A model generated the notes under the pieces. It was not told where the DNA came from and searched no databases. It worked only from the letters and a program-made list of their open reading frames with translations. Shown here piece after piece: positions 1 to 62,978 of a DNA stretch of 62,978 nt; position 1 is the first letter of the stretch, and every line of letters starts with the position of its first letter. This DNA comes from Pelistega sp. (GTDB lineage Bacteria > Pseudomonadota > Gammaproteobacteria > Burkholderiales > Burkholderiaceae_B): positions 2,471 through 65,448 of the forward strand of contig JAUNUI010000018.1 of assembly GCA_030538255.1 (NCBI GenBank), written 5' to 3'. Position numbers and translations under genes: made by a program.

Positions 1-110
1 ATTTCTAGAGGAGAGCCCATCTTTAGAGTTGAATTCATTACTAGAGGAAAATTCATCCTTAGAAGCGGACTCATTTCTAGAGGCGAATTCATCTTTAGAG
101 ACATTAATAA
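1..110 (-). repeat. 36-bp coding repeat in DedA tail
   Basis: Nearly three degenerate 36-bp units encode the charged 12-residue repeat S-K-D-E-F-x-S-x-N at the C terminus of the DedA protein. The units are also visible as alternating TTCTAGAGG and GAATTCAT words in the DNA. The array runs off the window, so the copy number is unknown. Confidence 0.7.
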
Positions 111-747
111 TTTTACTGCTTGGGGGTGTTTTTTTGCGTGGCATCATGAGATAAACCACAAGACCTACACCTAAAATAACTGAGGCCACGGTTAATATAA
201 GCGTTACTGAACTTCCACCACCACTTTCAGAGATGGCTTTAGCGCCTCGACCCGCAAAGTAGCCAGGTGAGAGCATTACAGGCATCCATAAGATTGCCGA
301 AGTAATATTGGCGATTTGAAATCTAATATGGTCTAAGCCCATAATTCCAGCAACAGCAGGAATAGTTGAGCGAATAGGACCTAGAAAGCGTCCAAGGAAG
401 ACCGATAAGGTGCCGTATTTTTTAAAAAATAAGCGTGCTTTCACGAAAAACGGTCGGTAATTCGCAAACATTGGCTTTTTGGTTATATCCCAACCTAGCC
501 AGCGACCAATATAGTAGGAAACGGCATCACCGATAATAGCGCCCGCAATGCCCCATATGAGAATAGGCCAAGGTGATAGTGATCCAGCACCAATTAAACC
601 ACCTGTAGCCACCAGAATTGCTGTGGCTGGAATGACTAAACCGATGATTAACATGGACTCGCCGAAAGTTAGGAGGAAAATCACCGGTCCCGCCCAGGCC
701 TGGTTTTCGACAATAAAGTTATTTAGTAAATCAATGTATTCTTGCAT
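1..747 (-). CDS. DedA-family inner-membrane protein (3' end beyond window)
   Basis: The reading frame starts at ATG 747 and is still open at base 1, giving at least 249 residues. It shows the DedA/SNARE-associated (VTT) fold: an N-terminal re-entrant region with the conserved GES and P-A-T segments, a G-D-A-V-S-Y-Y-I-G-R block, and the F-x-G-R-F-x-G-P-x-R signature near residue 125, followed by C-terminal membrane helices. The family acts in the inner membrane as lipid scramblases/flippases, including for undecaprenyl phosphate; the substrate here cannot be told. After the last helix there is an unusual hydrophilic tail made of degenerate 12-residue repeats (S-K-D-E-F-x-S-x-N-E), not part of the family core. 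The C-terminal length is unknown because the window cuts it. Confidence 0.85.
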   Translation of the reverse strand, partial: MQEYIDLLNNFIVENQAWAGPVIFLLTFGESMLIIGLVIPATAILVATGGLIGAGSLSPWPILIWGIAGAIIGDAVSYYIGRWLGWDITKKPMFANYRPFFVKARLFFKKYGTLSVFLGRFLGPIRSTIPAVAGIMGLDHIRFQIANITSAILWMPVMLSPGYFAGRGAKAISESGGGSSVTLILTVASVILGVGLVVYLMMPRKKTPPSSKIINVSKDEFASRNESASKDEFSSSNEFNSKDGLSSRN

Positions 748-989
748 AAGAAGGTCTTGTAAAGGCGTCGTATAAACTTGTCATTGTATGGCGCTAATTT
801 GTGCAATATCGTCATTATCAGGTTTGTCAAACAGCGCTTAATCAATGTATTTATGATTGAGTGGTTTAATGATGACTTACGTGCACAATCTCTATCTTTA
901 TTTCTGTTCCTAGCACAGCATTACCTCAATGTTTATATTGATGAGCAATGCTGTATTAGCGCTACTTTTTATCACTGTTTTTATGGTAT

Positions 990-2210
990 TTATGCATCCA
1001 CATTATCAGGGTTTTGTTGCGATTTGGCTAAACGAAGAGCGATTTGTTGGATGAGATGGCCTGCAGCCTCGTCTTTGGTGAGTTTTGGCATAGGGTGCTC
1101 ACCTTGCTCATCAAATAAGATCATCGTCGTGGTGTCGGCATTCATCGTGTCTTGCGCAAGATTACCAACAATTAAGGGAATATTCTTACGTTGGCGCTTG
1201 CTCTGGGCATATTCGCTTAAGTTATTGGTTTCAGCGGCAAAGCCAACGCACCAAGGGCCATCGGGCAAAGCAGCGACCTCAGCCAAAATATCAGGGTTTT
1301 GGGCAAACTCAAGACTTAATCCAGAGGGATCAACCTTCTTATGTTTCTGCTCAGAATAATTACTGACATACCAATCCGCCACGGCAGCCACAGCGATAAA
1401 GACATCGTAACGATACGCATCAGCTAGGACGGCTTGATGCATTTGACGAGCGGTTTGCACATAGGTGACATCCACACCATACGGTACGCTGAGTGCTGTA
1501 GGACCGGTTACCAGGCTCACTTGAGCACCTGCTTCATGCGCTGCTTGGGCAATGGCATAGCCCATCTTGCCTGAGGACTTATTGCTGATTACACGGACTG
1601 GATCAATCGGCTCTTCCGTGGGTCCAGCGGTGATCAGAACGCGCTTACCCAGTAGAGCTTTAGGGGTGAAGAAAGCAATCGTTTCACTGACTAGTTGTGC
1701 AGGCTCAAGCATGCGACCATCACCGGTTTCACCACATGCTTGTGAACCTGTACCTGGCCCCCAAATAAGCGTGCTATCGCTTTTGATAAGGCTGAGGTTA
1801 CGCTGTGTAGCAGGGTGCGCCCACATTTCACGGTTCATGGCTGGTGCAATTGCTAAGCTACAATCGCCACGAGCTAAGCACAGGGTTGAGAGTAGGTCAT
1901 CGGCCAGGCCATGCGCGAGCTTGGCCATAAAATCTGCACTACACGGGGCAATAATGATTAAGTCTGCTTGACGGCTTAAATTAATATGCGCCATGCTGTT
2001 ATCCATACGAGAGTCCAGTGTCTCGATAAAGACAGGATTGCCACTGAGCGCCTGCATGGTGGTTGGTGTGATGAAGTGGCAAGCGGCCTCAGTCATCACA
2101 ACTGTTACATCAGCACCATGGTCCATAAGGCGACGACATAGTTCGGCGCTCTTGTAGCACGCAATGCCCCCTGTGAGTCCTAAAACAATTCGCTTACCCT
2201 TGAGTCTCAT
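990..2210 (-). CDS. coaBC: Bifunctional phosphopantothenoylcysteine decarboxylase/phosphopantothenate-cysteine ligase
   Basis: Catalyses two steps of coenzyme A synthesis in the cytoplasm: joining cysteine to 4'-phosphopantothenate, then decarboxylation to 4'-phosphopantetheine. The 406-residue length is normal for the fused enzyme. The N-terminal half is the flavin-dependent CoaC domain, with G-L-T-G-G-I-A near residue 12, the catalytic His in N-S-M-A-H-I near 75 and the substrate-clamping P-A-M-N-x-x-M-W near 125. The C-terminal half is CoaB, with I-T-A-G-P-T-x-E-P-I-D and the S-N-x-S-S-G-K-M-G motif near 210. Its start codon overlaps the lspA stop (ATGA), which fits translational coupling at the end of the ribF-ileS-lspA-coaBC run. 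Confidence 0.96.
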   Translation of the reverse strand: MRLKGKRIVLGLTGGIACYKSAELCRRLMDHGADVTVVMTEAACHFITPTTMQALSGNPVFIETLDSRMDNSMAHINLSRQADLIIIAPCSADFMAKLAHGLADDLLSTLCLARGDCSLAIAPAMNREMWAHPATQRNLSLIKSDSTLIWGPGTGSQACGETGDGRMLEPAQLVSETIAFFTPKALLGKRVLITAGPTEEPIDPVRVISNKSSGKMGYAIAQAAHEAGAQVSLVTGPTALSVPYGVDVTYVQTARQMHQAVLADAYRYDVFIAVAAVADWYVSNYSEQKHKKVDPSGLSLEFAQNPDILAEVAALPDGPWCVGFAAETNNLSEYAQSKRQRKNIPLIVGNLAQDTMNADTTTMILFDEQGEHPMPKLTKDEAAGHLIQQIALRLAKSQQNPDNVDA

Positions 2211-2767
2211 GGCTTATCCTTTTTGCGCATAAACAATTCCTGCACGACCACTAAGGTGGCGCCAACGGTAATAAAACAATCGGCTAAATTGAAGGCAGGA
2301 AAGTACCAGTTATTCCAATAAAACAGCAGAAAATCAATCACATGACCGTAGGCAATACGGTCAATGACATTGCCAATAGCACCCGCCATAATTAGACATA
2401 AACTAAAACAGAAAAAGCTGTCTTGCTTATGTGAGCGCAGCTGAAAAATAATAAAAATTACAGCCGCGAATGCTAGGCCAATAAAAAACCAATGTTGCCA
2501 GCCGCCAGCATCCGCCAAAAAGCTAAAGGCCGCCCCCGTGTTATAGACTAAGATAAAGTCAAAAAAGGGCAGGACATTAAGCCGTTCTTGGTAGTCGAAA
2601 TTTAATTCAAAGTAGATTTTCGTGGCTTGATCGAGAACGATTAAAACCGCGGCCAAGGCTAACCAGAACAGCAGGCTTTTGCCTGTTGTTGTCGGTGAGA
2701 TACTCGGCGCGGCAGAAGGGATATCAGTACTCATATCAGGCTTAGGCATGCGTGCGATGCTCTCCAT
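2207..2767 (-). CDS. lspA: Lipoprotein signal peptidase (signal peptidase II)
   Basis: Inner-membrane aspartyl protease that cleaves prolipoprotein signal peptides after lipidation of the +1 cysteine. Four hydrophobic segments are visible. The catalytic aspartates lie in G-N-V-I-D-R and F-N-L-A-D, with the family's N-T-G-A-A-F-S block before them. As given it is 186 residues, longer than the usual 160-170. The internal ATG at 2749 has GGAGA about 10 bases upstream and overlaps the ileS stop by 8 bases, so it is a better start than 2767. It ends in an ATGA overlap with coaBC. In this window its substrates would include the lipoproteins at 18304, 58656 and 62721. Confidence 0.94.
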
Positions 2768-5609
2768 CGCCTGTCAAGTTGCTCACGCAACGCGAACAGA
2801 TTTCAGGATGTTCACTATCACTACCGACATCTTCACGGTAATGCCAGCAGCGATCGCACTTCTTGTGTTCTGATGGTTTAATCACAAAACGTAAACTATT
2901 GTCTTCGCTTGGATGAACATCAGAGCGTGAGACAATAAAGACAAAGCGTAAGTCGTCGCCAAGTGCCTTTAAGATAGCCGCATCTTCGCTATTGGCGTAG
3001 ATATCCACTTCAGCTTGTAAAGCCGAGCCAATTAAACCCTCAGTACGCGTATTCTCTAACTCTTTATTTAAGAGTGCACGAATTTCTAGAAGACGTTGCC
3101 AACGAGCGCTAATAGTTTCAGCTTGGGCAATAACCGGCACTTCATGGTACAACTCAGTGAAGACGGTGAGCCCTTGTGCCAAAGGCGTGTTCTTCAAGAA
3201 ACTATTACGCATCTCAATCCAGGCTTCCTCGGCGGTGAATGACAGAATAGGTGCCATTAATTTCACCAAGGTCATGGTGATGTGGTAGAGCGCTGTCTGT
3301 GCTGAACGGCGAGCATGGCTATCTTTAGCCGTGGTGTATAGACGGTCTTTAAGCACATCTAGGTAGAAAGCACCTAAGTCTTCTGAGCAGAAAATCTGCA
3401 AGCGTGATACGGCTGGATGGAATTCGTATTGCTTGTAGTTAGCCAAGACTTCTTCTTGCATGGCCTTGGTGAAGACTAAAGCATACTGATCAATTTCTAA
3501 TAGCTTATCGCTGTCGACTAAATCATTCTGCGCATCAAAGTCGGCTAAGTTACCCAATAAGAAATACAAGGTATTACGAATACGGCGGTAACTTTCGACC
3601 ACGCGCTTAAGGATCTGGTCGGAAATTGATAACTCGCCTGAGTAGTCAGTGGCTGCAGTCCAGAGACGAATAATTTCTGCGCCTAGCGTGTCAGATACTT
3701 TTTGCGGAGCAATCACATTGCCTAAGGATTTACTCATCTTACGACCGTCGCCATCAACCACGAAGCCGTGCGTCAAGAGACTCTTATATGGTGCACGCCC
3801 GAATAACATGGAAGAGGTGAGAAGCGATGAGTGGAACCAACCACGGTGTTGGTCAGAACCCTCAAGGTACATATCGGCAGGCCAGCTTAGGGTGTCACTA
3901 TGTGAGCCTTGGCAAGCATGATCTTGACCGCCGAGTACAGTGTAATGCGTGGTACCTGAGTCGAACCAGACATCTAAAGTGTCGCGATTCTTCTCGTATA
4001 ACGGTGCTTCATCAGCAGGCAATAAGTCTTCGACAGTTAAAGTCTGCCAAGCTTCGATGCCTGATTTCTCAATGTGCTGAGCGACGACTTCTAGTAATTC
4101 AACGCTACGCGGATGAAGTTGACCGGTTTCCTTATGCACTAAGAAGGCCATTGGTACGCCCCATTGACGCTGACGTGATAAGGTCCAGTCAGGACGATTG
4201 GCAATCATGGCGTGTAAGCGAGCACGACCCCATGCCGGGTAGAAATTAGTTTGTTCAACAGCGGCTAAGGCTTTTTCACGCAGAGTGGCTGTGCCATCAT
4301 TCGGCTGGCGATCCATGCCCGCAAACCATTGGTTTGTCGCGCGATAGATAACCGGTGTCTTATGACGCCAGCAGTGCATATAGCTATGCTTAAGCATCTT
4401 AATTTCAAGTAAGGTACCGACACTCTTCAGGGCTTCAACAATTTTAGGGTTCGCTTCCCAAATGCTTAAACCACCGAATAAGGCAAGGCTTTCGCTGTAT
4501 TTGCCATCAGACATAACGGGCTTGAGAATTTCATCATCGCTCAGACCGTTAGCTTTGCAGCTAATAAAGTCATCTACACCGTAAGCAGGTGCTGAGTGCA
4601 CAATCCCCGTACCGACATCGGTGGTGACATAATCGCTAATATACACTGGTGAGAGACGGTCGTAAGCGGCATCGGCTTTGCTCAAGGGGTGATGGAAGGC
4701 GACATGCTCTAAGTCTTCACCTAAGCAGGTGGCTTCGATGCTGCCGTTCAATTCCCAACCTTCTAAGCAACGCTCAACACAGTCTTTCGCCAATAAAAGT
4801 AATGGACCTGTGGCCAGAGGCTCTTCTAAGCGTACTAAGGCATACTCTAACTCAGGGTGCATGTTTAATGCTTGGTTAGAAGGAATGGTCCACGGTGTGG
4901 TGGTCCAAATAACTACAGCACCATCATCAACTTGATCGAGTTTGAAGGCTTTAGCTAGTTTGTCTTTTTCCGCGAAGCTGAAAGCCACGTCCACCGCAGG
5001 ATCTCGGCGATCTTGGTATTCGACTTCGGCTTCGGCAAGCGCAGAGCCACAGTCAAAGCACCAGTTCACAGGCTTTAAACCACGGAAGATATAACCCTTA
5101 TCTAGAATACCGGCTAAGGCACGTACTTCATTGGCTTCGTTATGGAAATTCATGGTGAGATAAGGATTATCCCATTCACCTAACACACCTAAGCGCTTAA
5201 AGTCTGCACGTTGGCGGTCAATCTGCTCAAGCGCGTAAGCGCGAGCTTTAGATTGGACCTCAGCAACGGGGAGGTTCTTGCCGAACTTCTTCTCAATTTG
5301 AATTTCAATTGGCATACCATGGCAATCCCAACCTGGTACATAGGGAGCATCAAAGCCAGCCATATTGCGGCTTTTAATAATGATGTCTTTAAGAATTTTG
5401 TTCACCGCATGGCCAATATGAATATCACCATTGGCATAGGGAGGGCCATCATGCAGAATGAATTTGGGACGACCAAGACTGGCCTGACGAATCGCTTCGT
5501 AGACTTTGTTCTTCTCCCACTGAGCAACCCACTCAGGTTCGCGTTTGGATAAATTACCGCGCATAGGGAAGGCGGTTTCTGGCAAGTTTAGTGTATTTTT
5601 ATAGTCCAT
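2742..5609 (-). CDS. ileS: Isoleucyl-tRNA synthetase
   Basis: Class I aminoacyl-tRNA synthetase charging tRNA-Ile. Visible are the HIGH box (H-I-G-H in [11 protein letters not shown], near residue 68), the CP1 editing domain with W-T-T-T-P-W-T-I-P, the K-M-S-K-S loop, and the C-terminal zinc finger with paired cysteines (C-D-R-C and C-S-R-C). I chose ATG 5609, giving 955 residues beginning M-D-Y-K-N-T-L, because family members start there; the open frame extends upstream only to a TTG at 5660 inside ribF. From ATG 5609 it overlaps the ribF stop by 11 bases. No good ribosome-binding site precedes this ATG, so translation probably depends on coupling to ribF. Confidence 0.96.
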
Positions 5610-6615
5610 GAACTGAAAAATAATGTTGGGCGATGTCGACGTCTTTTTGGATGGCGTCAATCATCGTAGGTAAATCGGGAAATTTTTCTTCGTCTCGCAC
5701 ATATTGGTGAAACTTAACAGACACTAGTTTACCGTATGCAGAGACAGAGTGATTGAGAATATGCACTTCAAGCAATACTTGACCGTCGGATTCCACCGTA
5801 GGGCGTACACCTAGGCTAGCAATCGCGGGTAAAGTTTGACCTTCTAAGCCTATAACGCTGACGATATAGATACCAGAGCGTAAAGCACAGCGTGGCATAA
5901 CGGCGAGGTTCATGGTTGGAAAGCCGATACTACGACCGAGTTTCTTACCATGAATCACATGGCCGCTAATCGTATAGGGTCGACCAAGATAGGAATTCGC
6001 GCGTTCAATATGACCGAAAGCAAGAGCATTGCGTAGTTCGGTACTGGAATAACGCATATGCTGCTCATCGAGTATATCAGCCATGGTTTCTACTTCGAAA
6101 CCAAATTGCGGTGCGGCTTCTTGTAAAAGTTCAATGGTGCCTGAGCGGCGATGACCAAAACGAAAGTCTTCGCCGACATACAGATAGCGTGTGTTTAGGC
6201 GATGGACAAGGATTTTTTCAATGAAATCTTGGGCACTCATCTGAGCGGTGTCTTGGTTGAAGCGCTCAAGATAGACGCGTTCAATACCACAGGCTTGCAG
6301 CGCCATGATCTTGTCACGAAACGTCGATATCCGCGTCGGGATGAGTTCAGGACGCTGCTCTCTTAACGCAAAGAATTCGCGCGGGTGAGGTGTGAATGTC
6401 ATGACTGCAGGACTGAGTTGCCGTTGATGCGCCTGAGCTACGAGATGCGAGAGTAATTTTTGGTGACCTAGGTGAACCCCGTCAAAATTACCAATCGTCA
6501 CTGCACTAGGGGTGCTTGTTGTGCAAGCCTCACTAGCAGTCACTGAAGAAGCACCTGGATTGCATGCGGCTGCAGTAGGTGTAGTATGACGATAAAGTTT
6601 AATAGAATTATTCAC
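5599..6615 (-). CDS. ribF: Bifunctional riboflavin kinase/FAD synthetase
   Basis: Converts riboflavin to FMN and FMN to FAD. The N-terminal nucleotidyltransferase domain carries [13 protein letters not shown] near residue 45, and the C-terminal flavokinase domain carries the [10 protein letters not shown] motif near residue 235. At 338 residues it is slightly long because of about 35 extra, Ala/Thr/Ser-rich N-terminal residues before the first motif. It is the first gene of the ribF-ileS-lspA-coaBC run, an order well conserved in Burkholderiales. The downstream ileS start lies inside its last codons. Confidence 0.95.
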
Positions 6616-6828
6616 GCCTGATAATTGAGATAAATTAAGTATTAAAAAGCTAAACGACTATTTTAAACCTTGGCGTGTCTGCTTACAGCAAGAGTCTGCT
6701 TATTTGTGAAAAAACCTTATAAGCGCTTACTATGGAGTCACTTAATGAGAATCTATAAAGTCAAATGCTGGGAATCGCTTAAGCCAGAGTTGGCTGTTTG
6801 CATAAGGAAGATGGTTGGAATAAAGGGT

Positions 6829-6904
6829 GCCTAGCTTTTTTTACGACTTAGTTCAAGAAAGGTTTCTTAAGGGAAAACTAAGAAGAAAACCAAAAAAGCT
6901 AGGC
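6829..6904. terminator. Nested inverted repeat downstream of yceI
   Basis: A perfect 13-bp inverted repeat, GCCTAGCTTTTTT at 6829-6841 and its complement at 6892-6904, encloses about 50 bases that hold a second pair (CTTAGTT/AACTAAG) and an inner AAGAAA/TTTCTT pair. It lies in the 335-base gap between the yceI stop (6951) and the ribF start (6615). Read on the minus strand the distal arm begins with a run of A and then GCTAGGC, so it is not a textbook terminator, but its place after yceI makes termination or mRNA end protection likely. The rest of the gap (6616-6828) shows nothing recognisable beyond space for the ribF promoter. Confidence 0.5.
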
Positions 6905-6950
6905 TAGGGGACTTACAAGAGGAGCTGTTAGGTTAGATTAAGCGACGCTA

Positions 6951-7520
6951 TTATTGAGCGATAGCTTCTAAGCTTACGTTGATCGTAACTTCATCACCCA
7001 CGCCAGGAGCATAGGCACCCGCATTGAATTCTGTGCGACTAATTTTGGTCGTTGCATTGGCACCGATAGAGTCTTTGTTAAGCATAGGGTGTGAAGTGTT
7101 CACGAAGTGAGTCACATCAAGAACTACAGGTTTAGTCACGTCTTTAATCGTCAAATCGCCTTCGATTTTAGAAGGTTTGCCATCAGCAAAGATTACTTTC
7201 GTTGACTTGAATGTGGCTGTTGGGAATTTAGCGGTATTAAAGAAGTCTTCGCCTTGGATATGCTCGTTAAACATAGTGAAACCAGTAGAGACAGATTTCA
7301 TGTCGATTTCAATATCAACAGAAGCTGTTTGTGCTTTCGCATCATAAGTCACGGTACCTGTGGTTTTGTCAAAACGTAAGTTTTGTTTTGATAGGCCCAT
7401 GTGATCATATGAGAATTGTGGGAATGTATGTGTTGAATCGATACCGTAAGTTACGCTTTGTGCCAAAGCAGGAGCAGATAAAAGACTAGATAAAGCGATT
7501 GCGGTTAAGATTTTTTTCAT
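6951..7520 (-). CDS. YceI-family periplasmic protein
   Basis: Secreted protein of the YceI lipocalin-like family, whose beta-barrel binds isoprenoid or other hydrophobic ligands. A clear signal peptide ends near residue 20 (A-L-A-Q). The mature protein keeps the family pattern: Y-x-I-D-S-T-H-T near the start, a central S-V-D-I-E-I-D-M-K-S-V block and a G-D-L-T-I-K-D-V-T-K-P-V segment. The length (189) is normal. It is the second YceI gene in this cluster but sits 260 bases from the b561-yceI pair and so probably has its own promoter. Function beyond ligand binding is not known. Confidence 0.9.
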   Translation of the reverse strand: MKKILTAIALSSLLSAPALAQSVTYGIDSTHTFPQFSYDHMGLSKQNLRFDKTTGTVTYDAKAQTASVDIEIDMKSVSTGFTMFNEHIQGEDFFNTAKFPTATFKSTKVIFADGKPSKIEGDLTIKDVTKPVVLDVTHFVNTSHPMLNKDSIGANATTKISRTEFNAGAYAPGVGDEVTINVSLEAIAQ

Positions 7521-7780
7521 GATTGATCATCCAATAATAATGTTAAAAAATAAATGAGTAATTAAAAAATTAAGATAGTGCGCTTTAAAAGGGGTCGCAA
7601 CTAATTAATCCTGTTAGCCAACTTACATCTATTAGCTTAATAAGTTGGCTGCTTGATTGCAGTACTCGATCTGGTACTCAAAGTGTGCTTTGAGCATTGC
7701 CGTTATAGTACTTGGGTATTCATGTTAAAGCGTTAATTTTAGGGTTTAAGTCATTGCACCGTATTACAGATGCATGCTAT

Positions 7781-8344
7781 TTAAGGACGAGCCTGGATGG
7801 TAAATTCGACCACAATATCGTTAGCCACAATACTATCGTCACTCCAGCTACCTTCACCTAAGGCAAAGTCATTGCGTTTAAAGCTGAATTCACCGGTAAA
7901 TGTACCGACTGCGTCTTTTTCTTCAAATTTGACTGGAATACTGACTGCCTGTGCTTTGCCCTTAATAGACAACTCGCCGTGCAACTCATAGTTCTGATCG
8001 CCAGTGGACTTTAATTCAGTCGCCTTAAAGCTAGCCAGAGGGTGTGCTGCGGCATTCAGCCATTCGCTTTTTTGTAGTTCAGTATTCGCTTCAGCGTAAC
8101 CAGCATCGACTGAGCTAACGGGTACTTCCATCTGCAAAGTCGCTTTCTCAGGGGCTTGCGGATCGAAGCTAAAATTAGGGATATTGAAAGCAGAAATATT
8201 GCCGTCCATCTTGACATTCATCTGGCTGTAACGGAAGGTGATTTTGCTGGCTTCAGTATCAATTTTGGTATATTCAGCGGCTTGTGCGCTATGGATTAAG
8301 CCTGTGCTAACAAGAGCTAATAAGGCGTGACGTAATGTAAACAT
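7781..8344 (-). CDS. YceI-family periplasmic protein, paralogue coupled to cytochrome b561
   Basis: Second YceI-family protein (187 residues) with a signal peptide ending near A-Q-A-A (residue 23) and the family blocks Y-T-K-I-D, M-E-V-P-V-S-S-V-D-A-G and E-L-S-I-K-G-K. It begins two bases after the stop of the cytochrome b561 gene, and AGGAG in the 3' end of that gene supplies its ribosome-binding site, so the two are co-transcribed. The b561-YceI pairing is common in proteobacteria and suggests a link to membrane quinone or periplasmic redox chemistry, but no reaction is established. It is diverged from the 6951-7520 copy. Confidence 0.9.
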   Translation of the reverse strand: MFTLRHALLALVSTGLIHSAQAAEYTKIDTEASKITFRYSQMNVKMDGNISAFNIPNFSFDPQAPEKATLQMEVPVSSVDAGYAEANTELQKSEWLNAAAHPLASFKATELKSTGDQNYELHGELSIKGKAQAVSIPVKFEEKDAVGTFTGEFSFKRNDFALGEGSWSDDSIVANDIVVEFTIQARP

Positions 8345-8346
8345 GG

Positions 8347-8901
8347 TTATTCTCCTGTTGAACGAGGTTTAACTAAGGGTAGCATACGAGAGAGAATCGT
8401 ATCTTTATCAATAAAATGGTGTTTCAGTGCGGCACCAATATGGGCGATTAGGAACACCAAGAAGGTGTAGTTCAGTACAATATGTAGGGTCTTAAGGGAC
8501 TCACCTAAAGCCGCATCTTTAGCAACGAGATCGGGTAATGGCCATACACCAAACCAAACCACTGAAAAGCCTTGCGCTGAGCTCATTAGCCAGCCACTCA
8601 CAGGAATGGCAAACATTAAAATATACATAAGCCAGTGCATAAGGTGAGCTAAGGCTTGCATGCCCTTAGACATAGAGTTGGGTAATTTAGGGGCGGCATG
8701 AGTAAGGCGCCAAATAAGTCGAAGAACGAAGGCGATTAGGACGGTGATGCCGGCCCATTTATGCCAAGAATACAGCTGCAGTTTTGTCGGCGATAAGGGT
8801 AGGTCTTGCATATAGAGACCTAGGCAAAACGTACCGATCATAGCAATGGCGATAAGCCAATGCAGGGCAATACTGGTTGAGTTATAACGAGGCTGGTTCA
8901 T
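8347..8901 (-). CDS. Cytochrome b561
   Basis: Four-helix di-haem inner-membrane cytochrome of the bacterial b561 (CybB) family, which oxidises quinol and can pass electrons to superoxide or periplasmic partners. Conserved histidines are visible in the first helix (A-L-H-W-L-I), in W-H-K-W-A-G, in L-M-H-W-L-M-Y and in the last helix (H-I-G-A-A-L-K-H). The 184-residue length is typical. It is the first gene of a two-gene unit with yceI and is divergent from the LysR regulator at 9197, so it is the likely target of that regulator. Confidence 0.92.
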   Translation of the reverse strand: MNQPRYNSTSIALHWLIAIAMIGTFCLGLYMQDLPLSPTKLQLYSWHKWAGITVLIAFVLRLIWRLTHAAPKLPNSMSKGMQALAHLMHWLMYILMFAIPVSGWLMSSAQGFSVVWFGVWPLPDLVAKDAALGESLKTLHIVLNYTFLVFLIAHIGAALKHHFIDKDTILSRMLPLVKPRSTGE

Positions 8902-8985
8902 AAAGTGTCTTGTTGTTAATCAATGAATAAAAGATATTCTATAGGCTTTACCTATTAAATAGAATCCCTTGAAATGGATTTAGTT

Positions 8986-9001
8986 GTTTCATTAATGGAA
9001 C
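8986..9001. promoter_or_regulatory. Probable LysR operator
   Basis: GTTTCATTAATGGAAC is a 16-base palindrome with one mismatched pair, lying between the divergent b561 and LysR genes. The core recurs as a perfect palindrome at 11409-11422 upstream of a DUF4148 gene. Sequence symmetry and position suggest binding by the adjacent LysR protein; this is inference. Confidence 0.5.
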
Positions 9002-9091
9002 AATTAAAGCGCTAAAACCTTGCTACACTGATGCATATCTGAACAATGATTTTGATGCCAAAGAGCTGTTATCAAACTAGCTAAATAAGCC

Positions 9092-9190
9092 ATGACGGTG
9101 CATATAAGCTTGTGTACGTGAGTTATGACGGAGCATATACGCTTGCGTAAGTGAGTTATGACGAAGCATATACGCTTGCATGTAGAAGGA
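9092..9190 (+). repeat. Three 33-bp tandem repeats in the LysR leader
   Basis: Units at 9092-9124, 9125-9157 and 9158-9190 share ATGACG, GCATATA and GCTTG words. Each begins with ATG and, being 11 codons long, stays in the same frame. The first two units encode 9-residue open frames ending in TGA; the third runs in frame into the LysR gene. They end just before the LysR ribosome-binding site. Confidence 0.85.
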
Positions 9191-9196
9191 GAAACT

Positions 9197-10123
9197 ATGT
9201 CAATTAACGCCAACGATTTAATTTTATTTGCTTATATTATGGAAGCGGGTAGCTTCTCTAAAGCGGCAGAACGGACCAATTTACCGAAGTCCACCTTATC
9301 GCGCCGTATTACAGAACTGGAAACAGCCTTGGGCGAGCGTTTAATCACGCGTAGTACTCGGCAGTTGGTGATTACCGACTTTGGTGAAGGTATTTTAGAG
9401 TATGCATTGCGCCTATTAGAAGAGAACGACGCAGCAGCAGCATTTGCCTTAAATCGCCAGGCAACCCCACAAGGTAAGCTACGTGTTTCCATGCCACCAG
9501 AATTTAAAGAATTCTCATTCGTGGATTTCACTAAGCGATTTCTGGATGCTTATCCAGAAGTAGATTTAGAGCTTGATTTATCGGCTCGTCGAGTGGATAT
9601 TCTCGCCGAACGCTTTGATTTGGCGATACGTGTGGCTTCGCGTCTGCCCGATGATGCGAGTTTAGTGGCACGTAAGATCGCCGTATTAAATAATGGTTTA
9701 TATGCGAGTCCAAAGTATATTAAAAAATACGGTGAAATTAAGGCACCCAATGAGTTGCTTAATGCCCATTGTCTTTCACTACGCAATAGTCAGGGTGAAC
9801 AAAGGGTATGGCAATTGAATAGTGGCAGTGAGAATTGGCATGGTTTGCCTAAACACCGGGTGTCCAGTAATTCAGTCTCTCTCAATTTGAGTCTGACTTT
9901 AGAAGGGATGGGGATTATGGGAGTGTCAGATTTGTTTGCCTGTGAGTTTGTGCAAAAAGGCGAGTTAATCAGAGTCTTGCCTGAGTGGTGTTTGCCTTCC
10001 GATACGGTCTGGTGCGTGACATCAGGTCGTCGCTTATTACCAACAAGGACGCAAGCCTTTATCGATATGTTTAGAGAAACTTTGCAGACTAAAGCAGAAG
10101 GTTTGCAATCAAGTAAATCCTAA
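9197..10123 (+). CDS. LysR-family transcriptional regulator
   Basis: DNA-binding regulator with an N-terminal winged helix-turn-helix (A-G-S-F-S-K-A-A-E-R-T-N-L-P-K-S-T-L-S-R-R-I, about residues 15-40) and a C-terminal substrate-binding domain, 308 residues from the chosen start. It looks like the CrgA/AaeR-type branch (single-domain repressor/activators). The start at 9197 is preceded by AGAAGGAG with good spacing; the longer frame from 9158 begins inside a tandem repeat and is probably not translated as part of the protein. It is divergent from b561-yceI. A palindrome, TTCCATTAATGGAA or a near copy, occurs both in this divergent gap and before a DUF4148 gene, which suggests both are in its regulon. 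Confidence 0.9.
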   Translation: MSINANDLILFAYIMEAGSFSKAAERTNLPKSTLSRRITELETALGERLITRSTRQLVITDFGEGILEYALRLLEENDAAAAFALNRQATPQGKLRVSMPPEFKEFSFVDFTKRFLDAYPEVDLELDLSARRVDILAERFDLAIRVASRLPDDASLVARKIAVLNNGLYASPKYIKKYGEIKAPNELLNAHCLSLRNSQGEQRVWQLNSGSENWHGLPKHRVSSNSVSLNLSLTLEGMGIMGVSDLFACEFVQKGELIRVLPEWCLPSDTVWCVTSGRRLLPTRTQAFIDMFRETLQTKAEGLQSSKS

Positions 10124-10357
10124 TGAAATAAGTATGCTTTAGAGCAAGGGATGGCTTTAACGTAATGCACTGTTCGGTGTTATCGAACTGGGGGCATCGG
10201 TATGCTTTACAAAGTGCTTAATTAACGTCTTCCTAACACACGCACCTCAGACTTTCACGTGTGTGTTATTGCTTTGCAAAAAAAATAATTGACGTCGTCC
10301 ACGCTCTGAAAGACGAGGTTTTAGAGAGAGTTTTGATAAAACGGCAAGCATAAAAAT

Positions 10358-10408
10358 AAGCTCTTAAGTCTGTTTTAATGATGTGATTTAAAACAGGCGT
10401 AAGAGCTT
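10358..10408. terminator. Bidirectional hairpin between lysR and DUF4148
   Basis: Arms AAGCTCTTA + CTGTTTTA (10358-10366, 10370-10377) pair with TAAAACAG + TAAGAGCTT (10389-10396, 10400-10408), interrupted only by a symmetrical 3-base internal loop. It lies in the 447-base gap between convergent genes, so it can stop transcription from both sides. A weaker ACACACG/CGTGTGT stem (10236-10242, 10258-10264) lies upstream of it. Nothing else is recognisable in 10124-10570. Confidence 0.75.
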
Positions 10409-10570
10409 TAATATTTGAAGCTTAGTGGTGCTGCTTGGAGCGCGGCTAGGCTGACGTCTTGTTGCAGAGGGCTGCTCATCAACTAAGCGTGTAATTGGAT
10501 CTTAGTTACTGCGTGATATAAGCAGCGCACCTCATCGTCAATCTATACTTCATATAATGCGCAACTCAGT

Positions 10571-10825
10571 TTATGCACTAATAAATAAGTTCGGGTTTTC
10601 TTGCTTGTATGTTTCTAGCTCTTGCTTAACTTCAGCACGGCTTTTGCTAGACTGTGTCTTGAAGTTAGGGTAATCAGAGTCAGAACGCATTGGGCGGTTA
10701 GAAGTTTCTGCCACTTGTGGGCCGGCTACGCCTTGTACTGCTGGGTTAGCTGACTCAGCTTGTGCGAAAGCTGTGCCTGTGATGAAAGCGCTTGATAATA
10801 CGATGGCGTTAATAATGGTTTTCAT
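10571..10825 (-). CDS. DUF4148-family small secreted protein
   Basis: 84-residue exported protein with a signal peptide ending near residue 21 (F-A-Q-A) and the DUF4148 signature S-R-A-E-V-K-Q-E-L near the C terminus. The family is small, periplasmic or secreted, frequent in Burkholderiales, and of unknown function. It has a near-identical paralogue 205 bases upstream at 11031-11285, and both keep the middle motif E-T-S-N-R-P-M-R-S-D-S, so this is a recent tandem duplication. Confidence 0.85.
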   Translation of the reverse strand: MKTIINAIVLSSAFITGTAFAQAESANPAVQGVAGPQVAETSNRPMRSDSDYPNFKTQSSKSRAEVKQELETYKQENPNLFISA

Positions 10826-11030
10826 GATGTATCCTTTAAAACTAAATAGATTTTGATAATGGATTAAATTAATTCGTTACTGGCTAAATTCTTACTTAGG
10901 TAAGAGTGCTCTGTATGGAATGGCTGATATGTTTGAGTAGCTGAGTGACTCGTTTCTACGTGACTTGCTAATTTACGTAGGCGTAGTTCATAAACTAACA
11001 TCAGCTACTTCAGCAATCTTCAGCATCACA

Positions 11031-11285
11031 TTAAGCGCTAATGAATTGATCGCGATTTTCTTGTAGGTACGCATTCAATTCTTGTTTCACTTCAGCGCGG
11101 CTTTTGCTAGACTGTGTTTCAAAGTTAGGGTAGGCAGAGTCAGAACGCATTGGACGGTTAGAGGTCTCAACAACTTGTGGACCATCAACACCTTGTACCG
11201 CTGGGTTAGCTGATTCGGCTTGTGCAAAAGCAGTACCTGTGATGAATGCGCTTGATAATACGATGGCGTTAATAATGGTTTTCAT
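11031..11285 (-). CDS. DUF4148-family small secreted protein, tandem paralogue
   Basis: 84-residue paralogue of the 10571-10825 product, identical over the signal peptide and most of the middle and ending S-R-A-E-V-K-Q-E-L-N-A-Y-L-Q-E. The frame is open further upstream to 11378, but the shared N terminus M-K-T-I-I-N-A places the start at 11285. A perfect 14-base palindrome at 11409-11422 lies upstream of the presumed promoter and resembles the site in the LysR/b561 gap, suggesting LysR control. Function unknown. Confidence 0.85.
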   Translation of the reverse strand: MKTIINAIVLSSAFITGTAFAQAESANPAVQGVDGPQVVETSNRPMRSDSAYPNFETQSSKSRAEVKQELNAYLQENRDQFISA

Positions 11286-11408
11286 GATATTTCCTTTTAA
11301 AATTAAATCTGTGTAAATTGGTTTGTTTCGAAGCATCATTGCTTGAGAACATGGGTGTAGTATGAGCCTTATAAACACAAAGAAAAATAGCTTTTATTGG
11401 TTTCTATG

Positions 11409-11422
11409 TTCCATTAATGGAA
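11409..11422. promoter_or_regulatory. Palindromic operator upstream of DUF4148
   Basis: TTCCATTAATGGAA is a perfect 14-base palindrome 124 bases before the DUF4148 start. Its core is shared with the LysR/b561 intergenic site at 8986-9001. The remainder of the 523-base gap (11286-11808) is AT-rich and shows no further gene; it must hold the DUF4148 and purN promoters. Confidence 0.5.
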
Positions 11423-11808
11423 TTAACGTGGGATTCATTTCTTTAATTGGTATTGTTTTTTGTAGAATTACAGTTTGATTGCACAATCATTACATTGAGT
11501 AATTGCCTTAGTAATTGCTTTGTGATGCTATTGAGTGAGCTTTTTAAGTGAGGGGTTTTTCTGTCCATAAAAAGCATGAACTTTGACTTGAATGTTATTG
11601 TTTAGATCAAGCGTGAAAACTAGCTCCACTAAGTAGCGGTGTTCAGCGCTATAGGGAGTGCAGCGCTAAAAAGAATGGAGGAGAATAGCGCCTTAAGAGA
11701 ATAGAGCCTTAAAAATTTGCTGTTAAGCTGCTTTATGCATACTTTGCTTGCCTTACGGTTTACAATTTCGTCTACAGCGTAAAAGATAGAAAAGAAGGTG
11801 GTAAATCG

Positions 11809-12465
11809 GTGGTCAACACAAAACAATCTCCTAAGCGAGTAGTGATTTTAATTTCGGGTCGCGGCTCGAATATGCAGGCTATTGTGAAGATGGCGAGTCA
11901 GCGTGATGATCTAGAAATCGTTGCGGTGATTAGCCATAAGGCAGACAGTGCAGGTTGTGCCTGGGCGGCAGAGCAGGGCGTGGCAACAGCAGAGCTTTTG
12001 CCCAAGGCGTTTAGCAGTCGTGAATCTTATGATGAAGCTTTATTGGCTTTAGTCGATGGCTACCAGCCAGACTATGTTATTCTTGCAGGCTTTATGCGCA
12101 TATTGACGGCGCCTTTTGTCGAGTATTTTCAGCATCGCATCCTGAATATTCATCCTTCTTTATTGCCTTCGTTTACTGGACTAGATACGCATGAGCGTGC
12201 TTTGCAAGAGGGGGTTAAAGCACATGGTTGTACCGTGCACTTTGTCACGCCAATCTTAGATGTTGGGCCGATTGTGGCGCAAGCCGTCGTACCTGTTCTG
12301 GCGGATGATGATGCCGATAGCTTAGCGGCGCGTGTCCTGACGATGGAGCATAAGATCTACCCCGCAGTAGTAGATTATCTAGCACGTGACATTGTGTCAT
12401 TAGATAAGCAGAATCGTGTGGTTTTCAGTGAAGACGTACAAACTTTGTTTGTGTATCAAGCGTAA
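11809..12465 (+). CDS. purN: Phosphoribosylglycinamide formyltransferase
   Basis: Third step of purine synthesis: formyl transfer from 10-formyl-THF to GAR. Motifs are V-V-I-L-I-S-G-R-G-S-N-M-Q near residue 10, the H-P-S-L-L-P-S-F-T-G loop with the catalytic His near 120, and the catalytic Asp in the T-P-I-L-D-V-G-P-I segment near 155. It starts at GTG 11809 after AAGAAGGTGG; there is no nearby ATG. The purN-rsmB order recurs in Burkholderiales. Confidence 0.94.
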   Translation: MVNTKQSPKRVVILISGRGSNMQAIVKMASQRDDLEIVAVISHKADSAGCAWAAEQGVATAELLPKAFSSRESYDEALLALVDGYQPDYVILAGFMRILTAPFVEYFQHRILNIHPSLLPSFTGLDTHERALQEGVKAHGCTVHFVTPILDVGPIVAQAVVPVLADDDADSLAARVLTMEHKIYPAVVDYLARDIVSLDKQNRVVFSEDVQTLFVYQA

Positions 12466-12479
12466 ATAAATACAGTGTA

Positions 12480-12597
12480 GATAAGTAAGTATTGCTCAAG
12501 CTTAAGCGTAAACCAATGCAATGAAGATAAGTAAGTCTTCATTAAGCATGAAATTTAAACAAATATGATAAAGATATGCAAACACTATTTGCATATC
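12480..12597 (+). repeat. Degenerate 46-bp repeats ending in a hairpin before rsmB
   Basis: GATAAGTAAGT starts at 12480 and again at 12526, with similar downstream words; a third, weaker unit begins at 12573. The third unit is a perfect 10-bp stem (GATATGCAAA at 12573-12582, complement at 12588-12597) with a 5-base loop, directly abutting the AAGG ribosome-binding site of rsmB. Confidence 0.65.
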
Positions 12598-12613
12598 AAG
12601 GTTAAACAATATT

Positions 12614-14206
12614 ATGAGTCAAAATAAACGACTAGTGCGTGGTGCGCATACGACCTCGCGTGAAGCAAAGCATAGTTTAAAGCGTGCGGAGCGAGCTGGG
12701 ATTGGTGCCGAGGGCGCAGTAACTGATAAAGCGGCGGCACGCCGTGCAGCGACGACATCGTTGGCGCGCGCCGGTGCGACTAAGTCAAGCGCAAGCAGTG
12801 GGGCGCGTACAACAGAATCGCGTGGCAATAGTTCTCGTACGAGTACTTCACGCGGCAGTGCCTCACGCTCGCCTAGAGCGGGTGATAAATCTGCGGCCAA
12901 GTATGGCAAAGCAGCGGCGCCGAAAATACCCTTAATGCAGCAACGTATTGAGCAAATTGCCGAAGTGTTAACGACTGTACTTAAGTTTCGCTTTCCTGCA
13001 GACGCTGTGCTATCGCATTGGTTTAAGGAAAACCGTCATCTAGGCGTGCGTGATCGTGGTGAAATTGCCGAGGCCGTATTTGATGTTTTACGCCATCTAC
13101 GTCGCTATCGCCATTTTGCTGAAAGTGGTATGGGACCGGCGAATCAACGCTTAGCGATTTTAGGTCTTGCCAATACCTTGGGTGCCCAAGCGTTGACAAG
13201 TGTCTTGGATGAGCATCAACAAGGCTGGCTAGAGCATGCGTTAAGTTTAGACTTATCGGGTATGGCGCCAGCCATTCGTTATAGTATGCCTGACTGGTTA
13301 TATGAAGAGTTAAGTGCTTTGCCAGACAGTGAGGCCTTAATGAGTAGCCTGAATCTTAAGGCGCCACTAGATTTACGCGTTAATCCCTTGAAGGCGGAAC
13401 GCGAGGATATTCTCCCTGTTTTACAGGCCGATGAAAGTGTCGCGATGTTTAAGCCTGAGGCTATGCCTTTTTCACCATGGGGGATTCGTCTGCAAGGTAA
13501 GCCTGCGATTAATCGTTGGGATCTCTTTGCGAATGGCTCACTTGAAGTGCAGGATGAAGGTAGTCAGATCTTATGTATGTTGGTCAGCCCGCGTCGTAGC
13601 GACATGGTGATTGATTTTTGTGCGGGAGCAGGTGGTAAGACCTTATTGCTAGGCGCGATGATGCGCTCGCAAGGTCGCCTGTACGCCTTCGATGTTGCCG
13701 CAGCTCGCCTGGCCAAAGCTAAACCACGGATTGCGCGTAGTGGTCTGTCGAATGTCACCAGTGTCCATATTGCGAATGAAAATGATGCGCGTGTGAAGCG
13801 CTTAGCCGGTAAGGCGCAGCGTGTGTTGGTGGATGCCCCTTGTTCGGGTATGGGGACTTTACGCCGTAATCCAGATCTAAAGTGGCGTCAGACGCCAACT
13901 GATTTAGCCGAATTGACTGAGTTACAAGCGCGCATCCTTAATAGTGCTGCACGTTGTGTGGCACCAGGTGGACGCTTAATTTATTCAACCTGCAGCTTAC
14001 TGCCACAGGAGAATGAGCAACAAATCGAGGCTTTCTTAGCAGCACATGAAGAGTTTGAGTTGGTTTCTGTTGAGCAGGTTTTGGGTGATCGTAATCCAGG
14101 TTTGGTGAGCGAGCAGGGTATGTTGAAATTGCGCCCTGATACGCATCAGACCGATGGTTTCTTTGCCGCTGTTATGGAACGACGCAAAGCGGCCGCGGAA
14201 AAATAA
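12614..14206 (+). CDS. rsmB: RsmB-type 16S rRNA m5C methyltransferase with long basic N-terminal extension
   Basis: SAM-dependent RNA (cytosine-5) methyltransferase of the RsmB/NOP family; RsmB modifies C967 of 16S rRNA. The core shows the NusB-like region (about 110-250), the SAM motif D-F-C-A-G-A-G-G-K-T near 335, the D-A-P-C-S-G-M-G motif near 415 and S-T-C-S-L near 470, which holds the nucleophilic cysteine. It is 530 residues, about 100 longer than usual, because residues 1-105 are a low-complexity Arg/Ser/Ala/Thr-rich tail with no predicted fold. There is no later start with a better ribosome-binding site. It follows purN. A perfect hairpin ends 16 bases before the ATG and may gate translation. 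Confidence 0.88.
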   Translation: MSQNKRLVRGAHTTSREAKHSLKRAERAGIGAEGAVTDKAAARRAATTSLARAGATKSSASSGARTTESRGNSSRTSTSRGSASRSPRAGDKSAAKYGKAAAPKIPLMQQRIEQIAEVLTTVLKFRFPADAVLSHWFKENRHLGVRDRGEIAEAVFDVLRHLRRYRHFAESGMGPANQRLAILGLANTLGAQALTSVLDEHQQGWLEHALSLDLSGMAPAIRYSMPDWLYEELSALPDSEALMSSLNLKAPLDLRVNPLKAEREDILPVLQADESVAMFKPEAMPFSPWGIRLQGKPAINRWDLFANGSLEVQDEGSQILCMLVSPRRSDMVIDFCAGAGGKTLLLGAMMRSQGRLYAFDVAAARLAKAKPRIARSGLSNVTSVHIANENDARVKRLAGKAQRVLVDAPCSGMGTLRRNPDLKWRQTPTDLAELTELQARILNSAARCVAPGGRLIYSTCSLLPQENEQQIEAFLAAHEEFELVSVEQVLGDRNPGLVSEQGMLKLRPDTHQTDGFFAAVMERRKAAAEK

Positions 14207-14376
14207 ATTGCAATGACTTTGTCATAATATGTATTTTTTTAGCGAAATCAGTGTGTTATGATTATACGTTGGCTTAAATTCTGAGGGCTTGATTGCTTGG
14301 TAATTGATTTTTAAGAGATTGATTTTTATGAATTAGGCCGCAATTAAGTCTTAGTGAGCAATTAAGTAGGTGCTAC

Positions 14377-14492
14377 GCTAAGTCCTTGAGTCTTAGCTTC
14401 TCATGAAAGAATGATGCTAAGTGCTTAAGTCTTAGTGTCAATCTACGAATGACCTTAAGCAAGCGAGTCTTGGCGTGGATCTTCGGATATCG
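14377..14492 (+). repeat. Degenerate 39-bp tandem repeats before the desaturase gene
   Basis: Units start at 14377, 14416 and 14455 and share GCTAAGT-x-CTTGAGTCTTAG words, with increasing divergence. They fill the centre of the 338-base gap between rsmB and the desaturase; no open frame or clear terminator was seen in the rest of the gap. Confidence 0.65.
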
Positions 14493-14544
14493 CCTAAGTC
14501 AGTGAATGAATTTTTTATAGGCTATTTAGGCCTTAGTAGAGTGT

Positions 14545-15747
14545 ATGGAAAGTATTCTTAATTTTGTAGCGGGTGGTTTATTACAACTCTCCTGGTGGCA
14601 AATTATTCTGGTGACCTTGGTATTAACCCATATCACCATTGCAGCAGTAACGATTTATTTGCACCGCAGTCAAGCCCATCGTGGCCTTGATTTACATCCG
14701 ATTGTGTCGCACTTCTTCCGCATGTGGCTGTGGTTAACGACAGGTATGTTAACGCGCGAATGGGTGGCGATTCACCGCAAACACCATGCTAAATGTGAGC
14801 GTGAGGGCGACCCGCATTCCCCGATTATGTTTGGCCTTGAGAAAGTCTTATGGCAGGGTGCCGAGCTGTATCGCGAGGAAGCTCTGAATGAAGAGACCTT
14901 GAAGCGCTTTAGCCATGGCACACCTGATGATTGGATGGAGCGCAAAGTGTATAGCGCACATCCAAGCTTAGGTATCTTTATTATGATGGCCATTGACTTG
15001 AGCTTATTTGGTGCATTTGGCCTGTGCGTGTGGGCCGTGCAGATGGCATGGATTCCTTTCTGGGCAGCAGGCGTGGTGAACGGTCTCGGTCACTATGTCG
15101 GCTATCGCAATTTCTCTAGCCCTGATAGTAGTACGAATTTATTCCCTATCGGTATCTTGATTGGCGGCGAAGAGTTGCATAATAACCACCATGCTTATGG
15201 TACTTCAGCAAAGTTCTCCAGCAAGTGGTATGAGTTTGATATTGGTTGGATGTATATTCGTATGATGCAAGCCGTGGGTCTGGCGAAAGTAAAAAAAGTC
15301 GCTCCTAAACTAAAATTGGCACCACAAAGTGCCCAAGACGTGACAGAAAGCACGCTGCAAGGCATTATCACACACCGCTATGAGATTATGACGCGTTATG
15401 CGGATCTCTTGAAAAAAGCCGCTCTGCAAGAAATTGCTCGTCTGCGTTCTGATCCTAGCGCCTCTCAAGAACTCGTCCAGCTGAACCATGTAACCGAGCA
15501 TGTGACCTTATCTGAACAGGCGCTGAGCGTGGAAGAGAAGAGCCAGTTAGAGCAGGCTTTTGCACAAAATAAAGCGCTTGCCCAGCTCGTGGCGATGCGT
15601 GATGAATTAAGCCGCGTATGGAGTAGCTCAACCGCGAGTACTGAACAATTAGTGCAAGACTTGCAAGCTTGGTTACAGAATGCCCAACAAAGTGGCGTAC
15701 AAAGCCTTGAGCAATTTGCCTTGCGCTTGCGTCGTTATGCGGCATGA
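14545..15747 (+). CDS. Acyl-lipid/acyl-CoA fatty acid desaturase
   Basis: Membrane di-iron desaturase of the delta-9 (stearoyl-CoA desaturase-like) type, which introduces a double bond into a fatty acyl chain. The three histidine boxes are visible: H-R-S-Q-A-H (about 40), H-R-K-H-H (about 78) and H-N-N-H-H (about 212), with hydrophobic segments between. At 400 residues it carries about 120 extra C-terminal residues that look helical and charged, beyond the membrane core. The stop overlaps the uvrD start (ATGA), so the two are translationally coupled; this neighbour pair is conserved in Burkholderiales. Confidence 0.92.
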   Translation: MESILNFVAGGLLQLSWWQIILVTLVLTHITIAAVTIYLHRSQAHRGLDLHPIVSHFFRMWLWLTTGMLTREWVAIHRKHHAKCEREGDPHSPIMFGLEKVLWQGAELYREEALNEETLKRFSHGTPDDWMERKVYSAHPSLGIFIMMAIDLSLFGAFGLCVWAVQMAWIPFWAAGVVNGLGHYVGYRNFSSPDSSTNLFPIGILIGGEELHNNHHAYGTSAKFSSKWYEFDIGWMYIRMMQAVGLAKVKKVAPKLKLAPQSAQDVTESTLQGIITHRYEIMTRYADLLKKAALQEIARLRSDPSASQELVQLNHVTEHVTLSEQALSVEEKSQLEQAFAQNKALAQLVAMRDELSRVWSSSTASTEQLVQDLQAWLQNAQQSGVQSLEQFALRLRRYAA

Positions 15748-18068
15748 TTGAAGCCTTAAATCCAGAACAACGTACTGCCGTCACGACTGATGCGCAGTAC
15801 GTTCTTGTTTTAGCAGGTGCAGGAAGTGGCAAGACCAAGGTGTTAACGACGCGAATGGCGTGGTTAATTCAGAACGGCTTGGTCAGTCCAGGCGGTATTT
15901 TAGCGGTTACTTTTACCAATAAAGCGGCGAAGGAAATGTTAAGCCGCATTAGTGCAATTTTACCGATCAATACACGCGCCATGTGGGTGGGTACTTTCCA
16001 TGGTCTGTGCAATCGCTTATTGCGTGCGCATTACCGTGATGCGGGCTTACCACAAAGCTTCCAAATCCTCGATATGAGTGATCAATTATCGGTGATTAAG
16101 CGCTTACTGAAGCAGCATAATATTGATACGGAAAAGTTCCCCGCTAAAGATGTACAGCGTTTTATCAATAATCAAAAAGAAAAAGGCATTCGTCCACAAG
16201 AATTTCAACCCTATGATGCGCATGAGGCACGCTTAGCTGAGTTGTATCTGCTGTATCAACAGCAATGTGATAAAGAAGGGGTAGTGGATTTTCCAGAGCT
16301 GCTTCTGCGCGCCTTCGAATTACTGAAAAATAATAGCCTAATTCGCGAACATTATCAGCGCCGTTTTGCCCATATCTTGGTGGATGAATTCCAAGATACC
16401 AATGATTTGCAATATAACTGGTTGCGTCTATTGGCCGGCAGTCAAGGTGGCTTATTTGCGGTGGGTGATGATGACCAGTCTATCTATGCGTTCCGTGGCG
16501 CGAATGTAGGCAATATGCAGGCCTTCGAGCGTGATTATGCGCGCGGTAATATTATTCGTTTGGAGCAAAATTATCGCTCTTACAATAATATTTTAAATTC
16601 AGCGAATGCGTTAATTGAACATAATCATGATCGTCTTGGCAAGAATCTGTGGACCGATAGAGGCGAGGGTGAGCCCGTCCGCGTGATTGAACTGAGCTCT
16701 GATAAGCATGAAGCACAATGGATTGTTGATGAAGCAAAAAGCCTGATGAATGAAGGCTATGAACGCCAACAGATTGCCGTGCTGTATCGTAGTAATGCAC
16801 AGTCGCGTGCGATTGAACATGCTTTTTTTAGTGCGGGTTTGCCGTATCGTGTGTACGGTGGTTTGCGCTTTTTTGAGCGTCAAGAAGTTAAGCATGTATT
16901 AGCGTACTTGCGCTTAATTCAACACCTTGATGAGGATACTTCGTTCTTGCGCGTGGTGAATTTCCCGGCACGTGGGATTGGTGCTCGCACCTTAGAGAAT
17001 TTAAATGATGCGGCTCAGCAAATTGGTTGCAGTTTAGCGATGGCCACGGGGGCATTGAATGGCGCGCCGGCTAAGAAACTCGTACAGTTTGTTCAGCTGA
17101 TCCAACAGATGCGTGAAGATGCACTGACCTTAAGCTTGCCTGAGCTGGTGCAATATGTGATTGAAACCAGTGGGATTAAGGCATTCTATGAGGCAGAGCG
17201 TGAAGGTGAAGATCGTTTAGATAACTTAAGCGAATTAGTCAATGCCGCTCAGGTCTTTGTTTACGAAGAAAATTTTGAAGGTATCCCAGCACTTGAAGAG
17301 GTTAAGCGTAATGAGGGCGATGATTTAGCCTTCAGTGATACGATTTCTGCTTTAGCGATGTTTATCGGTCATGCCAGTTTAGAGGCAGGTGATAATCAAG
17401 CCAAGCATGGTGAAGATGCGATTCAATTGATGACCGTCCATTCAGCCAAGGGTTTAGAGTTTGATGCGGTGTTTGTCGCTGGTTTGGAACAAGGCTTATT
17501 CCCTCATGAGAATAGTCTCTTAGCCGATGGTGGCTTAGAAGAAGAGCGACGCTTGATGTATGTGGCCATTACACGTGCACGCCAGCGCTTATATCTATGC
17601 GGGGCGCATGAACGTATGCTGTATGGTCAGACCCGTTATACACAACGTTCGAGTTTCTTGGATGAAATTCCCGATGCATGTACTAAGTGGCTTAGCCCCA
17701 AAGAAGTGGCATATGCCACAGGATATGGCGGTGGCAGCGGTGGCTTTAATAGCGATTTTAGTAGTGGGCGTAGTGGGGCTTATTACGGTGGTGGCTCTAC
17801 TAGTTCAGGGACTTATGGTTCTAGTGCTTATGGCCAAGGTTCTGCACGCGGGGTTAAAGCAGGCAGCACGAGCAGTGGCTTAAGTAGTGGTATTCAAGTC
17901 GGTGAGCAGATGTTTAAGATTGCCCAGACTGTGCGTCATGCTAAGTTTGGCGAAGGTATGATTATTAGTTTGAGTGGCCAAGGCCAGGATGCGCAAGCAC
18001 AAATCGTCTTCCAATCGGTGGGGCCTAAAACTTTAGCGCTAGGCGTGGCTAAACTAGAAATTGTTTGA
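15744..18068 (+). CDS. uvrD: ATP-dependent DNA helicase UvrD/PcrA
   Basis: Superfamily 1A 3'-5' helicase for nucleotide excision and mismatch repair. Motifs in order are Q (L-N-P-E-Q), Walker A (A-G-A-G-S-G-K-T, residue 25), motif II (V-D-E-F-Q-D-T, about 215), motif III (G-D-D-D-Q-S-I-Y-A-F-R-G-A, about 245), motif IV/V (T-V-H-S-A-K-G-L-E-F, about 565) and VI (V-A-I-T-R-A-R, about 605). After a Gly/Ser/Tyr-rich linker (about 660-720) a C-terminal Tudor-like module (V-R-H-A-K-F-G-E-G) follows, as in PcrA/UvrD. The start codon overlaps the desaturase stop. Confidence 0.95.
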   Translation: MIEALNPEQRTAVTTDAQYVLVLAGAGSGKTKVLTTRMAWLIQNGLVSPGGILAVTFTNKAAKEMLSRISAILPINTRAMWVGTFHGLCNRLLRAHYRDAGLPQSFQILDMSDQLSVIKRLLKQHNIDTEKFPAKDVQRFINNQKEKGIRPQEFQPYDAHEARLAELYLLYQQQCDKEGVVDFPELLLRAFELLKNNSLIREHYQRRFAHILVDEFQDTNDLQYNWLRLLAGSQGGLFAVGDDDQSIYAFRGANVGNMQAFERDYARGNIIRLEQNYRSYNNILNSANALIEHNHDRLGKNLWTDRGEGEPVRVIELSSDKHEAQWIVDEAKSLMNEGYERQQIAVLYRSNAQSRAIEHAFFSAGLPYRVYGGLRFFERQEVKHVLAYLRLIQHLDEDTSFLRVVNFPARGIGARTLENLNDAAQQIGCSLAMATGALNGAPAKKLVQFVQLIQQMREDALTLSLPELVQYVIETSGIKAFYEAEREGEDRLDNLSELVNAAQVFVYEENFEGIPALEEVKRNEGDDLAFSDTISALAMFIGHASLEAGDNQAKHGEDAIQLMTVHSAKGLEFDAVFVAGLEQGLFPHENSLLADGGLEEERRLMYVAITRARQRLYLCGAHERMLYGQTRYTQRSSFLDEIPDACTKWLSPKEVAYATGYGGGSGGFNSDFSSGRSGAYYGGGSTSSGTYGSSAYGQGSARGVKAGSTSSGLSSGIQVGEQMFKIAQTVRHAKFGEGMIISLSGQGQDAQAQIVFQSVGPKTLALGVAKLEIV

Positions 18069-18303
18069 TGCCTTAAGCGCTTCTAGGATTTGGTTCTCGC
18101 GAGGAACAGAGTTACACTAAACGAAGATTCGGTTTTCGAAGGGTATGAGGTTAAGCTAGAGATTGCGTGGTGCGCTTAATTTGTTCTATAGCTATATTAA
18201 GCTCTAATTCTCGAGTTCTAATATCTAAGCAAAGAAGAGCGTATGCTTCAACGCGTGACAATGCAATGCAACACTCTTTATTCAGCATTCAATGGTGGTC
18301 ATT

Positions 18304-18507
18304 ATGAAAAAAAGTCTATTCACTCTTATTATTGTTATGAGTACTGCATTAAGTGCTTGCACAAGCCCTTCATCAGGACCTCATTCGCGCTCGGGTGTGC
18401 AAGTCTATGGCACGATTGATGCAGGAGTGGGTCATACACGACAAACCATCAAGAGTGGTGATGGTAGCAAGACCACACGTACGCATAGTGGAGTGCGGTC
18501 TTACTAG
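18304..18507 (+). CDS. Small predicted lipoprotein
   Basis: 67-residue secreted protein starting at ATG 18304 (an in-frame ATG at 18292 also exists; GGTGG upstream favours 18304). Residues 1-17 form a signal peptide ending in the lipobox L-S-A-C, so it is probably lipid-anchored. The mature part contains V-Q-V-Y-G-T-I-D-A-G-V, which resembles the first beta-strand of Burkholderiales trimeric porins, then a polar T/S/K/G tail. It is far too short to be a porin. I do not recognise a family; function unknown. Confidence 0.65.
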   Translation: MKKSLFTLIIVMSTALSACTSPSSGPHSRSGVQVYGTIDAGVGHTRQTIKSGDGSKTTRTHSGVRSY

Positions 18508-18730
18508 TTTCTGCCTGCTCTTCTTAGGTATTCTTAACTTTACGTGGCATCACTAAGCCGCTTATAGTAATTTAGCTTTGTATGGCGTAGCGAATGATTG
18601 TTCATATTTGATATAAGCTTGTACGCAGTGAATGGGTCTTTCACCTGCATTAATTCTCACGCTGTAGATCTTTCATTTACCCTCTGACGCTCTTATCCTG
18701 TTTTTAATTTTGTTTACTCTATTAATTATG

Positions 18731-18746
18731 CTGTATAAATATACAG
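18731..18746. promoter_or_regulatory. LexA (SOS) box of umuDC
   Basis: CTGTATAAATATACAG matches the CTGT-N8-ACAG LexA consensus and is followed directly by a TATAAT hexamer at 18747-18752, so repressor would block the promoter. The umuD start codon is 39 bases downstream of the box. Confidence 0.9.
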
Positions 18747-18784
18747 TATAATAAAGCAGATATTTATCTGTATTTCTTATCTGT

Positions 18785-19225
18785 ATGAGCAAACTGTCCA
18801 TGTATCCCTCTGATTTATATGCTCTTGCTGAGTTAGCGATGCCTTTATTAGAAGTGCAGAGCAAGACGCCAGCCGGCTTTCCTTCGCCTGCCGAAGATAT
18901 GGCGGTGCAGCGTATCGATTTAAATCAAATCCTAATTCCTAATCCAGTCTCGACATTCTACCTCTGTGTCAAGGGGACGAGTATGGAGCGTGCAGGGATT
19001 GATGATGGCGACCACTTAATTGTTGATCGCAGTATCACGCCACGGCATAACCATATTGTGATTGCCGAAATTGATGGGGAAATTACCGTGAAACGCTTGT
19101 TTAAGCGCAATGGGCAGCTGCGCTTGAAGGCGGAGAATGTTACCTATCCTGATATCATCCCACAAGCAGGGCAGCAGTGGTCGATTTGGGGTGTGGTGAC
19201 TTTTATCATCAAGAAGGCGCAGTAG
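18785..19225 (+). CDS. umuD: UmuD-type SOS mutagenesis protein (S24 autoprotease)
   Basis: RecA-stimulated self-cleaving subunit of DNA polymerase V. The cleavage site A-G is visible in P-A-G-F near residue 31, the catalytic Ser in K-G-T-S-M near 64 and the catalytic Lys in I-T-V-K-R near 101. At 146 residues it has the size of UmuD rather than LexA and lacks the LexA DNA-binding domain. It is preceded by a LexA box and followed 27 bases later by umuC, so it is an SOS operon. Confidence 0.93.
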   Translation: MSKLSMYPSDLYALAELAMPLLEVQSKTPAGFPSPAEDMAVQRIDLNQILIPNPVSTFYLCVKGTSMERAGIDDGDHLIVDRSITPRHNHIVIAEIDGEITVKRLFKRNGQLRLKAENVTYPDIIPQAGQQWSIWGVVTFIIKKAQ

Positions 19226-19255
19226 CACGGCATCGGTGAGTCGAAGGAGTGCGTG

Positions 19256-20740
19256 ATGAGTTATGCCTTAATTGATGGCAATAGTTTTTATTGCAGTTGC
19301 GAGCGTGTCTTTCGTCCTTCTTTGAAGGGGCGCCCTGTTGTCGTGCTGAGTAATAATGATGGTTGTGCGATTGCACGTACTGATGAAGCGAAGGCATTAG
19401 GGATTAAGATGGGAGCACCATGGTTCCAGATTAAGCATCTAACGCATACCCATAATCTTGTCGCTTTATCAGCTAATTTCCCCTTGTATGGCGATATGTC
19501 CGATCGCATGATGACGATTTTGGGACGCTATGCACCGGCCCAAGAGATTTACAGTATTGATGAATCGTTTTTGGATTTTACGGGGTTGCGCGTGAATCTA
19601 AGTGCGCTTGGTCAGGGTATTCGTGCGCAAGTCTTGCAAGAAATTGGTATTCCCACTTGTGTTGGTATAGGCCGTACGAAGACCTTGGCGAAATTAGCAA
19701 ACCAGATGGCGAAGAAACAGATGCAATGGCAGGGTGTGTGTAATTTACATGAGTTGACACGTTATGAGTTGGCTGCAGCGATGGAGCAGATTGAGGTGGG
19801 GGAGGTGTGGGGCGTAGGGCGCCGCATCAGTCAACGCTTACAAGCCATGGGTCGTTACACTGTTTTGGATTTGGCGAAATACCCCCCTGATTTAGCACGG
19901 CAAGAGTTTTCCGTGAGCTTAGCAAAAACGATTCAAGAGCTACGTGGCATTGTGTGCTTAGATTTGGATGAGGTGCAAGAGGAGAGTGTGCCGAAGCAAC
20001 AAATTATGAGTACGCGCTCTTTCGGTGAACCAATGCGTAGCTATGAAGATTTGGCTGAAGCTATTTCGGAGTTTATCTCGATTGCTGCAAGCAAATTGCG
20101 GGCGCAGAGCAGCGAAGCAGGGGCTATATATGTCTTTATTCGTACCAGTCCTTACCGTAAAGAGCCGCAATATTATGGTGGACAACAGGTACGTCTCGTG
20201 CAAAGCAGTGCTGATACTTTATGCTTAACTAAACTAGCTTTGCGTGTTTTGAAAGCTATTTATCGTTCAGGTTTTAACTATGTTAAGGCAGGTATTATGT
20301 TAATGGATTTGCAGTCCGCTCAGAGAGGGCAGTTATCTTTATTTGCTTGGGATGAGGGCAATGAGGCTGATGAGCTTGGTGGAGTTAATGCTGGCGGAAT
20401 TGATGACGTTGTTGTGGGAGACCCACTTGGTTTGCGCCTAGTTAATAGCAAATCGCGTATGGAAAGATCAGGCATGATTGCAAACTCCATCAGCGCTCCA
20501 TGTACTAACAAGCCGCAGTTAGGGGGAACAGCGGCGAACTCACAGAATCAGCATAATTTACGGCAAGGGCGTGACAAGCTCATGGCCGTGGTGGATAGTG
20601 TTAATCAGCGCTATGGTCAAGGTATGGTAAAACCAGCTAGTATCGGCGTACACGAAAAAGCCCATTGGTATATGCGACAAGAGCGCAAGACTCAGGGCTA
20701 CACCACAAATTGGAATGAGCTCTTGATTGCGCGGGCTTAG
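19256..20740 (+). CDS. umuC: UmuC-type Y-family DNA polymerase V catalytic subunit
   Basis: Error-prone translesion polymerase. The palm motifs are clear: A-L-I-D-G-N-S-F-Y near the N terminus, Y-S-I-D-E-S-F-L-D near 100 and the helix-hairpin-helix region G-V-G-R near 182. The C-terminal blocks (L-M-A-V-V-D, R-Q-E-R-x-T and Y-T-T-N-W-x-E-L) match UmuC. ATG 19256 is preferred over GTG 19253 because AAGGAG lies 6 bases before it. It is 494 residues against about 420 usual: a non-conserved Gly/Asp/Asn/Ser-rich insert (about residues 365-435) separates the S-L-F segment from the C-terminal block. The frame is intact. Confidence 0.92.
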
Positions 20741-20756
20741 TTTGGAGTCTACAAAT

Positions 20757-20887
20757 TGAGATCTTTGCGAAATCCCCTATGAAGCCAATCAATTTCAACA
20801 TTTAATGCTAATTGACAGAAAATTGCTTGTAATTTCAATTAAATGCACTAGGAAAACACAAGATACCTTAATTTTGCAAAGATCACA
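20757..20887 (-). mobile_element. 131-bp MITE, copy 1
   Basis: Terminal inverted repeats TGAGATCTTTGCGAAAT and TTTTGCAAAGATCACA bound a 131-bp AT-rich element with no coding capacity, flanked by AAT on both sides (20754-20756, 20888-20890). It aligns end to end, in opposite orientation, with the 47782-47912 copy (shared CTATGAAGCCAAT and CCTTAATTTTGCAAAG). It lies between the umuC stop and the 3' end of the TetR gene. Confidence 0.85.
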
Positions 20888-20945
20888 AATTATTTACGTA
20901 ATGGTGTAAATTTAGCCGCATATGGTCATTTTTCTTGGTTTAGGT

Positions 20946-21515
20946 TTATACGAATTTCTTAAGGAATAAGGTCGTTGTTTCTACTCGTTCTTCGTGTGAT
21001 AAGGAGTTCGTTTGTGCGGCAACGATGAGTCCCTCGCCAAAGACAAAAAGTAATTTTGCTTGTTGCTGTGGATGTTGTAATCCTTCTTTGCGTAGATGCT
21101 CTGTAAGTGTTTCAAGAATAAATTTTTTATGTGTTTGTGCTTGGATGTGATGCGCGTGATCGGACTCTGAAAATTCAGCGCAGGTATTGATAAACATGCA
21201 ACCAGAGAAGGTACTGTCGTTGCACCAGTCAGTGATGAACTTTAGGTATTTATGTGCTGTACTATGCTTTAGGGTAGGTAAGTCACTCTTTAATGCGGTC
21301 ATAAGCCTATCGGTAAACCATGTATGCCTGTGCGCTAAAGTCGCACTGATTAGTGTATCTTTAGTGGCAAAGTGCTTATATAAGGTTTTCTTTGTAATGC
21401 CAGCATTACTCGCCAATAAATCAACTCCTGTCGCATGAAAACCATTCTTATAAAAAAGCGAACATGATGCACTCAGTATCGCCTCACTTTTCGATTCATT
21501 CTTATTGCCATGCAT
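20946..21515 (-). CDS. TetR/AcrR-family transcriptional repressor
   Basis: 189-residue repressor. The N-terminal helix-turn-helix is clear (A-I-L-S-A-S-C-S-L-F-Y-K-N-G-F, then G-I-T-K-K-T-L-Y-K-H-F, residues about 12-50), followed by an all-helical ligand domain with the C-terminal half of TetR_C-type members. Two 20-base palindromic operators lie directly upstream in the divergent gap, so it probably autoregulates and controls the rightward transcript that leads into the HPP gene. Ligand unknown. Confidence 0.9.
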   Translation of the reverse strand: MHGNKNESKSEAILSASCSLFYKNGFHATGVDLLASNAGITKKTLYKHFATKDTLISATLAHRHTWFTDRLMTALKSDLPTLKHSTAHKYLKFITDWCNDSTFSGCMFINTCAEFSESDHAHHIQAQTHKKFILETLTEHLRKEGLQHPQQQAKLLFVFGEGLIVAAQTNSLSHEERVETTTLFLKKFV

Positions 21516-21546
21516 AAGTGGACCCCTTCTTAAAAAAATACTTGTA

Positions 21547-21595
21547 AGTATACCGATTAGTATACTATACTATCTAGTATACCGTTCGGTATACT
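21547..21595. promoter_or_regulatory. Twin TetR operators
   Basis: AGTATACCGTTCGGTATACT (21576-21595) has perfect 9-base arms around a 2-base centre; AGTATACCGATTAGTATACT (21547-21566) is the same site with two arm mismatches. Centres are 29 bases apart. They sit just upstream of the TetR start and overlap the likely divergent promoters. Confidence 0.85.
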
Positions 21596-21674
21596 TTGTG
21601 AGTTATGTATTTTGAAAAATAGGGATTGGCTATGCTGAGAATCCTGAGTAAAGCGATAAAGGAGACCGTTAGAG

Positions 21675-21833
21675 ATGATTATTAGCTACATCTGTAATCG
21701 ATTTAAGCTTCCGCAGCAAGTCGCGCGGTTCATTATTCAAGCAAGGCCTTTTGCAAGCGTCTCGTTCGTAGCAAGTAGCGTAGTTAATTATTTAAGCATG
21801 GCCTTTTGCAAGCGTTTCGTTCGTAGCAAGTAG
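21675..21833 (+). CDS. Possible 52-residue ORF across the 55-bp repeats
   Basis: ATG 21675 follows AAAGGAG with 10-base spacing and opens a 52-codon frame that ends at TAG 21831 inside the third 55-bp repeat. The product would be basic and moderately hydrophobic with no recognised domain. It lies downstream of the TetR operators and upstream of the HPP gene. The repeat period is not a multiple of three, so the frame is read differently in each copy. It may be a leader peptide or not translated at all. Confidence 0.3.
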   Translation: MIISYICNRFKLPQQVARFIIQARPFASVSFVASSVVNYLSMAFCKRFVRSK

Positions 21834-21880
21834 CGCGGTTAATTATTTAAACAAGGCCTTTTGCAAGCGTCTTGTCGCGT
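21716..21880 (+). repeat. Three 55-bp tandem repeats upstream of the HPP gene
   Basis: Units begin exactly at 21716, 21771 and 21826 with GCAAGT-x-GCG and each contains AAGGCCTTTTGCAAGCGT (one unit with ATGG in place of AAGG). Units two and three are about 90 percent alike. They end 21 bases before the HPP start. Confidence 0.9.
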
Positions 21881-21901
21881 TTTTTAGAAATGGAAATTGA
21901 T

Positions 21902-22408
21902 ATGAAAATACTAGAAAATTGCTTAGGTGCTAAAGAAGCACGTCCCCCAAGGGTCTCAGTGAAGACTATCCTGTTTGCTTGGTTGGGAGGCTTATTGGCC
22001 ACAGCAGCCATTGCGGGCACAGGTGATGCCACACAATTGCCTTTGGTGTTAGGCTCATTCGGTGCAAGTTGTTTATTAGTTTTTGCCTATCCGAGTAGTC
22101 CTTTTGCGCAGCCCAGAAATGTCGTTGGCGGCCATGTTATCGCGACCGTGACTGGTTTAATCATCATGGGAATTTGTGGGGTGCATTGGTGGAGTATGGC
22201 CTTAGGGGTAGGTACGGCAATTGCCTTAATGTTGATATTCCGTGTGCCACACCCACCTGCAGGATCAAACCCACTTATCGTGATGTTGGGTGCGGCAGAT
22301 TGGTGGTATGTGGTGACACCAACATTATTGGGATCGATTATTCTGGTAGTAGTGGCCTTGATTTTTAATAACTGGGGGCAGGATAGACGTTATCCTACTT
22401 ATTGGTGA
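21902..22408 (+). CDS. HPP-family integral membrane protein
   Basis: Small membrane protein of the HPP family, named for the conserved H-P-P motif, here H-P-P-A-G-S-N-P near residue 125. Four hydrophobic segments are visible (about 20-40, 45-65, 75-105, 130-160). Some members transport nitrite in plastids and cyanobacteria, but the bacterial role is mostly unassigned. ATG 21902 has GGAA 8 bases upstream; the frame is open to TTG 21872 within the repeat array, a poorer start. Probably under control of the divergent TetR. Confidence 0.85.
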   Translation: MKILENCLGAKEARPPRVSVKTILFAWLGGLLATAAIAGTGDATQLPLVLGSFGASCLLVFAYPSSPFAQPRNVVGGHVIATVTGLIIMGICGVHWWSMALGVGTAIALMLIFRVPHPPAGSNPLIVMLGAADWWYVVTPTLLGSIILVVVALIFNNWGQDRRYPTYW

Positions 22409-22544
22409 TGTGTGTGTGCGCTAGTCAAGCTAAGGGCATTAACGGTGCAACGAAGGGAATGGTTTTCAATACCTCATAATACTGTCAAAAAAGTCTAAAT
22501 ACTAAAGTTTACTTAGTAGGTTTACTATAGGAGTCAAAAAGGCA

Positions 22545-22578
22545 CAAAAAAACCTGCTAACTCATTGAATTAACAGGT
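22545..22578 (-). terminator. Terminator of tRNA-Val
   Basis: On the minus strand ACCTGTTAA pairs with TTAGCAGGT (one G-U pair) across a 9-base loop and is followed by a run of seven T. It lies about 40 bases past the tRNA 3' end. Confidence 0.85.
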
Positions 22579-22616
22579 ATTTTAAGTAAACCTTGGCACA
22601 CTTAAGTAAGTATGCT

Positions 22617-22693
22617 TGGTAGGCGATACTGGAATCGAACCAGCGACCTCTACGATGTCAACGTAGCGCTCTAACCAGCTGAGCTAACCGCCT
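22617..22693 (-). tRNA. tRNA-Val (GAC)
   Basis: 77-base cloverleaf with encoded CCA. Acceptor AGGCGGT pairs with ATCGCCT (one G-U), D arm TAGCTCAGCTGGTTAGAGC, anticodon stem CTACG/CGTAG around loop TTGACAT (anticodon GAC, valine), T arm GCTGG-TTCGATT-CCAGT. It stands alone, with its own terminator downstream; the rest of the 22409-22974 gap shows only AT-rich sequence. Confidence 0.97.
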
Positions 22694-22974
22694 ACAAAGG
22701 ATAAGCTATGTATTCTATAGTGAATACAATGGCGTGTCAAGCACTTTAGCCTTATCAAGGCGCAAATTTTACTTTATTGGCTATTTTATCTTCATCAAGA
22801 GATTAATGTGCTTGTATTACATATGGATATATCTATAAAGCCAAAAAGATTTCGTTAAAATATGTACTTAGCTGAATAAAAAACTAGGGGATTCTCGTAG
22901 GGTATAGAATTTCCGTGCATTTTTAGATATGCGGGTTTAGTATATACAAAAATCATTAAAGTGGAGAGATATTT

Positions 22975-24063
22975 ATGAGTGGCGGTGTCTTATTTGAAGG
23001 TCTGATTCAAGCACCCATGGCAGGGGCCCAAAATAGCCGAATGGCGATGGAGGTATGTCGTGCAGGCGGACTAGGTTCAATTCCTGCAGCGATGCTTTCT
23101 CTTGAAGCGCTAGCGAAAGAAATTGAGACCATGCAAGAGGCAACATCAGTACCTTTTAATGTGAATTTCTTTGCGCATACGCTACTACCTCTAGAACCTA
23201 CTCGCCAACGCTTATGGCAAGAGATTCTGCATAAATATTTTCGTGAATATGATATTGATCCACAAAAGTTACCAGAGGCAGCACAGCGCCTACCTTTTTC
23301 CTCAGCGCATTTAGACATCTTGCAACAATATCGTCCTGCTGTAGTGAGTTTTCACTTTGGCTTGCCTGAAGAGCGTCTATTTCAAGCGGTAAAAGATACC
23401 GGTGCTAAGGTGATAGCGAGTGCCACAACGGTGGCAGAGGCCCACTATTTGGCTGAGCGCGGTGTGGATGCGGTGATTGCACAAGGGAGTGAGGCTGGCG
23501 GGCATCGGGGTATGTTTTTAAATGTTCTACCTGGGCATGAGGAAAATCTAGCGAATGTAGCCACACAGTTGGGGACATTTGCGCTTTTACCGCAAGTAGT
23601 CGAGGCGATGCAAAAGTACAATCTCCCCGTGATTGCCAGTGGTGGCTTGGCTGGAGGTACTAGCTTTAAAGCGGCTAAGGCATTGGGCGCTAGTGCTGTG
23701 CAAGTTGGAACGAGCTATTTATTATCGTCTGAAAGTTTAATTGGGCCACTGCATCGTGCGGCTTTACTTGCAGCCAAAGCGGATCCGAGTCAACATGTGA
23801 CGGCGCTTACCAATGTATTTACGGGTAAGCCAGCGCGTAGTTTAGCGACGCGTTTAATGCGTGAGTTGCGTTATATTCACCGCCAGGTCAATGAATTTCC
23901 TTACGCAAGCCAAGAAATCTCTGCTTTGCGCGCAGCAGCGGAACCTCAAGGCGTGGGTAGCTTCACGCCGATGTGGTGTGGCCAGAACTTAGGGGCTTGC
24001 GAAGAATTACCTGCTTATGAAATTACGCAAAAATTACTCGCGCAATGGGAAGCGTGTCGCTAA
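22975..24063 (+). CDS. Nitronate monooxygenase (2-nitropropane dioxygenase family)
   Basis: FMN-dependent TIM-barrel enzyme that oxidises nitronates such as propionate-3-nitronate, a detoxification role. Family features are the N-terminal Q-A-P-M-A-G, the N-V-N-F-F block near residue 60, the A-Q-G-S-E-A-G-G-H-R-G motif near 170, which contains the proposed catalytic His, and the phosphate-binding A-S-G-G-L-A-G-G and G-A-S-A-V-Q-V-G-T motifs near 222 and 240. The 362-residue length is normal. It has its own leader and is transcribed away from the tRNA gene. Confidence 0.92.
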   Translation: MSGGVLFEGLIQAPMAGAQNSRMAMEVCRAGGLGSIPAAMLSLEALAKEIETMQEATSVPFNVNFFAHTLLPLEPTRQRLWQEILHKYFREYDIDPQKLPEAAQRLPFSSAHLDILQQYRPAVVSFHFGLPEERLFQAVKDTGAKVIASATTVAEAHYLAERGVDAVIAQGSEAGGHRGMFLNVLPGHEENLANVATQLGTFALLPQVVEAMQKYNLPVIASGGLAGGTSFKAAKALGASAVQVGTSYLLSSESLIGPLHRAALLAAKADPSQHVTALTNVFTGKPARSLATRLMRELRYIHRQVNEFPYASQEISALRAAAEPQGVGSFTPMWCGQNLGACEELPAYEITQKLLAQWEACR

Positions 24064-24154
24064 ATATAGAACGGATGAATGCAACTCAGTGCTGCGTCAG
24101 TCATCTTGTATGATTCATGATATATTTACGTTTTTCTTCAGCTAAAGGGAACCC

Positions 24155-24814
24155 ATGCAAACATGGCATGAGGCTATTGGTGAGCAACGCCAACAGGCTT
24201 ATTTTCAAGACTTACTCGCACGAGTCCAAGAGCAAAGAGCGCAAGGGGTAACGATTTACCCACCTCAAGAAGAAGTGTTTAATGCCTTTAAATTGACGCC
24301 TTTTGAGCAGGTGAAAGTCGTTGTTCTGGGGCAAGATCCTTATCATGGACCTGAGCAAGCTCATGGTTTGGCTTTTTCCGTGAAGCCACACGTCGCTATT
24401 CCACCGTCTTTACGCAATATTTATAAAGAGCTGGCTGAGGATATCCCAGGGTTTGTGATTCCTAAACATGGTGACTTACGGTATTGGGCGCAACAAGGAG
24501 TGCTGTTACTAAATACGGTCTTAACGGTGCAGGCGGGAAAAGCGCATTCACATGCCAGTTGGGGGTGGGAAACATTTACAGATACGGTGGTTGCTCAGTT
24601 GAATGCGCAGAGAGAGCAGCTTGTTTTTCTGCTATGGGGTAGTCATGCTCAGAAAAAAGGGCAAATGATTGATCGCCAGAAGCATCTTGTTCTGAGTAGT
24701 GCGCATCCATCGCCTTTATCGGCGCATCGTGGTTTCTTAGGTAATCGTCATTTTTCTCAGACGAATGGCTATTTGCAAGCTCAGGGTTTGGCGCCTATTG
24801 ATTGGCAGGTGTAG
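24155..24814 (+). CDS. ung: Uracil-DNA glycosylase (family 1)
   Basis: Removes uracil from DNA. The catalytic water-activating loop G-Q-D-P-Y-H-G near residue 63 and the leucine intercalation loop H-P-S-P-L-S-A near 187 are both intact; the 219-residue length is typical. It starts at ATG 24155 after AAAGGGAACC and is followed directly by a strong terminator. Confidence 0.96.
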
Positions 24815-24830
24815 AGTGTGTATAAATAAG

Positions 24831-24864
24831 AAAAAGGCGTAGCTGTTATGGGTACGCCTTTTTT
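24831..24864. terminator. Terminator after ung
   Basis: AAAAAGGCGTA pairs with TACGCCTTTTTT across an 11-base loop and ends in a T run. The A-rich 5' flank lets it act in both directions, and it lies between the convergent ung and DUF937 genes. Confidence 0.9.
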
Positions 24865-24916
24865 ATGCTGCCGCCAGGACAAGGCAAGAAGCCCAAAAAT
24901 CCTGACTTGTGTGATG

Positions 24917-25873
24917 TTAAGACTGAGTAGCCGGGGCTGTGCTTGACTCAGCAGCAGGAGCAGACCCAGTAGTTGGAGCAGGTTCAGTAGCAGGAGTAGT
25001 CTCAGTGGTAGGGGCAGGTTCAGTGGCAGGTTTTGCAGAGTCTGTATTTGTACTTGGTGCGGCCGGGGCCTGACTCACTGGATCAGACTTTTGCTCTTCT
25101 GTTGTACAGCTTTTAACGGCTAGCAAGGCAGCTAATACGACCGCAATCGGGATTAACCATTTCCAGGGAGCGCTACTTTTAGTCGGCTCTGCAGTACTTT
25201 GCTTGGCTTCAGTTAAGACTTTTACTTCGGGGCTTGAGGCTAGGCTATCGCCACTGTCGCCAGCGACGGAAGCTCCTGCAATAAATAAAGCAGGGGCTTT
25301 TTCGAGGGCAAGAAATAAATCGTCGAATGAGCCCTTAATGCCTAAAGCATCCAGAGCGCCTTGATCAATAAAAGGTGCAATATTTTTCGCTTGATCACCA
25401 ATATAACCCGTCATGCCTGTTAGTGTTAGGCCATTATTATCAATTTTATCTTTAAAGAATGAAAAAATTAGCGGCACGATTAAGCCTAGGGTCGTGCGCA
25501 CGGTATCGGCAGGCATATTAGTTGTGTTCGCCAAGTAGTTTTCTGTGCCTTGTGCTTTAGAGACAAACAAAGCTGGAAGCACTTGTTTACCTTGCTCAAC
25601 GAGTTGCGTGACTTGTGCGGCTGTTGTCGTGCTTTGTTCGCTTAGGATAGACGAGGGCTCAATAGCAAATGAGGTGTTTTTAAGTAAGCCAAATAGGGTG
25701 CTTGCACTATCTCTGCGCAGTGACTTTCTTGCCATCCGCGCTACTGTAATGCTTAATGCCTTGTCAAATAACTGGGCGCTACCTTCTTGTGGTAAGCCTA
25801 GATTCTTAGTAAGTTGCTGAAGAACGATATCTCGTATGGGGCTTTGGAATAATTGTTCTAAATTAAAACGCAT
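24917..25873 (-). CDS. DUF937-domain membrane protein with Pro/Thr-rich tail
   Basis: 318 residues from ATG 25873 (a GTG at 25885 is a possible earlier start). Residues about 1-200 are a DUF937/YidB-like helical domain (N-L-G-L-P at the front, then a G-L-x-x-P-L block in the middle). A single membrane segment follows (I-P-I-A-V-V-L-A-A-L-L-A-V near 235), then a low-complexity C-terminal tail made of T-E-P-A-P-T-T-E-type repeats. Related Burkholderiales proteins often continue into an OmpA peptidoglycan-binding domain; that is absent here. The role is unknown; the tail probably lies in the periplasm. Confidence 0.75.
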   Translation of the reverse strand: MRFNLEQLFQSPIRDIVLQQLTKNLGLPQEGSAQLFDKALSITVARMARKSLRRDSASTLFGLLKNTSFAIEPSSILSEQSTTTAAQVTQLVEQGKQVLPALFVSKAQGTENYLANTTNMPADTVRTTLGLIVPLIFSFFKDKIDNNGLTLTGMTGYIGDQAKNIAPFIDQGALDALGIKGSFDDLFLALEKAPALFIAGASVAGDSGDSLASSPEVKVLTEAKQSTAEPTKSSAPWKWLIPIAVVLAALLAVKSCTTEEQKSDPVSQAPAAPSTNTDSAKPATEPAPTTETTPATEPAPTTGSAPAAESSTAPATQS

Positions 25874-25885
25874 AAAAAATCTCAC

Positions 25886-26325
25886 TAAGAAGTATAAGTT
25901 TAGATGATAAGTGCAAGCTGAAGCGCTGTATAGTTAATAGATGTAATTGTTGCGAGCGCACTAAAGAATATTAGCATTATTACATGTAACTAGGGTGAGA
26001 TTAGCACGAGAAAGCGACACGATAATGACGAGCAGTCGAAGGTTATCGACGCGAAGGACTAATGGACATATAGAAGTGGCTTAACTTCCTAAGGAATTAA
26101 TACTTCTCGGCAAATGATTTGTTTTCCTAAAGGTGGCTATATGAAAAGAGTTAAAGTTACGGAGCAAAAAAGCTGTGAATTGCTGTTCTCTAAGTGATGC
26201 TATTAGTAGTAGTCTTACTTGTCGAATAAATTGATATCCTTTATTGTGATTATGCGTGGTAGTGCTTTGGTGAGATTAGCCCTTGTTGGGCGAAGTCAAC
26301 ACTCTTTAATTTTTGATTTAAAACA
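25886..26325. other. 440-base gap between DUF937 and the peptide importer
   Basis: AT-rich intergenic sequence holding the divergent promoters. A short frame at 26141-26197 (18 residues) has AAAGGTGG in front of its ATG and could be a leader peptide, but nothing else supports it. A GAAGT/ACTTC inverted repeat lies around 26070-26105. No repeat, RNA or operator was recognised. Confidence 0.4.
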
Positions 26326-26370
26326 ATGAATAGCACGTCTTTCACTATTGTTTTTATAAGGATAGTACTT

Positions 26371-27921
26371 ATGTCAGAACGTCGATTTTACAAAAAAGCG
26401 TTAACGCTAATGCTTGCTTCAACACTTGGGTTTGCTTTATCAATGCCATATGCCCAAGCGGCTACGCCGAAAGACACTTTAGTTATCTCTAAGGCCTCAG
26501 ATCCGCAGACTTTAGATCCAGCGATTACGATGGATAACAACGACTGGAGCGTTACATACCCAAGTTATCAACACTTAGTCAAATACACTAAAGGCACTAC
26601 GGAGGTTGCAGGTGAACTCGCAGAGAGTTGGACGACTTCAGCGGATAACCTAGTTTGGACTTTTAAATTGCATGGTGGCAATAAGTTTGCTGATGGTTCT
26701 GAAGTGAACGCTGAGGCAGTTAAATATACTTTCGACCGTTTAATGCGGATGAAGCAGGGGCCTTCTGAACCATTTCCGACAGGTATGAAAGTAGCTGTGA
26801 AAGGACCGCTTGAGGTGGAGTTTACGCTAGATACGCCGTTTGCACCATTCCTCAATATTTTGGCGAATAATGGTGCGGGTATTATCAATCCTAAAGTAGA
26901 GCAAGAAGCTGGTGGCGCTGACCAGTATTTGGCCGCGAATACGGCTGGCTCAGGTGCGTATCAATTAGTCAAATGGGAAAAAGGACAGCAAATTTTACTT
27001 GAACGTAATCCTCATTTTGCAGGAACCAAACCGAGTCTCGATAAAGTGGTTTTCAAAATTGTTCCTGATGCTTCAGCACAGCGCTTACAGCTACAAAATG
27101 GTGATCTCGACATCGTCTCTAAACTACCAGTTGACCAAATTACTGCCTTGCAATCTAAACCAGGTGTGGTGTTCGATAAAGTGCCATCACTTTTAGTAAC
27201 TTACCTGTATTTAAACAATAAAAAAGGCCCCTTAAGCAATGTTGATGCCCGTAAAGGCATCTCAGATGCAATTGATTACCAAGGCATTCTAGAGGGTGTG
27301 ATTAATAATCAAGGCAAGCTTTTAAAAGGCCCAATCCCCGATGGTATGTGGGCCTATGATGCAAGCAACCCTGATTTTACCCAGAACCCTGATGGTGCTA
27401 AAGAAAGCTTTGCTAAAGCCAATCTAGGCAAGCAATCGCTTACGATGCTGTACTCTAATCGTGATCCTAATTGGGAGCCGATTGCCTTAACGGTACAAGC
27501 TAATCTAGCGACTTATGGCATCAATGTTAAGTTAGAGAAATTGGCGAATGCCACCATGCGCGATCGCTTAGGTACAGGTGATTTTGATATTGCGATTGGT
27601 AACTGGAGTCCTGACTTTGCTGATCCTTTCATGTTTATGAATTATTGGTTTGATTCCAGCAAAGCAGGTCTACCAGGAAATCGTTCGTTCTATGAAAATG
27701 CCGAAGTAGATAAGTTGGTACGTAAAGCGGCTGAAATTAGTGAACCAGAAGAGCGTACCAAGCTTTATCAAGAAGCTCAAAAGCAGGTGCTGAAAGATTA
27801 TGCTTATGTCTACTTATTCCAAAAGAGTGAGCAAATTGGTTTACGTGATAATGTTAAAGGCTATGCCTATAACCCTATGTTAGATGATGTATATAATGTC
27901 GTGGACATCACAAAAGAATAG
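26371..27921 (+). CDS. Peptide ABC importer, substrate-binding protein (family 5)
   Basis: Periplasmic binding protein of the DppA/OppA/NikA type, 516 residues from ATG 26371 (the frame is open to 26326 but the signal sequence and an AGGAT site support 26371). The signal peptide ends near residue 34 (A-Q-A-A-T). Family features are the D-P-Q-T-L-D-P segment, L-A-E-S-W near 80 and K-F-A-D-G-S-E-V-N-A near 110. It is the first gene of a complete B-C-D-F importer; the exact ligand (dipeptide, oligopeptide, glutathione) cannot be told. A strong stem-loop follows its stop, as is usual for highly expressed binding proteins. Confidence 0.9.
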   Translation: MSERRFYKKALTLMLASTLGFALSMPYAQAATPKDTLVISKASDPQTLDPAITMDNNDWSVTYPSYQHLVKYTKGTTEVAGELAESWTTSADNLVWTFKLHGGNKFADGSEVNAEAVKYTFDRLMRMKQGPSEPFPTGMKVAVKGPLEVEFTLDTPFAPFLNILANNGAGIINPKVEQEAGGADQYLAANTAGSGAYQLVKWEKGQQILLERNPHFAGTKPSLDKVVFKIVPDASAQRLQLQNGDLDIVSKLPVDQITALQSKPGVVFDKVPSLLVTYLYLNNKKGPLSNVDARKGISDAIDYQGILEGVINNQGKLLKGPIPDGMWAYDASNPDFTQNPDGAKESFAKANLGKQSLTMLYSNRDPNWEPIALTVQANLATYGINVKLEKLANATMRDRLGTGDFDIAIGNWSPDFADPFMFMNYWFDSSKAGLPGNRSFYENAEVDKLVRKAAEISEPEERTKLYQEAQKQVLKDYAYVYLFQKSEQIGLRDNVKGYAYNPMLDDVYNVVDITKE

Positions 27922-27964
27922 TTATCATGATGCTTTTGTGCTTTATTGACTAATAAAAAGTAGA

Positions 27965-28004
27965 CCGGGATAGTGCTTCACCTTAGGTGGGGCGAATATC
28001 CCGG
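27965..28004 (+). terminator. Intercistronic stem-loop after the binding protein
   Basis: CCGGGATA (27965-27972) pairs with TATCCCGG (27997-28004), with an inner CACC/GGTG pair, and no T run. Position between binding protein and permease suggests partial attenuation or protection of the 5' message, raising binding-protein levels over permease. Confidence 0.75.
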
Positions 28005-28017
28005 CTCTCATATACCT

Positions 28018-29034
28018 ATGTCTTTTTTTCAAATTATTCGTAAGCGTCTTATAGGCATCGTCTTCGTAGTCTTAGGCGTGTCGATTATTACGTTTATTGT
28101 CTCGCACCTGATTCCAGGGGACCCTGCGCGCTTAATCGCAGGTGATCGCGCTACTGACGAAATTGTTCAGGCAATTCGTGAGAAATTAGGCCTGAATTTA
28201 CCGCTGTATGAACAGTATTGGATTTACCTCAAGGGTCTAGTACAAGGTGACTTAGGGACCTCAATTAGAACGGGTAGGCCTGTTTTACAGGACTTATTAA
28301 CCTTCTTCCCGGCCACGCTTGAATTAGCGCTGGTGTCTTTATTTATGGCTGTATTGATTGGGGTTCCATTAGGTGTCTTGTCCGCCGTATATAAGAATCA
28401 ATGGATAGATCAGATTGCGCGAACTCTGTCAGTGATAGGAATTTCTATGCCAGCCTTCTGGTTAGGCTTAGGTTTAATTATTGTTTTTTATGGGCATCTT
28501 TCTTGGTTGCCTGGTGGAGGTCGCTTAGCGCAGGGCATTGCGCCGCCGCCAAGCATCAGTGGGTTTTATTTAATTGATTCTCTATTAAGCGGTCAATGGA
28601 CGACTTTTTGGAGTGCGCTTAAACATATTATTTTGCCATCGATAACCTTAAGTTTCGTGCATCTTGGTGTCGTTGCTCGGCAAATCCGTTCCTCCATGTT
28701 AGAGCAATTGAGTGAGGATTATGTGCGTACTGCGAAAGCCTATGGTTTAAGCAAATGGCATGTGATTATCCGTCATGCGCTACCGAATGCCTTAATACCA
28801 TCAGTGACGGTCTTGGGTTTGGCGATGGGGGATTTATTATATGGCGCTGTTTTAACAGAGACCGTTTTTGCATGGCCAGGTATGGGTTTATATGTGGTTG
28901 ATTCAATCCAAGCACTGGATTTTCCTGCGGTCATGGGTTTTGCCGTTTTGGTTTCTTTTGTCTATGTGTTGTTAAACTTATGTATCGATCTTTTGTATTT
29001 AATTATTGATCCTCGTATTAAGGAGGTAGGATAA
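28018..29034 (+). CDS. Peptide ABC importer permease (DppB-like)
   Basis: 338-residue inner-membrane permease from ATG 28018, with six hydrophobic segments. It has the N-terminal DppB/OppB signature (R-L-x-G-I, then S-H-L-I-P-G-D-P-A-R) and the EAA coupling loop (Y-V-R-T-A-K-A-Y-G-L-S) near residue 235. The open frame reaches back to 27973 across the hairpin, which is unlikely to be coding. It overlaps the next permease as TAATG. Confidence 0.93.
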   Translation: MSFFQIIRKRLIGIVFVVLGVSIITFIVSHLIPGDPARLIAGDRATDEIVQAIREKLGLNLPLYEQYWIYLKGLVQGDLGTSIRTGRPVLQDLLTFFPATLELALVSLFMAVLIGVPLGVLSAVYKNQWIDQIARTLSVIGISMPAFWLGLGLIIVFYGHLSWLPGGGRLAQGIAPPPSISGFYLIDSLLSGQWTTFWSALKHIILPSITLSFVHLGVVARQIRSSMLEQLSEDYVRTAKAYGLSKWHVIIRHALPNALIPSVTVLGLAMGDLLYGAVLTETVFAWPGMGLYVVDSIQALDFPAVMGFAVLVSFVYVLLNLCIDLLYLIIDPRIKEVG

Positions 29035-29906
29035 TGAATACATATTCTTCTGAGCAAAGCTTGAGAAATCGACTGGCTTATCTTTGGTATCAGCTAAAAC
29101 GCAGCCCAATGACGTTGATAGGAATTGGCATTATTTTTACTATGTGTTTGCTGGCTATCTTGGCTCCTGTGATTGCACCTTATGCTCCTGATGCTATTAA
29201 CTTAAGAGCTCGATTGCAGGCGCCTTCCTTGACGCATCTCTTTGGTACTGACGAGGTAGGGAGAGATATTTTTAGTCGAGTGCTTTACGGTGGACAGCAG
29301 TCTATTGGTGTTGGTGTATTTGTTGCCCTAGTAGCGAGTATTATCGGCTCAACGATTGGATGCTTTGCTGGCATTATTGGTAAATGGGTGGATTCACTCA
29401 TTATGCGTATTATGGACATTATGCTCTCGGTACCTTCACTGATATTAACCATGGCCCTTGCCGCTGCCTTAGGACCGAGTTTATTCAATGCCATGCTAGC
29501 GATTACCTTAGTAAGAATTCCTTATTACGTACGGTTAGCACGTGGCCAAACCTTAAGTATCCGTGAAATGAGCTATGTCAAAGCGGCCCAAACCTTTGGA
29601 GCGACACGAAATCATATTGTGCGCTGGCATATTTTACGTAATGCTTCGGGTCCTATTATTGTGCAGATGACTTTAGACATTGGGAATGCCATTTTGATGG
29701 CAGCAGCCTTAGGGTTTATTGGTTTGGGTGCGCAACAGCCTACTGCTGAGTGGGGTGCCATGATTTCTTCGGGTCGAAATTTTTTAATCGATCAATGGTG
29801 GTACTCAACCTTCCCAGGAGTAGCGATTTTACTCACGGCAATTGGTTTTAATTTATTGGGTGATGGGGTGCGTGATTTATTAGACCCCAAACAGAAGGTG
29901 AAATAA
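29034..29906 (+). CDS. Peptide ABC importer permease (DppC-like)
   Basis: 290-residue second permease with the DppC/OppC N-terminal region (L-K-R-S-P-M-T-L-I-G), the H-L-F-G-T-D-E-V-G-R-D-I-F-S-R block near 65 and the EAA loop (Y-V-K-A-A-Q-T-F-G-A) near 180. Its start overlaps the DppB-like stop and its own stop overlaps the next ATG, so the whole importer is translationally coupled. Confidence 0.93.
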   Translation: MNTYSSEQSLRNRLAYLWYQLKRSPMTLIGIGIIFTMCLLAILAPVIAPYAPDAINLRARLQAPSLTHLFGTDEVGRDIFSRVLYGGQQSIGVGVFVALVASIIGSTIGCFAGIIGKWVDSLIMRIMDIMLSVPSLILTMALAAALGPSLFNAMLAITLVRIPYYVRLARGQTLSIREMSYVKAAQTFGATRNHIVRWHILRNASGPIIVQMTLDIGNAILMAAALGFIGLGAQQPTAEWGAMISSGRNFLIDQWWYSTFPGVAILLTAIGFNLLGDGVRDLLDPKQKVK

Positions 29907-30916
29907 TGCAGAAATCCCAAGACTTATCACCTGAAGCGGTATTGTCTATTAAGAATTTGTCCATTGAGTTCCCGATTTACAAGGGCTCTGTGAAAGCGCT
30001 TAATGGGGTGAGTTTAGAGGTTTATCCCGGCGAGATTGTTGGTCTAGTAGGAGAGTCTGGTTCAGGTAAATCGGTGACTGCTATGATGAGTAATCGACTC
30101 ATTGCAGAGGATGCCTACCGAGTCAAAGAAGGTACGATACATCTACTTGGTAAGAATATCTTAAGCTGTCCTGAAAGCGATATGTTAGCGATTCGTGGTA
30201 AACAAATTGCCATGATTTTCCAAGAACCCATGACGGCGTTAAATCCTGTGATGAAAGTGGGTAAGCAGTTACTTGGTGTGATTTTGCGTCACCAGTCAAT
30301 TTCAACACAGGCGGCTAAAGATAAAGCGATTAAGTTATTGCGCGATATGGAAATTGGCGACCCTGAACAGGTGTTTAATAGTTATCCCTTTGAACTGTCG
30401 GGTGGTATGCGTCAGCGGATTATGATTGCGCTAGCCTTCTCCTGTGATCCACAACTCTTAATCGCTGATGAGCCGACAACGGCACTTGATGTCACTGTGC
30501 AAAAGCAAGTCTTATTATTGCTCAAAAACCGTGCCTTGCAGACAGGTACAGCGATTTTATTAATTACTCATGATTTAGCGGTAGTGTCTCAATTCTGCGA
30601 ACGTGTTTATGTGATGTATGCTGGCAGTATCGTAGAAGAGGGCTTGACTCAAGAGGTTTTATACACGCCCAAGCATCCTTATACACGGGGGCTTTTAGCT
30701 GGTTTGCCTGAAAAAGCCTTAGCAGGGGAGGAGTTAAGCACCATCCCTGGGCAAGTGCCGAATTTAGCACAGCTGCCAGAGGGTTGTAGTTTTATGGGAA
30801 GGTGTGTTGAGCGCCAAGAAATTTGTCATCAACGACCTTCCTTATTGAAGATAAATCCATCCAGTCAGCATAAAACAGCCTGTTGGGTAGTGCAACAAGA
30901 GGTCATCAATGAGTGA
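29906..30916 (+). CDS. Peptide ABC importer ATPase (DppD-like)
   Basis: 336-residue ATPase: Walker A G-E-S-G-S-G-K-S near residue 49, Q loop F-Q-E-P-M-T-A-L-N, signature L-S-G-G-M-R-Q-R near 160, Walker B L-L-I-A-D-E-P-T-T-A-L-D near 180, and the C-terminal oligopeptide-transporter extension with its conserved cysteines (G-C-S-F, C-x-x-x-x-x-I-C). It pairs with the DppF-like subunit, whose start overlaps its 3' end by 8 bases. Confidence 0.95.
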   Translation: MQKSQDLSPEAVLSIKNLSIEFPIYKGSVKALNGVSLEVYPGEIVGLVGESGSGKSVTAMMSNRLIAEDAYRVKEGTIHLLGKNILSCPESDMLAIRGKQIAMIFQEPMTALNPVMKVGKQLLGVILRHQSISTQAAKDKAIKLLRDMEIGDPEQVFNSYPFELSGGMRQRIMIALAFSCDPQLLIADEPTTALDVTVQKQVLLLLKNRALQTGTAILLITHDLAVVSQFCERVYVMYAGSIVEEGLTQEVLYTPKHPYTRGLLAGLPEKALAGEELSTIPGQVPNLAQLPEGCSFMGRCVERQEICHQRPSLLKINPSSQHKTACWVVQQEVINE

Positions 30917-31892
30917 TAAAACTTTATTATCATTAAAAGATATTTATGTTCGTTTTCCCTTAAAACGTAATTTTCTTGGCAAGGCTAGGGCATATGCTCA
31001 TGCACTCAATGGTGTGAGCCTTGATATTCAACGAGGAGAAACTCTAGGCATTGTCGGTGAATCAGGTTGTGGAAAAAGTACCTTAGCGCAAGTATTAATG
31101 AGTCTCTTACCGCCTACTCAAGGGACAATGCAATGGCATAAAAAAGAGACAAAACCATCGATTCAAATTGTTTTTCAAGATCCACAATCTTCTTTAGACC
31201 CACGCTTACCTGTGTGGAAAGTGATCACTGAGCCTCTCTATGTGAAGGGCGGCATGTCGGCGAAAGCCTTACGCCAAAGAGCAGAAGAACTCGCCCAACA
31301 AGTTGGTATACGTACTGAATATTTAGAACGATTTCCGCATGAGTTTTCGGGTGGGCAACGTCAGCGAATTGCTATTGCACGTGCATTAGCACCTAAACCT
31401 GACCTTATTGTGCTTGATGAACCGACCTCAGCATTGGATATTTCTGTACAAGCCCAGATTCTGAATTTACTCAATGAATTACAAAAGCAACTCGGGCTGA
31501 GCTATATCTTGATTTCTCATAATGTCTCGGTCGTTAAGTATATGAGTCAGCGTATGGGAGTCATGTATCTAGGACAGATCTTAGAGCTTGGAAAAACTCA
31601 AGACATTATGGCGTCTCCCTCTCATCCGTATACGCAATTATTATTAGATGCGGTACCTAATCTTCAAAGCTCTTTAGATTTAAAAGACAAACTAGAGGCG
31701 CAAGATTTACCAAGTAATCGTAACTTACCGAATGGCTGCTATTTTTATGATCGCTGTTCCAAACGTGACACGGATAAGTGTATGCAGCCTCAAGCCTTGT
31801 TAGCAATACCTTTACAGACAGGCTCAGCAGAAGAAGTCGTAGAGCCGCAGCGATGGGTACGCTGTTGGCGAATTTTAGAAGATCGATACTAA
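30909..31892 (+). CDS. Peptide ABC importer ATPase (DppF-like)
   Basis: 327-residue partner ATPase: Walker A G-E-S-G-C-G-K-S, Q loop F-Q-D-P-Q-S-S-L-D-P, signature F-S-G-G-Q-R-Q-R, Walker B I-V-L-D-E-P-T-S-A-L-D, and the C-terminal oligo/dipeptide extension (N-G-C-Y-F, R-C). Last gene of the importer operon. The following 253 bases to flp hold two imperfect copies of CTATCCGATG-x-TATTGA 71 bases apart and no clear terminator. Confidence 0.94.
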   Translation: MSDKTLLSLKDIYVRFPLKRNFLGKARAYAHALNGVSLDIQRGETLGIVGESGCGKSTLAQVLMSLLPPTQGTMQWHKKETKPSIQIVFQDPQSSLDPRLPVWKVITEPLYVKGGMSAKALRQRAEELAQQVGIRTEYLERFPHEFSGGQRQRIAIARALAPKPDLIVLDEPTSALDISVQAQILNLLNELQKQLGLSYILISHNVSVVKYMSQRMGVMYLGQILELGKTQDIMASPSHPYTQLLLDAVPNLQSSLDLKDKLEAQDLPSNRNLPNGCYFYDRCSKRDTDKCMQPQALLAIPLQTGSAEEVVEPQRWVRCWRILEDRY

Positions 31893-32145
31893 CTATCCGA
31901 TGCTATTGAATAGGCTACTTAAGACGTGGAGGATAATGCATTATTATCTGAAAATGAGACTATCTATCCGATGTTATTGATTAGCTTATTGCAGACTAAT
32001 GTTGTGCTGTTGATAAGGCTTTTCAAACAAATAAGTAGTCTTTTACTAGGACAATTCTAGCTATTGTTAGAACTGCGAATTGTTCCCAAGGCCGAGCTAT
32101 AGCAAACTACTCCCAATTCTTTTAATCAATTAACGGAGAGTAGCT

Positions 32146-32415
32146 ATGCAAAAATCCTTACGTAAACAACGTGGCCAAGGCATGACCGAGTACATCATTA
32201 TTGTTGCCTTAGTCGCTGTAGCGGCGATCGCGGTGTATCAATTATTCGGCCAAGTCGTGCGTTCGCAAACTGCGGCAATGGCTAAAGAACTCGCCGGTGA
32301 AGATGGTACGAGTGAGTCACAAATTGCCCAGCAGGCGGCGGAAAGTGCGGCAGCACAGACAGCAGCAAAATCATTAAAAAGTTTTACGGGTAATGCTGCG
32401 GCTGCAGGTAATTAA
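32146..32415 (+). CDS. flp: Flp-type (type IVb) prepilin
   Basis: 89-residue major pilin of a Tad pilus. A short basic leader ends in Gly, and the mature N terminus Q-G-M-T-E-Y carries Glu at +5 and Tyr at +6, the Flp signature, followed by the hydrophobic helix I-I-I-V-A-L-V-A-V-A-A-I. The tail is Ala/Gln/Ser-rich. GGAG precedes the ATG. First gene of the tad locus; the next gene starts two bases after its stop. Confidence 0.92.
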   Translation: MQKSLRKQRGQGMTEYIIIVALVAVAAIAVYQLFGQVVRSQTAAMAKELAGEDGTSESQIAQQAAESAAAQTAAKSLKSFTGNAAAAGN

Positions 32416-32416
32416 T

Positions 32417-33925
32417 ATGTATCGCTCTGCTTTAAAGGCGCAATCAGGCCAGGCTTTGCTTTTAGGCATGCTGTTTTTAGCCATATTATCCATCGCATTA
32501 ATTGCTATGTATAATAATGGCCGCTTGATTGCCGCTCGTCTTAAGCAAACCCATGCTGTTGATGCAGCTGCTTATTCGGGGGCATTGATTCAAGCACGTG
32601 CTTTAAATATGCAAGCTTATATCAATTTAGCTCAGGTCGGCCACCAAATGGCGATGGCCCATCTGGTGACTTTAGGGTCATGGGCACGATGGAGTAGCAC
32701 CGAAGGCATGCAATTAACACGCGCTAACCCACCTGCTTATGTGATTGCTATGCATTTTGGAGCTAAGCATGGTTTAGCTTATGGGCAGGCGAGTAGAGCA
32801 AGAGCAATTGCTTCAATTGCCAATCAAAACAATCAATTACACCAGCAATTTGCTGAGCATGATCGCATTGCGCAGCAGGTTTTAGCACGTGTGAGTAATG
32901 CGGTGCATAAATCCATGGAGGAGGCTAGAGATAATGCCATCCAAGAGGTGTTGCAGCAAAACTACCCTGACCGTATTGTACTAGCGAGTAAAATCTTAAA
33001 GTCAAGCTCCCTTGCGCATGAGGCGGAGTCTGTTATTGGTGGAACAGAACTGCAAGCAGGATCAAGCCTTTATTCGGCCTCGCCGCCATCAGCATCATCA
33101 TCAGAATCACCATTAGCATCACCATTAACATCACTCAAGCATTTTATGCCGCTTCTAGAGAAGAGTCGCGTAGAGTCTGGGGCCTTAACGTGGACAGTAG
33201 CACAGCCTTCTTATCAGAGGTTTGGTGCCGTTTACCGACCTAAGGCCAATTATCGTTCTTTGCTTACCGAGGTTGCTGCAGTTTATGATTTTTTAGATGC
33301 TCGTGACTTTACCCATAAAAGCCTGCTACCTGTGAGCATGCGTTGTCCTACTTGGCGCCATGAGTTGCGCCGCCGTGGTCATACGATATTGAACGGACAG
33401 GGTAATTGGCAGTCGATGGATACTCAGTCCTACCATGCTTTACGTTCAAATAAATGGATCGGTTGCTACTATCGAGAATATCCGATGGGTTGGGGTTGGA
33501 TACCGGGACAATCAGGCAGTGTGCCTGCTGGTATGGAGTATGCTGAGGATCCTCCGGACGATTTCTCTAGTCAAGACTTTTGGCGCTGGGTACAGTCAGC
33601 GACGAATTGGAATATTTTTACTGGTTCGTCAAATCCACTGGCTAACTCACGTGCCATACGTGATCGTCAACGATGGTCAGGGGGTGGCTTGGTGCCTTAT
33701 CTCGATATTCGTGATGCGAATAAGCAGGCCAACTTAGCGTTTTCTCTAAGCTTACGCCAATATGACGTTCAAGGACATACCTTAAATACCACAAGTTCAG
33801 CACAAACATTTTTTGAAAGACCAACGAAAAGAAGGGATGGCCGCTATGAAAGACCGAACTTTTGGCATCCCTATTGGCAAGCGCGCTTAGTCGACCCATC
33901 TATCGTGGAAGGAGAGAGCAACTGA
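32417..33925 (+). CDS. TadG-like Flp pilus assembly protein
   Basis: 502 residues from ATG 32417. Residues about 8-50 form the TadE/TadG N-terminal segment: a Q-S-G-Q-A-L-L-L-G-M start, a single membrane helix, then H-A-V-D-A-A-A-Y-S-G-A, typical of TadG-like minor pseudopilins. The rest is a large predicted periplasmic domain without a recognised fold, with a Ser/Pro/Ala-rich stretch around residue 225. Its stop overlaps the next ATG. Confident as a pilus assembly component from motif and context, not from a full-length match. Confidence 0.8.
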   Translation: MYRSALKAQSGQALLLGMLFLAILSIALIAMYNNGRLIAARLKQTHAVDAAAYSGALIQARALNMQAYINLAQVGHQMAMAHLVTLGSWARWSSTEGMQLTRANPPAYVIAMHFGAKHGLAYGQASRARAIASIANQNNQLHQQFAEHDRIAQQVLARVSNAVHKSMEEARDNAIQEVLQQNYPDRIVLASKILKSSSLAHEAESVIGGTELQAGSSLYSASPPSASSSESPLASPLTSLKHFMPLLEKSRVESGALTWTVAQPSYQRFGAVYRPKANYRSLLTEVAAVYDFLDARDFTHKSLLPVSMRCPTWRHELRRRGHTILNGQGNWQSMDTQSYHALRSNKWIGCYYREYPMGWGWIPGQSGSVPAGMEYAEDPPDDFSSQDFWRWVQSATNWNIFTGSSNPLANSRAIRDRQRWSGGGLVPYLDIRDANKQANLAFSLSLRQYDVQGHTLNTTSSAQTFFERPTKRRDGRYERPNFWHPYWQARLVDPSIVEGESN

Positions 33926-34785
33926 TGAACATTAAGCAATTAATCGCTACTCATCTTAAATTAGCGCAAGGATTTAAGTCAGTGCCTCTTAAACTCTCAC
34001 GACATAAAGGTCTTCGCCAACCATCAAGCAGTCTTAAGCAAATGGCTGGACAATCGCTTGCTGAAACCTTGGTCGTAATGTTGGCTATATTGATATTTTT
34101 CACGGCGATTCCATGGTTAGGTCGTTTATTGGATATTGGATTAAATCAAGCGAATGCAAGTGCTTATGCAGCTTTTCAATATACACGTCAACTTGATGGT
34201 GTCGATGAAAGGGATATAAAGGAGCGTTTCTTTCTAGGGGCGGACAAAAACTGGCGCGATCGTCGACAAGAGCTTTTGATGAGTTCTGATCGCGTACATA
34301 TTTCGGTGGGGCATGAAAAGCGCTTAAGTACATTGATGCAACCAGGTATGCAAGCTGAGCATGCACAAGCGCTGCGAGAGGGATGGAAGATTGAAGATAA
34401 GGGTGTTGTCCAAGCTAGACTGAGCGCCTCACCTGCGTACAGTAGAGTAGGGGGTGCAAAGACAACTGCTCTGGGGCTTGATCTCGGCTTCTTCGATCAA
34501 TTAAATCCACGTCTAAGCAACCATACCGCTATCTTAAGTGATGCCGCACATGCAAGTTCAGATATTGAGTCGCATCAACGTACTGCATGGTCACCTGAGG
34601 CTTGGAGTAATGCGGCTAATGGATCATATGAGTTAGGCCGTAAGATCCAGTCGTACGCTGGCCCAGTTGATGCGGGCTTTAATCGCGCAGAGCCCGTTTT
34701 TGATTGGTTAGTGCCATGGGCAGGTAAATTACCAGGCCATCATACGCAAAGAAAACCTTTTTCTGAGAGGACGGTTCATCCATGA
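33925..34785 (+). CDS. TadE-like pseudopilin of the Tad locus
   Basis: 286 residues from ATG 33925, which has AAGGAGAG in front and overlaps the previous stop. A short positively charged leader is followed by G-Q-S-L-A-E-T-L-V-V-M-L-A-I-L-I-F-F (about residues 38-56), a class III-type signal with Glu at +5 after the Gly, then a polar domain. This places it with TadE/TadF minor pilins, although it is longer than usual. The remaining domain is not recognised. Confidence 0.75.
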   Translation: MNIKQLIATHLKLAQGFKSVPLKLSRHKGLRQPSSSLKQMAGQSLAETLVVMLAILIFFTAIPWLGRLLDIGLNQANASAYAAFQYTRQLDGVDERDIKERFFLGADKNWRDRRQELLMSSDRVHISVGHEKRLSTLMQPGMQAEHAQALREGWKIEDKGVVQARLSASPAYSRVGGAKTTALGLDLGFFDQLNPRLSNHTAILSDAAHASSDIESHQRTAWSPEAWSNAANGSYELGRKIQSYAGPVDAGFNRAEPVFDWLVPWAGKLPGHHTQRKPFSERTVHP

Positions 34786-35672
34786 TGCGTAGGTATAAGG
34801 AAACAATGAATCTCATGTGTCAGCTTGACCTCAAGAGGCTGAGTTATGTATCGATGTCGCTTAGTTTATGTTTGAAGCTTGTGATTGGCCTAGTGGGAAT
34901 AGCTAGTCTGTGCGCACCGACTACTTCACACGCAAGTATTAAGGCTGAAACAGGCTCAAGCATATTATCCGTTCAGAGTGATGGGGAAATAAATAATCCA
35001 TTCATTGCTGAGGCGAGCTATTTACACCTATGGCGTCAAGGTATAAGCATTATTCAAGGATTAAATCTGCATGCCGCTGAGCCAAGTTTTGTGGGCAAAG
35101 TGTTTGGTTTGCCTATGATCAGTTGGACCTATTATAAGCAAGAACGCTTAGAGACAATTTTGCACGTTTTGTCACAGAAAAAGCACCCCTTTCGCTATAT
35201 CGATGTCGTCAATGGCTTAACCCTACTACAGGCTGATTTACCCAAGGCTAAGGCGATTATGCATTTACAGGCCGAGGGGCAAGAGGCCTATTCAGCTTAT
35301 TTGAGCATTATCACTCATGCAGAGAGTCCCAGCGGAGTTCGTTCAAATACGCTTGATTCTGGCACTGATGAGGCGCTACTGGCGTGGTTGGGGCAAGAAG
35401 GACAAGTGTTAATGGATGTTGAAACCCATATGGTTGAGAGCAGTCGCTTGCAGCAGCAGTGGATTTTTATGCTGCCTCATGAAGCGCAGTTTTTGCGCGT
35501 CAAGATGCGTGAATTACTGCATAACTTTGCCTGGCAAGAGCAAAGTAATCTAGGCTTAGCCCTAAATCAATGGCACAAGAATGGTCAAGTCCTTCACTAC
35601 TATATTGACACAATTGAAAACAATACAACTTTATATCTGAACTATTCAAAAAATTATAAGGATGATTTATGA
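34782..35672 (+). CDS. Unrecognised secreted protein in the tad locus
   Basis: 296 residues with a hydrophobic segment at about 28-48 that reads as a signal sequence ending near T-S-H-A-S. The mature part is rich in Leu, His and Gln with no motif I recognise. It overlaps both neighbours by 4 bases (ATGA), so it is part of the same message. RcpB/CpaD, TadD and TadF are otherwise missing from the locus, and this protein could fill one of those places, but nothing in the sequence proves it. Confidence 0.6.
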   Translation: MMRRYKETMNLMCQLDLKRLSYVSMSLSLCLKLVIGLVGIASLCAPTTSHASIKAETGSSILSVQSDGEINNPFIAEASYLHLWRQGISIIQGLNLHAAEPSFVGKVFGLPMISWTYYKQERLETILHVLSQKKHPFRYIDVVNGLTLLQADLPKAKAIMHLQAEGQEAYSAYLSIITHAESPSGVRSNTLDSGTDEALLAWLGQEGQVLMDVETHMVESSRLQQQWIFMLPHEAQFLRVKMRELLHNFAWQEQSNLGLALNQWHKNGQVLHYYIDTIENNTTLYLNYSKNYKDDL

Positions 35673-36649
35673 GAGTGAATTTAAATCGAAAAACCATTGT
35701 TCTCTTGAGCATGGCGGCAGTGGCAGGCGTATTCGCCGCCTGGTCAGCTAAGCAATACATCCAAGATAGAATTGCTTTGATTGAGGAGGGGGCTAAAGTC
35801 ACCACAGTGCAAAGAATAGTTGCTGCTTATGACTTACCAGTAGGCACAAAGATTGAGGCGGTGCATGTGGCCGTACGAGATATCCCATTAGATTGGGTGG
35901 TGAGTGGCAGTTTAAAGCCTGAAGAGTTTATTCATATCGAAGGCCAACAGGTCAGTAGCGCATTAAAGCGCGGCGATCCAATCTTATGGGCCAATACTGC
36001 CAGTGTTGGAAAGAAACCATTCTCCGACAAAATTAGTTTAGGTCGACGTGCAGTGACGATTCCTGTGGATAGTATTAACTCAGTATCCGGCATGTTAGTG
36101 CCTGGAGATTTGATTGATCTTTATGTCTCTTTTGAATATCGAAACCGTCAAATTACAGCGCCACATCTACAAGGTGTTCTGGTCATGGCAACGGGACGTC
36201 AAAGTCATGACGGGAGTTCGGGTGACTTAAGCTCATACTCTACAGTGACTTTGGATACGGCACCAGAGGAGGCGGCCAAATTAGTGGCAGCGAGACAATC
36301 AGGTACCTTAACGGCATTTTTACGTAATCCCGAGGATAAAAAAGCTACGCAAAAAGCCGTGCGAGGTGATTTGGCGACCATTATTGGCATTGCTAATCCG
36401 CCACCACAAATAAAGCGCAAGCCAGCGGTAATTTATGGTGATCAAGGTAATGGCAAATTACCTAATTTAGCCATTAATCAAGAGCGGACGGTACCAAGTC
36501 AAGAGCATGCACCGGGAATTTTTGAAGTGCCTGGTCAAGAAGATATTGTCAGCGCTTGGATTAATAGCTTGCCAAATCAAGCACCTGATGAGCTCGTCAA
36601 TAATATGACCACTGAGGCTGTCTTAAGTATGCCGACACAAGCGAATTAA
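35669..36649 (+). CDS. cpaB: Flp pilus assembly protein CpaB/RcpC
   Basis: 326 residues: an N-terminal membrane anchor (about 10-28), then a SAF domain with A-A-Y-D-L-P-V-G-T-K-I near 50, the R-R-A-V-T-I-P-V-D block near 125 and G-D-L-I-D-L near 148, as in RcpC/CpaB. RcpC is the periplasmic part of the Tad secretion machine, thought to work with the secretin. It overlaps the preceding gene by 4 bases. Confidence 0.9.
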   Translation: MRVNLNRKTIVLLSMAAVAGVFAAWSAKQYIQDRIALIEEGAKVTTVQRIVAAYDLPVGTKIEAVHVAVRDIPLDWVVSGSLKPEEFIHIEGQQVSSALKRGDPILWANTASVGKKPFSDKISLGRRAVTIPVDSINSVSGMLVPGDLIDLYVSFEYRNRQITAPHLQGVLVMATGRQSHDGSSGDLSSYSTVTLDTAPEEAAKLVAARQSGTLTAFLRNPEDKKATQKAVRGDLATIIGIANPPPQIKRKPAVIYGDQGNGKLPNLAINQERTVPSQEHAPGIFEVPGQEDIVSAWINSLPNQAPDELVNNMTTEAVLSMPTQAN

Positions 36650-36752
36650 GTCATGCAGTAGGGGCTTATTTCATACTGTATAGATTATCAACTATTTATA
36701 TATAAACCACTTAAAATTTTATGTTTAAAAATTAATTTCTAGGAATCTCATC

Positions 36753-38294
36753 ATGTACATAAAGTTCCCTTCTTTTATGACTTTGTTTTTATTAGTGTTC
36801 TCGATGAATACGGCTTGGGCTCAAGCACAGATGAATTTACAAATCGGTGATATTAAAGTTATTCCCATTAATGGTATTGCGCGTGTTGCTGTCGGTGATA
36901 GCAAAGTAATTAATGCCATGACGGATGATGATAAAGAGGTGATTTTATTTGCTCGTGCACAAGGCCAAACAACCTTGGAAGTATGGGATGTAAGAGGAGA
37001 GCGAAAGAGTTTTGTGATTATGGTGCGCTCAGCCACTGAGCGTCAGCTACAAGAGGATATACGCAGAATGCTATCGCGTATTCCTAATGTCAAAGCCGCG
37101 ATTGTCGGTGAAAAAGTGATTGTTGAGGGTGATCGCCTAACCGATGCTGATCGTGAGCGCGTGAGCAAATTACTGGCGCATTATCCGCAAATTGTGGATA
37201 TGACGAGTCAAGTGGGCTGGGATGAGATGGTCATGTTAGATGTACAGATTCTTGAGCTGCCGCGAAACTTTATCAGCGAGGTGGGCGTCAAGTGGTCAGG
37301 TGTGTCACAAGGTGGGTTTAATTTAGGTTTGGCTTATGATGGCGTATCAGGGGGAATTGCTGAGCGACCAGGCGAAACCGTTGTCGGAGCGGCCCTGAAC
37401 CGTAACTTAATGGGGTATGCGGGTGTTAACGCTTTACTTTCTTCTTCAGTACAAGCCATGGCCAATGAAGGCAGTGCGGTTGTTTTGGCGCAGCCTCAAT
37501 TGATGGCTCGTAGCGGGGCAACCGCTGAGTTTCTGGCAGGTGGCGAGGTGCCATATTCTGTGGTTGATGCGAATGGTAATGCGCAAACTGTTTTTAAACC
37601 TTATGGCGTAAGCCTTTGGATCACGCCTAGAATTGAGAAGAACGGTACCATTCGCTCCAAGATTAATGTTGAAGTCAGCTCTGTGGATAATTCTATGAGC
37701 TTAGCCGGTGGTCCTGCCTTAAAAACACGTCGTACCTCAACAGAATTTAATGTGCGTTCAGGTGAGACTTTAGTGCTTTCGGGTTTTATTTCGCGCGATC
37801 AAATGAACGGTATGGATAAATTACCAGGTGCAGGTGATATGCCTATTATTGGTGAGTTGTTTAAATCACGTAAATTCCAAAACAATGAAACGGAGTTAGT
37901 GATTTTTGTCCGACCTGTTGTTGTGAATACGGATAACCCTCAACTTCAAGCACGCGTTAATCGCTCTAAGGCCATCATTGATAGTAGCTTTGAACAAGGG
38001 CCGATTATTAATGTTGAAGTACAAGAAAGTAAACGAGCAAATCGGCTGGAAGCCTCTCAAAACTTGCCCAAGCAAAGTTCTACTCAAGCATTAGATGTTA
38101 AGCATCAAGTGAATAATTGGGGTGAAAAGCGAGCCAATACTAATCATATAGGCACTGCAAAACATATAGGTACTGTCAAAGGGCACTCTGTTGAGCGACC
38201 TCAATACACTGCCGAGCTCACCACGAGTGGAATACGTACTTCAGCCTGGAATCCTGTCCTGCGTTATAGCAATACGCCGATCGAATTTAATTGA
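36753..38294 (+). CDS. cpaC: Tad secretin (CpaC/RcpA)
   Basis: 513-residue outer-membrane secretin of the Tad system. A signal peptide ends near residue 24 (A-W-A-Q-A). Residues about 28-100 form the pilus-assembly N-domain, followed by a BON-like section with I-V-E-G-D-R, and the secretin domain (about 160-390) with V-L-A-Q-P-Q-L-M-A-R-S-G, F-L-A-G-G-E-V-P-Y and the terminal R-S-G-E-T-L-V-L-S-G-F-I. The C-terminal 110 residues are Asn/Ser/Lys-rich and unusual for the family. It has its own 103-base leader. Confidence 0.92.
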   Translation: MYIKFPSFMTLFLLVFSMNTAWAQAQMNLQIGDIKVIPINGIARVAVGDSKVINAMTDDDKEVILFARAQGQTTLEVWDVRGERKSFVIMVRSATERQLQEDIRRMLSRIPNVKAAIVGEKVIVEGDRLTDADRERVSKLLAHYPQIVDMTSQVGWDEMVMLDVQILELPRNFISEVGVKWSGVSQGGFNLGLAYDGVSGGIAERPGETVVGAALNRNLMGYAGVNALLSSSVQAMANEGSAVVLAQPQLMARSGATAEFLAGGEVPYSVVDANGNAQTVFKPYGVSLWITPRIEKNGTIRSKINVEVSSVDNSMSLAGGPALKTRRTSTEFNVRSGETLVLSGFISRDQMNGMDKLPGAGDMPIIGELFKSRKFQNNETELVIFVRPVVVNTDNPQLQARVNRSKAIIDSSFEQGPIINVEVQESKRANRLEASQNLPKQSSTQALDVKHQVNNWGEKRANTNHIGTAKHIGTVKGHSVERPQYTAELTTSGIRTSAWNPVLRYSNTPIEFN

Positions 38295-38442
38295 GCAATA
38301 TTTGCAATGAACAGGTGTGAGTAATTTATTACTTACCAGTATTGCTTAAAAATATGCCAAGCCGCGTATTTTATCTGAAGCAATATGAACAGTGTGATTG
38401 TTTACGCCATCAATATTAATTAATGAGATAAAGAGGATAAAC

Positions 38443-40404
38443 ATGATTCGTTTAGAACTACGTTACGAAGATGGTCAAACTCAGCATGAACATTATCCCT
38501 TGCCCTTAATGTTGGGCCGTGATAAGGGCTGCGACCTAGTTATACGCTCTTGGCGTGTGGCGAAACGGCATGCTCAATTGATTGCTAAAGAGAGAGGGGT
38601 GTTCTTAGAAGATTTGGGTGCATTGAGTGGGACATTGCTGAATGGCAAAAGAATTTTTAGCTATGGTCCTTTGCAGATTGGCGATCAAATTATTATTGGA
38701 CCTTGTTTGATAACGATTAAAGCGATTGCGCAAGGGTCTGATGAGCAAGGTCGTGGAAGCTTACAAGACCATAAACAAACAAGTCAGTTACCTCCTATAG
38801 GGGAGGCCTTGCATACTATGGCGAGTTTTGGCTCTAGCACGCAAGTTAGCTCTCAACCTCACTCAAGTGCAGCAGCTGCCGAGCAGAAACAAGACATGGA
38901 TACTCAGCAACATAAGCATGATGAGCATGATTCTGTACCCAAGCATGCCGATGAACACGAGCGTAGCCGTAAGGTATCCGTGAAGCCAGCAAGTGGTATG
39001 CGGACACAAGACATGACTGGCTCAATCCCTCATCCAGCGGTCGCGCAGGACACAGGGAAAAACGACAATCTAGTATCGAGACTATCGACGAACACGCCTT
39101 CAAATAGGCAGCATAAGGAATTTATGGCCTTAGAAATTTATCATCGCCAACGGTTACATAGTGGGCTTCTTGATGCCTTAGATTTACGTCGAATCAATGT
39201 GGCTGCAATGAGTGATGAGGTATTGCATGCTGAGGTCGCGGCAATTTTGGATCGACTGGTGCAAAGTGATACAGAAATTGGCACAGAGTTTAATCGTGAA
39301 AGCTTAAAGCAAGCCGTACTACATGAGGCAGTAGGGCTAGGACCGTTGGAAATATTGCTTAAGGACCCTAGCATCAGCGAAATCATGGTGAATCGATTTG
39401 ATGAAATTTATATTGAAAAATCAGGACGATTAAGCCGTAGTGAAGCCATATTTAGTAGCGAAAAAGCGGTTCTCGGGGTGATTGACCGAATTGTTGCACC
39501 ACTTGGTAGACGGATTGATGAGGGATCGCCGATGGTAGATGCACGTCTTAAAGATGGCTCGCGCGTAAATGCAGTGATTCCTCCGATTGCCTTAAGAGGT
39601 GCCTCAATTACGATTCGTAAATTTGCCAGTCAACGCCCTCAATTGCATGACTTAATTCAGTTAGCCTCACTCGATAAACATATGGCACAGTTTTTATCGA
39701 TGTGTGTTGAAAATCGTATGAATATGATTGTTTCTGGTGGTACCGGATCAGGTAAAACCACCTTACTCAACATCTTGTCCAATTGTATTCCTGAGCGTGA
39801 GCGTATCGTCACCATTGAAGATGCGGCAGAGTTAAGACTTAATCATGAACACTTGGTGAGCCTAGAAGCACGACCAGAGAACTTAGAAGGGAAGGGCCTT
39901 GTGCAGATTCGTGATTTAGTGCGTAACGCGCTACGTATGCGTCCAGATCGTATTGTGGTCGGTGAGTGTCGAGGTGCGGAGGCATTTGACATGCTGAGTG
40001 CGATGAATACGGGGCATGAAGGCTCTCTAACAACATTACATGCCAACTCAGCGCGTGATGCTCTTGCGCGGCTAGAGACCATGATATTAATGGCTGGCAT
40101 GGATTTGCCACTGCTTGCTATCCGTGAACATATTGCTTCAAGTATTGATTTTATTGTGCAACAAACACGACTCTCCAATGGGCGCCGGGTGATTTCTTCG
40201 ATTGTTGAGGTTGATGGTTTAGAGAGCGGAGTGATTAAAATTCAAGAAATTTTTCGTTATGACCGAACGTCAACGGGGGCATTTGTTGGGGCTGGGATTA
40301 TGCCCAGTCGCTTTGAACGCTTACGTCAAGAAGGGCAAAATATCGATAGCGAGATGTTTACCCAATATTCTCGGCTTGAACACTCAGGGTCACAACTTAA
40401 TTAA
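38443..40404 (+). CDS. tadA: FHA-fused Tad secretion ATPase (TadA/CpaF)
   Basis: 653 residues from ATG 38443 (GAGG upstream; the open frame reaches 38398). Residues about 1-90 form an FHA domain (L-G-R-D-K-G-C-D-L-V-I, then D-L-G-A-L-S-G-T-L-L-N-G-K-R); the usual V-S-R-x-H is V-A-K-R-H, lacking the phosphate-contacting Ser. A low-complexity linker (about 95-215) joins it to a complete TadA ATPase: Walker A G-G-T-G-S-G-K-T-T near 430, Asp box, and G-E-C-R-G-A-E-A-F-D-M-L-x-A-M-N-T-G-H near 505. It drives Flp pilin polymerisation. No TadZ gene precedes it, the usual place. Confidence 0.92.
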   Translation: MIRLELRYEDGQTQHEHYPLPLMLGRDKGCDLVIRSWRVAKRHAQLIAKERGVFLEDLGALSGTLLNGKRIFSYGPLQIGDQIIIGPCLITIKAIAQGSDEQGRGSLQDHKQTSQLPPIGEALHTMASFGSSTQVSSQPHSSAAAAEQKQDMDTQQHKHDEHDSVPKHADEHERSRKVSVKPASGMRTQDMTGSIPHPAVAQDTGKNDNLVSRLSTNTPSNRQHKEFMALEIYHRQRLHSGLLDALDLRRINVAAMSDEVLHAEVAAILDRLVQSDTEIGTEFNRESLKQAVLHEAVGLGPLEILLKDPSISEIMVNRFDEIYIEKSGRLSRSEAIFSSEKAVLGVIDRIVAPLGRRIDEGSPMVDARLKDGSRVNAVIPPIALRGASITIRKFASQRPQLHDLIQLASLDKHMAQFLSMCVENRMNMIVSGGTGSGKTTLLNILSNCIPERERIVTIEDAAELRLNHEHLVSLEARPENLEGKGLVQIRDLVRNALRMRPDRIVVGECRGAEAFDMLSAMNTGHEGSLTTLHANSARDALARLETMILMAGMDLPLLAIREHIASSIDFIVQQTRLSNGRRVISSIVEVDGLESGVIKIQEIFRYDRTSTGAFVGAGIMPSRFERLRQEGQNIDSEMFTQYSRLEHSGSQLN

Positions 40405-40410
40405 GTGCTT

Positions 40411-40500
40411 GTCATTATTGAAATTAGAGGTAAAACGACGCACGTGTCCAAGCAATATATGGCGCGATGTTGTTGTCATTCTAAAAATTGAGGTATAACG
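40411..40500 (+). repeat. Duplicated ribosome-binding region before tadB
   Basis: GTCATT-x-GAAATTAGAGGTAAAACG (40411 onward) and GTCATT-x-AAAATTGAGGTATAACG (40475 onward) lie 64 bases apart. The second copy supplies the GAGG site of tadB; the first is followed by no long frame. Confidence 0.6.
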
Positions 40501-41346
40501 ATGGTATGGATCGCCTTATTGTTTGCGGTTATTAGTTTAACGGTATGTTTTTATTTTGCACTGCAGGGTTTTAATAAGGCTTTACGTCTCTATGAAGAGC
40601 AATTCAAAGGGATGGCACAACGCAATTTAAAAGAAGTTTTCTTGTTTATCGACCCGGTTCAAGTCTGGACAGCGGCGTTCTTGCTTTGCGTGTTTTTTAT
40701 TGCGGTGACTTGGCTATTGAGTCAATCATGGTATCTTTCACTGGCCATAGGTTTGCTTTTCCTCACCTTACCTGCTTATGCCATTAAGCGCTTTAAACAA
40801 TACCGCTTACAGCTTTTTGATAAACAATTACCTGATATGCTCTTGGCCTTATCGAGTGCTTTGCGTGCAGGTTCTGGGGTACAGAATGCTTTACGTCTAT
40901 TTGCCGAAGACTCGCCAGCTCCCTTATCTCAAGAGCTTGGCCTATTGGTGCGTGAACAACGCTTGGGGTTAAGTTTTGAACAGGCCTTAGACAATCTTTG
41001 TCAGCGCATGCCGTCCGAATCTACGCAGTTAATGGTTTCATCTTTAAAAATAGCCCAACAAACAGGTGGTAATTTGGCGAATGCACTTGAGAGGATTGCT
41101 GCGACCTTGCGTTCAAGCTTGCAAATTCATGGAAGAATCAAAGCCTTAACGAGTCAAGGCAAGATGCAAGCATGGGTGATGAGTCTATTACCCGTTCTCT
41201 TGCTTTTTGTCTTGAATTATTTGGATCCAGAAGCCATGCAATATTTATGGAATAGCTGGGTAGGTTGGTCTGTCTTGATGTTGATACTATTTCTTGAAGG
41301 TTTAGGTATGTGGATGATACGTAAGATTGTGGCTATCGATGTGTAA
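40501..41346 (+). CDS. tadB: Tad inner-membrane platform protein TadB
   Basis: 281 residues with N-terminal membrane helices and a T2SSF (GspF) domain (about 115-240) marked by L-P-D-M-L-L-A-L-S-S-A-L-R-A-G and Q-Q-T-G-G-N-L-A-N-A-L, then two C-terminal helices. With TadC it forms the platform coupled to TadA. It is followed 29 bases later by tadC. Confidence 0.93.
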   Translation: MVWIALLFAVISLTVCFYFALQGFNKALRLYEEQFKGMAQRNLKEVFLFIDPVQVWTAAFLLCVFFIAVTWLLSQSWYLSLAIGLLFLTLPAYAIKRFKQYRLQLFDKQLPDMLLALSSALRAGSGVQNALRLFAEDSPAPLSQELGLLVREQRLGLSFEQALDNLCQRMPSESTQLMVSSLKIAQQTGGNLANALERIAATLRSSLQIHGRIKALTSQGKMQAWVMSLLPVLLLFVLNYLDPEAMQYLWNSWVGWSVLMLILFLEGLGMWMIRKIVAIDV

Positions 41347-41375
41347 ATAGATGCCGTGTTAAGAGAGTACCTTAT

Positions 41376-42254
41376 ATGTTATTTATTTTAAGTTTATTAG
41401 CAGCAGGAGCATGTCTGTGCATTGTTATTTATGTGCTCTTAAGCCCTAGTTTGGACAATGTAGATAGCCAAGATAAGCAAGCGTTCAGCTCGCCTAGTTT
41501 ACGTATGTTGCTTCCTTGGGTGAATAGCCTGAGTACCTTGGTGAGTCCATTTCTCACTTGGAAGTATCAACTCAAGCTGAAGCAAGAGATTTTAGAAGCA
41601 GGTTTAACGGGTCAATTAAACCCACGACATATTGCGGGCTTTCAAAGCTTGACGGCCATACTTGCATGTTTAGTTGCGCTTTACCTATTTAAGTGGGTAC
41701 TCGACATGACATGGTTAAGCAGCTCTTTACTGTTGCTAGTCTTTGCGGGGATTGGCCTACATTGGCCATTAGCTGTTTTACGCAACAAGGCTCGTGTCCG
41801 AAAACGTAGTATTTTAAAAGCGTTTCCATTCGTTTTGGATATGACAACACTTTGTGTTGAATCAGGCATGAATTTGCATGGCGCCCTTATTCAGACCGCG
41901 CAAACCATACCTGATAATCCTTTACGACAGGAGTTACAGTTTGCTTTGTCAGAAATGCGTACAGGACTTGCACGGGCAGATGCCTTACGAGAAATGGCTA
42001 ATCGTATTGCTTTAGCGGAAATTAAGCAATGGGTCGCGTCAATCAATCAGACCGAAAGTCTCGGCATGGGTTTAGGGCCCATGCTACGGGCGCAGGCCGA
42101 TCAACGTCGCAGTGAGCGCTTTTTGCGAGCAGAGAAACTGGCCTTAGAAGCTCCGGTCAAGATGCTTCTGCCTTTAGTGGTGTGTATTTTCCCCTGTACA
42201 TTTATTGTATTAGCCTTTCCGATTGGGATGAAATTACTCAATTCAGGCTTATAG
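41376..42254 (+). CDS. tadC: Tad inner-membrane platform protein TadC
   Basis: 292 residues: N-terminal helices, then a T2SSF domain (about 150-270) with F-P-F-V-L-D-M-T-T-L-C-V-E-S-G-M-N and Q-T-E-S-L-G-M-G-L-G-P-M-L, as in TadC, and a final helix. It pairs with TadB. The DUF192 gene begins 7 bases after its stop. Confidence 0.93.
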   Translation: MLFILSLLAAGACLCIVIYVLLSPSLDNVDSQDKQAFSSPSLRMLLPWVNSLSTLVSPFLTWKYQLKLKQEILEAGLTGQLNPRHIAGFQSLTAILACLVALYLFKWVLDMTWLSSSLLLLVFAGIGLHWPLAVLRNKARVRKRSILKAFPFVLDMTTLCVESGMNLHGALIQTAQTIPDNPLRQELQFALSEMRTGLARADALREMANRIALAEIKQWVASINQTESLGMGLGPMLRAQADQRRSERFLRAEKLALEAPVKMLLPLVVCIFPCTFIVLAFPIGMKLLNSGL

Positions 42255-42261
42255 ACCCGAT

Positions 42262-42588
42262 ATGACATTAGATAAGCTTGTGATCAAATCCTACCCCCGT
42301 TTTGAGCAACGATTTATGGGTTTAATGGGGCGTAAATCATTGCCTTTTGACGAAGGTATTGTATTGTTTCCTTGTCAAAGCGTGCATAGCTTTTTTATGC
42401 GCTTTTCAATCTGTGTTTTGCATTGTGATCATGAAGGGCGCCTACTCAAGTATGTGCCTTGTCTTAGGCCATGGTCATGGAGTATATGTCACAAGGCTTA
42501 TTATGTATTTGAGTTTAATGCAGGGCGTTTTCGTAGTGCTGAACATGCGCGGCAATGGTTGGATAGCTACTTTAATCATGATCATTGA
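42262..42588 (+). CDS. DUF192-family small protein
   Basis: 108-residue protein of the DUF192 family (compact beta fold), recognisable by R-F-x-G-L-M-G-R-K-S-L, F-P-C-Q-S-V-H-S-F-F-M-R-F and the final F-E-F-N-A-G. Unlike most members it has no signal peptide. DUF192 genes are frequent at the end of tad loci, but their task there is unknown. No terminator is obvious in the 151 bases to the next gene. Confidence 0.8.
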   Translation: MTLDKLVIKSYPRFEQRFMGLMGRKSLPFDEGIVLFPCQSVHSFFMRFSICVLHCDHEGRLLKYVPCLRPWSWSICHKAYYVFEFNAGRFRSAEHARQWLDSYFNHDH

Positions 42589-42683
42589 TTTAATCCATAA
42601 CTAAATTGCTCTCTAATCAAACCTTGTATTAAAAGAAGCTTGATTTTATTGAATAAAAAATTGTTTTTTTGTTGTTTAAGCGG

Positions 42684-42692
42684 TGCTATACT
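42684..42692 (+). promoter_or_regulatory. Extended -10 promoter of acyl-CoA dehydrogenase
   Basis: TGCTATACT matches an extended -10 element (TGn plus TATACT) 48 bases before the start codon, preceded by a T-rich stretch instead of a clear -35 box. Confidence 0.45.
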
Positions 42693-42739
42693 AATTTATT
42701 CAGCTAAGCATTTTGTATAACTTTTTGGAAGAGACAATT

Positions 42740-44527
42740 ATGGCTTTTAAAGCAGCATTAGAGGATTTTCATTTCAATCTAAATGAATTGGGTTTACTTA
42801 AGCAAGTCCAAAGTCTACCAGGTTTTGAAGAAATTACTGACGATTTAGTTCCTGCTGTACTTGAGGAGAATGCGCGTTTTGTTGAAGAGCAAATTGCGCC
42901 ACTGAATGTGATTGGAGATCGTCAGCACTCTGTCTGGAATAATGGTGTAGTTAAAACGCCAGATGGCTTTAAAGAAGCTTTTAAGTCATATACGGAGAGT
43001 GGTTGGCAAGCATTGCAACATGACCCTAAGTTTGGTGGTCAAGGCTTTCCCAAATTGCTTGCAGCGGTGACGTCTGAAAATATTAATGCAGCAAATTTAT
43101 CGTTTGCACTTTGTCCATTATTAACAGATGGATGTATCGAAGCGATTATGCAAGCAGGTAGTGAAGAACAACAACAGAAATTCATCCCTCCTATGCTTGA
43201 AGGGCGTTGGACGGGGACCATGAACTTGACCGAACCACAAGCTGGCTCAGACTTGGCCCTGGTAAATTCCAAAGCAGTTAAACAAGACGATGGTACATAT
43301 CGTATTTCAGGCCAGAAGATTTTCATCACCTATGGTGAACACGATATGTCAGAGAATATTGTTCATCTCGTGCTTGCTCGTACGCCTGATGCGCCAGCAG
43401 GAGTTAAAGGCATCTCTTTATTTGTCGTGCCTAAGTTCTTGGTTAACGAGGATGGCAGCCTAGGAGCACGTAACGATGTATGGTGTGCTTCAGTTGAAGA
43501 AAAACTCGGGATTAATGCAAGCCCTACCGCGGTTCTCTTATTTGGCGATAATAAGGGTGAAGTAGGTGAGGGTGCGATCGGCTACCTCATTGGTACTGAG
43601 AATGCAGGTTTATCATATATGTTCGTGATGATGAACGAAGCTCGCTTTAATGTGGGTGTGCAAGGTATTGCTGTATCAGAGCGTGCCTATCAGCATGCCT
43701 TAGCCTATTCGCAAGAGCGCTTACAGAGTAATGCAATTGAGGGTTCATCAGGTCCTGTGCCGATTTTCAATCACCCTGATGTACAACGTATGTTAAGCAC
43801 GATGCAGGGCCTTATCCAAGGAGCGCGTTCGACTGCATTATTTGCAGCATGTTCACATGACATTTCTACTCATCATCCTGATGCTGGTGAGCGTGCTAAG
43901 CATAAAGCTATGCAAGAATACTTGGTACCTATTGTAAAAGCCTTCTCCACAGAGATGTCGCTTGAGGTGACATCTCTTGGTGTGCAAGTGCATGGCGGTA
44001 TGGGCTTTATTGAGGAAACTGGTGCCGCACAATATTATCGTGATGCGCGTATTTTACCGATTTATGAAGGTACAACAGCAATTCAAGCGAATGATTTTAT
44101 TGGCCGTAAAACTTTACGTGATGGTGGTGCTGTGGCCAAGGGCTTTATTTATGCGATGCGTGAAACACAAGCAGAGCTTCTGAAACAGGGTGATAATGCA
44201 GAGCATCAGTTTTTAGCGAAACAATTTACAGTTGCAGTGGATGCCTATGAGCGCGCTTTAGATACAACGTTGAGACTTGCTGCAGCAGGTAAAATGCGCG
44301 AAGTATTTAGTGCGAGTGTGCCATTCTTGATGCTAGCAGGGTATGTGCATGGTGGTTGGCACCTTGTTAGATCTGCTTTGGCTTGTCAAGGTAAGAGCGG
44401 CGATTTTTATGAGCAGAAAGTCAATACTGCACTAATGTATGCGTCTCAACTCTTGCCACGCGCAAGTGCCTTAGCGCAGACTGTTGAAGCAAGCGAGTTT
44501 ACGGGCTCAATTATGATTAAAGCGTAA
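42740..44527 (+). CDS. Acyl-CoA dehydrogenase with extended C-terminal domain
   Basis: 595-residue FAD enzyme from ATG 42740. It belongs to the long acyl-CoA dehydrogenase group (DmdC/FadE-like with an extra C-terminal domain). Visible are M-N-L-T-E-P-Q-A-G-S-D-L near 160, the K-I-F-I-T-Y-G-E-H-D block near 198, and R-I-L-P-I-Y-E-G-T-T-A-I-Q near 440, which contains the catalytic Glu. It passes electrons to ETF, encoded in this window at 60005-61685. The exact acyl substrate is not evident; related enzymes include 3-methylmercaptopropionyl-CoA dehydrogenase. Confidence 0.93.
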   Translation: MAFKAALEDFHFNLNELGLLKQVQSLPGFEEITDDLVPAVLEENARFVEEQIAPLNVIGDRQHSVWNNGVVKTPDGFKEAFKSYTESGWQALQHDPKFGGQGFPKLLAAVTSENINAANLSFALCPLLTDGCIEAIMQAGSEEQQQKFIPPMLEGRWTGTMNLTEPQAGSDLALVNSKAVKQDDGTYRISGQKIFITYGEHDMSENIVHLVLARTPDAPAGVKGISLFVVPKFLVNEDGSLGARNDVWCASVEEKLGINASPTAVLLFGDNKGEVGEGAIGYLIGTENAGLSYMFVMMNEARFNVGVQGIAVSERAYQHALAYSQERLQSNAIEGSSGPVPIFNHPDVQRMLSTMQGLIQGARSTALFAACSHDISTHHPDAGERAKHKAMQEYLVPIVKAFSTEMSLEVTSLGVQVHGGMGFIEETGAAQYYRDARILPIYEGTTAIQANDFIGRKTLRDGGAVAKGFIYAMRETQAELLKQGDNAEHQFLAKQFTVAVDAYERALDTTLRLAAAGKMREVFSASVPFLMLAGYVHGGWHLVRSALACQGKSGDFYEQKVNTALMYASQLLPRASALAQTVEASEFTGSIMIKA

Positions 44528-44625
44528 TGAAATCGTAAGAATAGAGTAATAGAAGCGTATCAGTAATCAAATAGAGTTAAGGTACTCCCCCTGAAAGCTT
44601 GGGTATAAGGTGCGTTCTGATAGGA

Positions 44626-44661
44626 AGGTATGAACTGCAAAAATGCTTGTGGTTCATACCT
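44626..44661 (+). terminator. Hairpin after acyl-CoA dehydrogenase
   Basis: AGGTATGAAC (44626-44635) pairs perfectly with GTTCATACCT (44652-44661) across a 16-base loop and is followed by TTAATTTAT. The remaining gap to 44872 holds 13-bp degenerate repeats (44711-44791) and a 9-bp stem CTGAAGGGC/GCCCTTCAG (44822-44849) just past the minus-strand gene, which could end that transcript. Confidence 0.7.
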
Positions 44662-44710
44662 TAATTTATACTGTAATCTATATTCGACATTAAAATTACA
44701 TCGTCAGGTG

Positions 44711-44791
44711 GGTGGCTCTGAATAATGGTTCTGAATAGTAGCACTGAATGGTAGCTCTAATGGTGGCGCTTAATGGTAGCACTTACTATCC
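44711..44791. repeat. Degenerate 13-bp repeats
   Basis: Five to six consecutive units of the type GCACTGAATGGTA (with GCTCTAATGGTG and GCGCTTAATGGTA variants) fill this part of the gap between convergent genes. Confidence 0.6.
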
Positions 44792-44872
44792 AGAGCTTTA
44801 TTCTGGGCGTTCATGTTGGTGCTGAAGGGCGATTTATATTGCCCTTCAGATGCTGGTACTTAATGTCGATAC

Positions 44873-45457
44873 TTAATAGCCAGCCATGGCTCCTAAAATC
44901 ATTACGGTTGGCGCAATAATAATCCAGACAGCAGTGGCCAAACCATCTTTCAAAAGATTGGGTTGCACGATTTGCTGCATTGGTTTAATCGATACGGTTC
45001 TTGTAGCCTTCGCTGTCTGAATAAATTGAGTATCCGCTAATAAGTCCTGTTGTGGGCTTGTGTTCATATGAGTTTGTGAACGTAAATGCTCAGACTGTAA
45101 ATGCTCAGGCTGTAAATGCCCAGTCTTTGAGTGTTCAAGCTGAGGGAGATCAGCATGACTTAACTGAAGCCTATCTAAACGAGAGTTAGCTTTCTGTACG
45201 AGTTTGAACAGTGTATTAAAGAGAGGGCCGCATGCTTTCCGTAGGTCTTGGGCAATGCTGATTGAACCCTGAACACAACGTTTGATATCACGGCGTAAAC
45301 CCCTTGAACCGTTGCGGCGTGTACGGATAGGGCGGATAGACCAGTTTTCTAACTGCGCAATACTGAGATCAAAAGGGCGTGCATGAGAAACAATAGCTTG
45401 TTTATTCAGCTGTTGAATTTGATACTGCGCTAAACTTGTGTTAATGTACTTATTCAT
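44873..45457 (-). CDS. Unrecognised protein with C-terminal hydrophobic segment
   Basis: 194 residues from ATG 45457, which has AAGGAT 8 bases upstream; the frame is open to 45490. The N-terminal half is basic (R-R-N-G-S-R-G-L-R-R-D-I-K-R) and contains the motif S-H-A-R-P-F-D-L-S-I-A-Q-L-E-N-W seen in no family I know. The middle has a five-residue Glu-His-Leu repeat (about 118-137) encoded by 15-bp DNA repeats. The last 22 residues are a membrane-like segment (A-V-W-I-I-I-A-P-T-V-M-I-L-G). It might be tail-anchored. Function unknown. Confidence 0.55.
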   Translation of the reverse strand: MNKYINTSLAQYQIQQLNKQAIVSHARPFDLSIAQLENWSIRPIRTRRNGSRGLRRDIKRCVQGSISIAQDLRKACGPLFNTLFKLVQKANSRLDRLQLSHADLPQLEHSKTGHLQPEHLQSEHLRSQTHMNTSPQQDLLADTQFIQTAKATRTVSIKPMQQIVQPNLLKDGLATAVWIIIAPTVMILGAMAGY

Positions 45458-45609
45458 GTTCGTATCCTTGTTGATGCTATTACTGGCCATGAATTTGAGT
45501 CATAGCCGACAGTAAAATTTAGCTATAAACTTAGCAATAAAGTTAGCAGTTAAACTAGAGAGTAAGACTTGTCTAAAGTGATCTTTCGCTAAATATCAAT
45601 CTGATTAAG

Positions 45610-45791
45610 CTTGGTCTACTTTGTCCCCCGAAGGGGCATCTACTTGAGTGAGTCAATCGGCTATATGGCAAATCTCCTTACTGATTTGCACCTATATGAA
45701 CCACTACAAGTAGATGAGTATCAGGACCCTAACCTGATGTGTCGTACTATGCTTACGACAGTTACTACTGTATATTTATACAGTAGTTTTT
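45610..45791 (+). ncRNA. Candidate structured RNA
   Basis: Stem-loops follow one another: CCCC-CGAA-GGGG (45625-45636); a 14-bp stem with one bulge, CATCTACTTGAGTG (45637-45650) with CACT-A-CAAGTAGATG (45702-45716), enclosing GCAAATC/GATTTGC (45668-45689); ATCAGG/CCTGAT (45720-45738); TGTCGTA/TACGACA (45740-45760); and TACTGTATA/TATACAGTA (45766-45785) followed by GTTTTT. A weak promoter (TTGTCT at 45569) precedes it. No known RNA family was recognised. It lies in the 595-base gap between a minus-strand gene and rplS. Confidence 0.4.
45766..45785. promoter_or_regulatory. LexA-like palindrome or terminator stem
   Basis: TACTGTATATTTATACAGTA is a 20-base palindrome matching the CTGT-N8-ACAG LexA pattern and close to the box at 18731. 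No SOS gene starts near it. It is followed by GTTTTTGC, so it could instead be the terminator stem of the candidate RNA at 45610-45791. Confidence 0.5.
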
Positions 45792-45877
45792 GCAAGCTAT
45801 TTCTCATGCTTGTTGTTTTTTATTCTCCTGACTTTAAGTCCATCTCATAAAACTCACTGAGTTTCTTGCTTAAGTGC

Positions 45878-45907
45878 TTGTCAATTAAGAAGAAATTACG
45901 CTATAAT
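45878..45907 (+). promoter_or_regulatory. Strong sigma-70 promoter of rplS
   Basis: TTGTCA (45878-45883) and TATAAT (45902-45907) are separated by 18 bases and point at rplS, leaving a leader of about 140 bases. Confidence 0.8.
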
Positions 45908-46052
45908 CGAAATCTTAAGTTTTTCCATCCTCTGGCAACGAATTTACTTAATGGTTAAGTCGATTCATATAGGGTAGCTGGCTTTAAAGAGCTTGTAATC
46001 ACTCGGTTATATTTGATAAGCAAGTTGCGTATGATGGTGTATAGGAAATGAA

Positions 46053-46424
46053 ATGAACTTAATTCAAACTCTTGAACAAGAAGAAATTGCTCGCTTAACT
46101 GAAGGTAAGCAAGCCGTTGAATTTGCTCCAGGCGATACCGTTATTGTGAGCGTTAACGTAGTTGAAGGTAACCGTAAGCGTGCACAGGCCTATGAAGGTG
46201 TTGTTATCGCTAAGCGTAACCGTGGCTTAAACTCTGCATTTACCGTGCGTAAAATCTCTTCAGGTGAAGCTGTTGAGCGTACATTCCAATTGTACTCTCC
46301 ACAAATTGCTTCTATCGAAGTTAAACGTCGTGGTGCGGTTCGTCGCGCGAAACTTTACTACCTACGCAACCTATCTGGTAAAGCTGCACGTATTAAAGAA
46401 AAATTGGTTCGTAAAGCTGTTTAA
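46053..46424 (+). CDS. rplS: 50S ribosomal protein L19
   Basis: 123-residue ribosomal protein L19, conserved from N terminus ([10 protein letters not shown]) through F-A-P-G-D-T-V, G-N-R-K-R-x-Q-A-Y-E-G-V and the S-G-E-A-V-E-R-T-F block. L19 sits at the 30S/50S interface. It is normally the last gene of rpsP-rimM-trmD-rplS; none of those three is upstream here, and a dedicated promoter at 45878 and a perfect terminator at 46497 make it monocistronic. Confidence 0.97.
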
Positions 46425-46496
46425 TTTTAAATGGTTTAGCGACCGCTAGAGCGTAAAGTATGAACTAATAAGCAAGTGCTTTACATTCTAGTACTT

Positions 46497-46525
46497 AGCA
46501 CCTATAGCGATATAGGTGCTTTTTT
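46497..46525 (+). terminator. rplS terminator
   Basis: AGCACCTATA and TATAGGTGCT form a perfect 10-bp stem around a GCGA loop, followed by a run of T. Confidence 0.95.
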
Positions 46526-46546
46526 GTGCGTATTTATCTCCCATGC

Positions 46547-46582
46547 TGAGACCTTTGTGAAAGGTATTTTGCAAAGGCCTCA
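46547..46582. mobile_element. 36-bp MITE relic (two ends only)
   Basis: TGAGACCTTTGTGAAAGG and TATTTTGCAAAGGCCTCA are the two ends of the 131-bp MITE family brought together with the interior deleted. It lies between the rplS terminator and the 3' end of the antitoxin gene and can fold as a hairpin there. Confidence 0.65.
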
Positions 46583-46603
46583 GCTTATTTTTAAGAGGCC
46601 TAA

Positions 46604-46945
46604 TCAGGCCAGTTGCTCAATAGAAATATTAAGTGCTTCAGCAACTCGCTCAATGGTGGCTCTGCGTGGTTTCGCATGCCGTGCCTCTATATTGGCATAT
46701 GTCGGTTGGCGAACTTTTAGTCGTTGCGCCATTTCAATTTGAGTAATCCCAAGATATTCACGCCAAGCACGAATAATGCTCCAATCATTATTCACTTGCA
46801 GTGAAATCACTTCGTGTGGAATCGTGCCATCCACGGGGATTCGAGTCTGCTTCTTATTGCAAAGCACGAGATAATCATCATAAGGGAGGATGACAAACGC
46901 TGGCTTGCCGTCTGTCTTTAAAATTGTATGTTGCTTAAGGTTCAT
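46604..46945 (-). CDS. Phd/XRE hybrid antitoxin
   Basis: 113 residues. The N terminus (T-D-G-K-P-A-F-V-I-L-P-Y-D-D-Y) is the Phd/RelB-like antitoxin segment, and residues 55-113 are a Cro/C1-type helix-turn-helix (G-I-T-Q-I-E-M-A-Q-R-L-K-V-R-Q-P-T-Y-A-N-I-E) that should bind the operon promoter. This combination is the usual partner of RelE/StbE-like toxins. It follows the toxin gene on the same strand with GAGG before its ATG. Confidence 0.88.
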   Translation of the reverse strand: MNLKQHTILKTDGKPAFVILPYDDYLVLCNKKQTRIPVDGTIPHEVISLQVNNDWSIIRAWREYLGITQIEMAQRLKVRQPTYANIEARHAKPRRATIERVAEALNISIEQLA

Positions 46946-46972
46946 AAACTATACCTCTAATAAGTTTCATCA

Positions 46973-47215
46973 TCACGTTTTTTTAATTTCTTGAATATCA
47001 ATGATACGCACCACAGTATCAACATCAAAAAGAACCATATAGTTCCCCACCCTTAATCGATAGCTATACTGATGATTGATTAATGTCTTTACCTGTTTTG
47101 CAGTAGCTAAATCCTCTAAAGTAAAAATAGCGGCAACAATCTTCTTCTGATGAAATTTATCTATTTTTCGTAATTGCTTGACTGCTGTATTCGTCCAATT
47201 AATGTCAAAGTTCAT
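46973..47215 (-). CDS. RelE/ParE-family toxin, C terminus frameshifted
   Basis: 80 residues as read. It matches RelE/StbE toxins: A-V-K-Q-L-R-K-I-D near the start, L-I-N-H-Q-Y-S-Y-R-L-R-V-G-N-Y-M-V-L-F-D-V-D and I-x-I-x-E-I-K-K. Family members end E-x-K-K-R-D-E-x-T-Y. Here the frame reaches a run of seven A (minus strand; T at 46978-46984) and stops two codons later. With six A the next codons read R-D-D-E-T-Y and stop at 46957, 11 bases before the antitoxin ATG, exactly the expected end. So it is either a mutated, phase-variable or slippage-read toxin, or a sequencing error in the run. Confidence 0.85.
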   Translation of the reverse strand: MNFDINWTNTAVKQLRKIDKFHQKKIVAAIFTLEDLATAKQVKTLINHQYSYRLRVGNYMVLFDVDTVVRIIDIQEIKKT

Positions 47216-47385
47216 AAATTATATATAGCCTTATTATAGTTTTTACTATAAAACATCTCAAGTATTATTTAGCCCGTTAAGAGGATTAAATAATCGTCCA
47301 TAAGATTCAAGTCTATTCATATGATTTGAAACTGGCTAGAGCGTAAAACTACGCTAACACTGACATAATTATTTATTCAATGCAG

Positions 47386-47516
47386 TGAGGCCATTGCAAA
47401 ACCATGAAAAAGATGTCAAGGACCATAAATTTCACCTGCATTTGCAATCAATTAAATGTTAATTGCCTCAAATGGTGCGAATAATTGATAGCTAAACGAA
47501 TTCCGCAAAGGTCTCA
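47386..47516 (+). mobile_element. 131-bp MITE, copy 3 (diverged)
   Basis: TGAGGCCATTGCAAAA at the left and TTCCGCAAAGGTCTCA at the right bound exactly 131 bp. The interior is diverged from the other two copies. No target-site duplication was seen. It abuts the transposase relic on its right. Confidence 0.7.
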
Positions 47517-47730
47517 TCGTGTCTTATCATGCTCAAGTCCCCCTTAGGCCGTATTATTTGGCCAATGGCATAGTCTTTCAGACCCACAGTTAGTGGCAAA
47601 GTCTATTAACGCACGCATAGACTCGGTTCAGAAACAAGCCTTAAATTTGGCTAAAATTGTTGTGTTTTACAATGGTTTTTGCTTGCTTTCTCTTTCCTTA
47701 AAATGCGACGAGAAGCTGAATTCAGCATAA
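47517..47730 (+). pseudogene. Decayed IS5-family (IS1106-like) transposase
   Basis: From 47548 the frame reads A-V-L-F-G-Q-W-H-S-L-S-D-P-Q-L then A-R-I-D, matching the N-terminal domain of IS1106-type IS5 transposases (A-V-L-L-G-Q-W-H-S-L-S-D-P-E-L). Just upstream, in another frame, L-I-M-L-K fits the preceding residues, so an indel separates them. After the conserved block the frame continues with a segment resembling the C-terminal end (A-L-N-L-A-K) and stops at 47730. The catalytic DDE core is missing. The rest of 47216-47940 holds MITEs and AT-rich sequence. Confidence 0.7.
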
Positions 47731-47781
47731 ACTTTTAGTATCATCAAGGTATCGCTCAGTTTTATCGAGTTTTATATAATT

Positions 47782-47912
47782 TGAGACCTTTGCAAAATTA
47801 AGGAATGTTCTTTTTTTCTTTAATATTTACTTGAATTTGTAAGTTGTTTACTGTTAATTAGCGGTAAATATTGGCGGTAATTGGCTTCATAGAGCATTTT
47901 GCAAAGGTCTCA
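47782..47912 (+). mobile_element. 131-bp MITE, copy 2
   Basis: TGAGACCTTTGCAAAATTA at the left and ATTTTGCAAAGGTCTCA at the right are near-perfect inverted ends of a 131-bp AT-rich element flanked by ATT on both sides (47779-47781, 47913-47915). It lies immediately before the ribosome-binding site of the Nudix gene, so it may carry or displace that promoter. Confidence 0.88.
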
Positions 47913-47940
47913 ATTTAACATTTAAGTAAAGGAGCTATTC

Positions 47941-48672
47941 TTGACGAAGAGGGACTATGTGATTAAGCAGGGACAAGTGGTGCCTGCTTTTGACCCTTTC
48001 ACGCAGCCTTTTTTTATTGCAAATGAAGGCTTATCTGCAATTACGCCAGATGCTCTGAATAGCCAACTTTTGCTCAACGCATTTAAGCCTAATTTTATGT
48101 GGCAAGCTGATCCGCTTATTGAGGATTGGAATGAAGATAAGCGCTTATTTAATGGTCAACAAGCGTATATTGAAGCAGCAACTCTAATGCCATTGATTCA
48201 TACGCCTCACGGTATTCATATGGTCTTAACGCGCCGTGCTAAGCACCTAAAAAAACATAGTGGGCAAATCAGTTTTCCAGGTGGTCGGATTGATGCAAGT
48301 GATAGATCCGCAGCCAATGCCGCTCTGCGCGAAACGCATGAAGAGATTGGTGTAGAGCCTAACTATGTACAGCTCTTAGGTCAGATGCCCGACTTATTTA
48401 CAGGTACGGGATTTTTAATGCGCTCTTATGTGGCGGAACTGCGTCCTGGGTATACATTTCGTGCTAATGCGGACGAAGTGGATGAGGTGTTCACTGTACC
48501 ATTGGCCTTCTTAATGGATCCGGCACATCATCGCTTGCATACTGCAGCTTTGCCTGATGGTAAAGTGCGTAGTTATTTCTCCATGCCTTGGAATGATTAT
48601 TATATTTGGGGCGCGACAGCGGCTGTTATAAGAAACTTCTATTTCCGCTTACGACAGGCCTTGAATACTTAA
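47941..48672 (+). CDS. CoA pyrophosphatase-type Nudix hydrolase
   Basis: 243 residues starting at TTG 47941 with AAAGGAGC in front. It carries the CoA-Nudix signature L-T-R-R-A-K-H-L-K-K-H-S-G-Q-I-S-F-P-G-G (about 100-120), overlapping the Nudix box (G-R-I-D-A-S-D, R-E-T-H-E-E-I-G-V). Members hydrolyse CoA and related pyrophosphates. Its position between rplS and rsgA is conserved in Bordetella-type genomes. The 3' end is partly duplicated downstream: the TTCCGCTTACGACAGGCCTT segment recurs 67 bases later. Confidence 0.88.
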   Translation: MTKRDYVIKQGQVVPAFDPFTQPFFIANEGLSAITPDALNSQLLLNAFKPNFMWQADPLIEDWNEDKRLFNGQQAYIEAATLMPLIHTPHGIHMVLTRRAKHLKKHSGQISFPGGRIDASDRSAANAALRETHEEIGVEPNYVQLLGQMPDLFTGTGFLMRSYVAELRPGYTFRANADEVDEVFTVPLAFLMDPAHHRLHTAALPDGKVRSYFSMPWNDYYIWGATAAVIRNFYFRLRQALNT

Positions 48673-48909
48673 TAATCATTCGGTTGCCAGTGTGATTAGA
48701 AAGCTCTACTTCCGCTTACGACAGGCCTTACGCATATAAGTCAACACACTTAAGGTATTAGCGACTTCCCTGCAGGTCTCATCTTGAGTAAGTCTTTTGA
48801 GTTTCGTCCTTATCTATTAGTGACTACTCTATAGACTTATCCAAACAAGACGCCGACTTAATTTAAGAAGCATGCTAGACCTAATCGCAGACTCATTTAA
48901 TCATCGCGC

Positions 48910-49818
48910 CTAATACTTCGGTGGCGCAAGACTCTCACTGAGAATGCGCTCATACAACTCATGGCGCGATGCCTGTATTTCACCATCCTTCAAGGCTTGC
49001 AAAACTCCACAGCCTGGCTCATGCAAATGGGTGCAGTTATAAAATCGACATTGCTCAATATAGGGGGCAAACTCAGGAAAACCTTGTACCACCTCAGTTA
49101 ATCCTAAGTGCTTTAAACCGAAAGACTGAAATCCAGGGGAGTCTATTATGGACGCATTAAGCGCAGGCAAAGCATACAGGGTCGTCGTTGTCGTTGTGTG
49201 TTTACCGGTGCCTAAGGCCACAGAGTGCTCTTGAGTATGGGCCTTGGCATGTGGAACAATCACATTCAGAATGCTTGACTTACCCATTGCACTCTGACCT
49301 AAGAGCAAGTTGGTTTTGTCCCTCAAGAGGGGGGTGAGATCATTACGTAGCTTGGTCTCGTCAGTGATACTGGTTTCAATAATGTGCACACCAAGAGCCT
49401 CGTAGGGTGCTAAGCGCGCGCGTGCCTGTTGATAGCCTTCAGCGAGATCGACTTTATTTAACAAGATAGTGGGTTGAATGCCAACACTCCAGGCGCCGGT
49501 TAAGGATCGCCCAAGTAAGTCATCATTGAAGCTAGGACTTAAGGCCACGACCACCAAGAGCTGGTCAACGTTCGCGGCAAATTGCTTAGAACGCATCTCA
49601 TCGGAACGATAAAGCAGATTATGGCGAGGTAATACCTCTTCAATGCTGGCTTCTTCTTGTCCTTGTAATTGTACACGCACATAATCGCCTACGCAGATAC
49701 CGGTTTTCTTGCCACGGGTATAGCTCTGACGAGTTTGTCCATCCTCACATTGCACGGTGTAATGGCGGCCGTAGGCGGTAATCACTCTTCCTTGCATCAT
49801 CAAGCCCTTACCTTGCAT
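48910..49818 (-). CDS. rsgA: Ribosome small-subunit-dependent GTPase RsgA
   Basis: Circularly permuted GTPase that helps mature the 30S subunit. Order of parts is an N-terminal OB-fold, G4 (L-L-N-K-V-D-L) near 115, P-loop G-Q-S-A-M-G-K-S-S near 177, G3 D-S-P-G near 222, and a C-terminal zinc site C-x-F-x-N-C-x-H-x-x-E-P-x-C. At 302 residues it is normal. The first ATG has no good ribosome-binding site; the ATGs at 49803 and 49800 have TAAGGG 5 to 8 bases upstream and are likelier starts. Confidence 0.94.
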   Translation of the reverse strand: MQGKGLMMQGRVITAYGRHYTVQCEDGQTRQSYTRGKKTGICVGDYVRVQLQGQEEASIEEVLPRHNLLYRSDEMRSKQFAANVDQLLVVVALSPSFNDDLLGRSLTGAWSVGIQPTILLNKVDLAEGYQQARARLAPYEALGVHIIETSITDETKLRNDLTPLLRDKTNLLLGQSAMGKSSILNVIVPHAKAHTQEHSVALGTGKHTTTTTTLYALPALNASIIDSPGFQSFGLKHLGLTEVVQGFPEFAPYIEQCRFYNCTHLHEPGCGVLQALKDGEIQASRHELYERILSESLAPPKY

Positions 49819-49882
49819 GAATCGTTATGCATCACTTTCCTTTCTTGAATAAGCATTATACCTTCCAATATATTCCTTGCCT

Positions 49883-51163
49883 TTAGCCTGCGTGTATTAT
49901 GCGTTGTGTGGCGTGTAGATGCTGAATGCGTATACTTGCCGGTGGATGACTATCATAAAAGCGCGAATGCACAGGGTCAGGGGTTAAGGTCGCCGCATTA
50001 TCGTTATATAACTTGACTAAAGCACTAATTAAATCATCGCTATTGGTCTGTTCTACCGCATAACGATCCGCCTCAAATTCATCCTTGCGTGACATAAAAC
50101 TGCTGATGGGTGTGATGAAAAAGGTAAAGACGGGTAGTACGAGTAAGAGTAAGACAAGGGCAATCCCGAACATCGGACGATCAGGCTGTAAAAAGACGCC
50201 TAAGCCGCCATAAAACCAGGGCTGATTAATAAGGTAGCCAAGTAAAGCGAAAAAGATAAAGCTCATTATAAATGAGAGCGCGATACGCTTAATAATATGT
50301 TTATGCTTAAAGTGGCCGAGTTCATGCGCAAGCACCGCTTCAATCTCGGCTGGCTTAAGCTTATTCAGTAAGGTATCGAAAAAGACAATCCGACGATTTT
50401 TACCAAATCCTGTGAAAAAGGCATTGCCGTGCGCACTGCGCTTTGAGCTATCCATCACATACAAACCGCCTAGACCAAAATTGGCACGTTCTGCTAGGGC
50501 ATTAACGCGCTCATTAATCTCAGCATTCTCCAGGGGGGTGAATTTATTAAAGAGTGGCATAATAAATTTGGGGATGGCGTACATAAAGACGATGCTTAGG
50601 ACGCATAAAGCAATCCAGGCCCAGAGCCACCATTGTGGGCTATAGAGCCAATTGATGAGGGCGAAGAGGGCGTATAAAATTGGCACGCCGATGACTAAGC
50701 TAAGCACTAACTTTTTCACGCTATCCAGTATAAAGAGCTTAGGTGTCATGCGATTAAAGCCAAATTTCTGCTCGAGGACGAAGGTGCGGTACAGGGTAAA
50801 CGGTAGCCCAATAATATCGCTTAGCATAAAAACACTGAGCACAAGTGCCACTTGATACCAAATATCCGCACTAATTAGCTCACTGAGTTCTTGATTAATC
50901 CAGTTCAAGCCGCCCATTAAGGTGAGGACAATGAGTACAATAGCGTCAAAGACAATTTCGAACATTAATATTTTCTGACGAGCGACAGTGTAGTCGGCCG
51001 CGCGTTGGTGACTATGCAAGCTAATTTTCTCAGCAAACTCACTCGGGACTTGTGTCCTGTGCTTGCTGACGTAACGCATTTGGCGTGAGCTTAGGTACAA
51101 GCGTGTTAGGCTTTGAGCGATGAGAAGTGCGGCGAAAATAAGGGTGAAACTCATTAATGACAT
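49883..51163 (-). CDS. M48-family membrane protease (Ste24/CaaX-like)
   Basis: 426-residue zinc metalloprotease with seven or so hydrophobic segments. The zinc site H-E-L-G-H-F-K-H lies near 280 and the third ligand Glu in D-E-F-E-A-D-R near 360, with an N-terminal membrane domain typical of the Ste24 branch instead of HtpX. It is divergent from orn, with 55 bases between the two starts, and the pair recurs in Burkholderiales. Its bacterial substrates are unknown; quality control of membrane proteins is the general role. Confidence 0.9.
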   Translation of the reverse strand: MSLMSFTLIFAALLIAQSLTRLYLSSRQMRYVSKHRTQVPSEFAEKISLHSHQRAADYTVARQKILMFEIVFDAIVLIVLTLMGGLNWINQELSELISADIWYQVALVLSVFMLSDIIGLPFTLYRTFVLEQKFGFNRMTPKLFILDSVKKLVLSLVIGVPILYALFALINWLYSPQWWLWAWIALCVLSIVFMYAIPKFIMPLFNKFTPLENAEINERVNALAERANFGLGGLYVMDSSKRSAHGNAFFTGFGKNRRIVFFDTLLNKLKPAEIEAVLAHELGHFKHKHIIKRIALSFIMSFIFFALLGYLINQPWFYGGLGVFLQPDRPMFGIALVLLLLVLPVFTFFITPISSFMSRKDEFEADRYAVEQTNSDDLISALVKLYNDNAATLTPDPVHSRFYDSHPPASIRIQHLHATQRIIHAG

Positions 51164-51218
51164 AGTTTGCTGGCGTCTCTGTGAGAAAATACGATATTAA
51201 ACAATAGGAATAGTGTAC

Positions 51219-51764
51219 ATGGCAAAAAATGATCAACGTCTGGTTTGGCTCGATATGGAAATGAGCGGACTAGACCCTGAAAAAGAAAAAATTCTCGAAG
51301 TTGCCGTGGTGGTGACTGAATCCGATTTAAGTATTGTAGCCGAAGCGCCCGTGTTAGTGATTCATCAAGACGATAGTGTATTAGATGGCATGGACAAATG
51401 GAATACTGCGACGCATGGTCGTTCGGGTTTAACCGATAAAGTACGTGTCTCAACCATGGATGAGGAACAAGCTCAAGACGTACTATTAGCCTTCCTGAAA
51501 GAGCATGTGCCGGAGGGCGCATCGCCCTTATGTGGTAATACGATTAGCCAAGATCGCCGCTTTATGTACAAACATATGCCGCGCCTAGAGAAATATTTTC
51601 ATTATCGTAACTTAGATGTCAGCACATTTAAAGAACTCGCTCGTCGTTGGAAACCTGAGGTCTATAAAGGATTTGCTAAGCAAAGCAAACATGAGGCTTT
51701 GGCAGATATCCATGAGTCGATTGATGAGCTGAAGTACTATCGCGAGAATTTTATTAAGCTTTAA
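51219..51764 (+). CDS. orn: Oligoribonuclease
   Basis: DEDDh 3'-5' exoribonuclease that degrades di- and short oligoribonucleotides, including pGpG. It has the D-x-E motif in [10 protein letters not shown] near residue 12, C-G-N-T-I-S-Q-D near 110 and the final [10 protein letters not shown]. It is 181 residues from ATG 51219; a GTG two codons upstream is less likely. Confidence 0.95.
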
Positions 51765-51984
51765 GAATTGTTGGCACTTGGATTGTGGCCTTTGCAGTCC
51801 TTATGGCTTTTAGCGGCTAGACCTCTGGCGACAAATGTGATTACTGGCATTTGCAGTGCGTATGTCTTTTTTGCTAAGCTGGCTTTTAAACGTATAATGC
51901 TCTAATTGCTGAAAATGAAGTTTTTGCTGTGCTTGCTCGGCTTGCACTGATGGATAGGATCGTGAAGAAAGGATATTTATCGCC

Positions 51985-52428
51985 GTGAATTCAAGTCATG
52001 CTAATCTGACACCTAATGTGCAGGGTGCGATCGCAGGTATTGGTACCGATATTATTTACGTACATCGAATCGAACTGTCCTTGGCGCGCTTTGGCGAGCG
52101 GTTCGTCAAGCGTATTCTGGGACCACAAGAAATTGAGAAATATCATCGTCGTGCTGCGCGTGATCCACGACGCGGTGTACGCTTTCTAGCTACGCGCTTT
52201 GCGGCGAAAGAAGCTTTTTCCAAAGCCATTGGCTTAGGTATGCGCATGCCCATGTATTGGTCAGCGATGCAAACTTTAAATGAAATCAGTGGCAAGCCAA
52301 TTGTCGTTTTGGCTGAGCCCTTAAAAACCTGGTACGAACAACGTTATGGAGTAGCCCATGTTTCCCTCACCGATGAATCCGATTTGGTCATGGCTTTCGT
52401 TATGGTCGAACAAAGAAGATCAACCTGA
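51985..52428 (+). CDS. acpS: Holo-[acyl-carrier-protein] synthase
   Basis: Transfers 4'-phosphopantetheine from CoA to acyl carrier protein. The magnesium-binding G-I-G-T-D-I-I near residue 18 and the F-A-A-K-E-A-F-S-K-A motif near 73 are intact. It starts at GTG 51985 after AAAGGAT, 147 residues. Its last 71 bases overlap the nagZ frame. With coaBC it gives this window both synthesis and use of the CoA prosthetic group. Confidence 0.93.
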   Translation: MNSSHANLTPNVQGAIAGIGTDIIYVHRIELSLARFGERFVKRILGPQEIEKYHRRAARDPRRGVRFLATRFAAKEAFSKAIGLGMRMPMYWSAMQTLNEISGKPIVVLAEPLKTWYEQRYGVAHVSLTDESDLVMAFVMVEQRRST

Positions 52429-53581
52429 GTCAGAGCAAGATCAGGGCGGAGAGCCCCCCTCAGAGGAACCTCCTCAACAGGAGCCACCGCAAGGGGAGGC
52501 TACGCCAGAGCTCGCAGCAACACCAAAACAATTGGAGATTCCTTTGCCTTTGCAACCAGGCCCTGTGTTAGTCGATGTACAAGGTTTAACGCTTGATGAA
52601 TCTGAGCGCGAACGCTTAAAGCACCCCTTAGTCGGTGGGGTAATTTTATTTTCGCGTAACTATCAGAGCCCTGAACAGTTACGGGCCTTAACCGATGAGA
52701 TTCGTGCTGCACGTTCAGGGCCTTTATTAATTAGCGTTGATCATGAGGGTGGGCGAGTACAACGCTTTAGAAATCAGGGTTTCACACCCTTGCCATCGAT
52801 GCAAGCCTTGGGGGAGTATTGGGATACGAACCCCTTATGGGCCATGCGTGCAGCGACGGAAATTGGCTTTGTATTAGCCTCAGAACTACGTGCTTGTGGG
52901 GTGGATTTTACCTTCGCGCCTGTCTTGGATTTGGATTATGGTGTGAGTACGGTTATTGGCACGCGTTCATTTCACCGCGACCCTCGTGTTGTGACGATGT
53001 TAGCGAGAGCCTTGATTCAAGGACTGGCCCAAGCTGGTATGGCAGCATGCGGCAAACACTTCCCTGGACATGGCTTTGTGGACGCTGATTCGCATATTGC
53101 GATTCCTGTCGATGAACGCGAGCTTGAAGAGATCATGGTTGAGGACGCCATGCCTTATGAATGGTTGAGCGATATGATTCTGCCTGCAGTCATGCCGGCA
53201 CATGTGATTTATCCTAAGGTGGACGAGAAGAATGCCGGCTTCTCAAAAATCTGGATTCAGAAGATTCTACGCCAACGCTTGAAATATAAGGGTATGGTGT
53301 TTTCTGATGACCTCACGATGGAAGGGGCGAGCGTGGCTGGTGATATTGTGGCCCGTGCGAATGCCGCGTTAAGTGCAGGTTGTGATATGGTGCTGGTCTG
53401 CAACCGTCCTGATTTAGCCGATCAACTATTGAATGGCTTAGATATAGAGCCTAAACCTGAGTCCACTCAGCGATTGCTGCGACTACTGCCCCACTATGTG
53501 TTTATGAATTGGGAACAATTACAAGCGGATGCCCGTTATCAAGATGCACGAGAATTTCAACATTCCCTCTTTTCTAAGTGA
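52358..53581 (+). CDS. nagZ: Beta-N-acetylhexosaminidase (NagZ)
   Basis: Cytoplasmic family GH3 enzyme of peptidoglycan recycling that removes GlcNAc from anhydromuropeptides. The fold begins near residue 66 ([12 protein letters not shown]); catalytic-loop K-H-F-P-G-H-G-x-V-x-x-D-S-H near 230 and nucleophile region S-D-D-L-T-M-E near 316 are intact. Residues about 20-57 are a Pro/Glu/Gln-rich acidic stretch not found in the family. The start overlaps acpS by 71 bases in a different frame; a TTG near residue 59 could be an alternative start that would drop this extension. Confidence 0.9.
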
Positions 53582-55370
53582 ATTACCGCATCTGCCAGGT
53601 GTCTATAAACATATAGCCGAGAATGACGAGGTCTTATATGTAGGTAAGGCGCGTGACCTAAAAAAGCGCGTCAGTTCGTACTTTCAGAAAAATCTAAGTA
53701 GTCCACGCATAGCGCATATGGTGCAACGGGTAGTGCGGATTGAGGTGACGACGACGCGCTCTGAGGCTGAGGCCCTGATCTTAGAGAATAATTTAATCAA
53801 GACCTTACAACCGAAATACAATATTCTATTTCGGGATGATAAGTCGTATCCGTATTTAATGTTCTCGGCGCATGCGTATCCACGGATTGCCTATTATCGC
53901 GGTTCGACCAATAAGAAAGGGCATTTTTATGGACCTTTTCCGAACTCATATGCGGTGCGCGATTCAATTCAAATCTTGCAGAAAGTCTTTCGCTTAAGGA
54001 CCTGTGAAGACAGTGTCTTTAATAACCGTACGCGCCCCTGCTTATTGCATCAAATCAATCGTTGTTCTGCGCCTTGTGTAGAGAAAATTACACATAAAGC
54101 CTACCAAGAAGATATGCAGAATGCTTTGGACTTCTTGGATGGTCGTACTTCGCCTATCTTAAAAAATATTGAGCAAAAGATGCTGCATGCTTCGGATGCT
54201 TTGGATTTTGAACAAGCTGCTGTCTACCGCGACCAGATGCATTCTCTTGCGACGGTGATGCATAGCCAGACCATGGAAATGCACAATGCGGTCGATGCGG
54301 ACATTATCGTCGCTGTTTACCAAGGCGGTAAGTGTTGTATTAATCTAGCCATGGTAAGAGGGGGGCGGCATCTGGGTGATAAAGCCGTCTTTCCAACGCA
54401 GATTGATGGTGATAGTGAAAGTGAGATCCTCAGTGCTTATGTGGCTAGTCATTACTTAGAAAATCAATTACCGAGTCAATTGATCTTATCGCATCCCTTG
54501 AATGATAAGGACTTACTACCCTTGCTTATGCAAGAGCAGGACCGTAAGACACGCTTAATTTCACGCTTGAATGATACGCAGAAAGCTTGGTTAGATATGG
54601 CTCTGCAGAATGCCAGTCTTGCCTTAGCACGTGCCTTATCGGAGTCTGGTGCCAAAGCAGCACGCACCTTAGCCTTAGCGCAGTTGATGGGCTGGCCGAC
54701 GGATACAGAAAGTCTAGATGCGATATGGATTGAATGCTTTGATATCAGCCATACCGCAGGCGAAGCCACGCAAGCTTCCTGTGTGGTGTATCAACACCAT
54801 GATATGCAGTCTTCACGTTATCGACGCTTCAATATTGCAGGAATTAAGCCAGGTGATGATTATGCTGCTATGCGTCAAGTCTTGCAACGACGCTATGCGC
54901 GTGTCAGTGAAACGGAAGATATGGCAATGCCTGATATGGTGTTGATTGATGGTGGTAAGGGGCAGATTGAGGTGGCCCGCCAAGTTTTTGAAGAGTTTGG
55001 CCTGGACACTCGCTTAATTGTTGGCGTCGCTAAAGGGGAAGGGCGTAAAGTCGGTTTAGAAACCTTGGTCTTTACCGATGAACGAGAGCCGCTTGAGCTG
55101 GGGATTGGTTCTTCGGCCTTGCTCTTAATTGCTCAGATCCGTGATGAAGCGCATCGTTTTGCTATTACGGGGATGCGGGCCAAGCGTGCTAAACAGCGTA
55201 ATGTTTCTCGCCTTGAGGAGATTGAAGGCGTGGGGGCAAAACGACGTCAGAAGCTTTTAGCGCGTTTTGGTGGATTTTCTGGGGTCGCATCTGCTAGTAT
55301 TGATGACTTAAGGTCTGTGGATGGTATTTCACAGCAATTAGCTGAGAGGATATACGAATCTCTGCGTTGA
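53544..55370 (+). CDS. uvrC: Excinuclease ABC subunit C
   Basis: Makes both incisions in nucleotide excision repair. It has the GIY-YIG domain at the N terminus ([16 protein letters not shown]), a UVR motif near 205 ([11 protein letters not shown]), the RNase H-like catalytic domain (I-E-C-F-D-I-S-H-T near 395) and a C-terminal double helix-hairpin-helix. ATG 53544 gives 608 residues, in line with the family, and overlaps nagZ by 38 bases; the frame is open to 53529. Confidence 0.95.
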
Positions 55371-55383
55371 TAATAAAGGAACT

Positions 55384-55956
55384 ATGATGAACACTTTTAA
55401 TATTCCTATTGCACTAACATGGTTCCGTGTGGCGATGATTCCCTTACTGGTAGCCTTGTATTACCTACCAACCGACTGGATGGGGGTATCTGTGCGTGAC
55501 ACGATTGGGGCATTTGCTTTTATCTTCGCGGCGATTACTGACTGGTTAGATGGTTATTTAGCACGCCGCTGGAATCAAACCACGGCATTCGGTGCTTTCC
55601 TAGATCCCGTTGCCGATAAACTTATGGTCTGTGCTGCACTCTTGATCTTATTAGATTTGGGTCGAGTCGATTCATTCGTTGTCTTAATCATCATTGGCCG
55701 CGAAATTACCATTACGGCTTTGCGTGAGTGGATGGCCACCATTGGCGCACGAGATAGTGTCGCCGTCCATTGGTTAGGTAAATTCAAGACTGCAGCGCAG
55801 ATGAGTGCGATTCCTTGCTTACTGTTTGCACAGACTTACTATGGCATAGACTTTTACTTGATTGGTCAGGTATTGGTGTATATTGCTGCGGTTCTGACTA
55901 TCTGGTCAATGTGTTATTACTTGCATAAAGCCTGGCCTTTGCTTAAGGGTAAATAA
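55384..55956 (+). CDS. pgsA: CDP-diacylglycerol-glycerol-3-phosphate 3-phosphatidyltransferase
   Basis: First committed step of phosphatidylglycerol synthesis in the inner membrane. The CDP-alcohol phosphotransferase motif D-G-x2-A-R-x8-G-x3-D-x3-D is complete (D-G-Y-L-A-R-R through F-L-D-P-V-A-D-K). Four to six hydrophobic segments, 190 residues. AAAGGA precedes the double ATG; either could be the start. The tRNA genes that follow pgsA in many Burkholderiales are absent. Confidence 0.95.
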   Translation: MMNTFNIPIALTWFRVAMIPLLVALYYLPTDWMGVSVRDTIGAFAFIFAAITDWLDGYLARRWNQTTAFGAFLDPVADKLMVCAALLILLDLGRVDSFVVLIIIGREITITALREWMATIGARDSVAVHWLGKFKTAAQMSAIPCLLFAQTYYGIDFYLIGQVLVYIAAVLTIWSMCYYLHKAWPLLKGK

Positions 55957-56067
55957 TAGGTTTAAGGCTTAAGTTTAAGGCTGATAGAGGCGCGAAACTA
56001 AGCTTCTATTAAGGCGTTTATAAAGTTTACGTCTATAGTAAATGACGAAAAAACACGAGGAGTTTGT

Positions 56068-57303
56068 GTGTCAAATTCAATCAGTCAGGCCGCTAATGAG
56101 CCACAAGCCCAATTACCTCTAAAGCAAATTCTGATCTGTGGTGCCTTCATTGTCACCTTATCAATGGGCGTACGGCATGGCTTTGGTTTATGGCTAAGCC
56201 CCATTTCCACAGCGAATGGTTGGGACCGTGAGGTCTTCTCATTCGCTTTAGCATTGCAAAATCTAAGCTGGGGTGTTTTTGGTATCTTTGCGGGTATGTT
56301 AGCCGACCGCTTTGGTGCTTATCGCGTGATTATCGGTGGTGCGATTGCCTACTGCTTGGGCTTATTAGGCATGGCATTCAGTGAAACACCGCTGAGCTTT
56401 GCTTTAACGACAGGAGTCTTATTAGGTTTAGCGCAAGCTGGCACGACATATTCCATTATCTATGGTGTACTTGGTCGCAATATTGCGATTGAGCAGCGTT
56501 CGTGGGCCATGGGTGTCACAGCGGCGGCAGGTTCTTTTGGGCAGTTCTTTATGATGCCTGTTGAGAATCTCTTAATTAATTGGCTCGATTGGCAAAATGC
56601 CTTAGTCTTTTTAGCCATGACGACGCTCATTATTATCCTGTTAGCACGCGGCCTACGTGAGAAGCAACTGAGCCAGCAGGCGGTGATGCACGATCAGAGT
56701 ATTTTCCAAGCCATTAAAGAAGCTTTCACTTATCGTAGCTTCTGCTTATTAATGATTGGTTACTTTACCTGTGGTTTCCAAGTGGTTTTCATTGGCGTGC
56801 ACTTACCAAGCTATATTAAAGACTTCGGCATGCAAGCCGATGTGGCGAGTACCGCCTTGGCCTTAATTGGTTTATTTAATGTCTTTGGCACGTATATTAT
56901 CGGTGTACTAGGGCAGAGTTATCCTAAGCGCTATCTCTTAATGGGGATTTATGCCATTCGCGCAGTCGTTATCATCATATTTATTACGATGCCAATTAGC
57001 GTGTGGAGTGTCTATATCTTCGCCATTGCGATGGGAACATTATGGCTCTCTACCGTGCCACCGACGAATGCGATTGTGATACAGATCTTTGGGGTGCGCC
57101 ACTTTTCCATGCTAAGTGGTTTCGTGTTCTTTAGTCATCAGATCGGCGCCTTCTTAGGGGTGTGGCTAGGCGGGGTTATTTATGACCGCTATAACAACTA
57201 TGATATGATTTGGTATGTCGCTATCGCCTTAAGCATTGTATCGGTCTTGGTACATGTGCCGATGAAAGAGACGGCGATTGTGCGTCAGACAGCGGCAGCT
57301 TAA
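56068..57303 (+). CDS. Major facilitator superfamily transporter
   Basis: 411 residues, about 12 membrane segments, starting at GTG 56068 after GAGGAG. The A-D-R-F-G-A-Y-R loop 2-3 motif and the W-L-S-P-I-S near the N terminus resemble the monocarboxylate/oxalate-formate-type MFS branch. The substrate cannot be told from sequence. Its leader contains a repeated TTTAAGGCT. Confidence 0.85.
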   Translation: MSNSISQAANEPQAQLPLKQILICGAFIVTLSMGVRHGFGLWLSPISTANGWDREVFSFALALQNLSWGVFGIFAGMLADRFGAYRVIIGGAIAYCLGLLGMAFSETPLSFALTTGVLLGLAQAGTTYSIIYGVLGRNIAIEQRSWAMGVTAAAGSFGQFFMMPVENLLINWLDWQNALVFLAMTTLIIILLARGLREKQLSQQAVMHDQSIFQAIKEAFTYRSFCLLMIGYFTCGFQVVFIGVHLPSYIKDFGMQADVASTALALIGLFNVFGTYIIGVLGQSYPKRYLLMGIYAIRAVVIIIFITMPISVWSVYIFAIAMGTLWLSTVPPTNAIVIQIFGVRHFSMLSGFVFFSHQIGAFLGVWLGGVIYDRYNNYDMIWYVAIALSIVSVLVHVPMKETAIVRQTAAA

Positions 57304-57344
57304 TTCTATAGGTGTACAGAACCTCAATAAGGCAGAGTAATTTC

Positions 57345-57470
57345 ATGACTTTCGTAAAGAAATTCTTCTTGGGCGCAGTATTACTGCTGGCATTAGGGAC
57401 GATATTTATGCTTTATCGTGACCCTAGCTTTATGTTGGAAGTCGCTGACCAGGTGTGGAATTGTTTCTAA
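57345..57470 (+). CDS. Small membrane protein (41 residues)
   Basis: A 41-codon frame starting at ATG 57345, 41 bases after the MFS gene. It encodes a short basic N terminus (M-T-F-V-K-K-F-F), one membrane helix (L-G-A-V-L-L-L-A-L-G-T-I-F), then M-L-Y-R-D-P-S-F-M and a short tail ending N-C-F. The clean helix and composition make it a real small gene. Not assigned to a named family; function unknown. Confidence 0.6.
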   Translation: MTFVKKFFLGAVLLLALGTIFMLYRDPSFMLEVADQVWNCF

Positions 57471-57534
57471 GCGTTCAATCGTTGGGCAATGCAAAGCAAG
57501 GATATTGCTCTGCATATTTGCCGATTTGAGTGCG

Positions 57535-58656
57535 TTAAGGCAGGGTGACTTGATGTCCTTGTTGGCGTTGAATTTGCGCTAATTCACGTGCTAAGTCAGC
57601 AACCGAGGTGGCGTAAAAATAACTGCGATTATATTTGGTAATTGCAAAGAAATTCTTGGTGGCTGTACGGTACTGATGCTGGCCTCGTACATCATCTTTC
57701 AAATCAATAACGCCGATACCTTGACCTTGCTGCCAAGCTGCGCCTTGGGCAGTCGTTGTTGCACCTTGCTTCTGTAAGGTGCTCCATGAGGTACTGGCAT
57801 CTAAGCCACCATCAACTAAGCGGGCAGGATTAGCAGGCAAGCTGACTGGCGCGAAGATCGGTGTATTGTCTTGCCAGCCATGCTTAACAAGGAAATTGGC
57901 AACTGAGTAGATTGCGTCTTTACGGCTATTGCGTAGGTCAATCTTGCCACTCTTATCGGCATCAACGGCATAGTGCAAAATGCTAATAGGCATAAACTGA
58001 GGTAGACCTGAGGCACCGGCAAAAGAGCCCAATGCATTCTTACCATCAAAAAGCCCCTTGTGATCTAACTCAATTAAAGCGGCTAATTGGTTACGAAACA
58101 TCTGGCTCTTTTCAGGGCGGCTACTGTCAGGGTGATGGAAGCCTAAGCTGTATAGGGCATCAAGCACCTTAAAGCTGCCGAGTTGTTCGCCATACACAGT
58201 TTCAACACCAATAATACTGGCGATCACTGCTGCAGGCACACCATATTGACGCTCAGCTTGGGCCAGTTCTGTGCGGTTAGCATTCCAAAACTCAGTGCCC
58301 TTGCGGATACGGATAGGTTCAACAAAACGTCCGCGATACGTTGGCCAGTGGCGCTTGACTCGAGCGGTGGTTGTTGGGCTCATTAAACTAATAACACGCT
58401 CATTAATCTGAGCCTGATTAAGCATATCACGTACATAATTGGCAGGGATATTGTAGCGTTCAGAAACTTGTTGAATAAAAGTCTCAGGCTGTGCGCTCAA
58501 AGAGGAATTCTCTACCTGCCAACCAGTTTTGGGGGATGTTGAACTCGCTGCTGAGTTGGTTTGGCTAGTTGCTTTAGGTGTAACCGTGCTCGCACATGCG
58601 CTGAGCAATACACTAGCACTTACGAGCAGACAACTGGATAGAACATTAAGCTTCAC
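57535..58656 (-). CDS. mltB: Membrane-bound lytic murein transglycosylase B
   Basis: Lipoprotein that cleaves peptidoglycan to anhydromuropeptides. I chose GTG 58656 because GAGGAG lies 7 bases before it; the open frame begins at ATG 58671 but that ATG is inside the ribosome-binding site. The signal sequence ends in the lipobox L-L-S-A-C. The catalytic Glu is in I-G-V-E-T-V-Y-G near 150, with the family blocks G-S-F-A-G-A-S-G-L-P-Q-F-M-P and F-L-V-K-H-G-W. Products feed recycling by NagZ, encoded at 52358. Confidence 0.92.
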   Translation of the reverse strand: MKLNVLSSCLLVSASVLLSACASTVTPKATSQTNSAASSTSPKTGWQVENSSLSAQPETFIQQVSERYNIPANYVRDMLNQAQINERVISLMSPTTTARVKRHWPTYRGRFVEPIRIRKGTEFWNANRTELAQAERQYGVPAAVIASIIGVETVYGEQLGSFKVLDALYSLGFHHPDSSRPEKSQMFRNQLAALIELDHKGLFDGKNALGSFAGASGLPQFMPISILHYAVDADKSGKIDLRNSRKDAIYSVANFLVKHGWQDNTPIFAPVSLPANPARLVDGGLDASTSWSTLQKQGATTTAQGAAWQQGQGIGVIDLKDDVRGQHQYRTATKNFFAITKYNRSYFYATSVADLARELAQIQRQQGHQVTLP

Positions 58657-58666
58657 GAAAAAACTC

Positions 58667-58758
58667 CTCATTAAGTTTATACGGATAGATTGTACGGTCG
58701 CCTTGAGGCCTTATTGAATTTCCAAACTCATTAAGTTTATACGGATAGATTGTACCGT
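58667..58758 (-). repeat. 60-bp direct repeat at the mltB start
   Basis: CTCATTAAGTTTATACGGAT begins at 58667 and again at 58727, with ATAGATTGTAC continuing in both. The proximal copy contains the mltB ribosome-binding site and probably its -10 region. Confidence 0.85.
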
Positions 58759-58964
58759 TAAATTGTTGGCTAAACACAAAACATAATTCTTCAAGCGCTA
58801 CTTAAGCGGCTAAATTACCGTAATAAAACAATTTCTTACATAGGCAATACTACTCAAGGCAAAACTCCTTAAAGTCGTTTATGATAGAGATAAAAGAAGG
58901 TGAAAGCTACTCCATTTAAAGAGTGGTCTATTGCTTAAAGTATTAACGAAAATAAAGGAATAGC

Positions 58965-59891
58965 GTGGAGACATTATTTATTACGCATCCCACATGTCGC
59001 ATGCATAATATGCGCTCATGGCACCCTGAATCACCGCAACGATTAGATGCGATTAATGATCGTATGTTGGCGAGTGGTGTCGCTTATTATGTTCGTGAGC
59101 TTGAGGCCCCTAAGGCTAGTGTCGCGGATCTAGAACGTGTCCATAAACCTGATTACGTCTCTTTTATTCGGGATAATATCCCAGAGAGTGGTTACTTCAA
59201 TATTGATACTGAAGAGACATGCTTAAACCCACATACGTTTCAGGCAGCGTTACATGCTGCGGGTTCGGGCATCTTGGCGGTTGATGAGATTATGGCGGGC
59301 AAGGCTAAGAATGCATTTTGCTCGGTTCGTCCTCCTGGTCATCATGCGGAACCTGACCGTTCAACAGGCTTTTGCTTTTTTAATAATATGTGCGTCGCAG
59401 CAAGCTATGCTATTGAGAAATATGGGCTAGAGCGCATTGCCTTAATTGATTTTGATGTTCATCATGGTAATGGCACCGAGAAGATTTTTGAAAATCATCC
59501 GAATATTATGATGTTCAGTTTTTTTCAGCATCCGCTATTCCCACATTCAGGCACTGAGAACGTCGCCCAAAATATGGTGAATATCCCTGTACCTGCGTAT
59601 ACACGCATGAAGGTGATTGAGGAATTAGTTAAGGACCAATGGCTACCTAAGATGCGCGACTATAAACCGCAGCTAATTATGATTTCTGCAGGGTTTGATG
59701 CACATCGCGAAGACGATATGGGGCAGCTTGACTTAACTGAACGCGATTTTGCTTGGCTGACACAACAGTTAATGGATGTTGCTGATGAGTGTTGCGAAGG
59801 ACGCATTGTGAGTTTTCTTGAGGGCGGATATGAGTTGTCTGCCTTAGGGCGCAGTGCGGTCGAACATGTGAAGACCTTGGCAGGCATTTAG
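58965..59891 (+). CDS. Histone deacetylase-superfamily hydrolase
   Basis: 308-residue zinc deacetylase of the class II HDAC-like/acetoin-utilisation fold. It starts at GTG 58965 after AAAGGAAT. Zinc and catalytic residues are visible: R-P-P-G-H-H-A near residue 123, D-F-D-V-H-H-G-N-G-T near 162, and S-A-G-F-D-A-H near 242. Bacterial members act on acetylpolyamines or other acetylated small molecules and proteins; the substrate here is unknown. It precedes etfBA with its own 113-base gap. Confidence 0.9.
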   Translation: METLFITHPTCRMHNMRSWHPESPQRLDAINDRMLASGVAYYVRELEAPKASVADLERVHKPDYVSFIRDNIPESGYFNIDTEETCLNPHTFQAALHAAGSGILAVDEIMAGKAKNAFCSVRPPGHHAEPDRSTGFCFFNNMCVAASYAIEKYGLERIALIDFDVHHGNGTEKIFENHPNIMMFSFFQHPLFPHSGTENVAQNMVNIPVPAYTRMKVIEELVKDQWLPKMRDYKPQLIMISAGFDAHREDDMGQLDLTERDFAWLTQQLMDVADECCEGRIVSFLEGGYELSALGRSAVEHVKTLAGI

Positions 59892-59929
59892 TTCTGCTTA
59901 AGGGTGACTTAAGGAATAATTAGTTTATC

Positions 59930-59957
59930 TTGTATGCAAACATGTGTATGATAGAAT
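59930..59957 (+). promoter_or_regulatory. Putative etfBA promoter
   Basis: TTGTAT (59930-59935) and TAGAAT (59952-59957) with 16-base spacing, 48 bases before the etfB start. Confidence 0.45.
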
Positions 59958-60004
59958 ATTCTGTTTGCTTTATTATTTTATAATCCATTGTAGGAGATGA
60001 CTGG

Positions 60005-60754
60005 ATGAAGGTATTAGTACCTGTAAAGCGCGTTGTTGACTTTAACGTCAAAGTACGTGTGAAATCTGACAATACGGACGTTGATATCGCGACCGTAAAG
60101 ATGTCAATGAACCCATTTGATGAAATCGCCATCGAAGAAGCGACACGCCTGAAAGAGAAGGGCGTAGCAACTGAAGTTGTTGCCGTCTCTTGCGGTGTTG
60201 CACAATGCCAAGAAACGCTACGTACAGCGATGGCAATTGGTGCAGATCGTGGTGTACTCGTGCAAACAGATGCGCAGTTACAGCCTCTAGCTGTGGCTAA
60301 ATTGCTGAAAGCAGTTGCTGATAAAGAGCAACCTCAGCTGATCATCCTTGGTAAACAAGCAATTGACGATGACGCCAACCAAACAGGTCAGATGTTAGCA
60401 GCACTTTTAGGCTGGCCACAAGCGACTTTTGCTAACTCAATCGAAGTTTCAGCAGACAGCGTTAAAGTTGTGCGTGAAGTGGACGGCGGTCTAGAGACCG
60501 TGAATATCAAGCTCCCAGCTGTTGTTACAACTGACTTGCGCTTGAATGAACCACGTTATGTGACTCTTCCTAACATCATGAAAGCCAAGAAAAAACAATT
60601 AGACACCTTCTCTACAGATGATTTAGGTGTTGATGCAACTCCACGTCTATCTGTTCTGAAAGTGGTTGAGCCCGCTGCACGTAAAGCTGGTATCGTGGTG
60701 CCTGACGTGGCAAGCTTGGTTGACAAACTAAAAAATGAAGCAAAGGTGATTTAA
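60005..60754 (+). CDS. etfB: Electron transfer flavoprotein beta subunit
   Basis: 249 residues. ETF carries electrons from acyl-CoA dehydrogenases to ETF:ubiquinone oxidoreductase. Features are the N-terminal P-V-K-R-V-V-D-F, the [12 protein letters not shown] block near 37 and the AMP-binding/recognition segment with D-D-x-N-Q-T-G near 122. One base separates it from etfA. Confidence 0.95.
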
Positions 60755-60755
60755 G

Positions 60756-61685
60756 ATGACAGTATTAGTAATTGCTGAACACGATAATGCTAGCGTTAAA
60801 GCAGCAACCTTGAATACAGTAGCTGCTGCTGCCAAATTCGGTACTGACGTACACGTATTAGTTGCGGGTAAAGATGTCTCTGCAGCGGCAGCGCAAGCCG
60901 CACAGATTGCGGGTGTGTCTAAAGTATTAGCTGCTGATGGTGATTCTTTAGCGGATCAATTAGCTGAGAACGTTGCAGAACAAGTTTTAGCGGTAGCTGG
61001 TGACTATTCTCACATTTTATTCCCAGCAACAGCCTCAGGTAAGAACGTAGCACCTCGTGTAGCGGCTAAATTAGACGTAGCCCAGATCTCTGAAATTACT
61101 GCCGTGATTGATGCCGATACATTTGAGCGCCCGATCTACGCAGGTAATGCCATCGCTACTGTTCAGAGCAGCGATGCGAAGAAAGTCTTAACTGTGCGTG
61201 CGACTGCATTTGATGCTGTTGCTAACACAGGTGGTAGCGCTGAAGTGGCGAATATTGATGCAGTCGCTGATAGTGGCTTGAGCAGCTTTGTTAGCCGTGA
61301 ACTTGTGAAGAGCGATCGCCCTGAGTTGACAGCTGCATCAGTGATTGTATCTGGTGGCCGTGGCTTAGGTAGCGCAGAGAATTTCCACTTATTAGATAAA
61401 TTAGCTGATAAACTTGGCGCTGCAGTAGGTGCTTCTCGTGCTGCTGTTGACGCAGGTTACGCCGCTAACGATCTTCAAGTTGGTCAAACCGGTAAAGTGG
61501 TTGCTCCTCAGCTTTATATCGCTGTTGGTATTTCTGGTGCGATTCAGCACTTGGCTGGTATGAAAGACTCTAAGGTTATTGTGGCTATCAATAAAGATGC
61601 TGAAGCCCCAATCTTTGGTGTTGCTGATTATGGCTTAGTGGCTGATTTGTTTACCGCAGTTCCTGAGTTAGAGCAAGCACTATAA
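60756..61685 (+). CDS. etfA: Electron transfer flavoprotein alpha subunit
   Basis: 309 residues with the alpha-subunit FAD-binding motif: S-G-G-R-G-L-G near 201, G-A-S-R-A-A-V-D-A-G-Y near 226, G-Q-T-G-K-V-V-A-P-Q-L-Y near 243 and I-G-V-S-type G-I-S-G-A-I-Q-H near 260. It forms the heterodimer with EtfB and would serve the acyl-CoA dehydrogenase at 42740. Two hairpins follow. Confidence 0.96.
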   Translation: MTVLVIAEHDNASVKAATLNTVAAAAKFGTDVHVLVAGKDVSAAAAQAAQIAGVSKVLAADGDSLADQLAENVAEQVLAVAGDYSHILFPATASGKNVAPRVAAKLDVAQISEITAVIDADTFERPIYAGNAIATVQSSDAKKVLTVRATAFDAVANTGGSAEVANIDAVADSGLSSFVSRELVKSDRPELTAASVIVSGGRGLGSAENFHLLDKLADKLGAAVGASRAAVDAGYAANDLQVGQTGKVVAPQLYIAVGISGAIQHLAGMKDSKVIVAINKDAEAPIFGVADYGLVADLFTAVPELEQAL

Positions 61686-61766
61686 GCTGACGACTGGACA
61701 TGAGCAGTGCATAGCTGCTTATGTCTCTTTCAGTTATCGCTTTGAGTTTAGCTTATGAGGTGCTCT

Positions 61767-61868
61767 AATGAAACGCATCTAGGTCCTCATTAAAGCAGAT
61801 GGGCGTGTAAATTATGCAAGGCATTCTCTCGTGCGCCAATGAGACATAGCTAGGTATTCATTAAAGCC
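61767..61868. repeat. Imperfect 71-bp repeat after etfA
   Basis: AATGAAACGCATCTAGGTCC and AATGAGACATAGCTAGGTAT, each followed by TCATTAAAGC, begin 71 bases apart (61767, 61838). Confidence 0.55.
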
Positions 61869-61874
61869 CAATTA

Positions 61875-61909
61875 AAAACCCATTATAGTTTATACCTATA
61901 ATGGGTTTT
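61875..61909. terminator. etfBA terminator
   Basis: AAAACCCATTATAG pairs perfectly with CTATAATGGGTTTT (14 bp) across a 7-base loop, followed by ATTTT. A-rich and T-rich flanks make it usable from both sides. Confidence 0.9.
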
Positions 61910-61945
61910 ATTTTGCTGTAATCGTTTTAGTGCATTTGCTAATTT

Positions 61946-61980
61946 AGAGCGCTTACTTTTAGTAAAGCAAGCGCTCTTTT
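61946..61980. terminator. Second terminator between convergent genes
   Basis: AGAGCGCTT (61946-61954) pairs with AAGCGCTCT (61969-61977) and is followed by TTTT; it ends 10 bases before the M48 lipoprotein stop and probably ends that minus-strand message too. Confidence 0.8.
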
Positions 61981-61989
61981 ACAGGGTTC

Positions 61990-62721
61990 TTATTTGCTGT
62001 TCGCAATGCGTTGGGCACGATTACCGGGTTCAGGGTGAGAAGAGAAGATACCGTGACCGCCACCTAGGCCGGCCAATTTGTTTAAAGCAGATACAGCGGC
62101 TTCTTTAGGACGATTATTCGCCTTTAGGACTTTAAGACCGAATGAGTCTGCTGAGTATTCTTGTGATTGTGAGTATTGTGCATCAATGAGTTTATGCGCA
62201 AGTTCGCCAATTTGACCGGCAGATAAGGCCGCTACCACACCTTGACCACTAGATGCTGCGGCTTGGCGTGCAGCGAGCGTAAGCAAATTGGTGCGTGCCT
62301 GTGATTTTGAGTGACCCTCCATCACGTGACCAATTTCATGACCCATAACAAATAAGACTTCATCGTCGGTCATCATATCCATTAGCCCCGAATATACACG
62401 AATATCACCATTTGGTAGGGCAAAAGCATTCACCTCTTTGTTTAAATAAACTTTGTAGTTCAGTGGTGTGCCTTCGTAAGTTTTCAAGTTGCGAGTGATT
62501 TTATTGAGACGCTTCGTGTATTTATTATTGGCAGAAGCGACACGGTTTTCGCCATCTAATTGTTTCGCTGATTGAACACCTAGTGCTTTAACTTCAGCGT
62601 CGCTAATTGATGCTGCCTGCGCTAAGGTAGTACCTGCTTCAAGCATACCGGCAATATTCATGCCATTACAGGCCGTTAATGTGGCAACGACTAAGCCACT
62701 TAAGAGTAATTTAGACTTCAT
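61990..62721 (-). CDS. M48-family metalloprotease lipoprotein (LoiP/YggG-like)
   Basis: 243 residues. The signal sequence ends in lipobox L-T-A-C at residue 18, so it is probably anchored in the outer membrane. Zinc motif H-E-I-G-H near 128 and the third ligand in Q-E-Y-S-A-D near 187 are intact, followed by the S-S-H-P-E-P-G-N-R motif, as in LoiP/BepA-type proteases. These act in outer-membrane quality control. Unrelated in architecture to the multi-pass M48 protein at 49883. Confidence 0.92.
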   Translation of the reverse strand: MKSKLLLSGLVVATLTACNGMNIAGMLEAGTTLAQAASISDAEVKALGVQSAKQLDGENRVASANNKYTKRLNKITRNLKTYEGTPLNYKVYLNKEVNAFALPNGDIRVYSGLMDMMTDDEVLFVMGHEIGHVMEGHSKSQARTNLLTLAARQAAASSGQGVVAALSAGQIGELAHKLIDAQYSQSQEYSADSFGLKVLKANNRPKEAAVSALNKLAGLGGGHGIFSSHPEPGNRAQRIANSK

Positions 62722-62895
62722 GAGATCCTCGCTGACTTTGAGTAAAAAAACTGTATTTAGAACTATACCGCATTATGATCCGTTTAACTTTACACGAATA
62801 TGACAAAACTGCCTAGAGGGGGAATATATTTAATTTACGCAGATTGACAAAGAGGCTTTATATTAAGCATAGACTATATGCATGAGGAAGCGATC

Positions 62896-62970
62896 ATGCA
62901 ACTCAGAGCAAAATCATCTCATCTTGACATCCTCCCCTGCATGAATGCAGGAGATTCCTACGGTGGTTAG
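62896..62970 (+). pseudogene. Possible gene start interrupted by the IS end
   Basis: ATG 62896 with GAGGAA in front opens a frame of nine host codons before the IS200/IS605-type sequence begins at 62924; the fused frame stops at 62968. It may be the first codons of a gene split by the insertion. The downstream part is outside the window. Confidence 0.3.
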
Positions 62971-62978
62971 CGATGTTC
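62924..62978 (-). mobile_element. Right end of an IS200/IS605-type element (continues beyond window)
   Basis: TTGACATCCTCCCC followed by a CCTGCAT/ATGCAGG hairpin (62936-62951) and GATTCCTACGG is the common right-end sequence of IS200/IS605/IS1341 elements, read here in reverse. In such elements tnpB ends just upstream of this hairpin and the reRNA (omegaRNA) scaffold spans it. On that model tnpB lies on the minus strand to the right of the window, and the guide would match the flank 62904-62923. Confidence 0.8.

Follow-up and report, generated by a model that had tools for sequence, protein, structure and literature searches.

We identified in the window (the whole stretch of DNA analysed, 62,978 nucleotides) three copies of a short element that very probably represent MITEs of the ISNme1 type (IS5 family), moved in trans by a transposase that has since been lost. 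Their ends, target duplications and homology were observed, as were extra copies elsewhere in the genome, and the assembly yielded no intact transposase of this type. Given the shared ends and the 5-base footprint, the elements are most likely non-autonomous hitch-hikers of a known jumping gene. A MITE family with IS5-type ends had been proposed in the first-pass annotation, and this proposal was supported by the extra copies, by the matching ends and by a duplication length common to the short and the full-length elements.

Element boundaries and target duplications

Three elements of 131 bp had originally been annotated; their coordinates and kinship held, but their length did not. The first base (T) and the last base (A) of every 131-mer are target sequence; the true ends are GAGACC...GGTCTC, and copies 1–3 are thus 129 bp each. 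Copy 1 (20758–20886, minus strand) lies between a umuC-like gene, which ends at 20740, and a convergent TetR-type gene (20946–21515, minus strand), and is flanked by the target duplication AAATT, the left repeat (20753–20757) matching the right one (20887–20891) exactly over 5 bp. Copy 3 (47783–47911, plus strand), which has perfect 16-bp terminal inverted repeats and a NUDIX gene downstream, is likewise flanked by an exact 5-bp duplication, AATTT (47778–47782 and 47912–47916). The 3-bp duplications annotated earlier (AAT, ATT) were rejected, being merely part of these 5-bp duplications. Copy 2 (47387–47515, plus strand), the most diverged copy of the window, carried no target duplication (flanks GCAGT/ATCGT). 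The 36-bp locus at 46547–46582 had been described as keeping just two ends, which was confirmed; the ends stand almost back to back (46548–46581) and fold into a hairpin, no target duplication was found, and the locus is probably an internally deleted copy.

On other contigs, a full-length copy on contig 42 was flanked by the target duplication GTTCT, and another on contig 35, with degenerate terminal repeats, had flanks alike at four of five bases, so that three of the five full-length copies of the genome showed an exact 5-bp duplication. As background, of the 62829 window positions, 60 had identical 5-bp flanks at a spacing of 129; among the 10639 with AT-rich flanks, the number was 21. The probability of duplications in three of four copies (copies 1–3 and the contig-42 copy) was ~3e-8, rising to ~8e-8 when the 36-bp locus was counted as a fifth; both values are optimistic because the element boundary was picked after inspection. 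Independent support for the 5-bp duplication came from full-length elements with an equal duplication length (see below). The 12-mer end, at up to two mismatches, occurred 14 times in the window, eight of these being the ends of the four loci; shuffled windows contained 5.8 on average, and 14 was reached in 0 of 100 shuffles.

Kinship and distribution of the copies

The strongest pair within the window was formed by copies 1 and 3, which align in opposite orientation over 96/129 positions (74%, z 10.8). Copies 1 and 2, for which an opposite orientation had been noted before, do align in this way, weakly (75/130, 58%, z 3.7), and this alignment was matched by 0 of 300 interior shuffles. Copy 2 was not reported by BLAST with copy 3 as the query, even at E <= 10; its kinship rests on the shuffles. 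Further copies, which a genome-wide search had been suggested to look for, were present on other contigs: two full-length copies and one fragment, giving at least five full-length copies in total. These are 127–129 bp long and 56–74% identical, and in none of their ten pairs did any of 300 interior shuffles align as well as the real sequences. The contig-35 copy was recovered at E 5.5e-9 by a model built without it. In this model search of the genome, 111 of 704 first-look candidates were scored, and further diverged copies may exist. The elements have the features of MITEs: a length of 127–129 bp without room for a transposase, terminal inverted repeats, target duplications and several homologous copies. 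The copy number (five full-length copies, one fragment) is low for a MITE, 10–20 copies being quoted as typical of bacterial MITEs.

Of seven species in the genus, one yielded copies, and a BLAST search of 60 relatives gave none. Exact matches to the 16-base end came from 3 of 398 genomes across the phylum and from 2 of 150 relatives, the own genome being included in both counts; among the genomes searched, perfect ends elsewhere were met solely in genomes taken as Neisseria. Neither plasmids, searched with copies 3 and 1, nor viral contigs, searched with the 21 bases that open copy 3, gave a match. A comparison with empty sites had also been suggested. In two congeners (G006 and G004), rplS adjoins the NUDIX gene closely with no element end between them, whereas the two genes are ~1.5 kb apart in the window; however, these gaps are not clean empty sites because the toxin-antitoxin-like pair is missing from them too. 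Two umuC-like genes in the genus had no such ends nearby, and at 48–50% identity their loci are too distant for an empty-site comparison.

Full-length ISNme1-type elements and the transposase relic

Both ends of copy 3 equal the published ends of ISNme1, an IS5-family element, at 15 of 15 bases, and the same 15-bp ends were found in the full-length elements that we fetched. One of these elements encodes a transposase assigned to NF033581 (transpos_IS5_4) at 262 bits (cut-off 140). A 5-bp duplication flanked 8 of 14 full-length elements from the genus of G133, presumably Neisseria, where the 30 fetched loci were taken out of many matches, some share a genome and the 14 are not all independent. 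It also flanked the single full-length element from G028, a member of the window's own family, which was counted despite two and one end mismatches (L114). Overall, the 5-bp duplication was seen at 9 of 15 elements and absent at 6, and other lengths from 2 to 11 were seen at none of the 15. This count left out the mismatched-end pairs (L057, L063, L064 and L067) and second pairings of L065, L071, L072, L077 and L083, including the L071 pairing, which spans 1311 bp between perfect ends but lacks a duplication. The assignment of IS5-type ends was thus upheld, since full-length IS5-family elements match the ends and share the duplication length. Beyond ~16–17 bp, the subterminal MITE sequence had no match to the full-length elements.

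The annotated transposase relic between two of the copies was also supported, by a short match. At 47548–47622 (plus strand), between copies 2 and 3, tblastn within the window gave 68% identity over 25 amino acids (E ~7e-5), corresponding to about residues 73–96 of the transposase frames of the full-length elements, and blastn gave 77.5% over 40 bp against the G028 element. When the spacer between copies 2 and 3 was shuffled, this match was equalled in 0 of 500 cases. Pfam and NCBIfam returned no transposase family for the relic frame, and the relic was not reported in the whole-genome transposase search. The own genome gave no PF01609 match in a search of eight genomes, G006 not among them, and no match to an ISNme1-type transposase at E <= 0.001; no parental element was found in it or in six other genomes of the genus. 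A parent in the same genome is not required of a MITE, yet its absence leaves the parent unproven.

Origin of the family and known parallels

We proposed that a full-length ISNme1-type element would have supplied the transposase in trans; by recognising their terminal repeats, this enzyme would have mobilised the short elements, each insertion creating a 5-bp target duplication. The full-length element would later have been lost from the genome, the short relic between copies 2 and 3 being what remains of it, while the MITE copies drifted to their present divergence. An ISNme1-type transposase was probably the mover of the copies, and the family would now be immobile in this genome.

The copies might instead descend from separate full-length ISNme1-type elements whose middles disappeared in independent deletions, as the 36-bp locus, which resembles an internally deleted copy, and the IS relic in the same gap could suggest. 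However, separate deletions would not yield one common interior, and the five copies share both length and interior; in addition, when four full-length elements were compared with the region by blastn, the ends and the relic were all that matched. We therefore regard independent deletion as highly improbable. Retention for an intergenic job, such as ending or starting transcription, with spread being secondary, appears scarcely more probable. Copy 1, the contig-35 copy and the 36-bp locus do sit between convergent reading frames, and folding beat shuffles for copy 3 (z -5.7) and the 36-bp locus (z -4.2), as is bound to happen with inverted ends; for the remaining copies the margin over shuffles was modest (z -2.5, -1.6 and -2.0). 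Simple scans for sigma-70 promoters and intrinsic terminators found nothing within copies 1–3 or the 36-bp locus, and the interiors have drifted strongly. The ATR (AT-rich repeat) MITE of Neisseria meningitidis is likewise found in convergent gaps at nearly tenfold above chance, but in the published report such gaps are read as the sites of least insertion harm (PMC5383966), which may apply equally here.

ATR is the closest parallel to the ISNme1-type MITEs described here, being short and non-coding, and ISNme1 has been proposed as its parent on the basis of the ends. According to the published report, two strains carry 12 and 13 ATR copies, nearly all intergenic and enriched between convergent genes, and the element is 181 bp long with 13-bp repeats, unlike the 127–129-bp elements here (PMC5383966). 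Its host belongs to another bacterial family, and the parallel drawn here concerns the ends and general features. The full-length ISNme1-type elements (~1.2 kb), with the ends and duplications described above, differ in encoding a transposase, their similarity to the MITE ends stopping at 16–17 bp. BrickBuilt is a MITE of Porphyromonas gingivalis, a species from a different phylum. The ends of its best copy, GAGACCTTTGCA, are similar, and a parent among IS5-family elements has been proposed; unlike the elements here, it has 23-nt tandem repeats, and its flanking repeats are given as CT, GAAA and AAAAA (PMC4596501). The Correia elements of Neisseria are also short MITEs (100–155 bp), possibly mobilised by an IS5-family (IS1106) transposase, but have 26-bp repeats and a TA duplication, in contrast to the 16-bp repeats of copy 3 and the 5-bp duplications here (PMC3898611).

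The wider biology is already known, and what is new is a family of a well-known kind. Because copies were found in one of seven species, the parent is gone there bar a relic and perfect ends were otherwise met, among the genomes searched, in presumed Neisseria, we tentatively consider, as a possibility on the less likely side, an orphan MITE family that has outlived its transposase and whose copies may have moved whenever such an element arrived by horizontal transfer. A brief literature search found no report of MITEs in Alcaligenaceae, and our results add a MITE family to this bacterial family. The 5-bp footprint common to the MITEs and the full-length elements provides a simple test for distinguishing real insertions from chance matches.

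Boundaries and target duplications of the short elements

The window contains three 131-bp stretches and one 36-bp locus (46547-46582), all with TGAGACCTTTGC-type inverted ends and all lying exactly where the first-pass annotation had placed them. With up to two mismatches, the 12-mer end occurred 14 times in the window versus a mean of 5.8 in shuffled sequence, and none of 100 shuffles reached at least 14 occurrences. When the element was defined as GAGACC...GGTCTC, its length became 129 bp, and the flanks read AAATT/AAATT at copy 1 (20758-20886) and AATTT/AATTT at copy 3 (47783-47911). A further copy on contig 42 of the same genome (G000:C42:80108-80234, 127 bp) was flanked by GTTCT/GTTCT. 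At these three copies, five was the only matching flank length among those tried (2 to 11); the target duplications are 5 bp long, and the 3-bp duplications initially claimed are parts of AAATT and AATTT. No target duplication was present at copy 2 (47387-47515, GCAGT/ATCGT) or at the 36-bp locus, and the flanks of a contig-35 copy (AATTT/AATCT) were alike at four of five bases. Chance identity of 5-bp flanks at the same spacing was found at 60 of 62829 window positions, and at 21 of 10639 with AT-rich flanks. From the chance rate, duplications in three of four copies gave P ~3e-8, which is optimistic because the element boundary was picked after looking. The target duplication of copy 1 closely follows a umuC-like gene, with only 12 bp (20741-20752) after its stop codon.

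Copies in the genome and insertions in the rplS-NUDIX gap

Further copies were found genome-wide, as the first-pass annotation had proposed to check. With copy 3 as the BLAST query, copy 1 was matched in the window's own genome at 75% with E 7.7e-19, the contig-42 copy at 72% with E 1.0e-10, and copy 2 was unreported even at E <= 10. A sequence-only model made from copies 1, 2, 3 and the contig-42 copy recovered all four there, together with a fifth copy on contig 35 (G000:C35:10858-10984, 127 bp, E 5.5e-9) and a contig-11 fragment covering model positions 1-75 (E 7.7e-6). More diverged copies may exist in this genome, because only 111 of 704 first-look candidates were scored. The five full-length copies were 56-74% identical, with copies 1, 3 and the contig-42 copy forming a tight group (71-74%) and copy 2 and the contig-35 copy more distant; all 10 pairs scored better than 300 of 300 interior shuffles with the ends kept. 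BLAST at E <= 1e-4 found no copies in 60 relatives, six of them of the same genus, and the top model match in 30 other genomes (E 0.0087 per genome) was at about chance level for 30.

Copies 2 and 3 lie between rplS and a NUDIX gene, which are ~1.5 kb apart in the window; the gap contains the 36-bp locus and a gene pair of HTH/ParE type, then copy 2, a transposase relic and copy 3. Of the seven genomes in the genus, own included, five had the NUDIX gene. In one of these, G004, rplS (92% identical) directly precedes it, and in another, G006, rplS is 89% identical and the NUDIX gene starts 83 bp further on, with the ATG being our choice; the distance between protein matches was 112 bp in G004 versus 116 bp in G006. 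Neither gap contained an ISNme1-type end. In a third genome, G001, rplS was not found within the stretch examined around the NUDIX gene, and the stretch covered in G002 ends just before that gene. The comparison shows that the gap took up insertions in the window's species, but the G004 and G006 gaps are not clean empty sites. The HTH_3 gene (46604-46945) and the ParE-type gene (46973-47215; PF05016, 34.8 bits, cut-off 23) stand side by side on the minus strand as a type II toxin-antitoxin-like pair.

The proposed transposase relic between copies 2 and 3 (47548-47622) translates to AVLFGQWHSLSDPQLVAKSINARID, which over 25 columns shows 68% identity to most ISNme1-type transposases tried (E ~7e-5 in the window). 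It scored 34.3 bits, against a maximum of 22.7 when the 265-bp spacer was dinucleotide-shuffled 500 times, but neither Pfam nor NCBIfam assigned its 60-residue frame to a transposase family, and the whole-genome transposase search at E <= 0.001 did not report it. Because the 171 bp immediately 5' of copy 2 yielded no more than a weak match (E 0.028) to residues 119-136, out of order, copy 2 does not simply interrupt the relic.

ISNme1-type elements as the probable source of the ends

Table 2 of PMC4596501 gives the ends of ISNme1, an IS5-family insertion sequence, as GAGACCTTTGCAAAA/TTTTGCAAAGGTCTC, and the same source describes ISNme1 as the proposed parent of the Neisseria MITE ATR. The exact 16-base end TGAGACCTTTGCAAAA was rare, occurring in 3 of 398 genomes sampled from the phylum, own genome counted. 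The other two, G133 and G256, carry GCCGTCTGAA beside this end, and because this motif is the DNA uptake sequence of Neisseria, we took both to be Neisseria or kin. PF01609 transposases were present in 15 of 21 genomes of the G133 genus, and the 30 loci fetched from it included 14 elements of 1198-1251 bp with both 15-bp ends perfect. Exact 5-bp duplications flanked eight of these and none flanked the other six; no other duplication length from 2 to 11 was seen at any of the 14. NCBIfam places one of their transposases in the IS5 family (NF033581, 262 bits against a cut-off of 140), and the protein also has PF01609 and PF05598. The suggested comparison with full-length IS5-family elements was borne out by ISNme1-type elements with the same 5-bp duplication. 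At a locus of the genus taken as Neisseria (L065, 929-1024), a 96-bp stretch with two ISNme1-type ends, one mismatched, and no duplication (GGTCT/GGCCT) is possibly another MITE.

Relatives of the NF033581-matching transposase occurred in 40 of 200 genomes searched at E <= 0.001, and none was in the own genome or six others of the genus. A PF01609 search gave no hit in the own genome; in G004 and G005, both of the same genus, it gave hits without ISNme1-type ends nearby. The nearest relative within the bacterial family was in G028 (matched pieces 60-76% identical), in a 1237-bp ISNme1-type element (L114, contig G028:C5, 961-2197) with ends GAGACCTTTGCAA and GAGACTTTTGCA; the relic DNA was 77.5% identical to this element over 40 bp. 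Because its duplication is AGACT, the 5-bp duplication accompanies ISNme1-type elements in both bacterial families. Across the twelve duplications listed, the final base was a pyrimidine in all twelve and the first a purine in ten. Four more G028 contigs terminate inside or beside matches to the 1237-bp element.

Classification and proposed mechanism

By length, 127-129 bp versus the 181 bp given for ATR in PMC5383966, the present elements are not ATR, and no report of them was found in searches on Pelistega insertion sequences and Alcaligenaceae MITEs. The Pelistega assignment is based on a single window protein, 68 and 71% identical to two Pelistega species. The elements work like ISNme1-type MITEs of the IS5 family and, by the features tested, are such MITEs. 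From the matching ends and duplications, we infer the action of an ISNme1-type transposase as the most likely mechanism: a full-length element would make the transposase, which would bind the terminal repeats of the short element and join it to a 5-bp staggered target, and the parent element would have been lost afterwards.
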